Source: an uncultured Oscillospiraceae bacterium (GTDB taxonomy: Bacteria > Bacillota > Clostridia > Oscillospirales > Oscillospiraceae). Taken from it: 57,645 nucleotides of DNA. The position numbers were made by a program, and so were the translations under genes. The notes beneath the pieces are model-generated. The model saw nothing but the letters and a program-made list of their open reading frames with translations. It ran no database searches and was not told where the DNA came from. The first letter of the stretch is position 1. Each line of letters begins with the position of its first letter. This document shows positions 1-57,645 of this stretch, piece after piece. The stretch is from positions 1 through 57,645 of the forward strand of contig CALWVV010000015.1 of the NCBI GenBank assembly GCA_944385035.1, in the 5' to 3' direction.

Positions 1-71
1 CGAGTGACGAGGCTCGAACTCGCTACCTCCACCTTGGCAAGGTGGCGCTCTACCAGATGAGCTACACTCGC
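1..71 (-). tRNA. tRNA-Gly (GCC), 3' end cut by window edge
   Basis: Read on the minus strand this folds as a complete cloverleaf: acceptor GCGAGTG, D-stem GCTC/GAGC, anticodon stem CCACC/GGTGG enclosing loop TTGCCAA (anticodon GCC), and a T-arm with TTCGAGC. The last acceptor base and the discriminator lie outside the window. It decodes GGC/GGT glycine codons. Confidence 0.95.
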
Positions 72-84
72 GGCGACAAATGAT

Positions 85-112
85 ATTATAGCAGATATTT
101 CTGCAAAGTCAA
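85..112 (-). promoter_or_regulatory. Promoter of tRNA-Gly(GCC)
   Basis: On the minus strand TTGACT (112-107) is followed after 16 bp by TATAAT (90-85), which is preceded by TGC and so forms an extended -10. It sits 14 bp upstream of the tRNA 5' end, as expected for a sigma-A stable-RNA promoter. Confidence 0.8.
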
Positions 113-274
113 CCCCTTTTTTCAAAAAATTATGCCGGCCTGAGGGAGGACAGTCCCGCCAGCAATCCCCGGTGCACAGGGGTCAGACATTGCATGGAAC
201 AAAAGTCTGCGGGGCGTACCAAAGAACAAGATGCTTATAAATTTAGAAAAAATAGTTTGAGAAAGCTTGGGCGA

Positions 275-303
275 TTGCATTGGAACAGGGTTTTTGCTAT
301 AAT
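275..303 (+). promoter_or_regulatory. Probable smc promoter
   Basis: TTGCAT (275-280), 17-bp spacer, TATAAT (298-303) preceded by TGC (extended -10). It lies about 80 bp upstream of the smc start and is the only good sigma-A site before the gene. Confidence 0.7.
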
Positions 304-384
304 ATATTATCTATTGCTATGTCTGAATTCAGGAACTGACGCGAAGACAGACTATGTGTTTGCGGAAGATGCGAGGTGGCCTTT

Positions 385-3300
385 TTGTACTTAAAAGCAT
401 TGGAAATCCAGGGCTTCAAGTCGTTTCCCGACAAGACGGTGCTGACCTTTGGCGAGGACATCACCGCTATTGTGGGTCCAAATGGCTCGGGTAAATCGAA
501 TATCTCGGATGCCATCCGCTGGGTCATGGGGGAGCAGTCCACCCGTGTCCTGCGGGGCGGAAAAATGGAGGACGTCATCTTCGGCGGCACTGCCAAACGC
601 AAGCAGACGGGCTATGCCGAGGTTTCCCTGGTGCTGGACAACACCTCCCATATCTTTGATATGGAGGAGTCTGAGGTGATGGTCACCCGGCGGTACTACC
701 GCTCAGGGGAGAGCGAGTACTATATCAACCGCCGTTCCGTCCGCCTTAAGGACATCAACGAGCTGTTTATGGATACCGGCCTGGGCCGGGAGGGCTACTC
801 CATCATCGGCCAGGGCAAGATTGATGAGATCCTGTCTGTCAAATCCGCCGACCGCCGGGAAGTGTTTGAGGAGGCGGCGGGAATCTCCCGTTACCGCCAC
901 CGGAAGGAAGAGGCGGAGCGCAAGCTGGAGCGGACGGACGAAAATCTGGTGCGCATCAACGACAAGATTTCTGAGCTGGAGTACCAGGTGGAGCCGCTCC
1001 GGGAGCAGAGTGAAAAGGCCAAGAAGTTTCTGGTCCTCCGGGATGAACTGCGGGGGCTGGAAATTTCCGTTTGGCTGGATACTCTGGAGCGTATCCGCAC
1101 CAACAACATCAAGCTGGAAGCCGACTATCAGGAGGCAGTGCGTCAGCGGGAAGAGGTGCGGGTGGCGCAGGAGAAGGCCTACGCCGCCGCGGAACAATTC
1201 TCTCAGCAGATGCGGGAGAAAGATGTGGAGGCGGACCGGCTGCGCTTTGAGCTTCAGGGCCGCCAGGCCAGGATGAACGAGCTGGAGTCGGCTATTGCCG
1301 TTCTTCAAAGCAACATTGCCCACAACCAGGAGTCCGCGCAGCGCATCCGTGCGGACTTGGAGCAGCAGGAAGGACGAGAGGGATCTCTCTCCGCCCAGAT
1401 CGAGCAGCGTCGGGAGCGCCTTTGCGAAATTGAACAGCAGCTGGAGCAGGGACGGTCTGCGCTGGAGGAGAAAAGCCGGGAGGCGGAAGAGGCTGCCCAG
1501 TCTGCCGGGACCCTGGCCCAGGAACTGGAGCAGCTGCGCAGCCAGGCGGACCTGGGAAGTGCTGGGGCTGCCGAAGCCAAGGCACTGCTCTCCGCCCTGG
1601 CCGCCGCCGCCCAGGAGGTGCTGGACCGGGATGAGAACGTGCGCCGGGAACTGAGCGAGTTGGAGCAGCGCCTGGAGCAGGCGCGGGCAGACAGCAAAGC
1701 CGCCCGGAAACGTTATGAGGATGCCCTGGAGGAGCGGGACGCGGTGAAGAACGTCATCAGCGGCTATCAGCTCCGGATGGATTCCCGGCAAAAGAAGGCG
1801 AACGAGGCCAAAGACCGCCATGTAAAGCTCCAGATGGAGGAAAACGCCCTTACCTCCCGGATGAAGCTCCTCCGGGAAATGGAGCAGATGCACGAGGGCT
1901 ATTCCAAAGCGGTAAAGCTGGTGGTGGGGGAGGCCCAGCGGGGGACCCTTCAACACATCCACGGCCCGGTGGCCGACCTTTTGAAGGTGCCTGACCAGTA
2001 CACCGTGGCCATTGAGACCGCCCTGGGCGGCGCCATGCAGAATATCGTGGTGGACCGGGAGGAGGACGGCAAGGCCGTCATCCAATATCTGAAACGCCGG
2101 GATGCCGGCCGGGCCACCATTTTGCCCCTCAGCTCCATCCGTCCGGGAGAGCTGCGGGAGGGACAGAGCCTTCAGAGAGAGCCTGGCTTTGTGGGCGTAG
2201 GTGACCAGCTGGTCAGCTTCGATCCCCGATATAAAAATGTATTTTCCAACCTGCTGGGCCGGGTGGCTGTGATGGAAAACCTGGATAGTGCCATTGCCGT
2301 GGCCCGGAAGTACGGCTATAAATTCCGGATTGTCACCCTGGACGGCCAGGTGCTCAATCCCGGCGGCTCGATGACCGGCGGCTCCGCCAGCCGCAGCGCC
2401 GGTATTTTGAGCCGGGCCAACGAGCTGGAGCGGCTGGGCAAACAGCTGGAGGACATTCGAAGCCAAGTGGCCCAGGGAGGCCGGGATCTGGCCGAAGCAG
2501 AGCGGGAGACCACTGCCGCCCGCTATGAGCTGGAGACTGCCCAGAACCAGCTGCGCCAATGGGAGGATACCATTTTGAAGGCGGAGGGTGAGGTTTCCCA
2601 CTGCCGCAGCGTGGTCGCCGACCTAGAGAGCCAGCAGGAGAGCCTGGGGGAGGAGCTGGAGCAGCTGAAGAGCCGCTCCGGCCAGATCGAAGAGGATACC
2701 CAGGCCGCCCGGATTCGGATCCAGGAGCTGGAGGGAGAGGCTGCCGCCTTGAAGAGCGAGGCGGAAGGAAAGGCCAAGGGACAAAGTGATCTGCAGGAGC
2801 GTTCGGCCCGCATCGCACGGCAGGCCGCCGAGCTCACCGCCGCCCAGGCTGCCCTGGAGGCAGAACGGGAGGCCACCTGTTCGGGTCTTCACGAGCTGGA
2901 GAGCCTGAAGGCCAGCATGGCCGGGGACCGTACCCAGAGCCAGGCTCTCATGGCCGACTATGAGAGTAAAAATGAGAGTTTTGCTTTGGAAATTCAGGAA
3001 AAGCAGGCGGCGTTGTCCACCCTTCAGGAGGAGAACCGGGCCCAAAATGAGGCAGTGGCCCGACTGAACCAGGAGAAGCTGGAGCTGGAGGGAGAGCGGG
3101 TGAAGTCCACCCGAGAGAGCCAAAGCCTCAACGAGGAGCTGCTCCGGACCGAGGGCGAGGTCTCCCGTCTGGATCAGCGGCGGGTGTCCGCATCCATGGA
3201 GGAAAAGCAGCTGCTGGACAAGCTGTGGGAGAACTATGAGCTCTCTCACGAGGCAGCCAAGCAGCAGCGCATTGAGATCGAATCGGTTCAGAAGGCCAGC

Positions 3301-3957
3301 CGCCGCATTGCCGAGCTGAAGCGTTCTATTTCTGCCCTGGGCAATGTCAATGTGGGAGCCATTGAAGAATTCCAGCGGGTCAATGAGCGCTATACCTATC
3401 TCACCGACCAGCGGGATGATGTGGACCGGGCCAAAAAGGAGCTGGAGGAGATCATCACCGGAATTACCGCGGAGATGAAAACTATCTTTGCACGGGAGTT
3501 CAAGACCATTAACGAAGCCTTTGGACAGACCTTTGTGGAGCTCTTTGGGGGCGGCAAGGCCACATTGGAGCTGGAGGACCCGGATGACATCCTCAACTGC
3601 GGCATTGAAATCAAGGTCCAGCCTCCGGGCAAGGCCCTGAAGATCATTACCCTTCTCTCCGGCGGAGAGAAGGCCTTTGTGGCCATCGCGCTGTACTTTG
3701 CGATCTTAAAGGTACGCCCCACCCCCTTCGTGGTGATGGATGAGATCGAGGCCGCCTTGGACGACAACAATGTGGTGCGGTTTGCCCACTATATGCGCGC
3801 CATGTCGGATAAGACCCAGTTTATCGTCATCACTCACCGCCGCGGCACCATGGAGGAGGCCGATATCCTCTACGGCGTCACCATGCAGGAGCAGGGCGTA
3901 AGCCGAATGCTGACTATCAACCTGAACGATGTGGAAAAAGAACTGAAAATTCGATAG
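385..3957 (+). CDS. smc: Chromosome segregation protein SMC
   Basis: ATPase of the condensin-like SMC-ScpAB complex, which extrudes DNA loops and organises the nucleoid. The protein is 1190 aa, the usual SMC size: N-terminal ATPase half with Walker A GPNGSGKSN at residues 31-39, long coiled coils, a hinge around 500-660, a returning coiled coil, then signature LSGGEKA (about 1091) and Walker B ending DEIEAALDD (about 1118-1126). TTG at 385 is chosen because GAGGTGG lies 5 nt upstream and the protein then starts MYLK as family members do; a GTG at 376 would overlap that ribosome site. The last 71 bp are repeated downstream (4091-4161) after a 133-bp insert. ftsY follows, the common smc-ftsY order, but rnc is not upstream. 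Confidence 0.97.
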   Translation: MYLKALEIQGFKSFPDKTVLTFGEDITAIVGPNGSGKSNISDAIRWVMGEQSTRVLRGGKMEDVIFGGTAKRKQTGYAEVSLVLDNTSHIFDMEESEVMVTRRYYRSGESEYYINRRSVRLKDINELFMDTGLGREGYSIIGQGKIDEILSVKSADRREVFEEAAGISRYRHRKEEAERKLERTDENLVRINDKISELEYQVEPLREQSEKAKKFLVLRDELRGLEISVWLDTLERIRTNNIKLEADYQEAVRQREEVRVAQEKAYAAAEQFSQQMREKDVEADRLRFELQGRQARMNELESAIAVLQSNIAHNQESAQRIRADLEQQEGREGSLSAQIEQRRERLCEIEQQLEQGRSALEEKSREAEEAAQSAGTLAQELEQLRSQADLGSAGAAEAKALLSALAAAAQEVLDRDENVRRELSELEQRLEQARADSKAARKRYEDALEERDAVKNVISGYQLRMDSRQKKANEAKDRHVKLQMEENALTSRMKLLREMEQMHEGYSKAVKLVVGEAQRGTLQHIHGPVADLLKVPDQYTVAIETALGGAMQNIVVDREEDGKAVIQYLKRRDAGRATILPLSSIRPGELREGQSLQREPGFVGVGDQLVSFDPRYKNVFSNLLGRVAVMENLDSAIAVARKYGYKFRIVTLDGQVLNPGGSMTGGSASRSAGILSRANELERLGKQLEDIRSQVAQGGRDLAEAERETTAARYELETAQNQLRQWEDTILKAEGEVSHCRSVVADLESQQESLGEELEQLKSRSGQIEEDTQAARIRIQELEGEAAALKSEAEGKAKGQSDLQERSARIARQAAELTAAQAALEAEREATCSGLHELESLKASMAGDRTQSQALMADYESKNESFALEIQEKQAALSTLQEENRAQNEAVARLNQEKLELEGERVKSTRESQSLNEELLRTEGEVSRLDQRRVSASMEEKQLLDKLWENYELSHEAAKQQRIEIESVQKASRRIAELKRSISALGNVNVGAIEEFQRVNERYTYLTDQRDDVDRAKKELEEIITGITAEMKTIFAREFKTINEAFGQTFVELFGGGKATLELEDPDDILNCGIEIKVQPPGKALKIITLLSGGEKAFVAIALYFAILKVRPTPFVVMDEIEAALDDNNVVRFAHYMRAMSDKTQFIVITHRRGTMEEADILYGVTMQEQGVSRMLTINLNDVEKELKIR
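3887..3957 (+). repeat. Direct repeat, copy 1: coding 3' end of smc
   Basis: The final 71 bp of smc, including the TAG stop. It matches 4091-4161 at 67 of 71 positions with no gaps, and identity stops abruptly after the stop codon. This copy is the one translated as the SMC C-terminus. Confidence 0.95.
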
Positions 3958-4090
3958 AGATGGGCCTGCAACTGCATGGGGCCCCCGCCCGAGCCCAGCG
4001 CAGCGGGTCGGGCGGGGAGAGGACGAGCAGCACAGTGAGCGAGCTTTGCCCGGCAGGGCGAAGCGAGGGATACGCGGCTTGCGAGGACGA
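3958..4090. mobile_element. 133-bp hairpin-rich insert between two copies of the smc 3' end
   Basis: Non-coding, very GC-rich DNA separating the two smc-end copies. It contains a strong hairpin at 3983-4017: CCCCGCCCGA pairs with TCGGGCGGGG, and three more G-C pairs extend the stem inward past a bulged G. It shares AGCGCAGCG (3997-4005) and GCAGGGCGAA (4053-4062) with the insert at 50677-50816, in the same order. No open frame or transposase is present, so if it moves it must be driven in trans. Calling it a mobile element is inference from the duplicated flanks and the second instance. Confidence 0.5.
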
Positions 4091-4161
4091 AGGAGCAGGG
4101 CGTAAGCCGAATGCTGACTATTAACCTGAACGATGTGGAAAAAGAACTGAATATTCGGTAA
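4091..4161 (+). repeat. Direct repeat, copy 2: untranslated duplicate of the smc 3' end
   Basis: 71 bp matching 3887-3957 with four substitutions: one synonymous (Ile), one Lys to Asn, one synonymous (Arg) and TAG to TAA. It has no start of its own. It directly abuts the Shine-Dalgarno site of the next gene, so this copy probably occupies the original position of the smc end. Confidence 0.93.
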
Positions 4162-4183
4162 TGTGCTCCAAGGAGGAAGGATA

Positions 4184-4486
4184 TTGAACGAATCAGAACA
4201 AAAGAAGCAGGGCTGGCTGCCCATTGTGGGCCTCATCGCCCTGATCATCGTGCTGTTTGTAGGCATTAAACTGGTGTTTGCCGCACTGGGTGCGGCCATC
4301 CCGCAAGAGCCTGCCGGCCACGGGGAACCTGCAGGTCCCGGAGGCCCCGGCCTGACGGAGCAGGTGGAAAAGTCGGGGCCCGCGCAGAATACTCCGGCCT
4401 TCTGTCCCTTCTGCGGGGAGGAATTGAACGATTCCTTCCAGTGGGGGCAGTACTGCCCCTATTGTGGGGAGAAAGTGGAACAATAA
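4184..4486 (+). CDS. Small membrane protein with C-terminal zinc ribbon
   Basis: 100 aa. TTG at 4184 is chosen because AGGAGG lies 7 nt upstream; an upstream GTG at 4163 has no ribosome site. Residues about 11-35 form one hydrophobic membrane helix, followed by a Pro/Gly-rich linker and a C-terminal pair of knuckles, CPFCGEEL and CPYCGEKV. The four cysteines (Cx2C, 17 residues, Cx2C) fit a structural zinc-ribbon. Function is unknown. It lies between smc and ftsY, ending 15 bp before ftsY, and is probably cotranscribed with them. Confidence 0.8.
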   Translation: MNESEQKKQGWLPIVGLIALIIVLFVGIKLVFAALGAAIPQEPAGHGEPAGPGGPGLTEQVEKSGPAQNTPAFCPFCGEELNDSFQWGQYCPYCGEKVEQ

Positions 4487-4501
4487 GGAGAGAAACAACC
4501 T

Positions 4502-5371
4502 ATGGGCTTTTTTGATAAACTGAAAAAGATCAACATCTTTGCCAGCTTCGGCTCCGAGCTCAACGACGATTTCTATGATGAGCTGGAGGAGTCTCTGATT
4601 CTGGCGGATACAGGTATGGATGTGACCCTGGAGCTGGTGGAAGAGCTGAAAAGCCGGGTGCGCCAGCGGGGCATTAAAACCCTGGAGGAGGCCCGAAGCT
4701 GCATGGTGGAGGTCATTGCCGATGCCCTCAGCGCGGGAGAGACCGCTCTCAATTTGTCCACCCGTCCCTCCGTGGTGCTGTTTATCGGGGTGAATGGAGT
4801 GGGGAAAACCACCACCATCGGCAAGATCGGCCGCCAGCTGAAGAGAGAGCGGAAGAAGGTCCTCTTCTGTGCCGCCGATACCTTCCGGGCCGCTGCCGCC
4901 GAGCAGCTGACCATCTGGGCCGACCGGGCCGGGGTGGACATCATCAAGCAGCACGAGGGGGCCGACCCCGCCGCCGTAGTTTTTGACGCCATGAGCGCCG
5001 CCAAAGCCAGGGGCACCGATGTGGTGCTGGTGGATACTGCCGGGCGGCTGCACAATAAGCAGAATTTGATGAACGAGCTCAACAAGATCTCCCGAGTCAT
5101 CGACCGGGAGCTGCCCGGCAGTGCACGGGAGACCCTGCTGGTGCTGGATGCCACCACCGGACAAAATGGCCTCATCCAGGCTAAACAGTTTAAGGAGGCC
5201 GCCGGAATTACCGGTATTGTCCTCACCAAGCTGGACGGGACCGCCAAGGGCGGCATCGCCATTGCCATCGCCAAGGAGTTGGGTGTGCCGGTGAAGTTTG
5301 CCGGCGTGGGCGAGGGCGTGGATGATCTTAAACCCTTTGATGCCGCAGAATTTGCCCAGGCACTTATATAA
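4502..5371 (+). CDS. ftsY: Signal recognition particle receptor FtsY
   Basis: GTPase that docks SRP-ribosome complexes to the Sec translocon at the membrane. 289 aa: a helical N domain (about 1-80), then the G domain with P-loop GVNGVGKT at 96-103, DTAGR near 178 and TKLD near 242. The acidic A domain of the proteobacterial protein is absent, as is normal in Firmicutes. AAGGAG precedes the ATG. It follows the zinc-ribbon gene and is itself followed, 15 bp on, by a small membrane-protein gene. Confidence 0.97.
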   Translation: MGFFDKLKKINIFASFGSELNDDFYDELEESLILADTGMDVTLELVEELKSRVRQRGIKTLEEARSCMVEVIADALSAGETALNLSTRPSVVLFIGVNGVGKTTTIGKIGRQLKRERKKVLFCAADTFRAAAAEQLTIWADRAGVDIIKQHEGADPAAVVFDAMSAAKARGTDVVLVDTAGRLHNKQNLMNELNKISRVIDRELPGSARETLLVLDATTGQNGLIQAKQFKEAAGITGIVLTKLDGTAKGGIAIAIAKELGVPVKFAGVGEGVDDLKPFDAAEFAQALI

Positions 5372-5386
5372 TTGAGGTGGGAGCCC

Positions 5387-5596
5387 GTGGAATACTGGAG
5401 CTGGCGGCTGCTTGCAATCCTTCTGGCCCTTCAAATTGTGCGCTGGATTCGCCGGGACGGTGTGAGAAATGTTCTGCGCTCTATGCGCCTGTGGGGTGAG
5501 GGTGTAAGTGTTGAACAGCGCCGGGAGAATTTAGCTGGACTTGGAATTTTACTGGTTCTTCTGCTTTTGGGCGTGCTGTTTGGACTGGCCGATTGA
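5387..5596 (+). CDS. Small two-helix membrane protein, unknown function
   Basis: 69 aa beginning VEYWSWR. GTG at 5387 is preferred because GAGGTGG (5374-5380) lies 6 nt upstream; the in-frame TTG at 5372 would sit inside that site. Two hydrophobic segments (about residues 6-20 and 48-67) flank a basic middle rich in Arg. No family is recognised. It follows ftsY closely and is probably the last gene of the smc-ftsY unit. Confidence 0.65.
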   Translation: MEYWSWRLLAILLALQIVRWIRRDGVRNVLRSMRLWGEGVSVEQRRENLAGLGILLVLLLLGVLFGLAD

Positions 5597-5668
5597 AAAG
5601 CCGACACAAGAACGGGAAAAATTCCCCCGTTTATTTACATTCTATCTATACCTTCCTGGGTCGAATTA

Positions 5669-5677
5669 TGATACAAT
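5669..5677 (+). promoter_or_regulatory. Extended -10 promoter before rph
   Basis: TGATACAAT at 5669-5677 is an extended -10 with no good -35 at the right distance. It starts 39 bp upstream of the rph ATG and would drive the rph-rdgB-yhbY-nadD group. The same nine bases occur before the FAD dehydrogenase gene at 49041. Confidence 0.55.
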
Positions 5678-5707
5678 ATGGGAAAAATTGCGGAGAGGAA
5701 GTCTTTT

Positions 5708-6424
5708 ATGTCCAGAATTGATGGCCGGGCAGCCAATGAGCTGCGTCCGGTGGAGATCATTCCCAATATCAACAAGTTTGCTGAGGGCTCCTGCCTCATT
5801 CGCTGCGGCAACACCCATGTGCTGTGTACCGCCAGCGTGGAGGATAAGCCCCCCCGCCACGTCCCCGAAGGGGAGGGCTGGGTGACCGCTGAGTATTCCA
5901 TGCTCCCCCGAGCTAACCGGGAGCGGTCCCGCCGGGACATCTCCAAGCTGAAGCTCAACGGACGCAGCGCCGAGATCCAGCGCCTCATCGGCCGGGCCCT
6001 TCGCTCTGTGGTGGATCGGAAGAAGCTGGGCCCCTGGAACATTACCATCGACTGCGATGTGCTCCAGGGAGATGGAGGCACCCGTACCGCCTCCATTACC
6101 GGCGGCTTTGTGGCCATGATGCTGGCGTTCCAAAACATGATGGAGAAGGGCCAGCTCTCTGAGTACCCGGTCAGCGGCTATGTGGCCGCGGTGTCTGCAG
6201 GCATTGTGGACGACGTGCCCCTGCTGGACCTGTGCTATGAGGAAGACTCCGCCGCCATGGTGGACCTCAACTGTGTCATGGACGACCAGGGCCGTCTCAT
6301 CGAGATCCAGGGCACCGGCGAGGAGCGCCCCTTCACCCTGGAGGAGCAGCAGAAGCTGGTGGAGCTGTGCCGCGAGGGCATTTCCAAGCTCCAGGCCATC
6401 CAGAAGGAAATTCTGGGCGCATAA
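5708..6424 (+). CDS. rph: Ribonuclease PH
   Basis: Phosphorolytic 3'-5' exoribonuclease that trims the 3' ends of tRNA precursors. 238 aa, normal length. The start at 5708 gives MSRIDGRAANELRPVEI, aligning with the family N-terminus, and is preceded by GAGAGG. Residues 62-100 carry the Arg-rich ring interface (RERSRRDISK) and residues 115-132 the phosphate-binding GDGGTRTASITG. rdgB starts 17 bp downstream, a common rph-rdgB pair in Firmicutes. Confidence 0.96.
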   Translation: MSRIDGRAANELRPVEIIPNINKFAEGSCLIRCGNTHVLCTASVEDKPPRHVPEGEGWVTAEYSMLPRANRERSRRDISKLKLNGRSAEIQRLIGRALRSVVDRKKLGPWNITIDCDVLQGDGGTRTASITGGFVAMMLAFQNMMEKGQLSEYPVSGYVAAVSAGIVDDVPLLDLCYEEDSAAMVDLNCVMDDQGRLIEIQGTGEERPFTLEEQQKLVELCREGISKLQAIQKEILGA

Positions 6425-6441
6425 GAGTAGGAGGGGAGCAC

Positions 6442-7035
6442 ATGAAACTGGTGCTGGCCAGCAAAAATAAAAAGAAGCTGGTGGAGATGAACGACATTCT
6501 CTCCCATTTGGGCATTGAAGTCTGCTCTGAGGCAGAGGCTGGTGTGGATGTGGAGGTGGAAGAGACCGGGACCACCTTTGAGGAAAACTCTCTGCTGAAG
6601 GCCAAAGCCGTGATGGAGGCCAGCGGACTGCCCGCCATTGCCGATGATTCGGGTCTATGTGTGGATGCGTTGGGGGGCGCCCCCGGCGTTTACTCCGCCC
6701 GGTACGGCGGGGAAGGTCTGGACGACGTACAGCGCTACCAGCTCCTGCTGGAGAATATGAAGGGCCAAATGCCGAGAACGGCCCGCTTTGTTTCGGTCAT
6801 TACCTGCTGCTTCCCCAATGGAGATGTGCTCTCTGCACGGGGGGAGTGCGAGGGGACCGTCGCCTTTGCCCCTATGGGGGAGGGCGGCTTTGGGTATGAC
6901 CCCATATTCTTCGTGCCCGGCTTAAAAAAGACCTTTTCTCAGCTGACTGCGGAAGAAAAGAACGCCATCTCCCACCGGGGAAAGGCACTGGAGGCCTTTC
7001 AGGTCAAGCTGAAGGAGTATTTGAACAAGAATTAG
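6442..7035 (+). CDS. rdgB: dITP/XTP pyrophosphatase (RdgB/HAM1 family)
   Basis: House-cleaning enzyme that hydrolyses dITP, ITP and XTP to monophosphates so that deaminated purines are not built into DNA or RNA. 197 aa. Visible family motifs: N-terminal SKNKKK at 7-12, ADDSGL at 67-72 with the metal-binding Asp, GGFGYDPIF near 147-155 and HRGKAL near 182. AGGAGGGGAG stands before the ATG. It lies between rph and yhbY on the same strand. Confidence 0.96.
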   Translation: MKLVLASKNKKKLVEMNDILSHLGIEVCSEAEAGVDVEVEETGTTFEENSLLKAKAVMEASGLPAIADDSGLCVDALGGAPGVYSARYGGEGLDDVQRYQLLLENMKGQMPRTARFVSVITCCFPNGDVLSARGECEGTVAFAPMGEGGFGYDPIFFVPGLKKTFSQLTAEEKNAISHRGKALEAFQVKLKEYLNKN

Positions 7036-7060
7036 AAATTGGAATTAGGAGTACGAAATT

Positions 7061-7384
7061 ATGTCAGAACTGACAAGCAGGCAGCGCGCTCAGCTGCGGA
7101 GCCTGGCCAACAGCATTGATACGATTTTAATCGTAGGAAAAGATGGCATCGGAGACAATCTGGTCAAACAGGCCAACGACGCTCTGGAGGCGCGGGAGCT
7201 CATCAAGGGGAAGGTTTTGGAGAATTCTCTGCTCTCCCCCCGAGAGGCGGCCGAGCAGTTGGCCCCTCTCACCCGCAGCGAGGTGGTGCAGGTGATCGGA
7301 ACAAAATTTGTCCTGTACCGTCAAAGCCATAACAAGGACAAAAAAGACAAAATTGTACTGGTAAGCGACAAGAAAAGCAGGTAA
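7061..7384 (+). CDS. yhbY: YhbY-type RNA-binding protein (CRM domain)
   Basis: 107 aa, essentially one CRM domain (residues 1-95), the fold of the YhbY/YqeI family that associates with pre-50S ribosomal subunits. It has the family start LTSRQRAQLRSLAN, the VGKDGI loop, and the closing VIGTKFVLYRQ strand; the tail is lysine-rich. The next gene is nadD-yqeK, matching the Bacillus yqeI-yqeJ-yqeK order. Confidence 0.92.
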   Translation: MSELTSRQRAQLRSLANSIDTILIVGKDGIGDNLVKQANDALEARELIKGKVLENSLLSPREAAEQLAPLTRSEVVQVIGTKFVLYRQSHNKDKKDKIVLVSDKKSR

Positions 7385-7430
7385 TCCGGGCAGTTGGCCC
7401 TTAAGATTATGTGATAAAGGTGGTACCGGT

Positions 7431-8639
7431 ATGAAAATCGGCGTCTACGGCGGAACCTTTAACCCTCCCCATCTGGGGCATCTGGCAGCGGCACGGGCAG
7501 CGATTGAGGCCTTGGAGCTGGATAAATTGCTGCTGATTCCCGCGGCTGTCCCACCCCACAAGGACCTGCCCCAGGAGACGCCCATCCTGGAGCACCGGCT
7601 GGCTATGGTGGAGAAGATGGCGGATGCCCTCCGCCTTCCTCAGGTGGTGGAGGTGTCCCGGTTGGAAGTGGAGCGGTGCGGCAAGAGCTATACCTCCGAC
7701 ACACTGGAGGCGCTCCATCAGCAATATCCCGATGCCCAGCTGTGGCTGCTTATGGGAACGGATATGTTTCTGACGCTCCACCAGTGGCACGACCCAGGAG
7801 AGATTTTGAAACTGGCCGGAATCTGTGCCTTTGGCCGGAAGGAACAGGACGGAGAGGAAATCTTTGCCCCCCAGCGGGCCTTTTTGGAAAAACAGTATGG
7901 GGCAAAGGTGGTTACCATGACCTTGCCGGACCTGGTGGAAATCTCGTCTACTCAGCTGCGGGAGCGGTTGGCCAGAGGAGAGGGCGGGGAATATCTCCAT
8001 CCCTCGGTATACGGTTACATTCTGATGAATGGGCTCTATGGCACCCATGCCGACCTAAAACATTTGGAGGTTCCGGAACTGCGGGCCTGCTCCTATTCCA
8101 TGGTAAAGGAGAAGCGGGTCAAACATATCCGAGGCACCGAGGAGGAGGCCGTCCGCCTGGCAAAACGCTGGGGGGCCGATGAAACGATGGCCCGCCGGGC
8201 GGGGATCCTCCATGACTGCACCAAGTATTTGGAACTGGACGAACAGCTTGCTCTGTGCCGGCGATATGGGGTAGAGCTGGATGAGCTGGAGCAGCGGGCA
8301 GTGAAGCTGCTCCACTCCAAAACCGGGGCCTGTATCGCCCGTGCGGTATTTGGAGAGCCGGACGAGGTTTTTTGGGCTATTTTCTGGCATACTACAGCCA
8401 AAGCAGATATGACCACGCTGGAAAAGATTTTATATGTGGCCGATTACATGGAACCAAACCGGGACTTTGACGGAGTGGAGCGGCTGCGGGAGCTGGCTTA
8501 CCGGGATTTGGATCAGGCACTCCTTCTGGGCATCGAAACCACCATTCAAGAGATGAGGGACCGGAAACTCCCCGTACACAAAAATACCATCCAGGCGCAG
8601 ACCTGGCTGAGAGAACACGGTGTAACAATAGAGGACTGA
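7431..8639 (+). CDS. nadD: Fused NadD nicotinate-nucleotide adenylyltransferase and YqeK HD hydrolase
   Basis: 402 aa with two enzymes in one chain. Residues 1-205 are NadD, which makes deamido-NAD from nicotinate mononucleotide and ATP: GGTFNPPHLGH (8-18) and ISSTQLRERL near 167. Residues about 215-402 are YqeK, an HD-domain Ap4A hydrolase family: an early His in KHIRG, the HD pair in GILHDCTKYL near 257, FWHTTAK near 320 and the Asp of KILYVADYME near 335. In Bacillus these are adjacent separate genes (yqeJ, yqeK); here no stop or start separates them. The Shine-Dalgarno site AAAGGTGG precedes ATG 7431. The LCP gene follows after 6 bp. Confidence 0.94.
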   Translation: MKIGVYGGTFNPPHLGHLAAARAAIEALELDKLLLIPAAVPPHKDLPQETPILEHRLAMVEKMADALRLPQVVEVSRLEVERCGKSYTSDTLEALHQQYPDAQLWLLMGTDMFLTLHQWHDPGEILKLAGICAFGRKEQDGEEIFAPQRAFLEKQYGAKVVTMTLPDLVEISSTQLRERLARGEGGEYLHPSVYGYILMNGLYGTHADLKHLEVPELRACSYSMVKEKRVKHIRGTEEEAVRLAKRWGADETMARRAGILHDCTKYLELDEQLALCRRYGVELDELEQRAVKLLHSKTGACIARAVFGEPDEVFWAIFWHTTAKADMTTLEKILYVADYMEPNRDFDGVERLRELAYRDLDQALLLGIETTIQEMRDRKLPVHKNTIQAQTWLREHGVTIED

Positions 8640-8645
8640 AACAAG

Positions 8646-10295
8646 ATGACAGAAAAAAATATGCATGGAAAGCGTGAGGCCTCGGTGCGCCGGACCTCTC
8701 TGGGCAGCTACTGGCGCCAGCATAAGGCCTGGGTAGCGGGGCTGACCAGGGGACAAAAGATTAAATACCGCCTGTTTCAGGTATTGGTGGTACTGGCTGT
8801 TTTGGTGATCGCCGTCTTCCTGGCGGTTCGCGCCTGGGTCAGGCTGCCTGAGGTGCCCAATCTGCCCACGGGGGAGACCGGCTCTCAAACCGGAGAGGAA
8901 CTGGGATATGACGGAGCGGAGCTGCCCAATGTGGCCAAGAGCGGACGAAAGGATGGGTACTACACCTTCCTGGTGGCCGGACAGGATGTGATCAGCGGGT
9001 CTACCGATACCATGATCCTTGTGAGCTATGACACCAAAAACAAGGAGATCCACGCCATCAGTCTGCTGCGTGACACGATGATCAACACCAGTGCAAGCAG
9101 CAAGCGCCTGAACTCGGTCTACACCCGAAACCGGGGGGACAAGAGCCTGCCGGAGGAACAGCGGGTAGAGAACGGCATGACTGCCTTGAAGAAAGAGGTC
9201 AGCAAGCTTACCGGCATCTACCCGGATTTCTATGTGATGGTCCAGTGGGAGGCCGTGGGCCAACTGGTAGACGCCATCGGCGGGGTCTATTTTGAGGTCC
9301 CCTTTGATATGGACTATGACGATCCCGCCCAGAATCTGCACATTCACCAGAAGGCGGGATACCGGCTGCTGGACGGAGAGGACGCCATGGAGGTGGTCCG
9401 CTTCCGCAAAAATAACGACTTCTCCATTTCTCTGGGCGACAGCGGCCGAACAGAAATTCAGCGGGATTTCCTGGTAGCAGTGCTGGAAGAGTGTCTCCAG
9501 CCCGATGTGCTGTTGAAATTGCCTACCTTAGCCAACATTTTCCTGGAGAATGTGGATACGGATCTGAGCGTGGGCAATATCCTGGCTTTTGCCGAGCTGG
9601 CCGTTGGAATGGACCCGGAGAATGATGTGACCATTGTATCCATGCCCTGGACGGGGGTTTGGTATAACGGCGCATCCATGGTCGTTCCGATTGAGGACGA
9701 ACTGCTGACGATCCTCAACGACGGGATAAATCCTTATTTGGATGATATCCAAGCCAGTGACCTGCAGCTGATGTACAAAAAGAGCGACGGAAGCTTCGGC
9801 GTGACCAATGGCACCCTGGCCGATCCCAGCATGGGCCGGGCCCAGGTGTCTGTAAAGCCTCAGCCTGAGGTGCCCGAGGAGCCTATTGAGCCGGAGAATC
9901 CCGACCAGTCCGGTACCTCCAGCAGCGGAACGTCCACAGAGGATCCTGTTATTTCCGGAGACCCGTCAACGCCTGACGGAAGCGGCTCGGGGACGAGCAG
10001 CGGTGAAACAGGAAGCGGAGACGGAAACACAGGCGGAACTACTGGTGGGAACACAGGCGGAAATACGGGCGGAAATACGGATGGGAACACAGGTGGAAAC
10101 GAGCCTTCCGGCGGCGAAACGGGCGGAGGAGAAAGCGGCCCGGTGGATCCTGTCGTCCCCGGCGAACCGGTGGTTCCTGGTGATGTGCCGGAAGGAAACG
10201 GCGGAGCAGCGTCCAGCTCATCCAATGCTTCCCAGGGCGGCAGCAATCCTCCCGCAGGAGGAGATACCAGCTTGAGCGAGGACAATGCCGCCTAG
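8646..10295 (+). CDS. LytR-CpsA-Psr (LCP) family protein with Gly/Asn/Thr-rich tail
   Basis: 549 aa. LCP enzymes transfer lipid-linked glycopolymers to peptidoglycan outside the membrane. Order: basic cytoplasmic head (1-39), one membrane anchor (about 40-64), LCP catalytic domain (about 100-330) with the early TDTMILVSYD and ISLLRDTMI strands and RKNNDFS bearing the conserved Arg, then a disordered tail from about 400 rich in Pro, Gly, Ser, Thr, Asn and Glu. The tail contains six 12-bp coding repeats (10023-10094). Genes of this family often sit next to yqeK and rsfS, as here. The long tail is probably a wall-spanning spacer (inference). Confidence 0.92.
   Translation: MTEKNMHGKREASVRRTSLGSYWRQHKAWVAGLTRGQKIKYRLFQVLVVLAVLVIAVFLAVRAWVRLPEVPNLPTGETGSQTGEELGYDGAELPNVAKSGRKDGYYTFLVAGQDVISGSTDTMILVSYDTKNKEIHAISLLRDTMINTSASSKRLNSVYTRNRGDKSLPEEQRVENGMTALKKEVSKLTGIYPDFYVMVQWEAVGQLVDAIGGVYFEVPFDMDYDDPAQNLHIHQKAGYRLLDGEDAMEVVRFRKNNDFSISLGDSGRTEIQRDFLVAVLEECLQPDVLLKLPTLANIFLENVDTDLSVGNILAFAELAVGMDPENDVTIVSMPWTGVWYNGASMVVPIEDELLTILNDGINPYLDDIQASDLQLMYKKSDGSFGVTNGTLADPSMGRAQVSVKPQPEVPEEPIEPENPDQSGTSSSGTSTEDPVISGDPSTPDGSGSGTSSGETGSGDGNTGGTTGGNTGGNTGGNTDGNTGGNEPSGGETGGGESGPVDPVVPGEPVVPGDVPEGNGGAASSSSNASQGGSNPPAGGDTSLSEDNAA
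10023..10094 (+). repeat. Six in-frame 12-bp repeats in the LCP gene
   Basis: Six tandem 12-bp units starting at 10023, each a GGN-AAY-ACN-GGN-like four-codon block that translates as variants of Gly-Asn-Thr-Gly. Units differ mainly at third positions, so length could vary by slippage without changing frame. Confidence 0.85.
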
Positions 10296-10394
10296 TTTTC
10301 CGAAGTTGCCAATCTTCCGGCCGGGGTAGTTCCCGGCTATGAATCCCCCAAATGGGGAGAACATTGTATCAGAGACGAGAAAGGAGCGGACCGG

Positions 10395-10748
10395 ATGAAT
10401 TCCTATGAACTGGCGGCCCTGCTGGCAAAAGCCCTGGACAGTAAGAAGGGGCAGGACATCAAGGTCTTAAAGACCGAAGAGTTGACCACCCTGGCAGACT
10501 ATTTCGTACTTTGCACCGCTACCTCCAACACCCAGGTGAAAGCGATGTCGGACGCCTGTGAGGAGGCAGCGGAGAAGCAGGGAGAGCATGCCCATCACAT
10601 TGAGGGGCACCGGGATGGCACCTGGCTGCTGATGGATTTTTCCAGCGTAGTGGTCCATGTGTTCACCGATGAGGCCAGAAAGTTCTATGACCTGGAGCGG
10701 CTGTGGAGTGACGCCCAGGAAATGGATATGGCAGAGATCCTGAACTAA
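10395..10748 (+). CDS. rsfS: Ribosome silencing factor RsfS
   Basis: 117 aa RsfS/YbeB/Iojap protein. It binds ribosomal protein L14 on the 50S subunit and blocks joining to 30S when translation should slow. Family features seen: KGQDIKVLK, DYFVLCTATSNTQVKAM, and HIEGHRDGTWLLMDFSSVVVHVF with the C-terminal FYDLERLW. GAAAGGAG precedes the ATG. It lies 99 bp after the LCP gene and ends in a strong terminator shared with the convergent lipid-kinase gene. Confidence 0.96.
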   Translation: MNSYELAALLAKALDSKKGQDIKVLKTEELTTLADYFVLCTATSNTQVKAMSDACEEAAEKQGEHAHHIEGHRDGTWLLMDFSSVVVHVFTDEARKFYDLERLWSDAQEMDMAEILN

Positions 10749-10750
10749 AG

Positions 10751-10784
10751 AAAAAACGCCCTGGCGTAAGCCAGGGCGTTTTTT
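10751..10784. terminator. Bidirectional terminator between rsfS and the lipid kinase gene
   Basis: ACGCCCTGGC (10756-10765), loop GTAA, GCCAGGGCGT (10770-10779), with an A-run on the left and a T-run on the right, so it can stop transcription from both convergent genes. Confidence 0.93.
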
Positions 10785-11679
10785 ATGCGCCTTGAATGAT
10801 TTGCAGGGCCTTTTGCCGGTTGGTGATCACATTGACGGGTTGGCTGCCGCCAAACTCACCGTCGATGGTCCACGGAAGGGGACGGTCACAGGTGAAGGTG
10901 AGGCTGCTGGCCTGGAACTGAATGAGTGCGCCCCCGTCGGCAGGGGAGAGATTGATCAGAGCTTGAAGCCCGTTGGCCAAATCAGCCAGGCTCAGGGGCT
11001 TTTTCACCAGGGTGACCTCAAATAAACCGTCGTCCAGTACAACCTGGTCGCTGTTGGGCGGTTTAATACCGCCAATGGAAAGAGAATTGCTGACCATCCC
11101 AAAGTAGAAGTCGTCCTCCAGCACATGGCCGTCGTATTCCACCTTGATGTGGTAGGGAGAAATGGTGGGCAGAGAAGCAATTCCCCCAAAAATGTAGGCC
11201 AGGTGGCCGAAGGTCTTTTTCAGATCCTGAGGAGTGTCGTAAGCTACATTCGTAAAGGCACCAAAGGCGGCCACATAAACAAAGGGACGGTCGTTGAGCA
11301 GTCCCATGTCGATGGAAGTGGGCTTTCCGGCACCGGCGGCCGCAAGAGTGGCGCGTTTGGTGCCCTTTGGCAAGTGGAGGGTGGCGGCGCAGTCGTTGGT
11401 GGAGCCAAAGGGAATGTAGCCCAGAGGCGGGGGAGCATCGATCCCCAGAAGCCCGCCGGAGACCTCGCTGAGCGTGCCGTCTCCCCCGGCGCATACGACC
11501 CGTTCAAACTGTGGTCCCAGTTCCTGGGCGGCACGGGCGGCGTCGCCTTTTCCCTGGGTGGGATATACCGTGGTAAGCCAACCTGCCTTGGTAAAGGTAT
11601 CCAGAACGGTGGACAGTTCGCTGGCAATTTTGCCTGTTCCAGAGGTTGGGTTGTAGATAAAGAGAAGATGTTTCAACAT
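10783..11679 (-). CDS. Diacylglycerol/lipid kinase family protein (DagK/YegS type)
   Basis: 298 aa. It phosphorylates diacylglycerol or a related lipid; in Gram-positives DgkB recycles diacylglycerol from lipoteichoic acid synthesis. Motifs: YNPTSGTGK at the N-terminus, the nucleotide loop CAGGDGTLSEVSGGL near 62-76, and PFGSTNDCA near 90, where family members usually have GTxND. The C-terminal beta sandwich ends in IDGE-type sequence. The start at 11679 has GGAGG upstream. Substrate is not certain from sequence. Confidence 0.9.
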   Translation of the reverse strand: MLKHLLFIYNPTSGTGKIASELSTVLDTFTKAGWLTTVYPTQGKGDAARAAQELGPQFERVVCAGGDGTLSEVSGGLLGIDAPPPLGYIPFGSTNDCAATLHLPKGTKRATLAAAGAGKPTSIDMGLLNDRPFVYVAAFGAFTNVAYDTPQDLKKTFGHLAYIFGGIASLPTISPYHIKVEYDGHVLEDDFYFGMVSNSLSIGGIKPPNSDQVVLDDGLFEVTLVKKPLSLADLANGLQALINLSPADGGALIQFQASSLTFTCDRPLPWTIDGEFGGSQPVNVITNRQKALQIIQGA

Positions 11680-11749
11680 AGCGGGAATCCTCCGTGTTAT
11701 GCTCGCAGCGGACAGCGGGCAAATGCCCCCTTTACTTCGAGTAGAGAAT

Positions 11750-11777
11750 ATTATAGGTAGCTTTTCAAAAAAATCAA
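11750..11777 (-). promoter_or_regulatory. Promoter of the lipid kinase gene
   Basis: Minus strand: TTGATT (11777-11772), 16-bp spacer, TATAAT (11755-11750), about 70 bp upstream of the start codon. Confidence 0.7.
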
Positions 11778-11851
11778 GGAGCAATCTGTAAAATTATCAA
11801 TATCTTTATAAATGTGTAACTGACAGAGGAGACAAGAGGGGGAAAAGGGGG

Positions 11852-11880
11852 TTGAAACCTGGAGAGAAAACAGGTAAAAT
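11852..11880 (+). promoter_or_regulatory. Promoter of azlCD
   Basis: TTGAAA (11852-11857), 17-bp spacer, TAAAAT (11875-11880), 38 bp before the azlC ATG. Confidence 0.65.
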
Positions 11881-11917
11881 GAGTGGAAATCTCTTAAGCT
11901 GATGAGGTGTGATATTC

Positions 11918-12640
11918 ATGGATCGAAAGACCCTGGCCGCCGCTTTTCCGGCGACGGTTCCGGTTTTGATGGGCTATCTGGCCATTGGAATGGCCTTTGG
12001 CCTTATGCTTCAGACGGCGGGCTATGGTGTAGGGTGGGCGTTTTTGATGAGCCTGACCATTTATGCCGGCTCTGGGCAGTATCTGGGAGTTTCCCTTTTG
12101 GCCACCGGCGCCCATTTGAGCCAGGTGGCTTTTTTGACGCTGATGATCAACTTTCGCCATCTGGTGTATGGACTGTCTATGCTGGAGAAGTTCCGGGGAA
12201 TGGGTGTGCGAAAATTTTATATGATCTTTTCTCTGACTGACGAGACCTATGCCTTGCTCAGCGCGGCGAAGGTGCCGGAGGGGATTGACGAACATCGCTA
12301 TTATTTTGCGGTAGCCATGCTGGACCACAGCTATTGGATCGCTGGTTCTGTGCTGGGCTCTGTGTTGGGTTCTGCCTTGGGCTTTGACACCACGGGGGTG
12401 GATTTTGCCATGACGGCACTGTTCCTGGTGATTGCAGTGGGGCAGTGGAAGAAGGCGGGCAGCCACCTGCCCGCACTTCTGGGCGCCGCAGCCACCCTGC
12501 TGAGTTTGTTGGTGGTGGGTGCAGATGATATGCTGCTGCCTGCCCTGGGAATGATCGTGATTCTCCTGACGGTTCTTCGCGGACGGCTGGGGGATGCGGA
12601 ATGTGTCAATGTGAGAGAGGAGGAAGGATCATGCCGCTGA
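11918..12640 (+). CDS. azlC: Branched-chain amino acid export permease AzlC
   Basis: 240 aa integral membrane protein of the AzlC/YgaZ family, the large subunit of a two-component exporter of branched-chain amino acids or analogues. Hydrophobic helices run along the whole chain; family hallmarks are ATVPVLMGYLAIGMAFG near the start, YAGSGQ near 50 and FRHLVYGLS near 80. ATG 11918 is preceded by GATGAGGTG. Its last 10 bp overlap azlD, so the two are translationally coupled. Confidence 0.93.
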   Translation: MDRKTLAAAFPATVPVLMGYLAIGMAFGLMLQTAGYGVGWAFLMSLTIYAGSGQYLGVSLLATGAHLSQVAFLTLMINFRHLVYGLSMLEKFRGMGVRKFYMIFSLTDETYALLSAAKVPEGIDEHRYYFAVAMLDHSYWIAGSVLGSVLGSALGFDTTGVDFAMTALFLVIAVGQWKKAGSHLPALLGAAATLLSLLVVGADDMLLPALGMIVILLTVLRGRLGDAECVNVREEEGSCR

Positions 12641-12966
12641 GCCCTTTGGAGACGCTGGCCTCCATTTTTGTCATGTCAGTGGTTACTTTTTTTACACGGG
12701 CACTGCCCTTCCTGCTCTTTGACCGGGGAGACCATCCGCCCAAAATCGTGCTCTACCTGGGCAAGGTGCTGCCCCCGGCCATCATTGCCATGCTGATCGT
12801 CTATTGCCTGAAGGGTGTGACCTTCACTTCCCTGGGCGGATGGCTGCCTACGCTGCTGGCGGGGGTAACGGCGGTGCTGCTGCACCTTTGGAAGGGAAAT
12901 GACCTGCTGTCTATTTTTGGAGCCACCGGCCTCTACATGGTATTGGTGCAGGCCGTATTTGCGTGA
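12631..12966 (+). CDS. azlD: Branched-chain amino acid export subunit AzlD
   Basis: 111 aa, about four membrane helices, small partner of AzlC. It shows FFTRALPFLLF near the N-terminus and the LPPAIIAMLIVYCLK helix typical of AzlD. AGGAGGAAGG stands before the ATG, which lies inside the end of azlC. The SDR gene follows after 9 bp, so the three probably form one transcript. Confidence 0.92.
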   Translation: MPLSPLETLASIFVMSVVTFFTRALPFLLFDRGDHPPKIVLYLGKVLPPAIIAMLIVYCLKGVTFTSLGGWLPTLLAGVTAVLLHLWKGNDLLSIFGATGLYMVLVQAVFA

Positions 12967-12975
12967 GGGGTAAGA

Positions 12976-13713
12976 ATGGAGAGACATGTGCTGATTACCG
13001 GGGCGTCCCGAGGCATTGGGGCGGCCACCGCCCGGCGTTTTGCTCAGGGAGGCTGGCAAGTGAGCATCCATTATCATAAGAGTCTGCCGCAGGCCCAGGC
13101 ATTGGCAGAGGAGCTGACCAGGATGGGGAGCAGAGCCGTGCTGGTTCAGGGCGATGTTTCCGATCCAGAACAGGCCCGGCAGTTGGTTGAGCAGGCCCAG
13201 CAAGCCCTGGGCCCTCTGGACGCTGTGGTGTGCAACGCCGGAATCGCGTTGCCTATCCAGCTGCTTACCGATACCACGGATCTCCAGTGGCGGCAGGTCA
13301 TGGGGACCGACCTGGACGGGGTGTTCCATGTCCTGCGGTCTGCGATTCCCGGTATGGTTTCCCAAAAAGCCGGGAGCATTGTCACAGTTTCCTCCATGTG
13401 GGGAGTAACGGGAGGCTCCTGCGAGGCACCTTATTCTGCGGCAAAGGCAGGGGTGGTGGGACTGACCAGGGCTCTGGCAAAGGAGCTGGGTCCATCCCAT
13501 ATTCGGGTCAATTGCGTGGCTCCTGGAGCAATTGAGACGGAGATGACCGCCTTCCTGACCCAGGAGGACCGGGAAGCGCTGGCGGAGGAAACCCCTCTTG
13601 GAAGAATGGGAACTGCGCAAGAAGTGGCTGAGGCCATTTATTTCCTGGCCGGAGAGCAAGCAAGATTTATTACCGGACAAGTGCTTTGTGTGGATGGCGG
13701 AATGGTTATTTAA
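12976..13713 (+). CDS. Short-chain dehydrogenase/reductase (FabG-like)
   Basis: 245 aa classical SDR using NAD(P)H. Cofactor loop TGASRGIGA at 8-16, NNAG-type CNAG at 87-90 (Cys replaces the first Asn), catalytic Ser140, Tyr153 and Lys157 (YSAAK). The C-terminal YFLAGEQARFITGQVLCVDGG pattern resembles 3-oxoacyl-ACP reductase. It sits with azlCD rather than in a fatty-acid cluster, so the substrate may not be acyl-ACP. Confidence 0.88.
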   Translation: MERHVLITGASRGIGAATARRFAQGGWQVSIHYHKSLPQAQALAEELTRMGSRAVLVQGDVSDPEQARQLVEQAQQALGPLDAVVCNAGIALPIQLLTDTTDLQWRQVMGTDLDGVFHVLRSAIPGMVSQKAGSIVTVSSMWGVTGGSCEAPYSAAKAGVVGLTRALAKELGPSHIRVNCVAPGAIETEMTAFLTQEDREALAEETPLGRMGTAQEVAEAIYFLAGEQARFITGQVLCVDGGMVI

Positions 13714-13757
13714 GTCGGATGTAAGAAAAAAATAAAAGATTTTTAAAAAAATTGCGG

Positions 13758-13786
13758 TTGTCAGTGTGTGCAAAAGTTGCTATACT
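13758..13786 (+). promoter_or_regulatory. Promoter of the 13851 gene
   Basis: TTGTCA (13758-13763), 17-bp spacer, TATACT (13781-13786) preceded by TGC, about 65 bp before the ATG. Confidence 0.75.
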
Positions 13787-13850
13787 ACCCATGTAATTGA
13801 TAGTTTCAGACCAAATGTACCGGTTTTGTACAGGAATTGGAGGAAACCAA

Positions 13851-14102
13851 ATGGGCTGGTCCGGCGGAAATTACGGTGGCTATCGAGGCCGCAGAACCCT
13901 GACCGATATTTTAAAGATCATTGCCATTGTTTTAGGGGTGGCGGTGGTCTTAGTTTTGGCGGGTTTGTTTTTGGCACAGGACTATATCGTCTATACGGAT
14001 GAGGGACTGCGCCTGGAGCTGCCGTTTTTGCAGGAAGAGGAGCAGGCATCCGGCAAAAGCCTTTTGGACCCTGACAGCATCACGCTGAAGGAGCAGGATT
14101 GA
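13851..14102 (+). CDS. Small single-pass membrane protein, unknown function
   Basis: 83 aa. GGAGG lies 7 nt before ATG 13851. It has a Gly/Tyr/Arg-rich head (MGWSGGNYGG), one membrane helix (about 20-43), then an outside segment with DYIVYTDEGLRLELPFL and an acidic tail. The gene has its own promoter and terminator. The outer segment could be the N-terminus of a longer exported protein family that is cut short here, but the reading frame ends cleanly and I recognise no family. Confidence 0.75.
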   Translation: MGWSGGNYGGYRGRRTLTDILKIIAIVLGVAVVLVLAGLFLAQDYIVYTDEGLRLELPFLQEEEQASGKSLLDPDSITLKEQD

Positions 14103-14206
14103 CGAAAGGGGATCCTGGAATTTGTCGGGCGTTCCGGCAAAAACCGGCCAAAGGCCATGAAAACGGGTTGGAAAATGGCCTGAGCTGTGAAAATAGAACC
14201 AAATAG

Positions 14207-14251
14207 AAAGAGCGTCCAGCTGCTGCGTGCAGTTTGGCGCTCTTTGTCTTT
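14207..14251 (+). terminator. Terminator after the 13851 gene
   Basis: AAAGAGCG (14207-14214) pairs with CGCTCTTT (14238-14245); an inner CTGC/GCAG stem caps the loop. A broken T-run (TTTGTCTTT) follows. Confidence 0.7.
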
Positions 14252-14407
14252 CATTCCATAAAATGTAAAAAATAGAAAATTATGTGTTTTTCCAAAACGG
14301 GGTAAAATAATTTAATAGAGACGCAACAATACTTCAAAAGCAACGGAATATGTAACGTGACAAGGAAAAACTGCACAAAAGATTGTGAAAGCTCAACAAA
14401 ATAACAC

Positions 14408-14436
14408 TTGCATTTTTTCACGAGATAAAATACAAT
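14408..14436 (+). promoter_or_regulatory. V-ATPase operon promoter
   Basis: TTGCAT (14408-14413), 17-bp spacer, TACAAT (14431-14436), 47 bp upstream of the first V-ATPase gene. No operator-like repeat is obvious. Confidence 0.7.
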
Positions 14437-14483
14437 GGACCATAAGCAAGCGCTTTATCGCTTTATTTGAAGGTGGTGAGACT

Positions 14484-14797
14484 ATGGCGTTAGAGGCTAT
14501 TCAGGAGGTAACTCAGGCAGAGGCTCAGGCAAAGGCTCAGTGTGAAGCGGCGGCCATTCAGTCAAAGCAGAAACTGGCCCAGGCTCAGAAGCAGGCTCGT
14601 CAGATCCTGGATCAGGCTCGGACTGAGGCGCAGGCGCAGGCCGGACAGATGATGGCCCAGGCCGAAGAACAGGCCGCTGAAGAGACCCGGAAGGCGCTGG
14701 CCCAGGCTGAGCTCGACTGCCAGAGCTTGAAGCAGCAGGCCCGTGGGCGGCTGGATCAGGCGGCCCAACTGATCGTAGAAAAGGTTGTGAATCGCTG

Positions 14798-14798
<1 letters not shown>
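14484..14798 (+). CDS. ntpF: V-type ATPase peripheral stalk subunit (NtpF/subunit H-G type)
   Basis: 104 aa, almost entirely one Ala/Gln/Glu-rich amphipathic helix (residues 1-95), as expected for the stalk subunit that dimerises with subunit E. It starts at ATG 14484 after AAGGTGGTGAG. Its TGA overlaps the ATG of subunit I. First gene of an F-I-K-E-C-G-A-B-D order, identical to Enterococcus hirae ntp as far as D. Confidence 0.88.
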
Positions 14799-17301
<2,503 letters not shown>

Positions 17302-17323
17302 GGCGCAAGAAAGGAATCCGCCA

Positions 17324-18013
17324 ATGGAAGGAATTGAAAAAATTACCGCCAAGATTGCCCAGGATGCCCAGGCGGAAGTAAGCCGCCTGGAGCGGGAGAC
17401 CCAGGCACAGGTGGATGAAATGGTTGCCCAGGCTCAGGCCCAGGCGGAGAAAGAGACCGCCGATACCCTGGCACGGGGCAAGAAGGCCGCCCATGAGCGG
17501 CTGGAGCGGCTGCAGTCCGCTGCTGGTATGGAGCGGCGCAAGCTGGAGCTTGCCGCCAAGCAGGAGGTGCTGGGCGAGGCCTTTGACCAGGCGCTGGAGA
17601 AGCTGTGCTCCATGCCGGAAGGAGAGTATGTAAAGCTGCTCACCGCTCTGGTGCTGGAGGCCTCCTCCACTGGAAAAGAACAGCTTATTTTCTCTGCGAA
17701 GGACCGTGCACAGATCGGCAAGCAGGTTGTGGTGGCCGCTAACGAGGCCCTGGCCAGCCAGGTAGCCCCTGAGCTGCCTGAGTCCATCACCGACTCCAAG
17801 GTGGGGGCCTTTGTGGGCAAGCTGGTCAATACCACCGCCGCTATGGTGAACGGTACCGCCATGCTCACCCTCTCCCAGGAGACACGGGAGATGAAGGGCG
17901 GCTTTATCATGGTGGATGGAGACGTGGAAATCAACTGCGCCTTTGAGACCCTGATCCGTCTGCAGCGGGAGAAGCTGGAAAAAGAAGTGGCAAACGTTTT
18001 ATTTCCCCAATGA
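17324..18013 (+). CDS. ntpE: V-type ATPase subunit E (peripheral stalk)
   Basis: 229 aa. A long N-terminal helix rich in Ala, Gln and Glu (about 1-100) pairs with the NtpF-type subunit; the C-terminal globular domain (about 110-229) contacts the A/B head and ends with FETLIRLQREKLEKEVANVLF, typical of the family. AGAAAGGAAT lies before the ATG. It lies between K and C in the operon. Confidence 0.92.
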   Translation: MEGIEKITAKIAQDAQAEVSRLERETQAQVDEMVAQAQAQAEKETADTLARGKKAAHERLERLQSAAGMERRKLELAAKQEVLGEAFDQALEKLCSMPEGEYVKLLTALVLEASSTGKEQLIFSAKDRAQIGKQVVVAANEALASQVAPELPESITDSKVGAFVGKLVNTTAAMVNGTAMLTLSQETREMKGGFIMVDGDVEINCAFETLIRLQREKLEKEVANVLFPQ

Positions 18014-18031
18014 AAAGTGAGGTGAGATCCG

Positions 18032-19015
18032 TTGTCTCACAGAAAAGATACTGATTACCTGGCTATTTCCGCCCGGATTCGCGCCATGGAGAACCGGCTT
18101 TTGACGCGGGAGCGGATGGACAGGATGATCGACGCCCGAGATCAGAGCGAGGCCATGAAGGTCCTCTCTGAGTGCGGCTACAACGATGCGGCCGGACTGG
18201 ATGCCGCCCTTTTGCAGGCCAGGGCAGAGGTGTTCCGGGATATGGAGCGCTCCGCCCCCGACCCCCGGCTTGTGGAAGTGTTTCAGATCAAGTACGACTA
18301 CCACAATGCCAAGACCATCCTGAAGGCCCAGGCCATGGGCACCGATCCGGAGCGTCTGCTGCTGGGCGGCGGCCGGTATGAGCCGCGGGAGCTTTTGGAG
18401 ATGTGGCGGCGGGAGGAGCTGAAGGGCTGTTCTCCCACCTTCACCCGTGCTATGGAGGCTGCCAAAGCACTCCTGGATGAGAGCCATGACCCCCAAAAGG
18501 CCGATCTGCTTCTGGACCGGGCCTGCTATGAGGAAATGGCTCAGTTGGCACGGGAGCTCCAAAGCCCCTTCCTCCAGGGCTATGTGCGCCTTTGTGTGGA
18601 TGTGGCCAACCTCCGCGCTGCCGTCCGGGTGTACCGGATGGGCAAGGAGGGGGAATTCCTGCGGCAGGTGCTGCTGAGCGGAGGCAATGTCTCCGAGCAG
18701 TCCATCCTCTCTGCCCGGCGGGAGGCACTGGCGGACGTGTTCCGCTCCGGACCTTTGGCTGGGGCTGCAGAGCTGGGGGAAAAGCTGCTGCAGCCCGGCG
18801 GCGGTTCCCTGACGGAATTTGAGCGGGAGTGTGACAACGCGCTGACCGCCTATCTGGCCGCAGCCCGCCGTGTTCCCTTTGGAGAGGAGACGGTGATCGG
18901 CTACCTCTATGCCAAGGAACAGGAATTTACCGCGATTCGTTCCATTTTTGCGGGACGGGCGGCTGGGCTGGATGGAGACACCATCCGTGCCCGGCTTCGG
19001 GAGACCTATGTGTAA
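18032..19015 (+). CDS. ntpC: V-type ATPase subunit C (NtpC)
   Basis: 327 aa, the socket (d-like) subunit that couples the central shaft to the K ring. TTG start at 18032 follows GTGAGGTGAG. Family features: DYLAISARIRAMENRLL at the N-terminus, EVFQIKYDYHNAKTILKA near 88-105 and the C-terminal GYLYAKEQEFTAIRSIF. Mostly helical with no membrane segment. Confidence 0.93.
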   Translation: MSHRKDTDYLAISARIRAMENRLLTRERMDRMIDARDQSEAMKVLSECGYNDAAGLDAALLQARAEVFRDMERSAPDPRLVEVFQIKYDYHNAKTILKAQAMGTDPERLLLGGGRYEPRELLEMWRREELKGCSPTFTRAMEAAKALLDESHDPQKADLLLDRACYEEMAQLARELQSPFLQGYVRLCVDVANLRAAVRVYRMGKEGEFLRQVLLSGGNVSEQSILSARREALADVFRSGPLAGAAELGEKLLQPGGGSLTEFERECDNALTAYLAAARRVPFGEETVIGYLYAKEQEFTAIRSIFAGRAAGLDGDTIRARLRETYV

Positions 19016-19029
19016 GGGGGTGGGTGGAA

Positions 19030-19338
19030 ATGTATAAAATTGCTGTGATGGGTGACATGGACAGCGTCCTGGGTTTCAAGGCCCTGGGGCTGGAGGTGTG
19101 CCCGGTGTCCACCCCGGAAGAGGGCCGGGAGGCCCTGCACCGCATGGCCAAGGAGAACTATGCCATCCTCTACATGACCGAGCAGCTGGCCGCCCAGATG
19201 GGGCCGGAAATTGCCCGGTATAAGGATGCCCTGACTCCGGCCATTATTCTGGTTCCCGGCAAGGAGGGATCCCTGGGGATTGGGATGGCCAATATCAAAA
19301 CAGCGGTGGAACGCGCCGTGGGAGCTGATATTTTGTAA
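19030..19338 (+). CDS. ntpG: V-type ATPase subunit F (NtpG)
   Basis: 102 aa, a central-shaft subunit with a Rossmann-like fold. ATG 19030 is preferred over the GTG at 19024, giving MYKIAVMGDMDSVLGFKALG, the standard start of the family; AGGGGGTGG precedes it. It lies between C and A as in E. hirae. Confidence 0.93.
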   Translation: MYKIAVMGDMDSVLGFKALGLEVCPVSTPEEGREALHRMAKENYAILYMTEQLAAQMGPEIARYKDALTPAIILVPGKEGSLGIGMANIKTAVERAVGADIL

Positions 19339-19381
19339 GCTTCCTCATCTGAGAAATTTACTTCGAAGGAAGGTTTAGCCT

Positions 19382-21154
19382 ATGGGAAAGATCGTCAAGG
19401 TCTCCGGCCCGCTGGTGGTGGCCACCGGCATGGAGGAGGCCAACATGGCCGACGTGGTCCGTGTGGGCGAGCAGCGTCTGATCGGTGAGATCCTCACCAT
19501 GACCGGCGGCTCTGCTTCCATTCAGGTCTACGAGGAGACCTCTGGCCTGGGCCCTGGGGCGGAAGTGGTCACCACTGGCGCCCCTCTGTCCGTGGAGCTG
19601 GGCCCCGGCCTGATTGAGAATATTTACGACGGCATCCAGCGCCCCCTGGAGGTCATCATGGAGAAGGTACAGGGGAATAACCTGCCCCGCGGTGTGGAAG
19701 TACCCGCCCTGGACCGGGAGAAGAAGTGGGAGTTTACTCCCACCGTGGAGCCTGGTGCCCAGGTGGTGGGCGGTGATGTGATCGGTACCGTTCAGGAGAC
19801 CGACTCCATCCTCCACAAGATCATGATCCCCCCCAAAATGCAGGGCAAGATCGTCTCCATCCAGGGCGGGTCCTACACCGTCACCGAGACGGTGGCCGTG
19901 CTGGAGCAGCCCAACGGTACCAAGACCGAGCTGTCTCTCATGCAGAAGTGGCCCGTCCGTGTGGGACGCCCCTACAAGCATAAGTATCCTCCCACCATCC
20001 CACTCCAGTCTGGACAGCGGATCGTGGATACCTTCTTCCCCGTGGCCAAAGGCGGCACCGCCGCTATCCCCGGCCCCTTCGGCTCCGGCAAGACGGTGAT
20101 GCAGCACGCCCTGGCCAAGTGGTCGGACGTGGACCTGGTGGTCTACATCGGCTGCGGCGAGCGCGGCAACGAGATGACCGACGTTCTCCGGGAGTTCCCC
20201 GAGCTGGTGGACCCCCGTACCGGCCAGTCTCTGATGAAGCGTACCGTGCTGATCGCCAATACCTCCGACATGCCTGTGGCTGCCCGTGAGGCCTCCATCT
20301 ACACCGGCATTACCATTGCCGAGTACTTCCGTGACATGGGCTACGCCGTGGCCGTCATCGCCGACTCCACCTCCCGCTGGGCCGAGGCTTTACGCGAAAT
20401 GTCCGGCCGTCTGGAAGAGATGCCCGGTGAGGAGGGCTACCCCGCCTACCTGAGCTCCCGTCTGGCCCAGTTCTATGAGCGTGCGGGCAGCGTGTCCTGC
20501 CTGGGCTCGGACGAGCGCCGGGGCAGCCTCACCGCCGTAGGCGCCGTATCCCCTCCGGGCGGCGACCTCTCTGAGCCCGTCTCCCAGGCTACCATGCGGA
20601 TCGTCAAGGTGTTCTGGGCTCTGGATGCCTCCCTGGCCTACCGCCGCCACTTCCCCGCCATCAACTGGCTGAATTCCTACTCCCTGTACCTGGACTCCCT
20701 GAAGAGCTGGTATGATGAAAACCTGGGCAAGAATTTCCTCCAGAACCGGGAATGGGCTATGGCCGTGCTCCAGGAGGAGGCCAGCCTCAACGAGATCGTT
20801 CAGCTGGTTGGTAAGGATTCCCTGTCCGCCAAGGATCAGATCACCCTGGAAGTGGCCAAGATGATCCGGGAGGACTTCCTCCAGCAGAATTCCTTCGTGG
20901 ACATCGACTCCTACTCCGAGTATGACCGTCAGGCCAGAATGCTGACCATGATCCGGGACTATGACGTTCAGTGCCGGGCTGCGGCGGAGAAGGGCGGCTC
21001 CCTGGCCGACCTCTTTGCCATTCCCGCCCGCGAGGGCATCGGCCGGGCTAAGTCTGTCCCCGCCGACCAGTATAAAGACAACTACGCCGCCCTGTCCGAG
21101 GAGATGGAGCGGGAGATCACTGCCATTGGAGAGAAAGGAGCGGATGCACTGTGA
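19382..21154 (+). CDS. ntpA: V-type ATPase catalytic subunit A
   Basis: 590 aa, normal size. The nucleotide-hydrolysing subunit of the head: beta-barrel start [13 protein letters not shown], the bulge domain with the non-homologous region (about 110-190), P-loop GPFGSGKT at 231-238, the GCGERGNEM catalytic Glu region near 258, and [12 protein letters not shown] near 330. The last 4 bp overlap subunit B, implying coupled synthesis of the A3B3 head. Confidence 0.98.
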
Positions 21155-22527
21155 TTCGGGAATATAAAACGATCCAGGAGATCTCCGGCCCTCTGATGGT
21201 GGTCAACCGGGTCCAAGGGGTCACCTATGACGAACTGGCCGAGATCGAGCTTTCTGACGGTTCTGTCCGCCGGTGTAAGGTTCTGGAGGTCAACGGCGAC
21301 TCCGCCGTGGTGCAGCTCTTTGAGGCCAGCGCCGGCATTAACCTGCGGGATTCCAAGATCCGTTTCCTGGGCCACCCCCTCCAGCTGGCCGTCAGCGGCG
21401 ATATGCTGGGCCGTGTGTTCAACGGCATGGGCCAGCCCATTGACGGCGGCCCCGCCATTTTGGCCGACGAGTACCGGGACATCAACGGCCTGGCCATGAA
21501 CCCCGCCGCCCGGAACTACCCCAACGAGTTTATTCAGACGGGCATCTCCACCATCGACGGCCTGAACACCCTGGTCCGTGGCCAGAAGCTGCCCATCTTC
21601 TCCGGTTCCGGTCTGCCCCACGCCGCTCTGGCGGCCCAGATCGCCCGTCAGGCTAAGGTGCTGGACGGCGAGAGTAACTTCGCCGTGGTCTTTGCCGCCA
21701 TCGGCATTACCTTCGAGGAATCCGAGTTCTTCGTCAGCGAGTTTAAGCGCACCGGCGCCATCGACCGTACCGTCCTGTTCACCAACCTGGCCAATGACCC
21801 CGCTGTAGAGCGTATCGCTACGCCCCGTATGGCCCTGACCGCCGCGGAGTACCTGGCCTTTGAGAAGAACATGCACGTACTGGTCATCCTCACCGACATC
21901 ACCAACTACGCCGAAGCTCTGCGTGAGATCTCCGCCGCTAAGAAGGAGGTCCCCGGCCGGCGTGGTTACCCCGGCTACCTGTACACCGACCTTGCCACCA
22001 TGTACGAGCGTGCCGGCCGTCAGGTTGGGAAGGAGGGGTCCATCACCATGATCCCCATCCTGACCATGCCGGAAGACGATAAGACTCACCCCATTCCCGA
22101 CCTGACCGGTTATATCACCGAGGGACAGATCATCCTCTCCCGTGAGCTCTACCGCCGGGGCGTCAATCCCCCTGTGGATGTGCTGCCTTCCCTGTCCCGT
22201 CTGAAGGATAAGGGTACCGGCGAGGGGAAGACCCGTGAGGACCACTCGGGCACCATGAACCAGCTCTTTGCCGCTTACGCCACTGGTAAGGAAAACAAGG
22301 AGCTCATGTCCATTCTGGGTGAGGCCGCCCTGAGTCCCACGGACCTGCTGTACGCCAAATTTGCCGACGAGTTTGAAAAGCGCTATGTCTCCCAGGGGAC
22401 GGACGAGAACCGCTCGATTTTCGAGACCCTGGATCTGGGCTGGGAGCTTTTGAGCATCCTGCCCCGGAGCGAGCTGAAGCGAATCAAGCCTGAGCATATC
22501 GACAAGTATCTGCCCAAGAAGGATTAA
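21151..22527 (+). CDS. ntpB: V-type ATPase regulatory subunit B
   Basis: 458 aa. It alternates with A in the head and forms the nucleotide interface but lacks a working P-loop. It starts with GTG inside the ATGCACTGTGA junction with ntpA. Family features: [33 protein letters not shown] near 150 and [24 protein letters not shown] split across residues 284-307, with the C-terminal helical bundle ending LPKKD. Confidence 0.98.
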
Positions 22528-22539
22528 GGGGGGATTTGA

Positions 22540-23247
22540 GTGCCTTCCACAACGATAAATCCTACCCGTATGGAGCTCACCCGCCTGAAAGGCCGCCTGA
22601 AAACTGCCCAGCGGGGTCATAAGCTCCTGAAGGACAAACGGGATGAGCTGATGAAGCAGTTCATGGATGTGGTCCGGGAGAACCGTGCCCTGCGCCGACG
22701 GGTGGAGGAGGGGCTAATGCGGGCCCACGGTGCCTTTACCGTGGCAGCTGCCCTTATGTCTCCGGAGATGCTGGAGCAGTCTCTGCTGTATCCCAAGCAG
22801 AGCGTGGAGCTGGACATGACCTTTGAAAATGTCATGTCAGTGGATGTGCCCCGGTATCAGTTCCACACCTCCAGCCAGGAGCCGGGGGAGATCTACCCCT
22901 ATGGCTTTGCCCAGACCAGCGGTGAGCTGGACGATGCAGTAGACGCCATGGCCCAGGTCTTTCAGGATATGCTGAAGCTGGCGGAGGTAGAAAAGACCTC
23001 CCAACTGCTGGCTGAGGAGATCGAAAAGACCCGCCGGCGTGTCAACGCGCTGGAATATGTGAAGATTCCGGAGATGCAGCAGAACATCAAGTATATCACC
23101 ATGAAGCTGGATGAAAATGAGCGTGCCAACACCATACGCCTTATGAAGGTGAAGGACCTCATCCTCAAGGAGGCCATCCAGGAGCGCCAGGAGGCAAATG
23201 CCAGGGCGGTGGAGACCTTTGGCGGAGAAGCTCCCGGCACGATCTAA
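22540..23247 (+). CDS. ntpD: V-type ATPase subunit D (central shaft)
   Basis: 235 aa, two long antiparallel helices forming the rotating shaft. GTG start follows a G-rich Shine-Dalgarno (AAGGGGGG). N-terminal INPTRMELTRLKGRLKTAQR and the C-terminal RRVNALEYVKIP are diagnostic. Last gene of the operon; a strong terminator lies 17 bp downstream, so no H or J gene follows as in E. hirae. Confidence 0.96.
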   Translation: MPSTTINPTRMELTRLKGRLKTAQRGHKLLKDKRDELMKQFMDVVRENRALRRRVEEGLMRAHGAFTVAAALMSPEMLEQSLLYPKQSVELDMTFENVMSVDVPRYQFHTSSQEPGEIYPYGFAQTSGELDDAVDAMAQVFQDMLKLAEVEKTSQLLAEEIEKTRRRVNALEYVKIPEMQQNIKYITMKLDENERANTIRLMKVKDLILKEAIQERQEANARAVETFGGEAPGTI

Positions 23248-23263
23248 AGAGCAATTTCCACAA

Positions 23264-23299
23264 AAGTGGCGGTGCCAACTTGAGCACCGCCACTTTTTT
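23264..23299 (+). terminator. V-ATPase operon terminator
   Basis: 12-bp stem AAGTGGCGGTGC (23264-23275) / GCACCGCCACTT (23284-23295) with loop CAACTTGA and a T6 run. Confidence 0.95.
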
Positions 23300-23381
23300 A
23301 TTCTGTGGGACGATAAAACCGGCGTCAGGATAGCCTGCGCCAGCAGAATTGACCGGAGCTGGGATACAGCCGGCAGAGTGC

Positions 23382-24230
23382 TTACTGGTTCATTTTGGCC
23401 TTGACCAGATACTGGCCGTCGGTGACGCCGCCGAAGAGATATTTGCCGTCCGCGTTGGTCTTGGTGGTGGCGATCAGCACCTCACGCCCCTCGACCAGCT
23501 GGAAAAGTCCGACAAAGCATCCGGCTACTACATTGCCCTTCTGGTCACGGATAATGCCGCTGACGGTGCCGTTGTAGGTGCGGGAATCCACCACCATGGT
23601 CAGGTTGACATTGGCAATGGAACCGTTCAGGATGGTGACGGATGTGGGGGCGGTGGTGATGTGACCCACGGCGGAGGCAATCAGAGTGTAGATACCGTCA
23701 GCCACATCATAGAAGGCGAACTCACCGTCATCTACGGAGTAGGTGGTGGCAACGACTTCGCCGGCCAGGTTGCGCAGAGAGAGCTTAGCGCCGGATAGGG
23801 GAGCGGGAGTAAGATTGACCAGCGTCTGCACTACGCCGGCAATGGCGCCCAGGGAGAGTGAGGCATCGCGCGTACAGGTCAGGTCGATCTGGCTGGTATT
23901 GCCCTGAGTGAGGACAACGCCGATTCCAGTGCTGAGCAGATACCCCTCTTTGACTGCGGCCACGGTATAAGTGCCGGCCGGGATGCCTTCCAGAGTGTAG
24001 CCGCCGTCCGCATCTGTCACAGTGTGCTGATAGGGGGTTCCCTGGCTGTCAAACAGCTTGACCGTGGCGTCGGCAATGGGGGAAGCCCCGTCGGTGACGG
24101 TACCCATAAGGGTTGCGGTGGCAGCAGGGACAGGAGGCAGCGTCAGATTGATGTCCGCCTCTTGGGTTCCGGAAATGGGGAAACTTTGACTGTATTGCAG
24201 CTGCAGCAGATCCTGGGTGATATCGGCCAT
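23382..24230 (-). CDS. Protein of tandem carboxypeptidase-regulatory / Cna-B-like domains
   Basis: 282 aa. Start 24230 has GGAGG 9 nt upstream and begins MADITQDLLQL. Three beta-sandwich repeats are visible: about 39-120 (GTVTDGASPIADATVKL ... GGYTLEGIPAGTYTV), 127-205 (SGAKLSLRNLAGEVV ... GEFAFYDVADGIYTL) and 210-282 (GIIRDQKGNVVAGCFVGL ... GKYLFGGVTDGQYLV). Such domains normally decorate exported proteins, but there is no signal peptide, membrane anchor or sorting motif, so it is either cytoplasmic or leaves by another route. Function unknown. It is monocistronic and convergent with the V-ATPase operon. Confidence 0.82.
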   Translation of the reverse strand: MADITQDLLQLQYSQSFPISGTQEADINLTLPPVPAATATLMGTVTDGASPIADATVKLFDSQGTPYQHTVTDADGGYTLEGIPAGTYTVAAVKEGYLLSTGIGVVLTQGNTSQIDLTCTRDASLSLGAIAGVVQTLVNLTPAPLSGAKLSLRNLAGEVVATTYSVDDGEFAFYDVADGIYTLIASAVGHITTAPTSVTILNGSIANVNLTMVVDSRTYNGTVSGIIRDQKGNVVAGCFVGLFQLVEGREVLIATTKTNADGKYLFGGVTDGQYLVKAKMNQ

Positions 24231-24322
24231 AAAAATTACCTCCTGAGACTTGAACAGTAACAGCCGGCGCAGGCCGGCTGCCGATATAATCCATGCTCTT
24301 CCCATGGGAAAGGTGCAGATAG

Positions 24323-24357
24323 AAAAACAGCAGCGCCAATTCGACGCTGCTGTTTTT
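24323..24357. terminator. Terminator of the DUF975 / MBL operon (minus strand)
   Basis: CAGCAGCG (24328-24335) and CGCTGCTG (24345-24352) flanked by A5 and T5, so it is bidirectional in form; the gene it serves ends at 24369 on the minus strand. Another short hairpin AGCCGGC/GCCGGCT lies at 24261-24278. Confidence 0.88.
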
Positions 24358-24368
24358 GCCTGTTCACA

Positions 24369-25235
24369 TTAAAGCGGAGGCATTTGCTCATAGCTCTGGT
24401 TTTGACGGCAAAGTGTGTCATAAAAACCGGCCTGGGCCACAGAAGTATAGGGGATGACCCAGAGGGAAAGGGGAAGGACGATCAGATTGGAGAGAAGAAA
24501 GGCTGGGGCGCTGTTGATGACAGACTGATAAAACCACAAATTATCTGCGCTTATGGCGGTGGAGAAAGCGCCGTTTTGGATAAGAAAGAAAAGCAATACA
24601 CCACCGGACAGCAGAGATTGCAGCAGATACCAGCCGATGAAGGAAAACTGCAGCTTGAACAGCTCCCATTTTTGTCCCCGCATCATCTCCACGCTGCGGC
24701 TCACCGCGGCACTTGCTCCGTCATCTGGAAAATCCGCCAGCAAGTAGGGTGCGAGCGCGTAACGGAGCATGATGACCACCACGGCAATATAGAATAGAAG
24801 GATGCCCAAAACATAGGCCGCAGGGACAGGGATCAAAAAGAACAGGATGGTCATCCCCATAGCAAGCAGGAATACCCAGAGGAACATGCGCAGGATAATC
24901 AGCATCTCCATGATAATGACCCGCCCGGCGATGGAAAAGCCCTGTATGAGGGCCCCGGCACCAGGATTCAGCCTGCGCCAGGTCCAAAGGGACCAAAGGT
25001 TGTAGCCAAAGTAGATGACCACATAGTACAGATTATAGAGGATCGTGCAGAAAAAGAGGAAAAAGCTGAATTCCGCCCAAACAGATCCCCTGAAGGAAGA
25101 AAGTTGGTGGATCAGGCCCTCCACTCCAGTGGTCAAAAGAAGGTATATCAGACAGACCGCCCAAAACCGGGGTCTGGTCAGTCTCATGGCCTCCCGAGCC
25201 TGACGCTTCAGACTCTTTCGATCAAATAACATCAT
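24369..25235 (-). CDS. DUF975 family integral membrane protein
   Basis: 288 aa. Starts at the first of two tandem ATGs, with GGAG 7 nt upstream. N-terminal LFDRKSLKRQARE followed by about six membrane helices; the pattern of a first helix at FWAVCLIYLLL and the later QKWELFKLQFSFIGW with TPYTS-like ending (IPYTSVAQAGFYDTL) is that of the DUF975 family, whose function is unknown. It starts 14 bp after the beta-CASP gene and is probably cotranscribed with it. Confidence 0.85.
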   Translation of the reverse strand: MMLFDRKSLKRQAREAMRLTRPRFWAVCLIYLLLTTGVEGLIHQLSSFRGSVWAEFSFFLFFCTILYNLYYVVIYFGYNLWSLWTWRRLNPGAGALIQGFSIAGRVIIMEMLIILRMFLWVFLLAMGMTILFFLIPVPAAYVLGILLFYIAVVVIMLRYALAPYLLADFPDDGASAAVSRSVEMMRGQKWELFKLQFSFIGWYLLQSLLSGGVLLFFLIQNGAFSTAISADNLWFYQSVINSAPAFLLSNLIVLPLSLWVIPYTSVAQAGFYDTLCRQNQSYEQMPPL

Positions 25236-25249
25236 AAAATAGTCTCCAA

Positions 25250-26845
25250 TTACTCCCACTTGTCCATGATTTGGCGCAGCTGATCGGCCAGCTTGGCCAG
25301 ATCCTTGTTGGAGCGTCCCCGGCTGCGGCTGATAAGGTCGGCCAGATCCCGAGAGACGTCCTGAAGCCGCAGGAAAGCGGGGGAAGGCGCGGAAGCGCCG
25401 CCAGCGGTGCGCTTGGTCTCCAGAACAATTCCCTTAGCCAGCATACGATTTTCCAGCAGATCGTAGACCTCCTCATAGAGAGGAGCGTGGGCAGGGAGGC
25501 CCCGCTCATTGAGGTCGGCGGCAAAAAGCTCTGTGACCTCCGAATCTCCGTGTACCACAAAGACCTGCTGCGGCTTGGGGGAGAAGTGCTCCACCCAGGA
25601 GAGCAGGTGGTCCCGGTCCGCGTGGGAGCTCAGTCCCTTAAAGTTGACGATCCGGGCCCGGACGGCAATCTCCTCGCCAAAGAGCTTGACCGATTTGGCC
25701 CCTTCCAGAAGCCGGCGGCCCAAGGTGCCCTCCCCCTGGTATCCCACAAAGACGACCGCACATTCCGGCCGCCAGAGGTTGTGCTTCAAATGGTGGCGGA
25801 TGCGGCCCGCATCGCACATGCCGGAAGCGGAAATGATGATCTTGGGGGTGGGGTCCATGTTGAGGGCTTTGGACTCCTCGGTAGACTGGGTGAGGGTGAG
25901 GCCAGGGAAGGTAAACAGATCCTCTCCGCCCTGGAGCACGGCAATGGCCTCCTCGTCCAGGTAGCCGTGGAGGTCGCCGGCGTAGATCTTGGTGGCCTCG
26001 GCGGCCAGGGGGCTGTCCACGCAGACGGTGAAGTTGGGGACCGTCCGCACCATCCCGTTATTTTTGATCTCCCGCAGGAAGTACAAAAGCTCCTGGGTGC
26101 GGCCCACGGCAAAGGAGGGAATGACAATATTGCCTCCTTTGGAAAATACGTCGTCAATGAGGGCGGCCAAGGCCTCGGTGTAGCTCTCAGGCGGCTCGTG
26201 GTTGCGGTCGCCGTAGGTGGACTCCATGACCACATAGTCTGCCTGCTCCACAAAGGAGGGGTTGCGGATGATGGGCTGGTCCACATTGCCCAGATCTCCG
26301 GAAAAGACCAGCTTTTTGGTCACGCCGTTTTCCGTAGCCCAGATCTCCACCGCGGAGGAACCCAGCAGATGCCCCGCATCACAGAAACGGGCTTTCACAC
26401 CTTCGCACAGGTCAAAGATCTGGCCGTACTCGTGGGTGTGCAGCAGTTGAAGGGCAGCTTCCGCATCGGCCAGAGTGTACAAAGGTTCGACCTCATCCCG
26501 GCCGGCTCGCTTCCCTTTTTGGTTCTGCCACTGGGCATCGCTTTCCTGAATGTGGGCGGAATCCCGGAGCATAATGGACAGGAGCTGGGCCGTGAGGCGA
26601 GTGGCAACGATCTGGCCGGAAAAACCCTCTTTTGCCAAAAGAGGGAGACGGCCGGAGTGGTCAATGTGGGCGTGGGTGACCAAAACATAGTCAATATAGC
26701 TGGGGGCGAAATCCAGAGCGTTGTCGTCGTGCTCATCCCGACCCTGCTGCAGGCCGCAGTCGATGAGGATTTTTTTACCTCCAACTTCCAGACAGTGGCA
26801 GCTGCCCGTAACAGCATGGGCGGCGCCGAAAAATGTGAGTTTCAT
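25250..26845 (-). CDS. MBL-fold / beta-CASP metallohydrolase (RNase J / CPSF-like)
   Basis: 531 aa. Metallo-beta-lactamase fold with the zinc motif THAHIDHSG (His58, His60, Asp62, His63), followed by a beta-CASP domain with SASGMCDAGRIRHHLKHNL near 340 and the final VHGDSEV near 435. These signatures define the exonuclease/endonuclease branch acting on RNA. A C-terminal extension (about 460-531) is unlike RNase J. The closest functional class is ribonuclease; the substrate is unknown. GAGG lies before ATG 26845. Confidence 0.93.
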   Translation of the reverse strand: MKLTFFGAAHAVTGSCHCLEVGGKKILIDCGLQQGRDEHDDNALDFAPSYIDYVLVTHAHIDHSGRLPLLAKEGFSGQIVATRLTAQLLSIMLRDSAHIQESDAQWQNQKGKRAGRDEVEPLYTLADAEAALQLLHTHEYGQIFDLCEGVKARFCDAGHLLGSSAVEIWATENGVTKKLVFSGDLGNVDQPIIRNPSFVEQADYVVMESTYGDRNHEPPESYTEALAALIDDVFSKGGNIVIPSFAVGRTQELLYFLREIKNNGMVRTVPNFTVCVDSPLAAEATKIYAGDLHGYLDEEAIAVLQGGEDLFTFPGLTLTQSTEESKALNMDPTPKIIISASGMCDAGRIRHHLKHNLWRPECAVVFVGYQGEGTLGRRLLEGAKSVKLFGEEIAVRARIVNFKGLSSHADRDHLLSWVEHFSPKPQQVFVVHGDSEVTELFAADLNERGLPAHAPLYEEVYDLLENRMLAKGIVLETKRTAGGASAPSPAFLRLQDVSRDLADLISRSRGRSNKDLAKLADQLRQIMDKWE

Positions 26846-26944
26846 ATAGGAACCTCCTGTTTACAGTTTGGAAGGATTGATCTTATTGTACACTGTTTCT
26901 CCAGGAAATTCCACTCTAATTTGTTAATATTGTAAAAACATGCC

Positions 26945-27721
26945 TCAGGGCAGCAGGCCAAAATGTTCCAGTGCGGTAACCACACCGTCTTCGTCCACCG
27001 TACCGGTGACATAGTCGGCCTGACTCTTTACAAAGTCACTGGCCGAGCCCATGGCGATTCCGGTTCCGGCGTGGACCAGCATGGACAGGTCATTTTCTCC
27101 GTCTCCAAAGGCCATGGTATGTTCCAGGGGAATGGAGAAATGCTCCAATATGGCATCCATTCCCTTGTCCTTCCCGCCGGTGGTGGGGATCACATCCAGA
27201 AAATAGGGGTGCCACCGGGTGGTTTTCAGGTGGGGAGCCCGGTCCAGAAGCAGCCCCTCGTTCTCTTTGGTGAGGAAGGTGATGGCCTGATAGATGTCCC
27301 GGCCCAGGGCCCGCGTTGGATCGGCGGTGGGAGGAAGGGGAAGGTGCAGGTCGTCCATGAACTGGACCGTATACTGGTCAGAGTAGTTGATGTAGATGTC
27401 CTTTCCCTCCAAAAAGATGCAGGAGAAGGCATTGGAGCCGGCGGCGGCTACCAGTTCCTCTACGGCAGCGGGCTCCATGGGGTTGCTGCGCAGTACCTTG
27501 TCCCCACAGTAGCAGTACTGGCCGCTGAGGGTCACATAGCCGTCAAAGGGGAAAGCGGAGCGGACCGCGTCCAGCATAAGAGGATGCCGGCCGGTGGATA
27601 CGAAAAGCTTGATCCCCCTGGCCTGGAGGGTGTGCAGGGCAGAAAGCACACGGGGAGAGATCTGGTGGGTTTGAAAGCTGACCAGGGTTCCGTCAATGTC
27701 AAAGAAAATCGCCTCAACCAT
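26945..27721 (-). CDS. HAD superfamily phosphatase (Cof type)
   Basis: 258 aa. Start 27721 has GGAGGT 6 nt upstream. Motif I FFDIDGTL (Asp8, Asp10), motif II VSTGRHP near 44, a C2 cap in the middle (about 80-180), and motif IV FGDGENDLSML near 208. Cof-type enzymes dephosphorylate sugar phosphates, pyridoxal phosphate or nucleotides; the substrate cannot be told here. Divergent from the yabP operon. Confidence 0.93.
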   Translation of the reverse strand: MVEAIFFDIDGTLVSFQTHQISPRVLSALHTLQARGIKLFVSTGRHPLMLDAVRSAFPFDGYVTLSGQYCYCGDKVLRSNPMEPAAVEELVAAAGSNAFSCIFLEGKDIYINYSDQYTVQFMDDLHLPLPPTADPTRALGRDIYQAITFLTKENEGLLLDRAPHLKTTRWHPYFLDVIPTTGGKDKGMDAILEHFSIPLEHTMAFGDGENDLSMLVHAGTGIAMGSASDFVKSQADYVTGTVDEDGVVTALEHFGLLP

Positions 27722-27877
27722 GATTGGACCTCCGAACGAGAATGTTTGCTCCATTGTACAACAGGGGCGGGAGCATTTCTATGTGCGATTTGGACAATCT
27801 TCATTCCCAATTGGGGAAAGCAGGCATAAAAAGGAGGGAGAAGGCCATAAAATGGACCAGTGGAAGGGGGTCTTACC

Positions 27878-28168
27878 ATGGACTACGAGACGGACAGAGG
27901 CAGGATGGAGATGAGCCATCATGTCATTTTGGAGGAACGGGAACAGCTGGTCATTTCCGGGGTAGAGGAGGTGGAACGCTTTGATGAGAGTTCCATTCTG
28001 CTTACCACCGCCCAGGGAGAGTTGGAAATCCAGGGGGAGGGGCTCCACATTGAAAAGCTGTCCCTGGATGGAGGAGACCTGAAGGTGGAAGGGCGGGTGA
28101 ACGCCCTGATCTATGAGACAGAGGAGGGCCGCAGGGGAGGGCTGTTTGCCCGGCTGCTGGGAGGATGA
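27878..28168 (+). CDS. yabP: Sporulation protein YabP
   Basis: 96 aa of the YabP/YqfC family, needed in Bacillus for spore cortex/coat formation in the mother cell. ATG 27878 has AAGGGGG upstream. Family features: ILEEREQLVISGVEEVERFDE at the start (as two stretches) and LSLDGGDLKVEGRVNALIY near the end. The stop overlaps the yabQ ATG by 4 bp. It marks the organism as a spore former or descendant of one. Confidence 0.92.
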   Translation: MDYETDRGRMEMSHHVILEEREQLVISGVEEVERFDESSILLTTAQGELEIQGEGLHIEKLSLDGGDLKVEGRVNALIYETEEGRRGGLFARLLGG

Positions 28169-28857
28169 ACATAGACACCATAGAGCAGGGCCGGGCCCTG
28201 TGCCAGGCTCTGCTGCTGGGCGGGGCCATGGGAGTAGGTTATGACGTTCTGCGTATTATCCGGGTACGGCTAAGACTGCCGCTGCTGGGCCCCATCCTGG
28301 ATTTGGCCTTCTGGTTAGGAGCAACGGGAGCCCTGTTTGTTTGGTCCCAGAGCGCATGGGGCGGGCAGGTCCGACTGTATGGAGCGCTGTTCTGCCTGTT
28401 GGGTGGCGCGGCCTATTTCTGGGCAATCAGCCCCTGGATGTTGAAATTTGGCTATCTTTTGGCAGATCTTGTCACCCAGTTATGGGAAATTTTAATACTT
28501 CCCTTGGGGTTAACCGGAGCTTTTTTAAAAAAAATCAGAGAACTTGCAAAAAACATCTTCCTTTCCGGAACGAAATGGTATAAAATAAAGCAGAATACGA
28601 GACAGTTGGATGCGGTACAGCGCCGCCGTTTGCTGCGGGAAGGGAGTGTGGTGGATGGTACGATTCAAACGGGCCGGAATTTTGACCAAGCTGGTCGTGC
28701 TGGTCCTTCTCATCTACATGGCCACTTCCCTTATGGACCTGAGGGGGAAAATCCAAAGCGTGGAAGAACAGCGCGACGCTTTGGTTCAGCAGGTGGCCAA
28801 CCAGCAGCTGCGCAACCAAGAGCTGCAGGACGCCATCGAAAACAGCGACGACCCTGA
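28165..28857 (+). CDS. yabQ: Sporulation protein YabQ, running into divIC
   Basis: Reads 230 aa. Residues about 1-163 behave as YabQ: LGGAMGVGYDVLRIIR near the start, then several membrane helices (39-60, 68-85, 90-110) and a basic tail. The last 67 residues overlap divIC in another frame and are Gly, Arg, Ala, Gln and Pro-rich, the look of antireading-frame translation rather than a real domain. Either the original stop was lost or a frameshift near 28600-28660 fused the end. YabQ is needed for the spore cortex. The overlap with yabP is 4 bp. Confidence 0.8.
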   Translation: MNIDTIEQGRALCQALLLGGAMGVGYDVLRIIRVRLRLPLLGPILDLAFWLGATGALFVWSQSAWGGQVRLYGALFCLLGGAAYFWAISPWMLKFGYLLADLVTQLWEILILPLGLTGAFLKKIRELAKNIFLSGTKWYKIKQNTRQLDAVQRRRLLREGSVVDGTIQTGRNFDQAGRAGPSHLHGHFPYGPEGENPKRGRTARRFGSAGGQPAAAQPRAAGRHRKQRRP

Positions 28858-28933
28858 TATGATGGAACAAGTGGCCCGTGACAAGGGCTTCGTCCGCCAG
28901 GGTGAGGAGCTGTATGTAGACGTGGCCAACTGA
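28655..28933 (+). CDS. divIC: Septum formation initiator, FtsB/DivIC family
   Basis: 92 aa bitopic membrane protein: short basic head (MVRFKRAG), one helix (about 9-27), coiled coil (about 30-65) and the C-terminal VARDKGFVRQGEELYVDV typical of DivIC. It links FtsL and DivIB in the divisome. ATG 28655 follows GGAAGGGAG, although the whole start region lies inside yabQ. The yabP-yabQ-divIC-S1 order is conserved in Bacillus and Clostridia. Confidence 0.92.
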   Translation: MVRFKRAGILTKLVVLVLLIYMATSLMDLRGKIQSVEEQRDALVQQVANQQLRNQELQDAIENSDDPDMMEQVARDKGFVRQGEELYVDVAN

Positions 28934-29008
28934 CCCGGCCGCTGCTCCGGCCAGGGGAATGTGTGTCCCCGGACGGAGAATTTTACAAGGAGGATATTTC
29001 GGTCGCTT

Positions 29009-29482
29009 ATGGAGTTTGGAGTTGGGGCCGTCGTAGACGGCAAGGTTACAGGTATCACAAAATTTGGGGCTTTTGTTGCACTGCCGGAGGGAAAGTCCGG
29101 TCTGGTGCATATTTCCGAGATTGCCTATTCCTATGTGAATGAGGTCTCTGACCATCTGCACGAGGGGCAGGAGGTCAAGGTCAAGATCATCGGCATCGAC
29201 CAGGCAAACCGGATCAATCTATCCATCAAGCAGGTAGAGCCCCCACCTCAGCGTGCCCCCCGGCAGCAGGGAGGCGGCGGACAGCAGCGCTTTAATGGCG
29301 GCGGCCGTCCCCACCAGAACAGTGCCCCCCGCCCCATGGGCTTTGTGCGCCAGGCTCCAAAGGAACCCACTGATTTTGAGGACCGGCTGAAGCAGTTCAT
29401 GCAGTCCTCGGACAGCAAGCTGTCTGAGCTGCGCTACATCGAAAAGAAGAGCGGAAACCGCCGGGGAGGCGGCCGCCGGTAA
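29009..29482 (+). CDS. S1-domain RNA-binding protein
   Basis: 157 aa. Residues 3-75 form one S1 domain (VVDGKVTGITKFGAFVALP, GLVHISEIA, INLSIKQ); the rest is a Gly/Arg/Gln/Pro-rich basic tail ending KKSGNRRGGGRR, with an acidic helix near 120-140. It corresponds to YabR/GSP13-type proteins next to divIC. AAGGAGG is 15 nt before ATG 29009, unusually far, but no other start lies between. Upstream DNA can form a GGGGA/TCCCC hairpin (28957-28973). Confidence 0.9.
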   Translation: MEFGVGAVVDGKVTGITKFGAFVALPEGKSGLVHISEIAYSYVNEVSDHLHEGQEVKVKIIGIDQANRINLSIKQVEPPPQRAPRQQGGGGQQRFNGGGRPHQNSAPRPMGFVRQAPKEPTDFEDRLKQFMQSSDSKLSELRYIEKKSGNRRGGGRR

Positions 29483-29516
29483 CAGGGCCGGAGATTGAGC
29501 TTACACCGTCGTTGTC

Positions 29517-29549
29517 CAGGGCCGCCGCTTATGCGGCGGCCCTGTTTTT
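29517..29549 (+). terminator. Terminator after the S1-domain gene
   Basis: 12-bp stem CAGGGCCGCCGC (29517-29528) / GCGGCGGCCCTG (29533-29544), loop TTAT, T5. Confidence 0.94.
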
Positions 29550-29551
29550 GC

Positions 29552-29578
29552 AAAAAAAACGCCCCCATTTGGGGGCGT
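29552..29578 (-). terminator. Orphan leftward terminator-like hairpin
   Basis: ACGCCCCC (29559-29566) / GGGGGCGT (29571-29578), preceded on the plus strand by A8, so it reads as a terminator on the minus strand. No minus-strand gene ends here; it would stop antisense transcripts coming from the amidohydrolase side. Confidence 0.6.
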
Positions 29579-29605
29579 CCAGAGTGCGGGGAAGCCCCCG
29601 ATTGG

Positions 29606-29633
29606 TTGAGCCAAAGAGAGTATACGATACAAA
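29606..29633 (+). promoter_or_regulatory. Probable amidohydrolase promoter
   Basis: TTGAGC (29606-29611), 16-bp spacer, TACAAA (29628-29633). A hairpin CGGGAAAC/GTTTCCCG follows at about 29648-29668, just before the Shine-Dalgarno site. Confidence 0.5.
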
Positions 29634-29686
29634 CAAGATAAGGTCAACGGGAAACCTGTCGTTTCCCGAAACGGAGGAACAAAACC

Positions 29687-30847
29687 ATGCTGATCATCAA
29701 CGGAACCGTCCACACCATGGACGGACTGACTATTCCCAACGGCTATGTGGCCGTGTCCGGGGACAAGATTGCAAAGGTGGGCCCCATGGAAGAGTGCCCC
29801 GACCACTGGGAGGGAGAGACTCTGGATGCCGGAGGCGGCCATATCATGCCGGGGTTTATCGATGCCCATTGCCATCTGGGCATGTTTGGAGATGCTCTGG
29901 GCTTTGAAGGAGATGATGGCAATGAGGCCACAGATCCCTGTACCCCCCATCTTCGGGCCATTGATGGAGTAAATCCCCTGGACCGCTGTTTTGAGGAGGC
30001 TCGGGCGGCGGGGGTGACCACCGTTCTCACCGGCCCTGGTTCCGCCAACCCCATCTCCGGCCAATTTGCGGCCATTAAGACCATGGGCAAATGGGTGGAT
30101 GCCATGGTGGTGAAGGCTCCTATTGCCATGAAGCTGGCCCTTGGGGAGAATCCCAAAAGTGTCTACAATGAGCGCCACGAGACCCCGGTCACCCGTATGG
30201 CCACCGCTGCCATTATCCGGGAGAACCTGCGCAAAGCCCTGGAATACGGGGAGAAGCTGGAGCGGGCGGAGGCGGACGAAGAGGAAGAAAAGCCCGATTA
30301 TGACGCTAAGCTGGAGGCTTTGCTGCCTGTGGTGCGGGGGGAGCTGCCCGTCCATATCCATGCCCACCGGGCTGACGACATTGCTACCGGGGTGCGCATT
30401 GCCAAAGAGTTTGGGCTGAAATGCGTCATTGTCCACGGTACTGAGGCCCATCGTATCCCGGAGCTTTTGGAACAGGAAGGGGTGCCGGTCATCACCGGTC
30501 CCTGCCTGGGAGACCGCTCCAAACCGGAGCTGGCCAATATGACCATCGAGAGCCCGGCGGTGCTTACCCTCCAGGGGGTGAAGGTAGCCATCTGTACGGA
30601 CCACCCGGAGGTGCCTATTCAGCATCTGCCCCTGTGCGCGGCAATGGCGGTGAAGGGCGGCATGCTGCCCGAGGCGGCCCTGGCAGCCATTACCATTAAC
30701 CCCGCCCAGATCGCCGGCATTGACCACCAGGTGGGTTCCCTCACGCCGGGGAAGGACGCAGATATTGTCATTACCACCGGCCATCCTATCAACCTTCTGA
30801 GCCGGGTGCGGGCGGTCTTCATCGGCGGCATCCGGGTGAAGGGTTAA
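29687..30847 (+). CDS. Amidohydrolase (imidazolonepropionase-like)
   Basis: 386 aa of the metal-dependent amidohydrolase superfamily. N-terminal beta sandwich, then GFIDAHCHLG (His61, His63), a later metal His in PVHIHAHRADDI near 225, VIVHGTEAH near 248 and CTDHPE with the catalytic Asp near 305; it ends with the GKDADIVITTGHP composite sandwich strand. The exact substrate is not readable. GGAGG precedes the ATG. It stands alone between terminators. Confidence 0.92.
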   Translation: MLIINGTVHTMDGLTIPNGYVAVSGDKIAKVGPMEECPDHWEGETLDAGGGHIMPGFIDAHCHLGMFGDALGFEGDDGNEATDPCTPHLRAIDGVNPLDRCFEEARAAGVTTVLTGPGSANPISGQFAAIKTMGKWVDAMVVKAPIAMKLALGENPKSVYNERHETPVTRMATAAIIRENLRKALEYGEKLERAEADEEEEKPDYDAKLEALLPVVRGELPVHIHAHRADDIATGVRIAKEFGLKCVIVHGTEAHRIPELLEQEGVPVITGPCLGDRSKPELANMTIESPAVLTLQGVKVAICTDHPEVPIQHLPLCAAMAVKGGMLPEAALAAITINPAQIAGIDHQVGSLTPGKDADIVITTGHPINLLSRVRAVFIGGIRVKG

Positions 30848-30902
30848 GCGCGTATATATTTAGAAAAAATTAACAAAAAGCTATGGCTTTTTTGTGTGTT
30901 TG

Positions 30903-30911
30903 TGGTATAAT
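30903..30911 (+). promoter_or_regulatory. Extended -10 promoter of hpf
   Basis: TGGTATAAT at 30903-30911 is a consensus extended -10 with no convincing -35. Transcription would start near 30918, so the message begins with the nested hairpin at 30921-30965. Confidence 0.65.
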
Positions 30912-30920
30912 AAGATAACG

Positions 30921-30965
30921 GTGGGAGGGAACTCCCTCTCCGCTGGAGAGGGAGCGCCCTCCCAC
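30921..30965 (+). promoter_or_regulatory. Nested hairpin in the hpf 5' leader
   Basis: Outer stem GTGGGAGGG (30921-30929) / CCCTCCCAC (30957-30965); inner stem CTCCCTCTCC (30932-30941) / GGAGAGGGAG (30945-30954) with a 3-nt loop. No T-run follows, so it is not a simple terminator. It would sit at the very 5' end of the hpf mRNA and may protect it, or be a palindromic repeat copy. Confidence 0.75.
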
Positions 30966-31004
30966 TTCTATACCTGCCCCTCTGGGGCGAAAGGAGCGGA
31001 AAGT

Positions 31005-31556
31005 ATGAAATTCGTATTTACGGACAAAAAGGTGAACCTGCCTGATGCCATTCACAAGTATGCAGAGAAAAAGGTAGGAAAGCTGGACCGTTTTTTTAAG
31101 GAGGATGCCACCGCAGCCATCACATTCAGCATTGAAAAGGAGCGGAATAATAAGGTAGAAATTACCATCCGCTCCAACGGTACCATTTTCCGGGTATCTG
31201 AGAGCACCTCCGATATGCACGCCTCCATCGATGCCGCGGTGACCACACTGGAGCGGCAGATCCGTAAGAACAAGACCCGCCTGGAGAAGCGGCTGCGCCA
31301 GGGTGCCTTTGAGCGGGCCCTGGACGTGAGTGAGATCTCCACCTTTGCACCCGATGAGCCCGAGGAAGGGGAGTACCGCATTGTCCGCAGCAAGACCTTC
31401 CCCATCAAGCCCATGACACGGGACGAGGCCATCTTGCAGATGAATCTGCTGGGCCACAGCTTCTTTGCCTTCCGGGACGAGGAGTCTGACGGCACCTTTG
31501 CCGTGGTGTACCGCCGCTACGACGGGGACTATGGCTTGATCGAAGACGGACAGTAA
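31005..31556 (+). CDS. hpf: Ribosome hibernation promoting factor, long form
   Basis: 183 aa. N-terminal ribosome-binding domain (1-105, KFVFTDKKVNLPDAIHKY ... KVGKLDRFF) and C-terminal dimerisation domain (about 120-180, IVRSKTFPIKPMTRDEAILQ ... GHSFFAFRDEE). Long HPF both occupies the 30S decoding region and pairs 70S ribosomes into 100S dimers in stationary phase. AAAGGAGCGG precedes the ATG. Its leader carries a strong hairpin; a terminator shared with the opposite gene follows. Confidence 0.96.
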   Translation: MKFVFTDKKVNLPDAIHKYAEKKVGKLDRFFKEDATAAITFSIEKERNNKVEITIRSNGTIFRVSESTSDMHASIDAAVTTLERQIRKNKTRLEKRLRQGAFERALDVSEISTFAPDEPEEGEYRIVRSKTFPIKPMTRDEAILQMNLLGHSFFAFRDEESDGTFAVVYRRYDGDYGLIEDGQ

Positions 31557-31564
31557 GAGATAAA

Positions 31565-31603
31565 AAATGCCCCCGGCGCCTTCGCGCGCCGGGGGCATTT
31601 TTG
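31565..31603. terminator. Bidirectional terminator between hpf and the HD hydrolase
   Basis: AATGCCCCCGGCGC (31566-31579) pairs with GCGCCGGGGGCATT (31586-31599), flanked by an A-run and a T-run, between convergent genes. Confidence 0.94.
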
Positions 31604-31619
31604 TAATTTGCCAAATAGT

Positions 31620-32204
31620 TCAGTCCTCGCCCTCCAGAAAATAGGAAGCCTCCATGTCGGCAGTGGCCAGGGCAAAAGCCAGGGGATATTTTTGAAAGGC
31701 CTGGCCAACGGTACGGTTGTCCTCAGTGCCGGAAAAGCCCATATGCCAACGGATGGCCATGGCCTCCTCCCGTGTGAGACGGATATAACCGTTGGCGATG
31801 TACACGCTCTTTTCCCCGTGACCGTAGGGAAGGGGATCGTCAAAGGTGTAGGTGGGCACCTTTTCCCACTGGCCGGTGGCCTCATTTTTCACGTTGCGGG
31901 TGCCCCGTTTGTAGCAGCCGATTTTGCAAAGGTCATGGAGCAGAGCGACAATGGCGATGGACTCGTCACTGTACTCCAGCCCGTAGAGTTCCTGTACCCG
32001 TTCCCGCTGGAGATAATCCACCAGACAGTGGTACACATTGAGACTGTGCTCACACAGCCCGCCTTCGTAAGCCCCGTGATACCGGGCAGAGGCCGGAGCG
32101 GTAAAGAAGTCGCTTTTGTTTTCCAGAAAATCCAGCAGCTTGTCTGCTCCGTCCCGGATGATGTGGGATTTGAAAATTTCAATAAATTCTTCCTTGCAGG
32201 ACAT
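31620..32204 (-). CDS. HD-domain hydrolase
   Basis: 194 aa. AGGAGGAAGG precedes the start at 32204. HD phosphohydrolase motifs: His53 in CEHSLNVYHC, the HD pair His90-Asp91 in ALLHDLCKIG, and a later Asp in ALATADMEASY near 185. Such small HD proteins hydrolyse nucleotides or other phosphoesters; the substrate is unknown. It is divergent from nagB. Confidence 0.88.
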   Translation of the reverse strand: MSCKEEFIEIFKSHIIRDGADKLLDFLENKSDFFTAPASARYHGAYEGGLCEHSLNVYHCLVDYLQRERVQELYGLEYSDESIAIVALLHDLCKIGCYKRGTRNVKNEATGQWEKVPTYTFDDPLPYGHGEKSVYIANGYIRLTREEAMAIRWHMGFSGTEDNRTVGQAFQKYPLAFALATADMEASYFLEGED

Positions 32205-32252
32205 GCCCTTCCTCCTAAAAATCCGCGCCAGGGCGGGAGATTTTGTGAGACG

Positions 32253-32261
32253 ATTGTACCA
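32253..32261 (-). promoter_or_regulatory. Extended -10 before the HD hydrolase gene
   Basis: On the minus strand TGGTACAAT (32261-32253), about 50 bp upstream of the start; no clear -35. Confidence 0.45.
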
Positions 32262-32346
32262 CAGGGGACGAGAAAAAGCCAGTCGGGATTTTCTTTCCCA
32301 CATGGGGAGAAGGGGGCTGAGCAGGGAAAATAATTCACCGAAAGCC

Positions 32347-32376
32347 TTGACAAACGGCCCTGAACCTAGCTACAAT
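32347..32376 (+). promoter_or_regulatory. nagB promoter
   Basis: TTGACA (32347-32352), 18-bp spacer, TACAAT (32371-32376), about 58 bp before the ATG. No clear NagR/YvoA-type palindrome was seen. Confidence 0.8.
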
Positions 32377-32434
32377 TTTAATAGTATGGACCCTTGTGGG
32401 AAGTCTTGGAAATATGGAATGAGGAGTGTGTATC

Positions 32435-33160
32435 ATGCGGATTTATGTGACCGAAGATTATAATGCCATGAGTCACCGGGTGGCCAGCATTTTGGCTGCT
32501 CAGGTCATGCTGAAGCCTGATTGTGTGCTGGGTCTGGCGACCGGTTCTACCCCTGTTGGTGCCTATAAGCAGCTGGTGGAGTGGTACAAGAAGGGGGACC
32601 TGGACTTCTCTCAGGTCCGTTCCATTAACTTGGATGAGTATGTGGGCTTGGCTCCCACCCATGACCAGAGCTACCGCTATTTTATGCAGTCCAACCTCTT
32701 TGACCATGTAAATATTGTACCCGACAATACCAATGTGCCTTACGGCTTGGCTGAGAATGCCGCGGAGGAGTGCCGCCGGTATAACGAGGTCATCCATACC
32801 CTGGGTCCCATTGATCTGCAGCTGCTGGGCATGGGCCACAACGGCCACATTGGCTTTAACGAGCCTGCCGACGCTTTTGAGCTGGAGACCCATGTGGTCG
32901 ATCTGACCGATACCACCATCCAGGCCAACGCCCGCTTCTTTGCCTCCGCCGACGAGGTGCCCCGTCAGGCCATGACCATGGGCATCCAGACCATCATGCA
33001 GGCCAAGAAGGTCCTGGTGGCCGTCAGCGGTAAGGACAAGGCCGAGATCGTAAAGAAGGCCTTCACCGGCCCTGTCACGCCCCATGTGCCCGCTTCTATC
33101 CTTCAGATGCACCCGGATGTGATCCTGGTGGGCGACAAGGCCGCTCTCAGCCTGCTGTAA
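32435..33160 (+). CDS. nagB: Glucosamine-6-phosphate deaminase
   Basis: 241 aa. Converts glucosamine-6-phosphate to fructose-6-phosphate and ammonia, feeding amino sugars into glycolysis. LATGSTPVGAYK (33-45 region), catalytic Asp67-Glu68 in LDEYVGL and GHNGHIGFNEP at 134-144 are all present. It has the short Gram-positive length without the E. coli allosteric extras. GAGGAG precedes ATG 32435. It is alone here, without nagA. Confidence 0.96.
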   Translation: MRIYVTEDYNAMSHRVASILAAQVMLKPDCVLGLATGSTPVGAYKQLVEWYKKGDLDFSQVRSINLDEYVGLAPTHDQSYRYFMQSNLFDHVNIVPDNTNVPYGLAENAAEECRRYNEVIHTLGPIDLQLLGMGHNGHIGFNEPADAFELETHVVDLTDTTIQANARFFASADEVPRQAMTMGIQTIMQAKKVLVAVSGKDKAEIVKKAFTGPVTPHVPASILQMHPDVILVGDKAALSLL

Positions 33161-33176
33161 GCAGAGAGAAATTCCG

Positions 33177-33208
33177 AGGGCCGCGGTCCAGTGACCGCGG
33201 CCCTTTTT
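33177..33208 (+). terminator. nagB terminator
   Basis: 12-bp stem AGGGCCGCGGTC (33177-33188) / GACCGCGGCCCT (33193-33204), loop CAGT, T5. Confidence 0.94.
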
Positions 33209-33225
33209 GGTGAGGAGGAGAAGCC

Positions 33226-34188
33226 ATGGAGCTCTATTTTGCCCCGATGGAGGGGGTGACCGGCCCTCAATTCCGGCGGGCCCACCACAATTATTTTTCC
33301 GGGGTGGACCAATACTACCTCCCCTTTATCAGTCCCACCCAGGACCATGTGTTTACCCCCAGGGAACTGCGCAATGTGGGGCCCCAGGCCAATGAGGGGA
33401 TTCCCGTGGTGCCCCAGCTGCTCACGAAACGCGCGGGGGACTTTATTTGGGCGGTCAAAGAGCTGGGGAAGATGGGCTATCGGGAGGTGAATTGGAACCT
33501 GGGCTGTCCCTCCGGCACCGTGGTGGCGAAGGGGAAGGGAGCCGGGATGTTGGCGGATCTTCGGGCTTTGGATGAATTTTTTGAGACGGTCTTTTCTGCC
33601 GACCTGGGCGGGGTGGCGATTTCCGTGAAAACCCGCCTGGGGCTGGAGTCTCCGGAGGAGTTTCCCGCTCTGGCGGAGGTTTTTGCCCGGTATCCGATTT
33701 CCTTGCTGATCCTCCATCCCCGGATACGGGAGGATTATTATAAGGTTCCGGTACGGGAGGAAGAGTTTGTAAAAGCGCTGCCCCTCATTGGCTGTCCCCT
33801 GTGCTATAATGGCGGACTGGTGAATGCGGAGGGCTGTGCCAGGGCGGCAGAGAAGTTTCCCAAGCTCCGGGGCCTGATGATAGGGCAGGGGCTGATTGCC
33901 GACCCAGCTCTGGCCCGAAAGGCGCGGGGAGGCCCTCCGGCGTCGTGGGAAGAGCTGCAGGCGTTCCACGATGCCCTTTACCAGGGCTATCTGCGGGATT
34001 TTGCCAGTGAGAAAAACGCTGTTTTTCATATGAAGGAGCTGTGGAGCTACTTTTTCCGCCTTTTTGAGGGGGGAGAAAAGCTCTTTAAGCAGATTAAAAA
34101 AGCCCAGAACGGCTCCAGTTACGAAAGCGCTGTGAATCAGATTTTCCGTACGCTCCCCCTGCGGGAAGAGGCGGATTGGAGCCGGTAA
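33226..34188 (+). CDS. dus: tRNA-dihydrouridine synthase
   Basis: 320 aa flavoprotein that reduces uridines in tRNA D-loops. TIM barrel with N-terminal FAPMEGVTG (FMN contact), catalytic Cys94 in NLGCPSG, KTRLGL near 135, HPR near 165 and a C-terminal helical tRNA-binding domain (about 245-320). The sequence lies nearest the short Firmicutes Dus group; the modified position is not predictable. GAGGAG stands before the ATG, 18 bp after the nagB terminator, so its promoter must lie close by or some readthrough supplies it. Confidence 0.93.
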   Translation: MELYFAPMEGVTGPQFRRAHHNYFSGVDQYYLPFISPTQDHVFTPRELRNVGPQANEGIPVVPQLLTKRAGDFIWAVKELGKMGYREVNWNLGCPSGTVVAKGKGAGMLADLRALDEFFETVFSADLGGVAISVKTRLGLESPEEFPALAEVFARYPISLLILHPRIREDYYKVPVREEEFVKALPLIGCPLCYNGGLVNAEGCARAAEKFPKLRGLMIGQGLIADPALARKARGGPPASWEELQAFHDALYQGYLRDFASEKNAVFHMKELWSYFFRLFEGGEKLFKQIKKAQNGSSYESAVNQIFRTLPLREEADWSR

Positions 34189-34206
34189 GCGGTAAAGAAG
34201 GAATCT

Positions 34207-34240
34207 AAAAAGGGAAAGCCAAAAGGCTTTCCCTTTCTTT
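34207..34240. terminator. Bidirectional terminator between dus and the minus-strand amidohydrolase
   Basis: AGGGAAAGCC (34211-34220), loop AAAA, GGCTTTCCCT (34225-34234), with A and T runs on the two sides. Confidence 0.9.
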
Positions 34241-34256
34241 TGTGTCAATGAACGGT

Positions 34257-35105
34257 TTAAAGTCCCAGCAGCTTTCGGGCGTTGCCCCCCAGGATAGCCT
34301 CCAGCTCCCAGGGCTCCAGCGGCAGGGCGCGCAGCCGTTTGAGGGCCTGCTCCTGGTCATCCCAGGGGCTGTCAGTGCCGAACAGGACCCGTTCAGCGCC
34401 AAACTTGCGTACCATGCCTACGAACTGCTTTTCTTCCATCAGGGGCAGCTCCTCAGGGCGATAGTACCCATCGTCCAACGAGGCGATGGCGCCCAGGGCG
34501 TAGGAGGTATCAATAAAGACCTGGGTGTCCCAGAGAAGCTCCTCCACCTGATCCCACTGCCGCCAGCCCCCCATGTGGGCCAGAACCAGCTTGACCGGCC
34601 CTACCTGACGGATAGCCCGCAGAACCATGGCGGGGGAACAGTTGTCTTTTCCGGGGAAGCCCACATCCAGCCCTGCGTGGGAGAGGACCATCAGGCCTAA
34701 CTCTCCGCACCGGTCTAAAATCCGCAGGTAGCGAATGTCGTCAAAATCCACCCCCTGGTACTCCGGGTGAAGCTTGATTCCTTTCAAACCCAGGGAGGCA
34801 ATGCGGCTGAGCTCCTCCTTCCAGCCGTCAAAGTCGGGGTGAATACAGCCCAGAGAATAGATCCCAGTCTCTGGCCCCTGGTCGTTCATCCGGGCGGAGG
34901 AGTCGTTCACATGGGGAACCTGGCGGGGATTGGTGGCCACGGGGAGCACCAGGCAGGCATCCACTCCGGCACGGGCCATAGAGGCCATCAGTCCGGGGGC
35001 AGAACCGTCGGAAAAAGAGCGGGTGTGGGAGATCTGCTCCAGCTTTTCCACGGTAGAAGCGGCGATTTTTTCAGGAAATACATGGGTGTGAATATCAATG
35101 ATCAT
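34257..35105 (-). CDS. Amidohydrolase 2 family (TIM-barrel) protein
   Basis: 282 aa of the ACMSD-like amidohydrolase group. IDIHTHVFP at 3-11 gives the first metal HxH; later KLHPEYQG near 112, VLSHAG near 148, LAHMGG near 183 and FGTDSPW near 245 supply the remaining ligands. Members decarboxylate or hydrolyse various acids; the substrate is unknown. It follows the SSS symporter on the same strand but a terminator lies between them. Confidence 0.9.
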   Translation of the reverse strand: MIIDIHTHVFPEKIAASTVEKLEQISHTRSFSDGSAPGLMASMARAGVDACLVLPVATNPRQVPHVNDSSARMNDQGPETGIYSLGCIHPDFDGWKEELSRIASLGLKGIKLHPEYQGVDFDDIRYLRILDRCGELGLMVLSHAGLDVGFPGKDNCSPAMVLRAIRQVGPVKLVLAHMGGWRQWDQVEELLWDTQVFIDTSYALGAIASLDDGYYRPEELPLMEEKQFVGMVRKFGAERVLFGTDSPWDDQEQALKRLRALPLEPWELEAILGGNARKLLGL

Positions 35106-35134
35106 GGATGGAATGCTCCTTTGTTTTGGAAGGG

Positions 35135-35172
35135 AAAACCTGTGGTATTTTGTTCAGGATACCACAGGTTTT
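35135..35172. terminator. Terminator downstream of the SSS symporter gene (minus)
   Basis: 14-bp perfect stem AAAACCTGTGGTAT (35135-35148) / ATACCACAGGTTTT (35159-35172). The T-run is only four long on each side, so strength is uncertain. Confidence 0.7.
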
Positions 35173-35189
35173 CGATTTTGAAAAGTCTC

Positions 35190-36734
35190 TTAATTGGGGT
35201 CCCCCAAAGCCTGGCTCTGCCGGACCAGCACCTTCTGGTCAAAGCAGGAGAAGGTCTCCTCCACCATTTGGGCGTTTGGCTTGGGGGTGAAGAGGGATAC
35301 CACCGGGACAAGAATGAGACCGGCCACCATACAGAAGGCACCTGCGTTAATGGGGGATCGGAGAACGGCGGGGAAGAGGGTGTTGAGGCCGATATTGGCC
35401 AGCATGACCACGGTGGAAAATAGGAAGCTGACCCAGCAGGCGGCCTTGGTGGCCTTCTTCCAGTAGAGACCAAAGAGGAAGGGGGCCAGAAAGGCGCCGG
35501 CCAGTGCCCCCCAGCTGACGCCCATGAGTTGGGCGATGAAGGTGACGTTGGACTTGTACTGAACGATCGCCAGTACCACGGAAATGGCGATGAATACCAC
35601 AATGAGACAGCGCATCACAAAGACCTGCCGTTTCTGATCCATGTCCTTGACGATGTGGTCCTTTAAAAGATCCAGAGTCAGAGTGGAACTGGAGGTGAGC
35701 ACCAGGGAGGACAGGGTGGACATAGAGGCGGACAGCACCAGGATGACTACCACGGCCAGCAGAATATCGGGAAGACCGGAGAGCATGGTGGGCACCACAG
35801 AGTCGTAGCCGTTGGCGGCAATGTCCACCTGGTCGCTGAAGAGCCTCCCGAATCCGCCCAGGAAGTAGCAGCCGCCTGCCACCACGGCGGCAAAGAGCGT
35901 GGAGATTACCGTACCGGTGTCGATGGCCTTTTCGCTCTTGATGGCGTAGAACTTCTGGGTCATCTGGGGCAGCCCCCAGGTACCCAGGGAGGTGAGGATG
36001 ACCACGCCCAGCAGGTTCAGAGGGTCGGGGCCGAAGAAGGAGGCAAAGACCCCCGGCACGTCGGAGACGGAAGGATCACGGACCTGGGCCAATCCCTCAA
36101 GGGCGGCCAGAAAGCCTCCCTGACTGTTTAACACAGCGGCGATGACGGTGATGATGCCCACGATCATGATGATGCCCTGGATAAAGTCGTTGATGGCGGT
36201 GGCCATGTAGCCCCCGGCAATGACATAGATGCCGGTGAGTACCGCCATGACAATGACGCAGATGGAGTAGTCAATGTGGAAGGCCATGCCGAACAGACGG
36301 GAGAGGCCGTTGTAGAGGCTGGCGGTGTAGGGGATGAGAAAAATGAAGATAATCACCGAGGCGGCAATTTTCAGAGATTGGCTGCCAAAGCGTTTGCCGA
36401 AGAATTCCGGCATGGTGGCGCTGTCCAGATGCTGGGTCATGATCCGGGTCCGGCGGCCCAGCACGACCCAAGCCAGCAGAGAACCCAGCAGAGCGTTGCC
36501 GATCCCTGCCCAGGTGGCGGCAATGCCGTATTTCCAACCAAACTGGCCGGCATACCCCACGAAAACCACTGCGGAGAAGTAGGAGGTGCCGTAGGCAAAG
36601 GCGGTAAGCCAGGGGCCCACAGAACGCCCGCCCAGGACGAAGCCGCTCACATCGGTGGCGTTTTTGCGGCAATAGAAACCGATGCCCACCATGACCGCAA
36701 AAAAGACTAAAAGCATGCCCAGTTTGATACCCAT
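35190..36734 (-). CDS. Sodium:solute symporter (SSS family)
   Basis: 514 aa with about 13 membrane helices. Start 36734 follows AAAGGA; an upstream in-frame TTG at 36755 has no ribosome site. Features: early FVLGGRSVGPWLTAFAYG (SSS helix 2), GYMATAINDFIQGIIM near 180 (the GG-x-A-V-x-W-T-D region) and the sodium-site Ser pair in SASMSTLSSLVLTSSS near 340. The overall pattern is nearest to proline/pantothenate carriers, but the solute is not certain. It has its own promoter. Confidence 0.9.
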   Translation of the reverse strand: MGIKLGMLLVFFAVMVGIGFYCRKNATDVSGFVLGGRSVGPWLTAFAYGTSYFSAVVFVGYAGQFGWKYGIAATWAGIGNALLGSLLAWVVLGRRTRIMTQHLDSATMPEFFGKRFGSQSLKIAASVIIFIFLIPYTASLYNGLSRLFGMAFHIDYSICVIVMAVLTGIYVIAGGYMATAINDFIQGIIMIVGIITVIAAVLNSQGGFLAALEGLAQVRDPSVSDVPGVFASFFGPDPLNLLGVVILTSLGTWGLPQMTQKFYAIKSEKAIDTGTVISTLFAAVVAGGCYFLGGFGRLFSDQVDIAANGYDSVVPTMLSGLPDILLAVVVILVLSASMSTLSSLVLTSSSTLTLDLLKDHIVKDMDQKRQVFVMRCLIVVFIAISVVLAIVQYKSNVTFIAQLMGVSWGALAGAFLAPFLFGLYWKKATKAACWVSFLFSTVVMLANIGLNTLFPAVLRSPINAGAFCMVAGLILVPVVSLFTPKPNAQMVEETFSCFDQKVLVRQSQALGDPN

Positions 36735-36781
36735 AAAACCAATCCTTTCATGCAACGTGCTTCGTTGCTTTGTACCGTTGA

Positions 36782-36810
36782 AGTTTAACGCTTAAAAGCA
36801 AAAAAGTCAA
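36782..36810 (-). promoter_or_regulatory. SSS symporter promoter
   Basis: Minus strand: TTGACT (36810-36805), 17-bp spacer, TAAACT (36787-36782), about 48 bp upstream of the start. Confidence 0.6.
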
Positions 36811-36840
36811 GGGCAAAATTTACAAAAAAGAACGGCCCAG

Positions 36841-36884
36841 AAAAAAGAAATCGTGTGACCACGCCAAAGGCGGGGCCACACGAT
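36841..36884 (-). terminator. pyk terminator
   Basis: On the minus strand ATCGTGTG ... CACACGAT (outer arms 36884-36877 and 36857-36850) with an inner CCGCC/GGCG stem, followed by TTTCTTTTTT. Confidence 0.85.
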
Positions 36885-36913
36885 GAATCAGTGAGGCATA
36901 GAAAAGGAAGGGA

Positions 36914-38353
36914 TTACATGGCGTCCTCATCAATGATCTGTGCCTTGATGAGGTTGGTGGAACCGCTCTTGCCCAGAGGCACACCAGCGGTGATGACCAC
37001 GGTGTCCCCGCTTTTTACCAGCCCTTCTTTCAAAGCCACTTCCGCGGACAGGGAGAAGATCCGGTCGGTGGAGGTGACCTCTCCGGTGAGGAAGGGAATG
37101 ACGCCCCAGGAGATGTTCAGCTGGCGGCGGACCTTCTCGTTCATGGTGAGGGCGGCAACCGGACAGGCGGGGCGGAAGCGGCAGATCATCCGGGCGGTAC
37201 GGCCGGAGTTGGTGGCGGCCAGAATGGCCTTGGCGTCCAGGTCCATGGCGGTAAGGCAGCAGGTGTGGGTGATGGCGTCGTTGATGTTGCTGGCGGGGAC
37301 CACACGCTGCTTCTGGAACTGACGCCAGTAGTGGATGGAGTGCTCTGCCTCCTCCACAATGCCGGCCATGGCGCTCAGAGCCTCTACGGGATACTTGCCT
37401 CCGGCGGTCTCACCGGAGAGCATGACGCAGCTGGTGCCGTCAAAGACGGCATTGGCCACGTCGGACACTTCGGCCCGAGTGGGACGGGGGTTTCGCATCA
37501 TGGAGTCCAGCATCTGGGTGGCGGTGATGACAGGCTTGCCTGCCTGGAGGCCCTTGCGGATGATCTTCTTCTGAAGAATGGGGACACGGGCGGCGGGAAT
37601 CTCTACCCCCAGGTCACCCCGAGCCACCATGATAGCGTCGGCGGCGGCAAGAATCTCGTTGATGTTGTCTACGCCCTCCTGGTTTTCGATCTTGGCGATG
37701 ATCTTCACCTCGTCCCCGCCGCACTCGTGGAGCACCTGGCGTACGGCTTCCACATCGGCGGCCCGGCGGACAAAGGAGGCGGCGATGAAGTCAAAGTCGT
37801 TTTCCACGCCGAAGCGGATGTCGGCCACGTCCTTGTCCGTGAGGGCCGGCAGATGGATGTGCACACCGGGGATGTTGATGGACTTGTTGGCGGACAGCGT
37901 GCCGCCGTTTTCCACGGTGCAGCGGATGTCCTGTCCCTGGATTTCTTCCACCCGCAGGGCGACCAGTCCGTCGTCAATCAGGATTTCCTGGCCCTTTTGA
38001 AGCTCCTGGTGGAGGTTGGCGTAGGTAACGGAGACATGGGACCGGTCTCCCACCTCGTCACGGGTGGTGAGGGTAAAGGTGTCCCCCGCCTCCAGTGAGA
38101 TGGATTTTTCCCCAAAAGTCTTGATGCGGATCTCGGGGCCCTTGGTGTCCAGAATGGTGGCCACCGGGCGGCCCATGGCGTCCCGGACAGCTTTCAGCAG
38201 GTTCAGCCGCTGGAGGTGCTCCGGGTGGCTGCCATGGGAAAAGTTAAAGCGGGCCGCGTCCATGCCGGCGCGGATGAGCGTGCGGATCATGTTCTCGTTG
38301 TCCACGGCGGGGCCCAGCGTGCAGATAATTTTTGTTTTCCGTTTTGAAAACAT
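36914..38353 (-). CDS. pyk: Pyruvate kinase
   Basis: 479 aa. Last step of glycolysis: phosphoenolpyruvate plus ADP to pyruvate plus ATP. KTKIICTLGPA start, ARFNFSHG near 35 (Arg, Asn, Ser of the active site), LDTKGPEIR near 68, the small B domain (about 70-165), AKIENQEG near 220, MVARGDLGVE near 243, ITATQMLDSM near 278, SGETAGGKYP near 310, and the allosteric C domain (about 345-479). The optional C-terminal PEP-utiliser domain of Bacillus is absent. A second, barrel-only paralogue is at 46544. Confidence 0.97.
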   Translation of the reverse strand: MFSKRKTKIICTLGPAVDNENMIRTLIRAGMDAARFNFSHGSHPEHLQRLNLLKAVRDAMGRPVATILDTKGPEIRIKTFGEKSISLEAGDTFTLTTRDEVGDRSHVSVTYANLHQELQKGQEILIDDGLVALRVEEIQGQDIRCTVENGGTLSANKSINIPGVHIHLPALTDKDVADIRFGVENDFDFIAASFVRRAADVEAVRQVLHECGGDEVKIIAKIENQEGVDNINEILAAADAIMVARGDLGVEIPAARVPILQKKIIRKGLQAGKPVITATQMLDSMMRNPRPTRAEVSDVANAVFDGTSCVMLSGETAGGKYPVEALSAMAGIVEEAEHSIHYWRQFQKQRVVPASNINDAITHTCCLTAMDLDAKAILAATNSGRTARMICRFRPACPVAALTMNEKVRRQLNISWGVIPFLTGEVTSTDRIFSLSAEVALKEGLVKSGDTVVITAGVPLGKSGSTNLIKAQIIDEDAM

Positions 38354-38554
38354 AGAAATTCCTCCTGTGGAAATTCAATTTTCAATTCTTTTGATACCAC
38401 TATTATCATACAGGAAAGAAGGAGACTTGCATAGGGGATAATTCCATAAAAATACGGCTAAAATCCATCCGACATGCAGCAAAAAGTTGTGTTCTGAAGC
38501 AGAAACGGGGGTAGTTTGTAAAAAATAGTTTAAAATCTTAACGAAATACTAACA

Positions 38555-38590
38555 TAAAAAATCCCGACGAAGCTGCACGCTTCGCCGGGA
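38555..38590 (-). terminator. metG terminator
   Basis: Minus strand TCCCGGCGAAGC / GCTTCGTCGGGA (38590-38579 and 38573-38562; one mismatch), followed by T6. Confidence 0.88.
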
Positions 38591-38609
38591 AATTCATTTG
38601 GTAGCCCAA

Positions 38610-40580
<1,971 letters not shown>

Positions 40581-40602
40581 GGTGAGGAAACCTCCAATTC
40601 TA

Positions 40603-41487
40603 TCATGATTGAGCCGAATCTTCTCTGTCTTCACAATCCTCCGCCCCAGAGGGCATTCGCTCCTCCCAGCCGGGGCCGGCGCCCACCAGCAAAGCTCGGG
40701 CAAAGCCCAGGGCGGAGAGAACAAAGGCCAGCGTGAGCACACAGGTCCCCAGACTGAGACCGTCGGCCAGGGAGGTGAGCCCCAGCACCACGCCGCTCAG
40801 AGCAAAAAACAGACTCCTGCGGGGACGGGGGCGGTCAAAGAGAAAGCCAGCCACATAGTAGTGTCCCAGCATGAGAAACGCGGCTGCGGCCAGAGCAAAC
40901 CCATACTTCATCAGTACCGGCTGCGTGCCATGCTCCAGATGGGTGGAGAAGAGCCAGAGAAGGCCTGCAAAGGCGGGCATGGGGGCCAGATACCCTAAAA
41001 AGTCGGGCAGCTCCCAACGATAGGCGCTGCGGCCCATGAGCAATACCCCAGCTCCCGCGGGAAGGCACAGCAGGGCGCACAGCAGCCGGGCTGCCGTGAG
41101 GGTAAACTGGGTGGGGTCACGGTCAAGGGCGGGGGTAGCCTGCCACAGCTGCAGCATCTGTGCACCCTCCATCAGATTGACCAGACCCGCTGCAAAAAAC
41201 AGCAGACCCGCTGCGGCCCAAACGGTCATCTGGCCCGCTTCGGGGCTTCCAAAGGCGGGCAGAAAATCCTGGGGGACTTGTTTGGTTGTCTGTATTGCAA
41301 GCAAAAACAATAAAATCAGTACCGCGGTGAGTCCCAGCAGGGCGTAGGTAGCGGGGGCACCGTGGGTAAACAGTCCGGTTTCCGGATGGAAGGCGGCGCT
41401 TAGCTGCCATTTGCGCAGGGCAAAGCCGGCTGCCCCGCCTGCCAGGGCCAAACCGGGCAGGATCATATCTTTCCTCATGTATGGCAT
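40603..41487 (-). CDS. Integral membrane protein, unknown function
   Basis: 294 aa with about eight membrane helices (first near 10-25, last near 240-275) and an acidic cytoplasmic tail (EDCEDREDS). No family recognised. The start may be 41487 or 41478: AAGGGG lies 2 nt before the first and 11 nt before the second. It is 22 bp before metG and likely cotranscribed with it. Confidence 0.75.
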   Translation of the reverse strand: MPYMRKDMILPGLALAGGAAGFALRKWQLSAAFHPETGLFTHGAPATYALLGLTAVLILLFLLAIQTTKQVPQDFLPAFGSPEAGQMTVWAAAGLLFFAAGLVNLMEGAQMLQLWQATPALDRDPTQFTLTAARLLCALLCLPAGAGVLLMGRSAYRWELPDFLGYLAPMPAFAGLLWLFSTHLEHGTQPVLMKYGFALAAAAFLMLGHYYVAGFLFDRPRPRRSLFFALSGVVLGLTSLADGLSLGTCVLTLAFVLSALGFARALLVGAGPGWEERMPSGAEDCEDREDSAQS

Positions 41488-41561
41488 ATCCCCTTAATAG
41501 AAGGAATCAGTACCCCTCATCATAAACCAAACGGGATAAAAAAGCAACAAAATTATCCTGT

Positions 41562-41867
41562 TTACAGCTTAGGACCGGAGCGGCCGAATTTGTCCTTCTT
41601 GCCAAACTGGAACCAAAGGGCCGCAATCAGCAAAATCAGCCCAACGATGGTGGCGATGGTACTGACGGCTGCTGAGAGCATTTGGTTCATATCCAGCAAG
41701 GAAATCACAGCCAGAAAGACCAGATCCACCAACAGCAGCGTGCGGGCGGTGGGGTCCATACGCTTGCGGGCCCGGTCCTTTTCGTCAGCAATGCGCTCCT
41801 GTTCCGCCTGGCGCTTGGCGTTGACCGTGGCGCTGTGCTTGCGCTTTTTATATTTCTTTTGGCTCAT
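41562..41867 (-). CDS. Small membrane protein, unknown function
   Basis: 101 aa. A strongly basic, charged N-terminal half (KKYKKRKHSATVNAKRQAE ... RARKR) followed by two membrane helices (about 43-60 and 66-86) and a basic end. It overlaps mnmA by 4 bp (ATG inside the mnmA end), so it is translationally coupled to a tRNA-modifying enzyme. Function unknown. Confidence 0.8.
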   Translation of the reverse strand: MSQKKYKKRKHSATVNAKRQAEQERIADEKDRARKRMDPTARTLLLVDLVFLAVISLLDMNQMLSAAVSTIATIVGLILLIAALWFQFGKKDKFGRSGPKL

Positions 41868-42931
41868 GGTTCGGTTTCTCCTTTCAAAATAACGGCTCCC
41901 CCCACCACAGTGTCCCCATCGTAAAGCACGACGGTCTGACCGGGGGTGATTGCCCGCTGAGGCTGGTCAAAGGTGAGATGAATGGTGCTGGCACTGGTTT
42001 GCTCTACCGTACAGGGCTGCTCGGCCATACGGTAGCGGATTTTGGCCCGGAGCCGGACGGGGGCGGACAGCTGAGCGCAGGGGATGAGGTTGAGGTCTCC
42101 GGCGGTGAGAGAACGGCCAAAGAGACTGTCGTTACCGGAGAGGACCACCGCGTTGTCTTTGGGGCGAATCTCCTTCACATAGAGACGGCCGTGGTTGGAG
42201 GAGACTCCAAGCCCCCGGCGCTGGCCCACGGTGTAGTCAATGATGCCTGTGTGCTGCCCCAGTAAGCTGCCCTCCTCGTCCACAAAGGGGCCAGCGGGGT
42301 ACTGCTTCCCGGTGTGGGAACGGATAAAGGCCCCGTAGTCTCCGTCGGGGATGAAGCAGATATCCTGGCTGTCGCTCTTGTGAGCGGTGACCAGACCCCG
42401 GCTGTGGGCGATGTCCCGGATCTCCTCTTTGGAGAGGCCCCCCAGCGGGAGCAGCGTCCGGGAGAGCTGGGCCTGGGTGAGGGTGGAGAGCACATAGCTC
42501 TGGTCCTTTTCCGGGCGGCTGGCTTTTTGGAGCAGATAGCGCCCGGAACCGGCGTCATATTCTACCCTGGCGTAGTGGCCGGTGGCCAGCTTCTCACATC
42601 CAAGCTCCAGCGCCCGGTCCAGCAGGGCGCCGAATTTGATGTGCCGGTTACAGGTGACGCAGGGGTTTGGGGTGCAGCCGGCTTCATAGGCGGCGGCAAA
42701 GGTGTCCATGACCTGGGTGCAAAAGCAGGGGGAGAGATCCACCATGTGGTGGGGAAAGCCCAGCTGCCGGGCCACGGCCTGGGCGTCCTCTCCGTCATGC
42801 CAGATATCTCCCGGCCTGGAAAAGAGCTTCATCGTCAGTCCCACCAGCCCATATCCCTGCTCCAAAAGAAGGCAGGCGGCTGCGGAACTGTCCACACCGC
42901 CGCTCATGGCGATGGCGAGTGTTTCTGGCAT
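41864..42931 (-). CDS. mnmA: tRNA-specific 2-thiouridylase MnmA
   Basis: 355 aa. Adds sulfur to U34 of tRNA Glu, Gln and Lys. ATP PP-loop SGGVDSS at 10-16, catalytic Cys91 in PNPCVTCN and Cys192 in DICFIPDGDY, VGQRRGLG near 235 and the C-terminal beta barrel. GGAGG lies before the start. Its 3' end overlaps the small membrane-protein gene. Confidence 0.96.
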   Translation of the reverse strand: MPETLAIAMSGGVDSSAAACLLLEQGYGLVGLTMKLFSRPGDIWHDGEDAQAVARQLGFPHHMVDLSPCFCTQVMDTFAAAYEAGCTPNPCVTCNRHIKFGALLDRALELGCEKLATGHYARVEYDAGSGRYLLQKASRPEKDQSYVLSTLTQAQLSRTLLPLGGLSKEEIRDIAHSRGLVTAHKSDSQDICFIPDGDYGAFIRSHTGKQYPAGPFVDEEGSLLGQHTGIIDYTVGQRRGLGVSSNHGRLYVKEIRPKDNAVVLSGNDSLFGRSLTAGDLNLIPCAQLSAPVRLRAKIRYRMAEQPCTVEQTSASTIHLTFDQPQRAITPGQTVVLYDGDTVVGGAVILKGETEP

Positions 42932-43051
42932 AGATACCTCCTGTGGGCAATTTGCTGAAATTCAAAAGGAAGTATATCATATTTTTCCCGGAGGAGCAAC
43001 CGAAAGCCCGAGAAACCTGCAGCAGGCCGGGGAAAAAACGGGAAAAACATC

Positions 43052-43067
43052 ACACTATATATTTTGT
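43052..43067 (+). promoter_or_regulatory. NrdR box 1
   Basis: ACACTATATATTTTGT fits the 16-bp NrdR box (ACAC-W-ATATAT-W-GTGT form) with mismatches in the right half. It is the first of a pair upstream of nrdD, 45 bp (start to start) from box 2. Confidence 0.72.
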
Positions 43068-43096
43068 ATTTCAGACGAAAAGTGATTATGTTAAGC

Positions 43097-43112
43097 ACAA
43101 GATATAGTATGT
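43097..43112 (+). promoter_or_regulatory. NrdR box 2
   Basis: ACAAGATATAGTATGT, second NrdR-like 16-mer, ending 8 bp upstream of the -35. Paired boxes before ribonucleotide reductase genes are the NrdR repression pattern; the spacing here is longer than the usual three helical turns. Confidence 0.7.
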
Positions 43113-43119
43113 ATGGCGG

Positions 43120-43148
43120 TAGACAAAGGAAGGGGGGTGTGCTATAAT
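43120..43148 (+). promoter_or_regulatory. nrdDG promoter
   Basis: TAGACA (43120-43125), 17-bp spacer, TATAAT (43143-43148) preceded by TGC. A leader of about 70 nt follows before the nrdD start, with a small GGGGCA/TGCCCC hairpin. Confidence 0.75.
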
Positions 43149-43221
43149 GCCACCTGGACTTGTCCGCCGGGGCACCTGCCCCAGCGAAGAATACCCCTGT
43201 GAACCGGGAGAGGAGAACGAC

Positions 43222-45348
<2,127 letters not shown>

Positions 45349-45366
45349 AACATCAGGAGTAAGATC

Positions 45367-45885
45367 ATGAACTACGCCGACATCAAAAAAGTGGATGTGG
45401 CCAACGGACCCGGTGTGCGGGTGAGCCTGTTTGTCTCCGGCTGTACCCATCACTGCAAGGAGTGCTTCAACCCCGAGACCTGGGATTTCTCCTTTGGCTC
45501 CCCCTTTGGTCAGAAGCAGATTGAGGAGATTCTGAAGCTTTTGGACCGCAGCTATATCCGGGGCCTGTCCCTGCTGGGGGGCGAGCCCTTTGAGCCGGAG
45601 AATCAGGCCGCGGTGCTGGAATTGGTGCGCCAGGTGCGGGCACAGCTGCCCCAGAAGGATATCTGGTGTTATTCCGGCTACCTCTTTGAGGTGCTGGCCG
45701 CCGGGAAGGTGGGGGAGCACAGCCGGGAGCTGCTGGAACAGTTGGACATCTTGGTGGACGGGCCCTTTGTGCTGGAGCAGAAGGACTTGGGCCTTCGGTT
45801 CCGGGGTTCCGCCAACCAGCGTATCATCGATGTACCCGCTTCCTTAAAGGCGGGGAATGTGCAGCTGTGGCAGGAAATTCAATAA
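45367..45885 (+). CDS. nrdG: Anaerobic RNR activating protein (radical SAM)
   Basis: 172 aa. Uses S-adenosylmethionine and a 4Fe-4S cluster to install the glycyl radical on NrdD. CTHHCKEC at 26-33 is the Cx3Cx2C cluster motif; LLGGEPFEPEN near 72 matches the GGE motif; DGPFVLEQKD near 133 is typical of NrdG. AGGAG precedes the ATG. Cotranscribed with nrdD. Confidence 0.96.
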   Translation: MNYADIKKVDVANGPGVRVSLFVSGCTHHCKECFNPETWDFSFGSPFGQKQIEEILKLLDRSYIRGLSLLGGEPFEPENQAAVLELVRQVRAQLPQKDIWCYSGYLFEVLAAGKVGEHSRELLEQLDILVDGPFVLEQKDLGLRFRGSANQRIIDVPASLKAGNVQLWQEIQ

Positions 45886-45890
45886 GGAAC

Positions 45891-45928
45891 AAAGGCGGGG
45901 CGGCCCAGTTGGGCCGCCCCGTCTTTCC
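45891..45928. terminator. Terminator between nrdG and the azoreductase gene
   Basis: GGGGCGGCCC (45897-45906), loop AGTT, GGGCCGCCCC (45911-45920), followed by GTCTTT; on the minus strand GCCTTTG follows. Convergent genes, so both may use it. Confidence 0.85.
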
Positions 45929-45945
45929 TTGTGTGATCTTGCGGA

Positions 45946-46539
45946 TTATCCTACGAACTCCTTCGCAAACTGGTCGATCTGCTGCCGGGCCTGGGTAAGG
46001 ATGCCCTCCACATCTGCTCCGCGGATATCCAGATTTTCCGCCGTCAGGCAGTGGGTATTTGAAATTCCCACCATATTGGCCCAGGCCTTTAAGTAGTCAT
46101 AGCCGAGATTTAAATTGCCGATGGGGCCGCCGGCGGTGGTGATGAATACCAGGTGACGGGCCTTGCACAGCCCTACCTGCTGCCCCTCCTTCGTGTAGCC
46201 GAAGGTGACTCCGATGGCGCTTGCCCACTCCAGATATACTTTCAAAGCGGCGGGGAATGTCAGGTCCCAGTAAGGAGCACCCACCAGGATCAAGTCCGCC
46301 TGTGCGGCTTCCAAGGCGGGCTGCAGCATGGGGTGATCCTTCTCATGGGAGGTGAGTGCGTCACGCTCCTGTGCCATGGGGCCGGTCAGGACCGGGAGAG
46401 AGGCGGTGGTGAGGTCCCGGTGCAGAACCTGGCACTGAGGATTCAGGGCAGTATACTGATCTAAAAATTCCCGGCAGAGCATTTTGGTGCGGGAGAGTTC
46501 ACCCCGCATGCAGGCATCGACAAATAAAATCTGTTCCAT
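45946..46539 (-). CDS. NADH-azoreductase / flavodoxin-fold NAD(P)H oxidoreductase
   Basis: 197 aa FMN-dependent reductase of the AzoR / NQO family. VDACMRGELSRTK at 7-19 is the phosphate-binding turn (family has SPR..S), GAPYWDLTFPAALKVYLEW (about 94-112) is the diagnostic FMN stretch, and FITTAGGPIG near 137 follows. Start 46539 has GAGG-AG upstream. It ends head to tail after the barrel-only pyruvate kinase, with a 5-bp gap. Confidence 0.88.
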   Translation of the reverse strand: MEQILFVDACMRGELSRTKMLCREFLDQYTALNPQCQVLHRDLTTASLPVLTGPMAQERDALTSHEKDHPMLQPALEAAQADLILVGAPYWDLTFPAALKVYLEWASAIGVTFGYTKEGQQVGLCKARHLVFITTAGGPIGNLNLGYDYLKAWANMVGISNTHCLTAENLDIRGADVEGILTQARQQIDQFAKEFVG

Positions 46540-46543
46540 ACGA

Positions 46544-47539
46544 TCACTCCTCATCTTTCATGGCCTCCTGGGCCTCACGGGCGGTTTTGACCAGATATTC
46601 CATGGCCTGGCCGGGCCAGCGGCCCACGGCAGTCTCGCCGGTGAGCATCAGGGAGGCGGCTCCGTCCAAAACGCCGTTATAAATGTCACATACTTCCGCA
46701 CGGGTTGGGACAGGCCGCTGCTCCATGGACCAGAGCAGCTGGGTCACCAGACAGAAGGGCCGCCCCTGCTCCCGGCAGCGGCGGGCAATGTCCTTTTGTA
46801 CCCTGGGCAGTTTCCACAGGGGCATGGAGTTGCCCAAATCACCACGGGCAATACAGATTTCGTCCGCCATGGCGATGATGCTGTCCAAATGCTCCACGCC
46901 CTGCTGGCTTTCGATTTTAGCCATGATTTTCAAATGCTCCAATCCCATGTCTTTGAGTGTCTGGCGTAATACTTCCAGGTCATGGCGGCCACGGACAAAG
47001 GGCTGGAGGATATGGGTGACGCCAAATTCTCTGGCCAGGGCCAAATTGTCCAGATCGGCCTGAGTGAGGGTGGGGGCATCCATCTGGGCCCCCGGCAGGG
47101 ACATGCTCTTTCGGCTGCGCAGAGCTCCTCCCCGGAGCACCTTGCACAGCAGGTTGCTGGAGCTGGCCTTGCGCACTTGGAGCAGAAGAGCGCTGTCGTC
47201 GATGGAGATTTCCTGTCCGGGCTTTGCGTGTTCCAGTACCGCCTTTGGAACGGGGATGCCGCCGTCGCCCATCAGAATGATGTCGCCGGGCTTGAGGGGA
47301 ATGGGGTTTGTAAGCTCACCGATGCGCAGCTCCGGGCCCTGCATGTCCAAAATCAGGTGGGCCTTTGGAAGGCCCGCGCGCTTTGCGGCGGGCCAAAAGC
47401 CGTCTTTCAGCAGCGAGGTACACCGGGAGAGTGTAGTGTGGGACAAGTTCAACCGGGCGCCGGTCATGCCCGCCCGAAACATGTGATCCAGGACAGCGGG
47501 TTTGGTGCATGCGCTGCCCAGCGTGGCATAAAATTCCAT
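46544..47539 (-). CDS. Pyruvate kinase-like protein lacking the C-terminal domain
   Basis: 331 aa, about 150 shorter than the true pyk. Catalytic features remain: ARLNLSHT near 28, LDMQGPELR near 64 (usual DTKGPEIR), a short B domain, IMAKIESQQG near 203, IARGDLGNS near 228, LVTQLLWSM near 259 and LTGETAVGRWP near 292. The chain stops after the barrel, so the allosteric C domain is missing. A normal pyk is present at 36914, so this is a specialised paralogue or a different kinase. It is upstream of the azoreductase gene in the same orientation. Confidence 0.85.
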   Translation of the reverse strand: MEFYATLGSACTKPAVLDHMFRAGMTGARLNLSHTTLSRCTSLLKDGFWPAAKRAGLPKAHLILDMQGPELRIGELTNPIPLKPGDIILMGDGGIPVPKAVLEHAKPGQEISIDDSALLLQVRKASSSNLLCKVLRGGALRSRKSMSLPGAQMDAPTLTQADLDNLALAREFGVTHILQPFVRGRHDLEVLRQTLKDMGLEHLKIMAKIESQQGVEHLDSIIAMADEICIARGDLGNSMPLWKLPRVQKDIARRCREQGRPFCLVTQLLWSMEQRPVPTRAEVCDIYNGVLDGAASLMLTGETAVGRWPGQAMEYLVKTAREAQEAMKDEE

Positions 47540-47618
47540 TTCCTACCGCTCCTTGTTTTGAATTACCGTCTACATTATTATGCAGGGTAATTTATCGGAA
47601 GTCAATGAGGGAAGGGGA

Positions 47619-47647
47619 TTGTCTTTTTTCAAGATTTCTTGTATAGT
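47619..47647 (+). promoter_or_regulatory. ruvX promoter
   Basis: TTGTCT (47619-47624), 17-bp spacer, TATAGT (47642-47647), 25 bp before the ATG. Confidence 0.65.
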
Positions 47648-47671
47648 AGGGGCAAGAACAGGAGGGATGTC

Positions 47672-48106
47672 ATGCGCGTCATGGCTGTTGACTATGGAGA
47701 TGCCCATACTGGGGTGGCCCTGTCCGACCCAACCGGGCTGTTGGCGGGTACGGTCACTACCATTCACAGCCGAAAGGCTGAGGTGGTGCTGGAGGAGCTG
47801 TCCAAGCTGGTGAAGGAGTACCAGGTGGAGGAGCTGGTCATGGGCTTTCCCCGGAATATGGATGGCACCGAGGGCCCCCGTGCCCAGCTTTACCGGGAGT
47901 TTGCCGGGCAGCTGGAGGCGTGCACGGGGATGGCGGTGGTGCTGTGGGATGAGCGGCGCACCACCGTAGATGCCCACCGAATTCTCTTTGAGTCGGGGAA
48001 AAACGCCAAAAAACGAAAGAAAACTGTGGACGCGGTGGCGGCCAGCCTGATTTTAGAGGGGTACTTAAACGCGAAACGCCTGCGGGGCGAGAAAAGGGAA
48101 GGTTAA
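47672..48106 (+). CDS. ruvX: YqgF/RuvX family nuclease
   Basis: 144 aa RNase H-fold protein, proposed Holliday junction resolvase and involved in 16S rRNA 5' end maturation. Asp7 in MAVDYGDAHTGVA, Glu54 in VEELVMGFPRNMDG, DERRTTVDA at 93-101 and the C-terminal KKTVDAVAASLIL are the family signatures. AGGAGGG precedes the ATG. The next gene starts 12 bp downstream. Confidence 0.93.
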   Translation: MRVMAVDYGDAHTGVALSDPTGLLAGTVTTIHSRKAEVVLEELSKLVKEYQVEELVMGFPRNMDGTEGPRAQLYREFAGQLEACTGMAVVLWDERRTTVDAHRILFESGKNAKKRKKTVDAVAASLILEGYLNAKRLRGEKREG

Positions 48107-48118
48107 GGAGGAATCCAT

Positions 48119-48952
48119 ATGGAGATCAAAACTGTCTGGGCCGTCTATTTCAGCGGCACCGGAACGACGGAAAAGGTGGCCATCCATTTGGCAAAAGCCA
48201 TTGCCCAGGGCTTGGGTGCGGAGTATCAAGCGCACAACTATACCCAGCCGGCCGGCCGGGCCAACGAGCTGAATTTCGGTCCGGAGGACCTGGTGGTGCT
48301 GGGTACCCCGGTGTACGCCGGACGGGTGCCCAACCTGCTGCTGCCCTTTGTTCAGAACAGCATCCACGGCCAGGGGACCCTGGCGGTTCCCGTGGTGCTC
48401 TATGGCAACCGGAATTTTGACGACGGTCTTATGGAGCTGCGCAATGTGATGGCGGGCAATGGCTTCTGCCCTGTTTCCGCCGCCGCCATTGTAGGTGAGC
48501 ATTCCTTCTCCAAGATCCTGGGCGCCGGCCGCCCGGATGAGGCGGATATGGCTTTGGTGGATGAGCTGGCCCAAAAGACCGTTCAGAAGGTGAAGGAGCT
48601 CTCTCAGCTGCCTGAGGTCCCCGTTTCAGTGGAGGGCTGCGATCCCATCCGTCCCTACTACACCCCCAGGGACCGCCATGGCGAGCCCATTAAGGATTTT
48701 CTAAAGGCAAAGCCCGTCACCGACCCGGACAAGTGCGTCAAGTGCGGCCTGTGTGCCCGCCTGTGCCCCATGGGTTCCATTGATCCCAATGACGTGTCCA
48801 ATGTGGTAGGCAAGTGCATCAAGTGCTGTGCCTGTGTGAAAAAGTGCCCCATGGGCGCCAAGTATTTCGACCACGAGGGCTATCTGTACCACCAGCATGA
48901 GCTGGAGGACCAGTATGCCGCCCGCCGGGCCGAGAGCAAGGTTTTCCTATAA
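48119..48952 (+). CDS. Flavodoxin-ferredoxin fusion (EFR1 type)
   Basis: 277 aa. N-terminal flavodoxin domain (1-165; YFSGTGTTEKVA at 10-21 binds FMN phosphate) and C-terminal bacterial ferredoxin domain with two 4Fe-4S motifs, CVKCGLCARLCP near 204 and CIKCCACVKKCP near 231. It probably shuttles electrons between low-potential partners in anaerobic metabolism; the partner is unknown. AAGGAGG precedes the ATG. Confidence 0.92.
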   Translation: MEIKTVWAVYFSGTGTTEKVAIHLAKAIAQGLGAEYQAHNYTQPAGRANELNFGPEDLVVLGTPVYAGRVPNLLLPFVQNSIHGQGTLAVPVVLYGNRNFDDGLMELRNVMAGNGFCPVSAAAIVGEHSFSKILGAGRPDEADMALVDELAQKTVQKVKELSQLPEVPVSVEGCDPIRPYYTPRDRHGEPIKDFLKAKPVTDPDKCVKCGLCARLCPMGSIDPNDVSNVVGKCIKCCACVKKCPMGAKYFDHEGYLYHQHELEDQYAARRAESKVFL

Positions 48953-48967
48953 ACTCCCAAACATTCG

Positions 48968-49001
48968 TGCCCGCCGACCGTTTGGCCGGCGGGCATTTTT
49001 T
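48968..49001 (+). terminator. Terminator after the flavodoxin-ferredoxin gene
   Basis: TGCCCGCCG (48968-48976) / CGGCGGGCA (48987-48995), T6. Confidence 0.92.
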
Positions 49002-49040
49002 GCTGCCTGGGAAAAACGCGTTTTCTTTCCGGGGCAACTA

Positions 49041-49049
49041 TGATACAAT
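49041..49049 (+). promoter_or_regulatory. Extended -10 promoter of the FAD dehydrogenase gene
   Basis: TGATACAAT at 49041-49049, 46 bp before the ATG, identical to the rph site; no good -35. Confidence 0.6.
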
Positions 49050-49095
49050 AAGAAAAAATGGGGGACAAGATCCCAAAGAAAAGTATGGTGATTGC

Positions 49096-50676
49096 ATGAT
49101 CCGCATTGGAAACCTGCCCCTGCCTCCCGGAGGAGATCTGGAGCAGCTTCGTAAGCGGGCGGCCCGAGCCCTTGGGGTGCGCCCTGGGGAACTTGGGGAG
49201 CTGGAGATCGTCCGGCAGTCCATTGACGCCCGGAATAAAAACGAGACGCATTACGTCTATACGGTGGAGCTGTCCATGGCCCAGGAGGAGCGGCTGGTTC
49301 GGAACGCGCCGGGGAAGAATATTACCCTGGTGGAGCGGCGGACCTATGCGTTCCCCGGTGTGGGAAGAACCTCCCCGATGCCTCCCGTGGTGGTGGGTAT
49401 GGGACCGGCGGGGCTGTTTGCCGCCCTGTTTCTGGCCCGCAATGGGATCCCGTCCATCGTGTTGGAGCGGGGGAAGGATGTGGACGCCCGGACGGCGGAT
49501 GTGGAGAAATTCTGGGCCGGGGGCGAGCTGGATGAGAGCTCCAATGTCCAGTTTGGAGAGGGCGGTGCCGGTACTTTCTCCGACGGAAAGCTGACCACCG
49601 GTACCCATGACCCCCGGATCGGGGCGGTGTTGGATACCCTGGTGGAGGCGGGAGCCCCCAGGGATGTGAAGTACTCCCACAAGCCCCACGTGGGCACGGA
49701 TGTGCTGCGCCGGGTGGTAAAGACCATGCGGGAAGAACTTGTCTCCCTGGGGTGTGATGTCCGTTTTGGGCACAGGCTGGAGGGCTTGGTGCTGGAGGGG
49801 GACCAGGTGAAGGAAATTCACGTTATGGGGCCGGCGGGGGAATACCGGCTGGCCTGTGATGCCCTGGTTCTGGCCCCCGGCCATTCTGCACGGGATACCT
49901 TCCGCATGCTCCGGGATGCAGGAGTGCCCATGGAGAAGAAAAATTTTGCCATCGGGGTGCGTATTGAGCATGACCAGACGGCCATCAGCCGTCAGCAGTA
50001 TGGCCAAGCTTTTGAATTGCTGCCTCCCTCGGACTATAAACTGGCCTGCCATCTGCCGGGAGGGCGCTCTGCCTTCACCTTCTGCGTCTGCCCCGGCGGT
50101 CAAGTGGTGGCCGCCGCCTCAGAGCAGGGCGGTGTGGTCACCAATGGCATGAGTTTGCGGGCACGGGACGGAAAGAATATCAACGGCGGATTATTGGTGG
50201 GCGTGAGCCCTGAGGATTTCCCTGGGGAGGATGTGCTGGCCGGTGTGAGCTTCCAGGAACAGTGGGAGCGCTCAGCGTTTCGCCTGGGCGGGGAAGATTA
50301 CCGGGCCCCGGCCCAGCGGGTGGAGGACTTTCTTGCCCGGCGGCCCTCTGAGGGACCGGGAACCATTCTGCCCACCTACCGGCCGGGTGTGCGCTGGACG
50401 CAGATGGACGATTGCCTGCCTCAGGCAGTGAGTGATACCCTGCGCCAGGCCTTACCCATGATGGACCGTAAGCTTCACGGGTTTGCCGCCTGCGACGGCG
50501 TGCTGACCGGGGTGGAGACCCGTTCTTCCTCTCCGGTGCGGATTTTGCGGGGGGAGGATTTTCAGTCCGCTGTCCGGGGCCTCTATCCCTGCGGCGAGGG
50601 CGCGGGGTATGCCGGTGGTATCGTCAGCGCGGCAGTGGATGGAATCCGGGTGGCGGAAGCGGTGGCAAAAGGCTAA
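49096..50676 (+). CDS. FAD-dependent dehydrogenase (COG2509-like)
   Basis: 526 aa. N-terminal basic domain (1-95; RIGNLPLP ... RAARALGV), then the FAD Rossmann loop VVGMGPAGLFAALFLARNG at about 97-115, a long substrate domain and the C-terminal FAD motif LYPCGEGAGYAGGIVSAAVDG near 497-517 (shown here as family pattern). Members are uncharacterised oxidoreductases. ATG 49096 is preferred over upstream in-frame starts that lie in the promoter, though the Shine-Dalgarno is weak. The last 80 bp, from inside the GEGAG codons to the stop, are repeated at 50817-50896 after a 140-bp insert. Confidence 0.9.
   Translation: MIRIGNLPLPPGGDLEQLRKRAARALGVRPGELGELEIVRQSIDARNKNETHYVYTVELSMAQEERLVRNAPGKNITLVERRTYAFPGVGRTSPMPPVVVGMGPAGLFAALFLARNGIPSIVLERGKDVDARTADVEKFWAGGELDESSNVQFGEGGAGTFSDGKLTTGTHDPRIGAVLDTLVEAGAPRDVKYSHKPHVGTDVLRRVVKTMREELVSLGCDVRFGHRLEGLVLEGDQVKEIHVMGPAGEYRLACDALVLAPGHSARDTFRMLRDAGVPMEKKNFAIGVRIEHDQTAISRQQYGQAFELLPPSDYKLACHLPGGRSAFTFCVCPGGQVVAAASEQGGVVTNGMSLRARDGKNINGGLLVGVSPEDFPGEDVLAGVSFQEQWERSAFRLGGEDYRAPAQRVEDFLARRPSEGPGTILPTYRPGVRWTQMDDCLPQAVSDTLRQALPMMDRKLHGFAACDGVLTGVETRSSSPVRILRGEDFQSAVRGLYPCGEGAGYAGGIVSAAVDGIRVAEAVAKG
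50597..50676 (+). repeat. Direct repeat, copy 1: coding 3' end of the FAD dehydrogenase gene
   Basis: 80 bp ending exactly with the TAA stop. It matches 50817-50896 at 79 of 80 positions, the only change being the third base of the last Gly codon. This copy is translated. Confidence 0.97.
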
Positions 50677-50816
50677 GCCCTCGCCGGGGCCCCATCCTGG
50701 ATGGGGCGGCCGCTAGGCCGTAAATTCAAGCGCAGCGAAGAATTTCCGCAGGGCGAATTTAGTTCGCCCGAGGATTTCAATTCCAATGGGTTCCCACAGG
50801 GCCTTACCCTGTGGGA
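50677..50816. mobile_element. 140-bp hairpin-rich insert between two copies of the FAD gene 3' end
   Basis: Non-coding DNA with at least four hairpins: GCCCCATCC/GGATGGGGC (50689-50707), AAATTC/GAATTT (50722-50745), GGGCGAA/TTCGCCC (50751-50769) and a perfect 10-bp stem TCCCACAGGG/CCCTGTGGGA (50792-50816) whose edge touches the second repeat. It shares AGCGCAGCG (50729-50737) and GCAGGGCGAA (50748-50757) with the smc insert. Mobile nature is inferred, not shown. Confidence 0.55.
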
Positions 50817-50896
50817 AGGGCGCGGGGTATGCCGGTGGTATCGTCAGCGCGGCAGTGGATGGAATCCGGGTGGCGGAAGCGGTGGCAAAAGGATAA
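50817..50896 (+). repeat. Direct repeat, copy 2: untranslated duplicate of the FAD gene 3' end
   Basis: 80 bp, 79 identical to 50597-50676, ending at the TAA. A transcription terminator follows 10 bp later, which is where the gene's own terminator would be expected, so this is probably the ancestral position. Confidence 0.96.
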
Positions 50897-50905
50897 CTAT
50901 GAACT

Positions 50906-50943
50906 GCAGTAAAAGGACCGCCATAAGGCGGTCCTTTTACTGC
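50906..50943 (+). terminator. Terminator after the duplicated FAD gene end
   Basis: 17-bp perfect stem: GCAGTAAAAGGACCGCC (50906-50922), loop ATAA, GGCGGTCCTTTTACTGC (50927-50943). The T4 run lies inside the stem, so pairing beyond it may reduce termination; alternatively the shorter inner stem is the active terminator. Confidence 0.85.
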
Positions 50944-51060
50944 ATTAAATTAAAAATTTGTTAACGATGCAAAGAAGCTGTAGTAATTGTTTGCAGGCTA
51001 TGATATGATGTAGCAAATAAGCCGAGATGCTCCATCGTCGGAAAGAGAGGAGGGGATGAT

Positions 51061-51492
51061 ATGAGCATGACGGTGTTCTGGCTGGTCGCCTTTGTTGTCT
51101 TCGCCGTAGGCGAAGGAGTGACAGTGGGACTGGTGTCCGTGTGGTTTGCCATTGGGTCCCTGGGAGGCATGGCCACGGCGGCCCTTGGCGGAGGACTTTG
51201 GCTCCAGATCGGGGTTTTCCTGGTGCTGTCTGCGGTTAGCCTGCTGCTATTTAAGCCTTTGAGCAAAAAAATGTTTCAGAACAAAGTGGCGCGAACCAAT
51301 GCCGACCGGGTGCTGGGAGAAACTGCTCTGGTTACCGAAACAGTAGACAATGCACAGGCGCGGGGGCAGGTTCGGGTGGATGGACAGATTTGGTCGGCCC
51401 GCTCTGCCCACGATGTGGTGATTCCAGAGGGAACCGAGGTGCGTGTGCTGCGTATTGAGGGCGTCAAGGTCATTGTGGAAACCAAACCATAA
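51061..51492 (+). CDS. NfeD-like membrane protein
   Basis: 143 aa. Two or three N-terminal membrane helices (about 5-65), then an OB-fold domain (about 80-143; LGETALVTETV, GQVRVDGQIWSARS, VRVLRIEGVKVIVE) typical of short NfeD proteins. These partner SPFH proteins in membrane microdomains; the SPFH gene follows 39 bp downstream. GAGGAGGGG precedes the ATG. Confidence 0.92.
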   Translation: MSMTVFWLVAFVVFAVGEGVTVGLVSVWFAIGSLGGMATAALGGGLWLQIGVFLVLSAVSLLLFKPLSKKMFQNKVARTNADRVLGETALVTETVDNAQARGQVRVDGQIWSARSAHDVVIPEGTEVRVLRIEGVKVIVETKP

Positions 51493-51531
51493 ATGTGAGC
51501 TTGCAAATGAAGAAGAGAAGGAGAGTACGTT

Positions 51532-52506
51532 ATGGATTATATCATTACTACTGTTGTTGTGGTCGTAGTAGCACTGATCCTCTTTGCCGTTCTGGCCAGC
51601 ATCGTGCGCATTGTACCCCAGTCCCGTGCTTATGTCATTGAGTGGCTGGGTGCCTTCCGCACCGTATGGGGTGTGGGTGTCCACTTTAAGGTGCCCATTG
51701 TGGAGCGGGTGGCCAAAAACGTGTCCCTGAAGGAGCAGGTGGTGGATTTTCCGCCCCAGCCTGTGATCACCAAGGATAACGTGACCATGCAGATTGACAC
51801 GGTGATCTACTTCCAGATCACAGACCCCAAGCTCTACACCTACGGGGTAGAAAACCCCATGTCCGCCATTGAGAACCTCACCGCCACTACCCTGCGTAAC
51901 ATCATCGGTGATTTGGAGCTGGACCAGTCCCTCACCAGCCGTGACCATATTAACAGCCAGATGCGTGCCATTCTGGACGAGGCCACGGACAGCTGGGGCA
52001 TCAAGGTCAACCGGGTGGAGCTGAAGAACATCATGCCTCCCCGTGACATTCAGGAGTCTATGGAGAAGCAGATGCGGGCTGAGCGTGAGCGCCGTGAGGC
52101 CATCCTCCAGGCCGAGGGCCAGAAGCAGTCTCAGATCCTGGTGGCTGAGGGCGAAAAGCAGTCCGCCATTCTTCGGGCCGACGCGGCAAAGCAGGCGGCC
52201 ATTCTCCAGGCCGAGGGTGCCAAGCAGGCCAAGATTCTGGAAGCGGAAGCAGAAGCTGAGGCTATTATGAAGGTGCAGCAGGCTACCGCCGATGCCATTA
52301 AGCTCATCAATGAAGCTTCGCCTGGAGATGGCGTCATCAAGATCAAGGCTCTGGAGGCCTTCACTGCCGCTGCTAACGGCAAGGCCACCAAGATCATCAT
52401 CCCCAGCGAAATTCAGGGCCTTGCGGGCCTGGCGGCGGGTGCCAAGACGATTTTCGATACCGAAGATCCCAAGGCTACCATCACCAAAACGGTGCCAAAG
52501 CAGTAA
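51532..52506 (+). CDS. SPFH/band-7 (stomatin/QmcA-like) protein
   Basis: 324 aa. One N-terminal membrane helix (about 3-25), the band-7 domain (about 26-190; RIVPQSRAYVIEWLG ... PLEERVA-like, here PIVERVAKNVSLKEQ), then an Ala/Glu/Gln-rich coiled coil with repeated QAEG/AEGEKQ units (about 190-245) and a short C-terminal domain. Such proteins form membrane oligomers that scaffold microdomains or regulate FtsH-type proteases. The pairing with NfeD is a conserved operon. Confidence 0.95.
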   Translation: MDYIITTVVVVVVALILFAVLASIVRIVPQSRAYVIEWLGAFRTVWGVGVHFKVPIVERVAKNVSLKEQVVDFPPQPVITKDNVTMQIDTVIYFQITDPKLYTYGVENPMSAIENLTATTLRNIIGDLELDQSLTSRDHINSQMRAILDEATDSWGIKVNRVELKNIMPPRDIQESMEKQMRAERERREAILQAEGQKQSQILVAEGEKQSAILRADAAKQAAILQAEGAKQAKILEAEAEAEAIMKVQQATADAIKLINEASPGDGVIKIKALEAFTAAANGKATKIIIPSEIQGLAGLAAGAKTIFDTEDPKATITKTVPKQ

Positions 52507-52515
52507 AGCTTTTCC

Positions 52516-52542
52516 AAAGGCCGCCGAAAGGCGGCCTTTTTT
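52516..52542 (+). terminator. Terminator after the SPFH gene
   Basis: AAAGGCCGCC (52516-52525), GAAA tetraloop, GGCGGCCTTT (52530-52539), T6. Confidence 0.95.
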
Positions 52543-52566
52543 CAGAAAGCCTTCAGAAAAAACCAA

Positions 52567-52594
52567 TTGACTTTCCACTCCACCATGTTACAAT
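52567..52594 (+). promoter_or_regulatory. Promoter of the TraB/GumN-family gene
   Basis: TTGACT (52567-52572), 16-bp spacer, TACAAT (52589-52594), about 41 bp before the ATG. Confidence 0.75.
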
Positions 52595-52635
52595 GAAGCA
52601 AAATCTGTATGACAGAAGAAAGGAAGAACGCGAGT

Positions 52636-54042
52636 ATGAAGAAACTGCTTGCACTGCTGCTGACCCTATGTATGGCGGGTGGAGCTATGCCGGTATTTGC
52701 GGCAGAGGAGACACCGCAGCCCGTTCCCAGCTGGGCCTACGGAGTGCTGGCCGATGGCTATGCCATGGGCCTGTTTGGGGATGAACTATACACCCAGCAC
52801 AGCCAGACCATTACCAAAGAGCAGCTCTCCAACCTGACCCAGGTGGTGGGAGATAAGCTGGCGCTGCTGGAAATGGACCAGCGGGAAGCGGATGATACCG
52901 CCCTGGTCATTGACACCACACGGGGCGGCGTGATCAATGCCCTCTATCAGGAGGCAGCCGCCTATGCCTTCCCCGGCGTAGAGGAGGGGCCGGAGGCCTT
53001 TATGACCTCGGTGGGTGCCCTGGCCGGTGATGGGACCGGGCTGAATCTGGACCGTCCCTGTACGCTGATGGAGGCTGCTACCATGGCGAACAGCCTTGTG
53101 CTGAACCTCTATGACCAGCAGAATGCCGGTTCTCTTGGACTTTTGTGGAAGGCGGAGGGCAATGGCAATACCCTCTATCTTCTGGGGAGCATCCATACCG
53201 ACCGAAACAATGTCTATCCGTTCCATAAGCAGCTGCGGGACATCATTCTCAATGCGGAGCAGGTGTCCTTTGAGCTGGATTTCAACGATGAAGCGGGATT
53301 GGCTGAGTTTGCTGCCATGCAGGTCTACTCTGACGGTACCACGCTGGCCGACCACATTTCTCCGGAGCTTTATCAGGTGGTAGTGAATACTGCCTCTATG
53401 ATGGGAATGGACGAGGCTACCGTGTCTCAGTACAAGGCCTGGGCCCTGGCCAGCAGCTTCCAGTCCTTGGCTCTGCTGGATGACACCACCGGCAGCAACG
53501 CTATGGCCATTGACCTCTACGTCAATGCCAAGGCGGCCAATGCCGGCATTGATATCGGCGCGGTGGAGACCTATGCCTTCCAGGGTGGAATCTTTGATAC
53601 CCTCTCGCCGGAATATCAGGAAGCCTATCTGGCCGGCGGACTTTTGATGCTGCTGGATGTGAACACCATGGACGAGAGCACCAAATCCGCCCTTACCGCC
53701 ATACTGGGAGAGGATGCGCTTACCCAGGATGGACAGGAGGCCCTGCAGGAGGAAGCGGAGCAGATCGGCCTGTGGATGGACCAGTGGAAGGCACGGGATG
53801 TGGAGGGCTTTGCAAAGGCCTATCCCAAGGATGAAACCATTAACGGCGGAGATGAGCTGGAGAGTAAGCTCTTCACCGACCGTGATCCGGGGATGATCAA
53901 CTATGCTGCCAGATATCTGGAGCAGGAGGGTTCCCACACCGGCCTTCTGGTGGTGGGGGCCGGACACATGATCGGCTCCGGCGGCATTGTCCAGGGCCTG
54001 AAGAATCTGGGCTATACCGTGGAAGTTGTACCCAATCCCTGA
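52636..54042 (+). CDS. Exported TraB/GumN-family protein with degenerate SLH-like N-terminus
   Basis: 468 aa. ATG 52636 gives a clear signal peptide (MKKLLALLLTLCMAGGAMP, cleavage near VFA-AEE); the upstream in-frame ATG at 52609 would bury it. Residues about 30-75 (WAYGVLADGYAMGLFG ... ITKEQLSNL) resemble an S-layer homology domain. From about 165 the TraB/GumN domain begins: LYLLGSIHTDRNNVYP with the conserved GSIH, FELDF near 214, and the C-terminal VVGAGHMIGSGGIVQGL. The family is a putative metalloprotease-like fold; function unknown. Probably surface located. Confidence 0.88.
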   Translation: MKKLLALLLTLCMAGGAMPVFAAEETPQPVPSWAYGVLADGYAMGLFGDELYTQHSQTITKEQLSNLTQVVGDKLALLEMDQREADDTALVIDTTRGGVINALYQEAAAYAFPGVEEGPEAFMTSVGALAGDGTGLNLDRPCTLMEAATMANSLVLNLYDQQNAGSLGLLWKAEGNGNTLYLLGSIHTDRNNVYPFHKQLRDIILNAEQVSFELDFNDEAGLAEFAAMQVYSDGTTLADHISPELYQVVVNTASMMGMDEATVSQYKAWALASSFQSLALLDDTTGSNAMAIDLYVNAKAANAGIDIGAVETYAFQGGIFDTLSPEYQEAYLAGGLLMLLDVNTMDESTKSALTAILGEDALTQDGQEALQEEAEQIGLWMDQWKARDVEGFAKAYPKDETINGGDELESKLFTDRDPGMINYAARYLEQEGSHTGLLVVGAGHMIGSGGIVQGLKNLGYTVEVVPNP

Positions 54043-54055
54043 TGGAAGAGAAAAG

Positions 54056-54083
54056 ACGCCCGGCTATATGCCGGGCGTTTTTT
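54056..54083 (+). terminator. Terminator after the TraB/GumN-family gene
   Basis: ACGCCCGGC (54056-54064), loop TATAT, GCCGGGCGT (54070-54078), T6. Confidence 0.94.
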
Positions 54084-54162
54084 AAAAGCCAAATTTTTCA
54101 TCGCAACACTTTTCCTGCCCTGCGCATACTGACTATGAATGCGTTGGAAAGGCGGCGAGGCG

Positions 54163-54891
54163 GTGAATTGGCGGAGAGTGACAGCGGCGGTATGCGCCCT
54201 GACCCTGCTCCCTGTTTTTTCCGGGGAGGAACGGCTGAGACAGGCGGTAGGACCGGCAGAGGTAGAGGTGGATTCGCCGCCCCTGGTGGCCCTGACCTTT
54301 GATGATGGCCCCCGCAATAAAACCACGGGACCTCTGTTAGATGGCTTGGCCCTGCGGGAGGTACCGGCTACCTTCTTCCTGGTGGGCAGCCGCATTGACG
54401 GCAGCGAAGCGCTGATTGAACGAATGGCGGCAGATGGACACCAAATCGGAATCCATACCTACGACCATGTGATCGTCACAGACCTGAGCCGGGGGGATTT
54501 CGATCTTCAAGTAGGGAAAACCAGGGCAAAGCTGACGAATATTTTAGGAGATGGCAGCTTTTGGCTTCGTCCGCCCTATGGGATTGTGGATCAATCGGTG
54601 GAGCAGTGGTGCGACTGTCCTCTCATCTTGTGGTCGGTGGATCCTGAGGACTGGAAAGACAAGGATGTGGACCGCATTGTGGCCTCGGTACTGGAGCATG
54701 TGAGAGATGGGGACATCATTTTGATGCATGACATCTTTGAAAGCTCTGTGGAAGCGGCCCTGCGGGTAGTGGATGCCCTGCTTGCCCAGGGGTATTGTTT
54801 TGTGACGGTGGAGCAGTTGATGGAGCAAAGAGGGGTACAGCCACAAAATGGAGTTCGATATCGGCGGCTTCCACCGGAAAATTCATATTAA
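54163..54891 (+). CDS. Polysaccharide deacetylase (NodB domain)
   Basis: 242 aa from GTG 54163, which follows AAAGGCGG by 7 nt; ATG 54139 is possible but has no ribosome site. Short hydrophobic N-terminus (about 6-19) for export. NodB catalytic motifs: TFDDGP (Asp47-Asp48), the metal His pair in GIHTYDH (98 and 102), RPPYG near 133, WSVDPEDWKD near 151 and LMHDI near 180. Deacetylates peptidoglycan or another wall polymer, as sporulation PdaB-like or PgdA-like enzymes do; which one is unclear. Confidence 0.92.
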   Translation: MNWRRVTAAVCALTLLPVFSGEERLRQAVGPAEVEVDSPPLVALTFDDGPRNKTTGPLLDGLALREVPATFFLVGSRIDGSEALIERMAADGHQIGIHTYDHVIVTDLSRGDFDLQVGKTRAKLTNILGDGSFWLRPPYGIVDQSVEQWCDCPLILWSVDPEDWKDKDVDRIVASVLEHVRDGDIILMHDIFESSVEAALRVVDALLAQGYCFVTVEQLMEQRGVQPQNGVRYRRLPPENSY

Positions 54892-54907
54892 ATTTCACAA
54901 ATTATGA

Positions 54908-54936
54908 TTGTAATTTTTGCTGAAATCATGTAAACT
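54908..54936 (+). promoter_or_regulatory. Possible promoter of the 54971 gene
   Basis: TTGTAA (54908-54913), 17-bp spacer, TAAACT (54931-54936). The -10 is weak. Confidence 0.4.
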
Positions 54937-54970
54937 TAGGACAACAGCAAAACAAAAGGAGGAACCCTCG

Positions 54971-55141
54971 ATGAAAGTTGCCCGCTTAGTGCTGAAAATT
55001 GTGGCTTTGTCCCTGTCTGTCGCCGCTTTGACCTGCGCTGTGGTTGCCTACTGGAATGAACTGGTGGAGCTGGTTGATTACACGAAGAGCAAGCTCCAGC
55101 GCCGCACCTACGTCTCTGAGTACGACGACTACGAGGAATAA
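54971..55141 (+). CDS. Small single-pass membrane protein, unknown function
   Basis: 56 aa. AAAGGAGG 8 nt before ATG 54971 is a near-ideal ribosome site. One membrane helix (about 5-28) followed by an amphipathic segment and an acidic, tyrosine-rich end (YVSEYDDYEE). It has its own terminator. No family is recognised. Confidence 0.82.
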   Translation: MKVARLVLKIVALSLSVAALTCAVVAYWNELVELVDYTKSKLQRRTYVSEYDDYEE

Positions 55142-55142
55142 C

Positions 55143-55171
55143 AAAAACCGCCGGTTATCCGGCGGTTTTTT
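55143..55171. terminator. Bidirectional terminator at 55.15 kb
   Basis: ACCGCCGG (55147-55154), loop TTAT, CCGGCGGT (55159-55166), with A5 left and T6 right, between convergent genes; it overlaps the last codons of the minus-strand gene. Confidence 0.93.
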
Positions 55172-55688
55172 CATGGGCAGGCCAGTTCAGACAGGCGATA
55201 TCCTTGTACCGGTGCAGAAGAGCGGCGGACAGAAGCATATCCGCCGCCAGGGCGGCCAAAGCGGCCCAGGTGACAGGACTTGGGATCTGGGTAAGAGGCG
55301 TGGAGAGAAGGGGATGAAGCCAGTAGACCAGAGGCAGGGACAGGACGCCCCAGGCCAGAGAAAAGGGCAGGCACACCCGCCCGTGGAGATTTCCCGGCAG
55401 GTCGCGGTAGTCCCAAAAGGATACCCCCAGAACAGTTTCGTAAAAGGTGCCGGTCAGGTATTCCACAGCGGTGGCGGTGAATGCCCCGAGAAAGAAAAGA
55501 GCGGGGGGATATTCTCTTACCAGGCCGGAAAAGAAAAGGATGAAGCATGCCCCGATGCCGTAGACGGGGCACAGAGGCAGGACCCGCAGGCATTTTCGAT
55601 TTGGGCGTCCGCCGGTGGCATGGGCGTAGGCTACCTCCAGCAGAAAGCCCAGGAAACTATATAACATGAAATTCCAGAATACGACCAA
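55155..55688 (-). CDS. Putative ABC-transporter type IV / CmpB-like membrane protein (PF06541)
   Basis: 177 aa with about five membrane helices. TTG start at 55688 follows GGAGGGG by about 8 nt. Family signatures: FLGFLLEVAYA near the N-terminus, LCPVYGIG near 38, TATAVEYLTG near 72 and SFWDYRDLPGNLHGRVCLPFSLAWGVL near 88-114 (read as two stretches). The family is named from a possible transporter role that is not proven. Confidence 0.87.
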   Translation of the reverse strand: MVVFWNFMLYSFLGFLLEVAYAHATGGRPNRKCLRVLPLCPVYGIGACFILFFSGLVREYPPALFFLGAFTATAVEYLTGTFYETVLGVSFWDYRDLPGNLHGRVCLPFSLAWGVLSLPLVYWLHPLLSTPLTQIPSPVTWAALAALAADMLLSAALLHRYKDIACLNWPAHEKTAG

Positions 55689-55757
55689 AGATAGACCCCT
55701 CCATTTCTACCTGTTAGGGTGCGGAAAGAGAGGGGTTTCATGCGGGTAAAATGAAAT

Positions 55758-55918
55758 TTACCGGATGTTCTTGTTTTGGAGAATTATTCCGCTGAATAGG
55801 GCAGAAGATCGGGGGCAAAGACCGGCCTGAGTTCTTTGGCCCAGCCTCCGGCAGTAGGAGCGGTCGGGGATACAGCGGAGACATTGGGCAATAAAGTCGT
55901 CTGTCCAGGCGTTCATTT
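55758..55918 (-). pseudogene. Decayed PadR-operon partner gene
   Basis: ATG at 55918 overlaps the padR stop (AAATGA), and the first residues MNAWTDDFIAQCLRCIPDRS resemble the start of the membrane protein usually encoded after such PadR genes. After about 24 codons the frame turns into low-quality sequence and stops at 55758. In the next frame GWAKELRPVFAPDLLPYSAE and a stop follow directly, reading like a genuine protein end. The simplest view is an out-of-frame internal deletion that joined the two ends. The intact partner is not in the window. Confidence 0.6.
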
Positions 55919-56245
55919 TGCTATGCCTCCTAAAATCCGGGCCATGGCCCGCGTATAGAGATCCCACTGCCGTTCTTTGTCCTCCAGCGCCTTATGGCCA
56001 GATTGGGTGAGATGATAGAAACGCCGTTCCCGGCCGTTTTCAAGCTGCGGATAAGATTGAATATACCCCTTGTCCTCCAGTGCGTGAAGAAAGGGGTAGA
56101 GGCTCCCCTGGCTCATGCAAAACACATCGTCGGACAGCAGGGACATCTGTTGAATCAATTGGTAGCCATACATATCCTGGCGGCTGAGAAGTTTTAGGAT
56201 AATGAGTTCATGGCTGCCCTTCGTCAGTTCTTTGTCAACCTTCAT
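55913..56245 (-). CDS. PadR family transcriptional regulator
   Basis: 110 aa winged-helix regulator. GSHELIILKLLSRQDMYGY is the PadR helix-turn-helix start (7-27 region), QGSLYPFLHALEDKGYI near 47-63 is the recognition helix and wing, and RRFYHLTQSGHKAL follows; a short C-terminal helix dimerises. The promoter directly upstream is overlapped by three spaced half-sites, so it probably represses itself. GAGGTG precedes the start. Its 3' end overlaps a broken downstream gene. Confidence 0.93.
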   Translation of the reverse strand: MKVDKELTKGSHELIILKLLSRQDMYGYQLIQQMSLLSDDVFCMSQGSLYPFLHALEDKGYIQSYPQLENGRERRFYHLTQSGHKALEDKERQWDLYTRAMARILGGIAK

Positions 56246-56253
56246 ACTGTAAC

Positions 56254-56282
56254 ACCTCTATTTTAGAGGTATTATATACCTC
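56254..56282. promoter_or_regulatory. Likely PadR operator: two interlocking palindromes
   Basis: ACCTCTA-TTT-TAGAGGT (56254-56270) and GAGGTAT-TAT-ATACCTC (56266-56282) share their middle half-site, giving ACCTC, GAGGT and ACCTC 12 bp apart. They cover the padR -10 and transcription start. Assigning them to PadR is inference from position. Confidence 0.7.
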
Positions 56283-56299
56283 GCTATCCGATGTGTCAA
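56271..56299 (-). promoter_or_regulatory. padR promoter
   Basis: Minus strand: consensus TTGACA (56299-56294), 17-bp spacer, consensus TATAAT (56276-56271), the best promoter match in the window, as expected for one held down by a repressor. Confidence 0.9.
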
Positions 56300-56326
56300 G
56301 AAAAAGAGAAAATCGCTCCTGCCACC

Positions 56327-56355
56327 TTGCGGAAGAGGCTGGTTTGTGGTAGGAT
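56327..56355 (+). promoter_or_regulatory. pyrB promoter
   Basis: TTGCGG (56327-56332), 17-bp spacer, TAGGAT (56350-56355) preceded by TGG. No PyrR-type attenuator fits in the 30-nt leader that would result. Confidence 0.55.
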
Positions 56356-56386
56356 AGCGGGAGATAAAAAAAGAGGAGCGGAGCAT

Positions 56387-57448
56387 ATGCGGCATTTAAT
56401 CGACTTTGGAGATCTGAAACGGCAGGAATGGGACGAGCTGTATGCACGGGCCAGCAGGATTATCGATGCTCCTGAAACCTTTATCGATGTATGCCGGGGT
56501 AAGGTGGCAGCCAACCTGTTTTATGAACCATCCACCCGTACCAATTTTTCCTTTCAGACTGCCATGCTCCGGCTGGGCGGCACGGTGTTTGGCTTTGCCG
56601 ATCCAAACTCCTCCTCTGTGGCCAAGGGTGAGACGTTAAAGGATACCATTAAGATGGTTTCCAGCTATGCCGATGTAGTGGTTATGCGTACTCCCTGGGA
56701 GGGGGCGGCAAAAGCGGCCTCTCTCTATTCCCACGTGCCTGTGGTCAATGCCGGTGACGGGGGTCATATGCATCCCACGCAGACCATGGCCGACCTGACT
56801 ACCATTACCCGGCTGCTGGGGAAGGTGGATGGGTTGTCCATCGGAATGTGCGGCGATTTGAAAAATGGCCGCACCGTTCACTCCCTCATTAAGGCTATGG
56901 CCAAATTTGAAAACATTCGCTTTTTCCTGATTTCTCCCCGAGAGCTGGCTGTTCCGGAGTATATGCGTGCCTTTATGCAGGAAAATCATATGCCCTTTAC
57001 CGAGGTTACCGGTCTGGAGGCGGTGATTCCTCAGCTGGACGTGCTGTATATGACCCGGATTCAAAAGGAGCGGTTTGTCGATCCTCTGGAGTATGAGCGC
57101 AATAAGGGAATTTATATCCTCACCCGCCGGAAGCTGGAGCGGGCCAAGGAGCATATGCTGGTCATGCACCCCCTGCCTCGGGTCGATGAGATTACTGTAG
57201 ATGTGGATGACGATCCCCGTGCGGTCTATTTTCAGCAGGCCCGCTTCGGCATGTTTGCACGGATGTCGCTGCTCTCCGACCTGGCCAACCAGCCCCGTCT
57301 GGACCAGACCCCTGTGGTGGAAATCGGAACAAAGCCTGTTTGCACCAATCCCCGGTGCATCACCCAGACACAGCCCTATCTGCCCCCACTGGTCAAGAAA
57401 AATGGTGGTGTAGATTGCTGCGCCTTCTGCGATGGGGCACTCCGGTAA
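56387..57448 (+). CDS. pyrB: Aspartate carbamoyltransferase with PyrI-like zinc tail
   Basis: 353 aa. Second step of pyrimidine synthesis, carbamoyl phosphate plus aspartate. Catalytic chain: PSTRTNFSF at 48-56, KGETLKDT near 85, HPTQTMADL near 128, MTRIQKERF near 224 and MHPLPRVDEI near 262. After the normal PyrB end (about 305) a C-terminal segment reads VCTNPRCI ... CCAFC, with Cys319, Cys324, Cys345 and Cys348 in the Cx4C-x20-Cx2C pattern of the PyrI zinc domain (E. coli PyrI 109, 114, 138, 141). The PyrI nucleotide-binding domain is absent. GAGGAGCGGAG precedes ATG 56387. Confidence 0.94.
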   Translation: MRHLIDFGDLKRQEWDELYARASRIIDAPETFIDVCRGKVAANLFYEPSTRTNFSFQTAMLRLGGTVFGFADPNSSSVAKGETLKDTIKMVSSYADVVVMRTPWEGAAKAASLYSHVPVVNAGDGGHMHPTQTMADLTTITRLLGKVDGLSIGMCGDLKNGRTVHSLIKAMAKFENIRFFLISPRELAVPEYMRAFMQENHMPFTEVTGLEAVIPQLDVLYMTRIQKERFVDPLEYERNKGIYILTRRKLERAKEHMLVMHPLPRVDEITVDVDDDPRAVYFQQARFGMFARMSLLSDLANQPRLDQTPVVEIGTKPVCTNPRCITQTQPYLPPLVKKNGGVDCCAFCDGALR

Positions 57449-57509
57449 GCGGAGTGCCCAGGCTTTACTTCGCTGTTATAAAAAAGAAATAGAAATTTTC
57501 GTAAACCCA

Positions 57510-57538
57510 TTGACAGGTTACGAGAAATATGGTAATAT
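57510..57538 (+). promoter_or_regulatory. Promoter of tRNA-Gly(TCC)
   Basis: TTGACA (57510-57515), 17-bp spacer, TAATAT (57533-57538) preceded by TGG, ending 34 bp upstream of the tRNA. Confidence 0.8.
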
Positions 57539-57572
57539 TTCAAAGCTGACGTGAGAGGAACGCGCCGTCCAT

Positions 57573-57643
57573 GCGGGTGTAGTTCAATGGTAGAATCCCA
57601 GCCTTCCAAGCTGGTCGCGTGGGTTCGATTCCCATCACCCGCT
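57573..57643 (+). tRNA. tRNA-Gly (TCC)
   Basis: Acceptor GCGGGTG/CACCCGC, D-arm with TAGTTCAATGGTAGAA, anticodon stem CCAGC/GCTGG enclosing CTTCCAA (anticodon TCC), T-arm GGGTTCGATTCCC, discriminator T at 57643. The window ends two bases later with CC, perhaps the start of an encoded CCA. Confidence 0.97.
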
Positions 57644-57645
57644 CC

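Follow-up and report, generated by a model that had tools for sequence, protein, structure and literature searches.

The window analysed here, a single stretch of 57,645 nt, carries two inserts with a common anatomy: a gene x is closed by a copy of its own end with a stop codon (D1), which is followed by a guide antisense to the x|D junction, a hairpin element with a right end, and then the original gene end (D2). Comparison of sequences across related loci shows that the typical unit consists of a gene-end copy with its stop, a guide of about 11–15 nt, hairpins and a defined right end, and that it sits at x|D2 in a conserved gene. With D1 in front of a unit at this place, the gene therefore reads x-D1-stop and stays whole. 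We somewhat favour the view that these are guide-directed, gene-end-restoring, non-autonomous insertion elements, which are like IS200/IS605 or REP in their working. The original prediction had proposed that the inserts represent a candidate new family, small, hairpin-rich and non-coding, whose members lie at gene ends and are apparently non-autonomous, and that their mode of insertion restores the gene end. Both proposals are supported by the results below.

The two inserts of the window

The first host gene is smc, for the chromosome segregation protein SMC (376..3957, + strand; an ORF matching NCBIfam TIGR02168 above the cut-off). Its ORF closes with D1 of insert 1 (3887..3957, +), the gene-end copy in use, which codes for ...KELKIR and has TAG as its last codon. 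The guide (3965..3979, +) is antisense to the junction 3886/3887 with two mismatches in the core; the smc-site guides of two other genomes, G026 (locus L189) and G027 (L201), have zero mismatches across the junction. The family-1 hairpin element (3979..4090, +) adjoins D2 with its right end ...GCGAGGACGA. D2 (4091..4161, +) is the original gene end and codes for KELNIR, the ending found in 16 of the 20 relatives without a second copy at smc. Repeats of 70 nt with 96% identity (3887–3956 and 4091–4160) border the insert. When 30 smc loci were inspected, 8 were filled, 2 held remnants (judged by eye) and 20 were without a second copy.

The second host gene (48967..50676, +) is an ORF resembling FAD-binding oxidoreductases, with NCBIfam FAD-dependent oxidoreductase matches under the curated cut-off. 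It closes with D1 of insert 2 (50597..50676, +), again the copy in use, with TAA as its last codon. The guide (50677..50686, +), antisense to a junction at about 50596/50597, was assigned by direct reading and the family statistics. The left hairpin, GGGGCCCCATC..GATGGGGCGG, lies at 50686..50709 (+), and the family-2 core with the right terminal hairpin at 50722..50815 (+). The core scores 92.3 bits with covariance model R1, this copy being one of the 15 used to build the model. D2 (50817..50896, +), the original gene end, closes with a TAA stop and is almost identical to D1. The bordering repeats (50587–50676 and 50807–50896, 96% identity) comprise about 80 nt of gene end, and their initial ~10 nt overlap the terminal hairpin. 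With the flanks of this site joined, 558 columns were aligned to the nearest relative, giving 469 matches and 11 gap columns; in the nearest relative both window sites are empty.

The two inserts had been thought related on account of shared words. The words are present in the order described, and an ordered 9-mer plus 10-mer in common was obtained in 4 of 3000 shuffled pairs, a statistic picked after the words were seen. Plain local alignment of the two inserts was not significant (40 of 600 shuffles equal or better). The words were therefore rejected as proof of kinship. Since, in addition to the non-significant alignment, a covariance model made from insert-2 relatives does not match insert 1, the inserts belong to separate sequence families. 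They are linked by architecture and by common sites, the latter because both types occupy one array at a single gene end at L024, L049/L130 and L006.

Distribution of the family and its flanking repeats

The covariance model, its source being the insert-2 relatives, matched at least 36 of 61 genomes of the genus, the own genome included, and at least 51 of 200 genomes of the family, in 39 of 106 genera; 36/61 and 51/200 are lower bounds, as searches over more than 40 genomes filter more strictly. The loci fall into 44 target groups, 32 of which hold at least two loci. Conserved host genes include smc, infB, uvrB, tsaD and alaS; names beyond those supported by NCBIfam (miaB and others) are presumed from sequence. 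Some sites are empty or hold remnants, one and the same site can be occupied in several species, and arrays occur. From this comparison between species, made largely on draft genomes, we infer a turnover of the elements.

A set of 156 hits (164 rows less 8 repeated or weak rows), drawn from the best-scoring ones, was examined for flanking repeats. A repeat score of at least 30 was found for 140 of them, and one further pair, at L116, is long-range. In 400 pairings of control flanks from different loci the 95% point was 13.5 and the 99% point 58.5, the top control scores presumably being pairings of the same gene. Because the 156 hits are the best-scoring ones, the repeat rate is probably lower among weaker hits. 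Among the weaker hits of G027 and G070 a repeat was seen in 44 of 58 (31 of 38 and 13 of 20); 64 of 73 hits were analysed, 6 of these lying at contig edges. Thus the observation of inserts between direct repeats of the host gene end is confirmed, and the two in the window are cases of something much larger: the family is widespread, most examined matches have a flanking repeat, and the repeats are far above chance. A repeat length of 70–80 bp had been named earlier; the length varies over the much wider range of 33–143 nt (123 loci).

Besides L116, 14 hits fall short of a repeat score of 25. Six of them are of a tRNA-terminator type, L027 retains the guide with D2 absent, the repeats at L134 and L162 are short or weak, a hit at L117 has no visible repeat, and four more lie at contig or locus edges. 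At L116 (the ackA site) D1 and the guide are followed by ~1.35 kb and then by the core and D2. This stretch, in the single long unit seen, holds one gene each of the nitroreductase and HxlR families, which look like cargo inserted behind the guide and ahead of the core. Typical units repeat every 189–271 nt; this is too short for a Y1 transposase, and therefore none lies inside the typical unit, nor is a transposase present in the long L116 unit.

The right end and the position of the junction

D2 starts 2–4 nt past the last position of the model in 98 of 141 repeat-bearing hits; in 14 it starts 0–1 or 5–6 nt past it and in 29 elsewhere, the last including arrays with copies paired out of register. 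An ORF of at least 100 codons on the strand of the element, stopping between the D1 start and the core, was present in 107 of 123 loci. An ORF stop also directly precedes each insert of the window, and the break had been placed at the stop codon. However, in the 107 loci the junction lies inside the gene, 32–132 nt (median 79) upstream of where the D1 stop codon ends. The break is placed there because the guides match the junction at this point and the right end marks the same point. The identity of the copies peaks at an ending on the stop (−2 to +3 nt) in 61 of 141 hits, which we read as the border of constrained and free sequence. The distance from stop to guide also varies widely (−56 to +50 nt), so that recognition of the stop as such is not required. 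A stop-codon-specific break was accordingly rejected.

This broad distance would also be expected by a rather improbable alternative, namely that the elements land anywhere with long target-site duplications, that the survivors are those whose duplication spans a stop, and that recombination between strains keeps both copies coding. The defined right end is left unexplained by such survivorship.

The guide is antisense to the junction

The antisense guide does not appear in the earlier description of the inserts. A guide score of at least 10 was obtained at the junction in 89 of 122 loci, as compared with 2/121, 3/121, 2/118, 4/116 and 3/116 at shifted windows 60–400 nt upstream, and 5/122 in the sense orientation. 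Of guides scoring at least 8, 97 of 105 span the junction. In a profile of 95 loci, selected for a spanning match, pairing is 82–98% at −4 to +6 and reaches the background level by about −7 and +13. Where D1 and D2 differ, the guides show no preference (12 versus 9, with 6 matching neither), a point against the favoured reading. We regard the pairing of guide and junction as a firm comparative regularity, which would call for an enzyme whatever the mechanism. Under survivorship the antisense stretch would be a by-product of template switching, a joint reading that we consider just as improbable, as it leaves unexplained why the stretch is centred on the junction and well kept.

Within the core (−4 to +6) there are 24 guide mismatches of the G.U type versus 9 of the A.C type, a pattern that RNA explains no less well than DNA. 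Together with the antisense orientation to the sense strand across the junction, it speaks for an RNA route: the unit would be co-transcribed with its host gene, and the resulting RNA would insert by reverse splicing and/or target-primed reverse transcription, finding its target in the manner of a group I internal guide or a group II exon-binding site. In a variant of this route, x and D2 might become linked at the RNA level, and the coding state of D2 would then have an explanation. On the whole evidence we hold the RNA route to be unlikely, for reasons given with the hairpins and the enzyme search.

Divergence of D1 and D2

The differences between D1 and D2 are mostly synonymous, with a dN/dS of 0.079 in 101 of 123 loci (16 were dropped for want of a clear ORF of 100 codons and 6 for gaps, four of the latter having a single-base gap, that is, a frameshift between the copies). 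The D2 stop is in its unchanged place in 84 of 107 loci. Both observations look as though D2 were still used, as the RNA route would have it. For a neutral D2, by reasoning rather than by simulation, a dN/dS of about 0.5 would be expected; survivorship would have to invoke very frequent recombination to reach the value found. D1–D2 differences amount to 2.5% at the junction and climb to 9.7% at 70–79 nt; beyond 80 nt they are 5.9%, 4.4%, 4.7% and 0%, in few positions (187, 90, 64 and 11). The low dN/dS and the rising differences would fit if functional gene ends were exchanged between lineages. Against the favoured reading stand the halt of the rise beyond 80 nt and, in insert 2 of the window, the near identity of D1 and D2.

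In 78 of 89 loci D1 is closest to the D2 of the same locus, in 9 to another D1, and in 2 to both equally. Import of D1 from another species is therefore not the rule. When 79 amino-acid differences were compared with orthologues, D2 deviated in 21 and D1 in 14, with 31 ties and 13 without an orthologue, and D2 may for this reason be slightly relaxed. One whiA site pair between two species showed concerted changes (4 of 8 same-site pairs were compared). The closeness of D1 to its own D2 and the concerted whiA changes are both in line with survivorship.

Folding of the hairpins and search for an enzyme

On homologues, 98.7% of the cells of the hairpin stems are paired, with 485 two-sided changes, and none of 500 shuffles was as high. 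Stem mismatches among 2,193 cells are 14 G.T versus 10 A.C and 18 others. One stem-base pair has 36 G.T of 101; elsewhere there is no clear wobble excess, which stands against the RNA route. This pairing pattern speaks more for single-stranded DNA that folds at a replication fork, in the manner of IS200/IS605 and REP elements, than for RNA. The window inserts gave no Rfam match at gathering score. In four loci searched at E≤1, a single weak match lay outside the insert and there was no intron match. Therefore, a known Rfam family was rejected, a result that also weakens the RNA route. Likewise, RVT_1 was not found in many element-rich genomes, among them G008, G010, G019, G061, G066, G078 and G081, of which G008, G010 and G061 are 88, 98 and 99% complete, and a reverse transcriptase partner was rejected.

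None of the reverse transcriptase or transposase families searched was found to track the elements, so that the proposed co-occurrence with such an enzyme was not borne out. RAYT (TnpA_REP) relatives are present in 33 of the 61 genus genomes, and the elements could be REP-like clients of these proteins, a reading that we judge very improbable. Of the 36 RAYT loci inspected, which stand for 35 distinct places, 9 have an element at most 0.7 kb upstream, at uvrB or smc, an adjacency for which common intergenic hot spots could account. RAYT is present in 22 of 36 element-bearing versus 11 of 25 element-free genomes, a weak difference, and none was found in the fairly complete element-bearing genomes G012, G029, G067, G069 and G079. 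The four RAYT loci that were read have their own GTAG-type hairpins, whereas the consensus of 13 aligned elements has no conserved GTAG. RAYT genes flanked by the same long repeats were also looked for and rejected, the best direct repeat scoring 16.5 (23 RAYT loci, one place twice).

Taken as guide-directed insertion elements, the units would act as follows. Base pairing of the guide with the sense strand, on both sides of the cut, would determine the site. The right hairpin end would then be attached, to the exact nucleotide, to the severed gene end at its 5′ terminus, whereas on the left homology within the gene end would bring about the resolution, by which a working end is brought in or kept. 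The enzyme would be supplied in trans.

Discussion

IS200/IS605 elements have a defined right end after the right hairpin and choose their sites by pairing. The elements described here similarly have a guide near the hairpin foot that is complementary to the putative cleavage site. In IS608 and ISDra2, according to PMC8266576, the guides are tetranucleotides 5′ of the left hairpin. In contrast, the present guide is longer than that of IS608 and spans the inferred junction, and the elements come with a copy of host-gene sequence, which IS200/IS605 are not known to carry. In REP, a short motif 5′ of the hairpin foot is thought to serve as guide (PMC8266576). Like REP and REPtrons, our elements are small, dispersed, non-coding hairpins with no gene of their own. 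Unlike them, they are without GTAG, have a locus-specific guide of 11–15 nt before the left hairpin, carry a gene-end copy of tens of nt, and are not clearly tied to the enzyme. The best reading is that they work like IS200/IS605 or REP without meeting the definitions of those families.

Group I and group II introns have a guide antisense across the joined exons, and their insertion is harmless to the gene. An antisense guide and an unharmed gene are found here as well; however, the unit is very short, no known ribozyme core was found in the window or in the four loci searched, and the gene is saved by a spare end. Some integrative elements carry a replacement gene end in attP. Insertion near the 3′ end of a gene, with the end restored by incoming DNA, is shared with these, but no integrase was seen, one element type has 44 target groups, and the guide matches the site. 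MITEs, RUP and BOX are short, non-autonomous, dispersed repeats, as are the present elements, whose duplications are, however, of tens of nt (33–143) rather than a few and are accompanied by a guide. No shared terminal inverted repeats were noticed; the ends of the element differ, the left one being the guide.

No earlier description of these elements was found in the open-licence literature, and these tiny elements are seemingly a widespread set undescribed so far. We see about even chances that they are homing elements of a new, guide-programmed class: a protein-less unit of ~200 bp with a long antisense guide and a replacement gene end, mobilised in trans and using conserved genes as safe harbours. 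If this is true, a guide and its target could be read off together from every unit, and nature would supply such pairs at dozens of sites. Should insertion indeed be directed by the guide, annotators would have a cause for many gene-end duplications and perhaps for assembly breaks, and purifying selection on spare gene ends could be studied in a natural setting. A common family of gut bacteria would then possess a system that inserts DNA under the direction of natural guides of 11–15 nt and spares the target gene, which would explain how the elements live inside conserved genes such as smc, infB, uvrB, tsaD and alaS.

Results

Anatomy of the unit and the point of insertion

The inserts at 3958-4090 and 50677-50816 of the window, which comes from a 53-contig draft of 2.5 Mb, proved to be non-coding and hairpin-rich as first described, and each is flanked by both copies of the end of the preceding gene, smc for insert 1 and a FAD-binding oxidoreductase-like gene for insert 2. 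We refer to the upstream gene body as x, to the gene-end copy whose stop codon is in use as D1, and to the second copy, beyond the element, as D2. The core is the part of the element covered by the covariance model R1, which was built from 15 copies. Sequence 5' of the core recurs 3' of it in 140 of 156 matches (score at least 30). The right end is well defined, since D2 starts 2-4 nt past the final position of the model in 98 of 141 matches (repeat score at least 25). Among the 123 loci with D2 near the model end (-4 to +8), an on-strand ORF of at least 100 codons stops between the D1 start and the core in 107; the remaining 16 are mostly cut by contig ends or, on inspection, in agreement, with about four apparently real exceptions (L050, L078, L091 and L123).

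An antisense stretch, the guide, lies past the D1 stop, often directly adjoining it, and its target spans the left border of D1. In insert 2 it is GCCCTCGCCG, immediately 3' of the stop. In insert 1 it is CCTGCAACTGCATGG, the core of which carries two mismatches to the target; the smc-site guides of two other loci (L189 and L201) match this target across the junction without mismatch. At the x|D junction the guide score reaches at least 10 in 89 of 122 loci, compared with only 2-4 of 116-121 loci in control windows 60-400 nt upstream and 5 of 122 in the sense orientation. Guide and target pair in 82-98% of cases from -4 to +6 relative to the junction, and pairing has dropped to background at about -7 and +13. 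In the target, G is favoured at -2 (70/95) and at -3 (54/95).

The original prediction had placed the break at stop codons. The identity of D1 and D2 does stop within -2 to +3 nt of the stop codon in 61 of 141 matches, a clear peak with a broad spread that takes in mis-assigned frames and arrays. However, since the antisense stretch spans the left border of D1 and the right end is well defined, the actual insertion point lies within the gene, at x|D2, at a distance of 32-132 nt (median 79; 107 loci) upstream of the end of the D1 stop. The left border of D1 thus marks the site at which D2 was separated from its gene. Just past D2 of insert 2, at 50905-50944, stands a perfect 18-bp inverted repeat, probably the original terminator of the gene.

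In 103 matches aligned by fitting to the model (101 distinct), 98.7% of stem cells pair and 485 two-sided changes were counted, a value reached in 0 of 500 shuffles. One base pair at the foot of the right hairpin is G.T in 36 of 101; the remaining stem mismatches, 14 G.T, 10 A.C and 18 of other types, compare with 2,151 Watson-Crick cells. Such little wobble points to DNA hairpins, though guide mismatches lean towards G.U types (24 versus 9 A.C).

Empty, filled and remnant sites

Of the 61 genus genomes, 56 contain the oxidoreductase gene. As judged by eye, G001, the nearest relative (90% identity over the query), has an intact gene end without an insert, G031 has a filled one, and G008 retains just the guide and the left hairpin. 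When the flanks of window site 2 were joined (560 bases), they aligned with G001 over 558 columns with 469 matches and 11 gap columns, whereas the filled site aligned over just 379 columns. Of 30 smc loci inspected, 8 are filled, counting that of the window's own genome; 2 were judged by eye to be remnants; and the other 20, that of G001 (99% identical over the query) among them, have no second copy. In 16 of these 20 the gene ends in KELNIR, as does D2 in the window, whose D1 ends in KELKIR; D2 is therefore most likely the original gene end.

Family size and targets

As a DNA query, insert 2 found matches in 20 of 60 genomes (own included), all of the same genus. The covariance scan that had been proposed as a check found R1 in 36 of 61 genus genomes, own included, with 11 matches in the window's own genome and up to 52 in the richest, G027; across the family it found 51 of 200 genomes and 39 of 106 genera (E≤1e-6). 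The supposed relatedness of the two inserts held in part. The sequence family of insert 1 is a second, separate one, with 26 distinct matches among the loci examined, 12 having a flanking repeat score of at least 25 and 7 of those 12 a guide across the junction; yet both kinds share arrays at a single gene end (L024, L049/L130 and L006). Two R1 matches in a row occur at 11 of 145 loci.

The targets form 44 groups, 32 of them with at least two loci. NCBIfam supports ackA, tsaD, whiA, infB, uvrB and formate-tetrahydrofolate ligase, and also alaS, a partial gene that scored under its cut-off. Six R1 matches (L018, L025, L062, L064, L065 and L066, around position 1500) are without a gene-end repeat. 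A terminator-type hairpin comes next in all six, with tRNA-like sequence beyond it on the opposite strand in several. These six are a second habitat of the family. At the ackA site of G078 (L116, 1-1700), D1 and guide are followed by about 1.35-1.4 kb and then by core and D2; the spacer holds a nitroreductase-family gene on the minus strand and, on the plus strand, a gene for an HxlR-family regulator. In this sole long unit seen, true cargo and a later insertion into an ordinary unit are equally likely.

Evolution of D1 and D2

Over 101 loci, D1 and D2 differ at 306 of 1,556 synonymous and 92 of 5,146 non-synonymous sites (dN/dS = 0.079), and the aligned portion of D2 contains no premature stop. 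By reasoning, a ratio of about 0.5 would be expected if one copy were dead and the other live. The observed ratio lies far below this, and D2 was therefore coding for the greater part of the divergence. Either two ends that were both in use are brought together by exchange with other lineages, or D2 is used even now. In 84 of 107 loci the stop of D2 has kept its position, and at four loci a single-base gap separates the two copies in alignment. The nearest sequence to D1 is the D2 of its own locus in 78 of 89 cases; either most donors are therefore closely related, or D1 and D2 convert each other.

Differences rise from 2.5% adjoining the junction to 9.7% at 70-79 nt, as would be expected from exact joining at the right end and resolution of the left side by homology; guide constraint accounts for just the first ten or so bases. 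Beyond 79 nt the differences are lower, on few positions. In four complete same-site comparisons between G027 and G070, there are 0-4 differences in D2 over 57-82 aligned bases, and the flank past D2 differs at 9-24% of aligned positions. At the formate-tetrahydrofolate ligase site (L286 of G027 versus L281 of G070), D2 is identical over 82 aligned bases with one end gap and D1 has 3 differences; here the end in use looks less conserved than the displaced one.

Discussion

The unit probably works as IS200/IS605 or REP elements do, as a hairpin element directed by a guide. However, the elements have neither the GTAG that defines REP nor the internal transposase of IS200/IS605, and the short duplications of MITEs are not seen. 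We know of no family with a long guide and a spare gene end.

As to candidate machinery, a reverse transcriptase domain (RVT_1) is present in 27 of 61 genomes and was not found in many element-rich ones among the 61; Y1_Tnp, the IS200-type transposase domain, is present in 30. RAYT (TnpA_REP) proteins occur in 33, namely in 22 of the 36 genomes with elements and in 11 of the 25 without, and one carries the NCBIfam name REP-associated tyrosine transposase, below the curated cut-off. An element lies within 0.7 kb upstream of RAYT at 9 of 36 loci, and long flanking repeats were absent around RAYT in all 23 loci tested. The association is a lead, not a link. An ORF ends 3-62 nt upstream of the RAYT gene at 22 of 36 loci (35 places; L175-L190, L198-L217), often uvrB or smc, as if RAYT genes too preferred gene ends. 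In each of the four RAYT loci read, GTAG-type REP hairpins of the gene's own were seen by eye inside its coding sequence (L186 4737-5220, L198 275-749, L199 1045-1390 and L200 2629-3214).

Many G027 elements lie about 300 nt or less from a contig end (C10, C15, C76, C86, C97, C102, C115, C119 and C127); arrays have probably broken the assembly there. In drafts such as G027, gene ends may be wrong.
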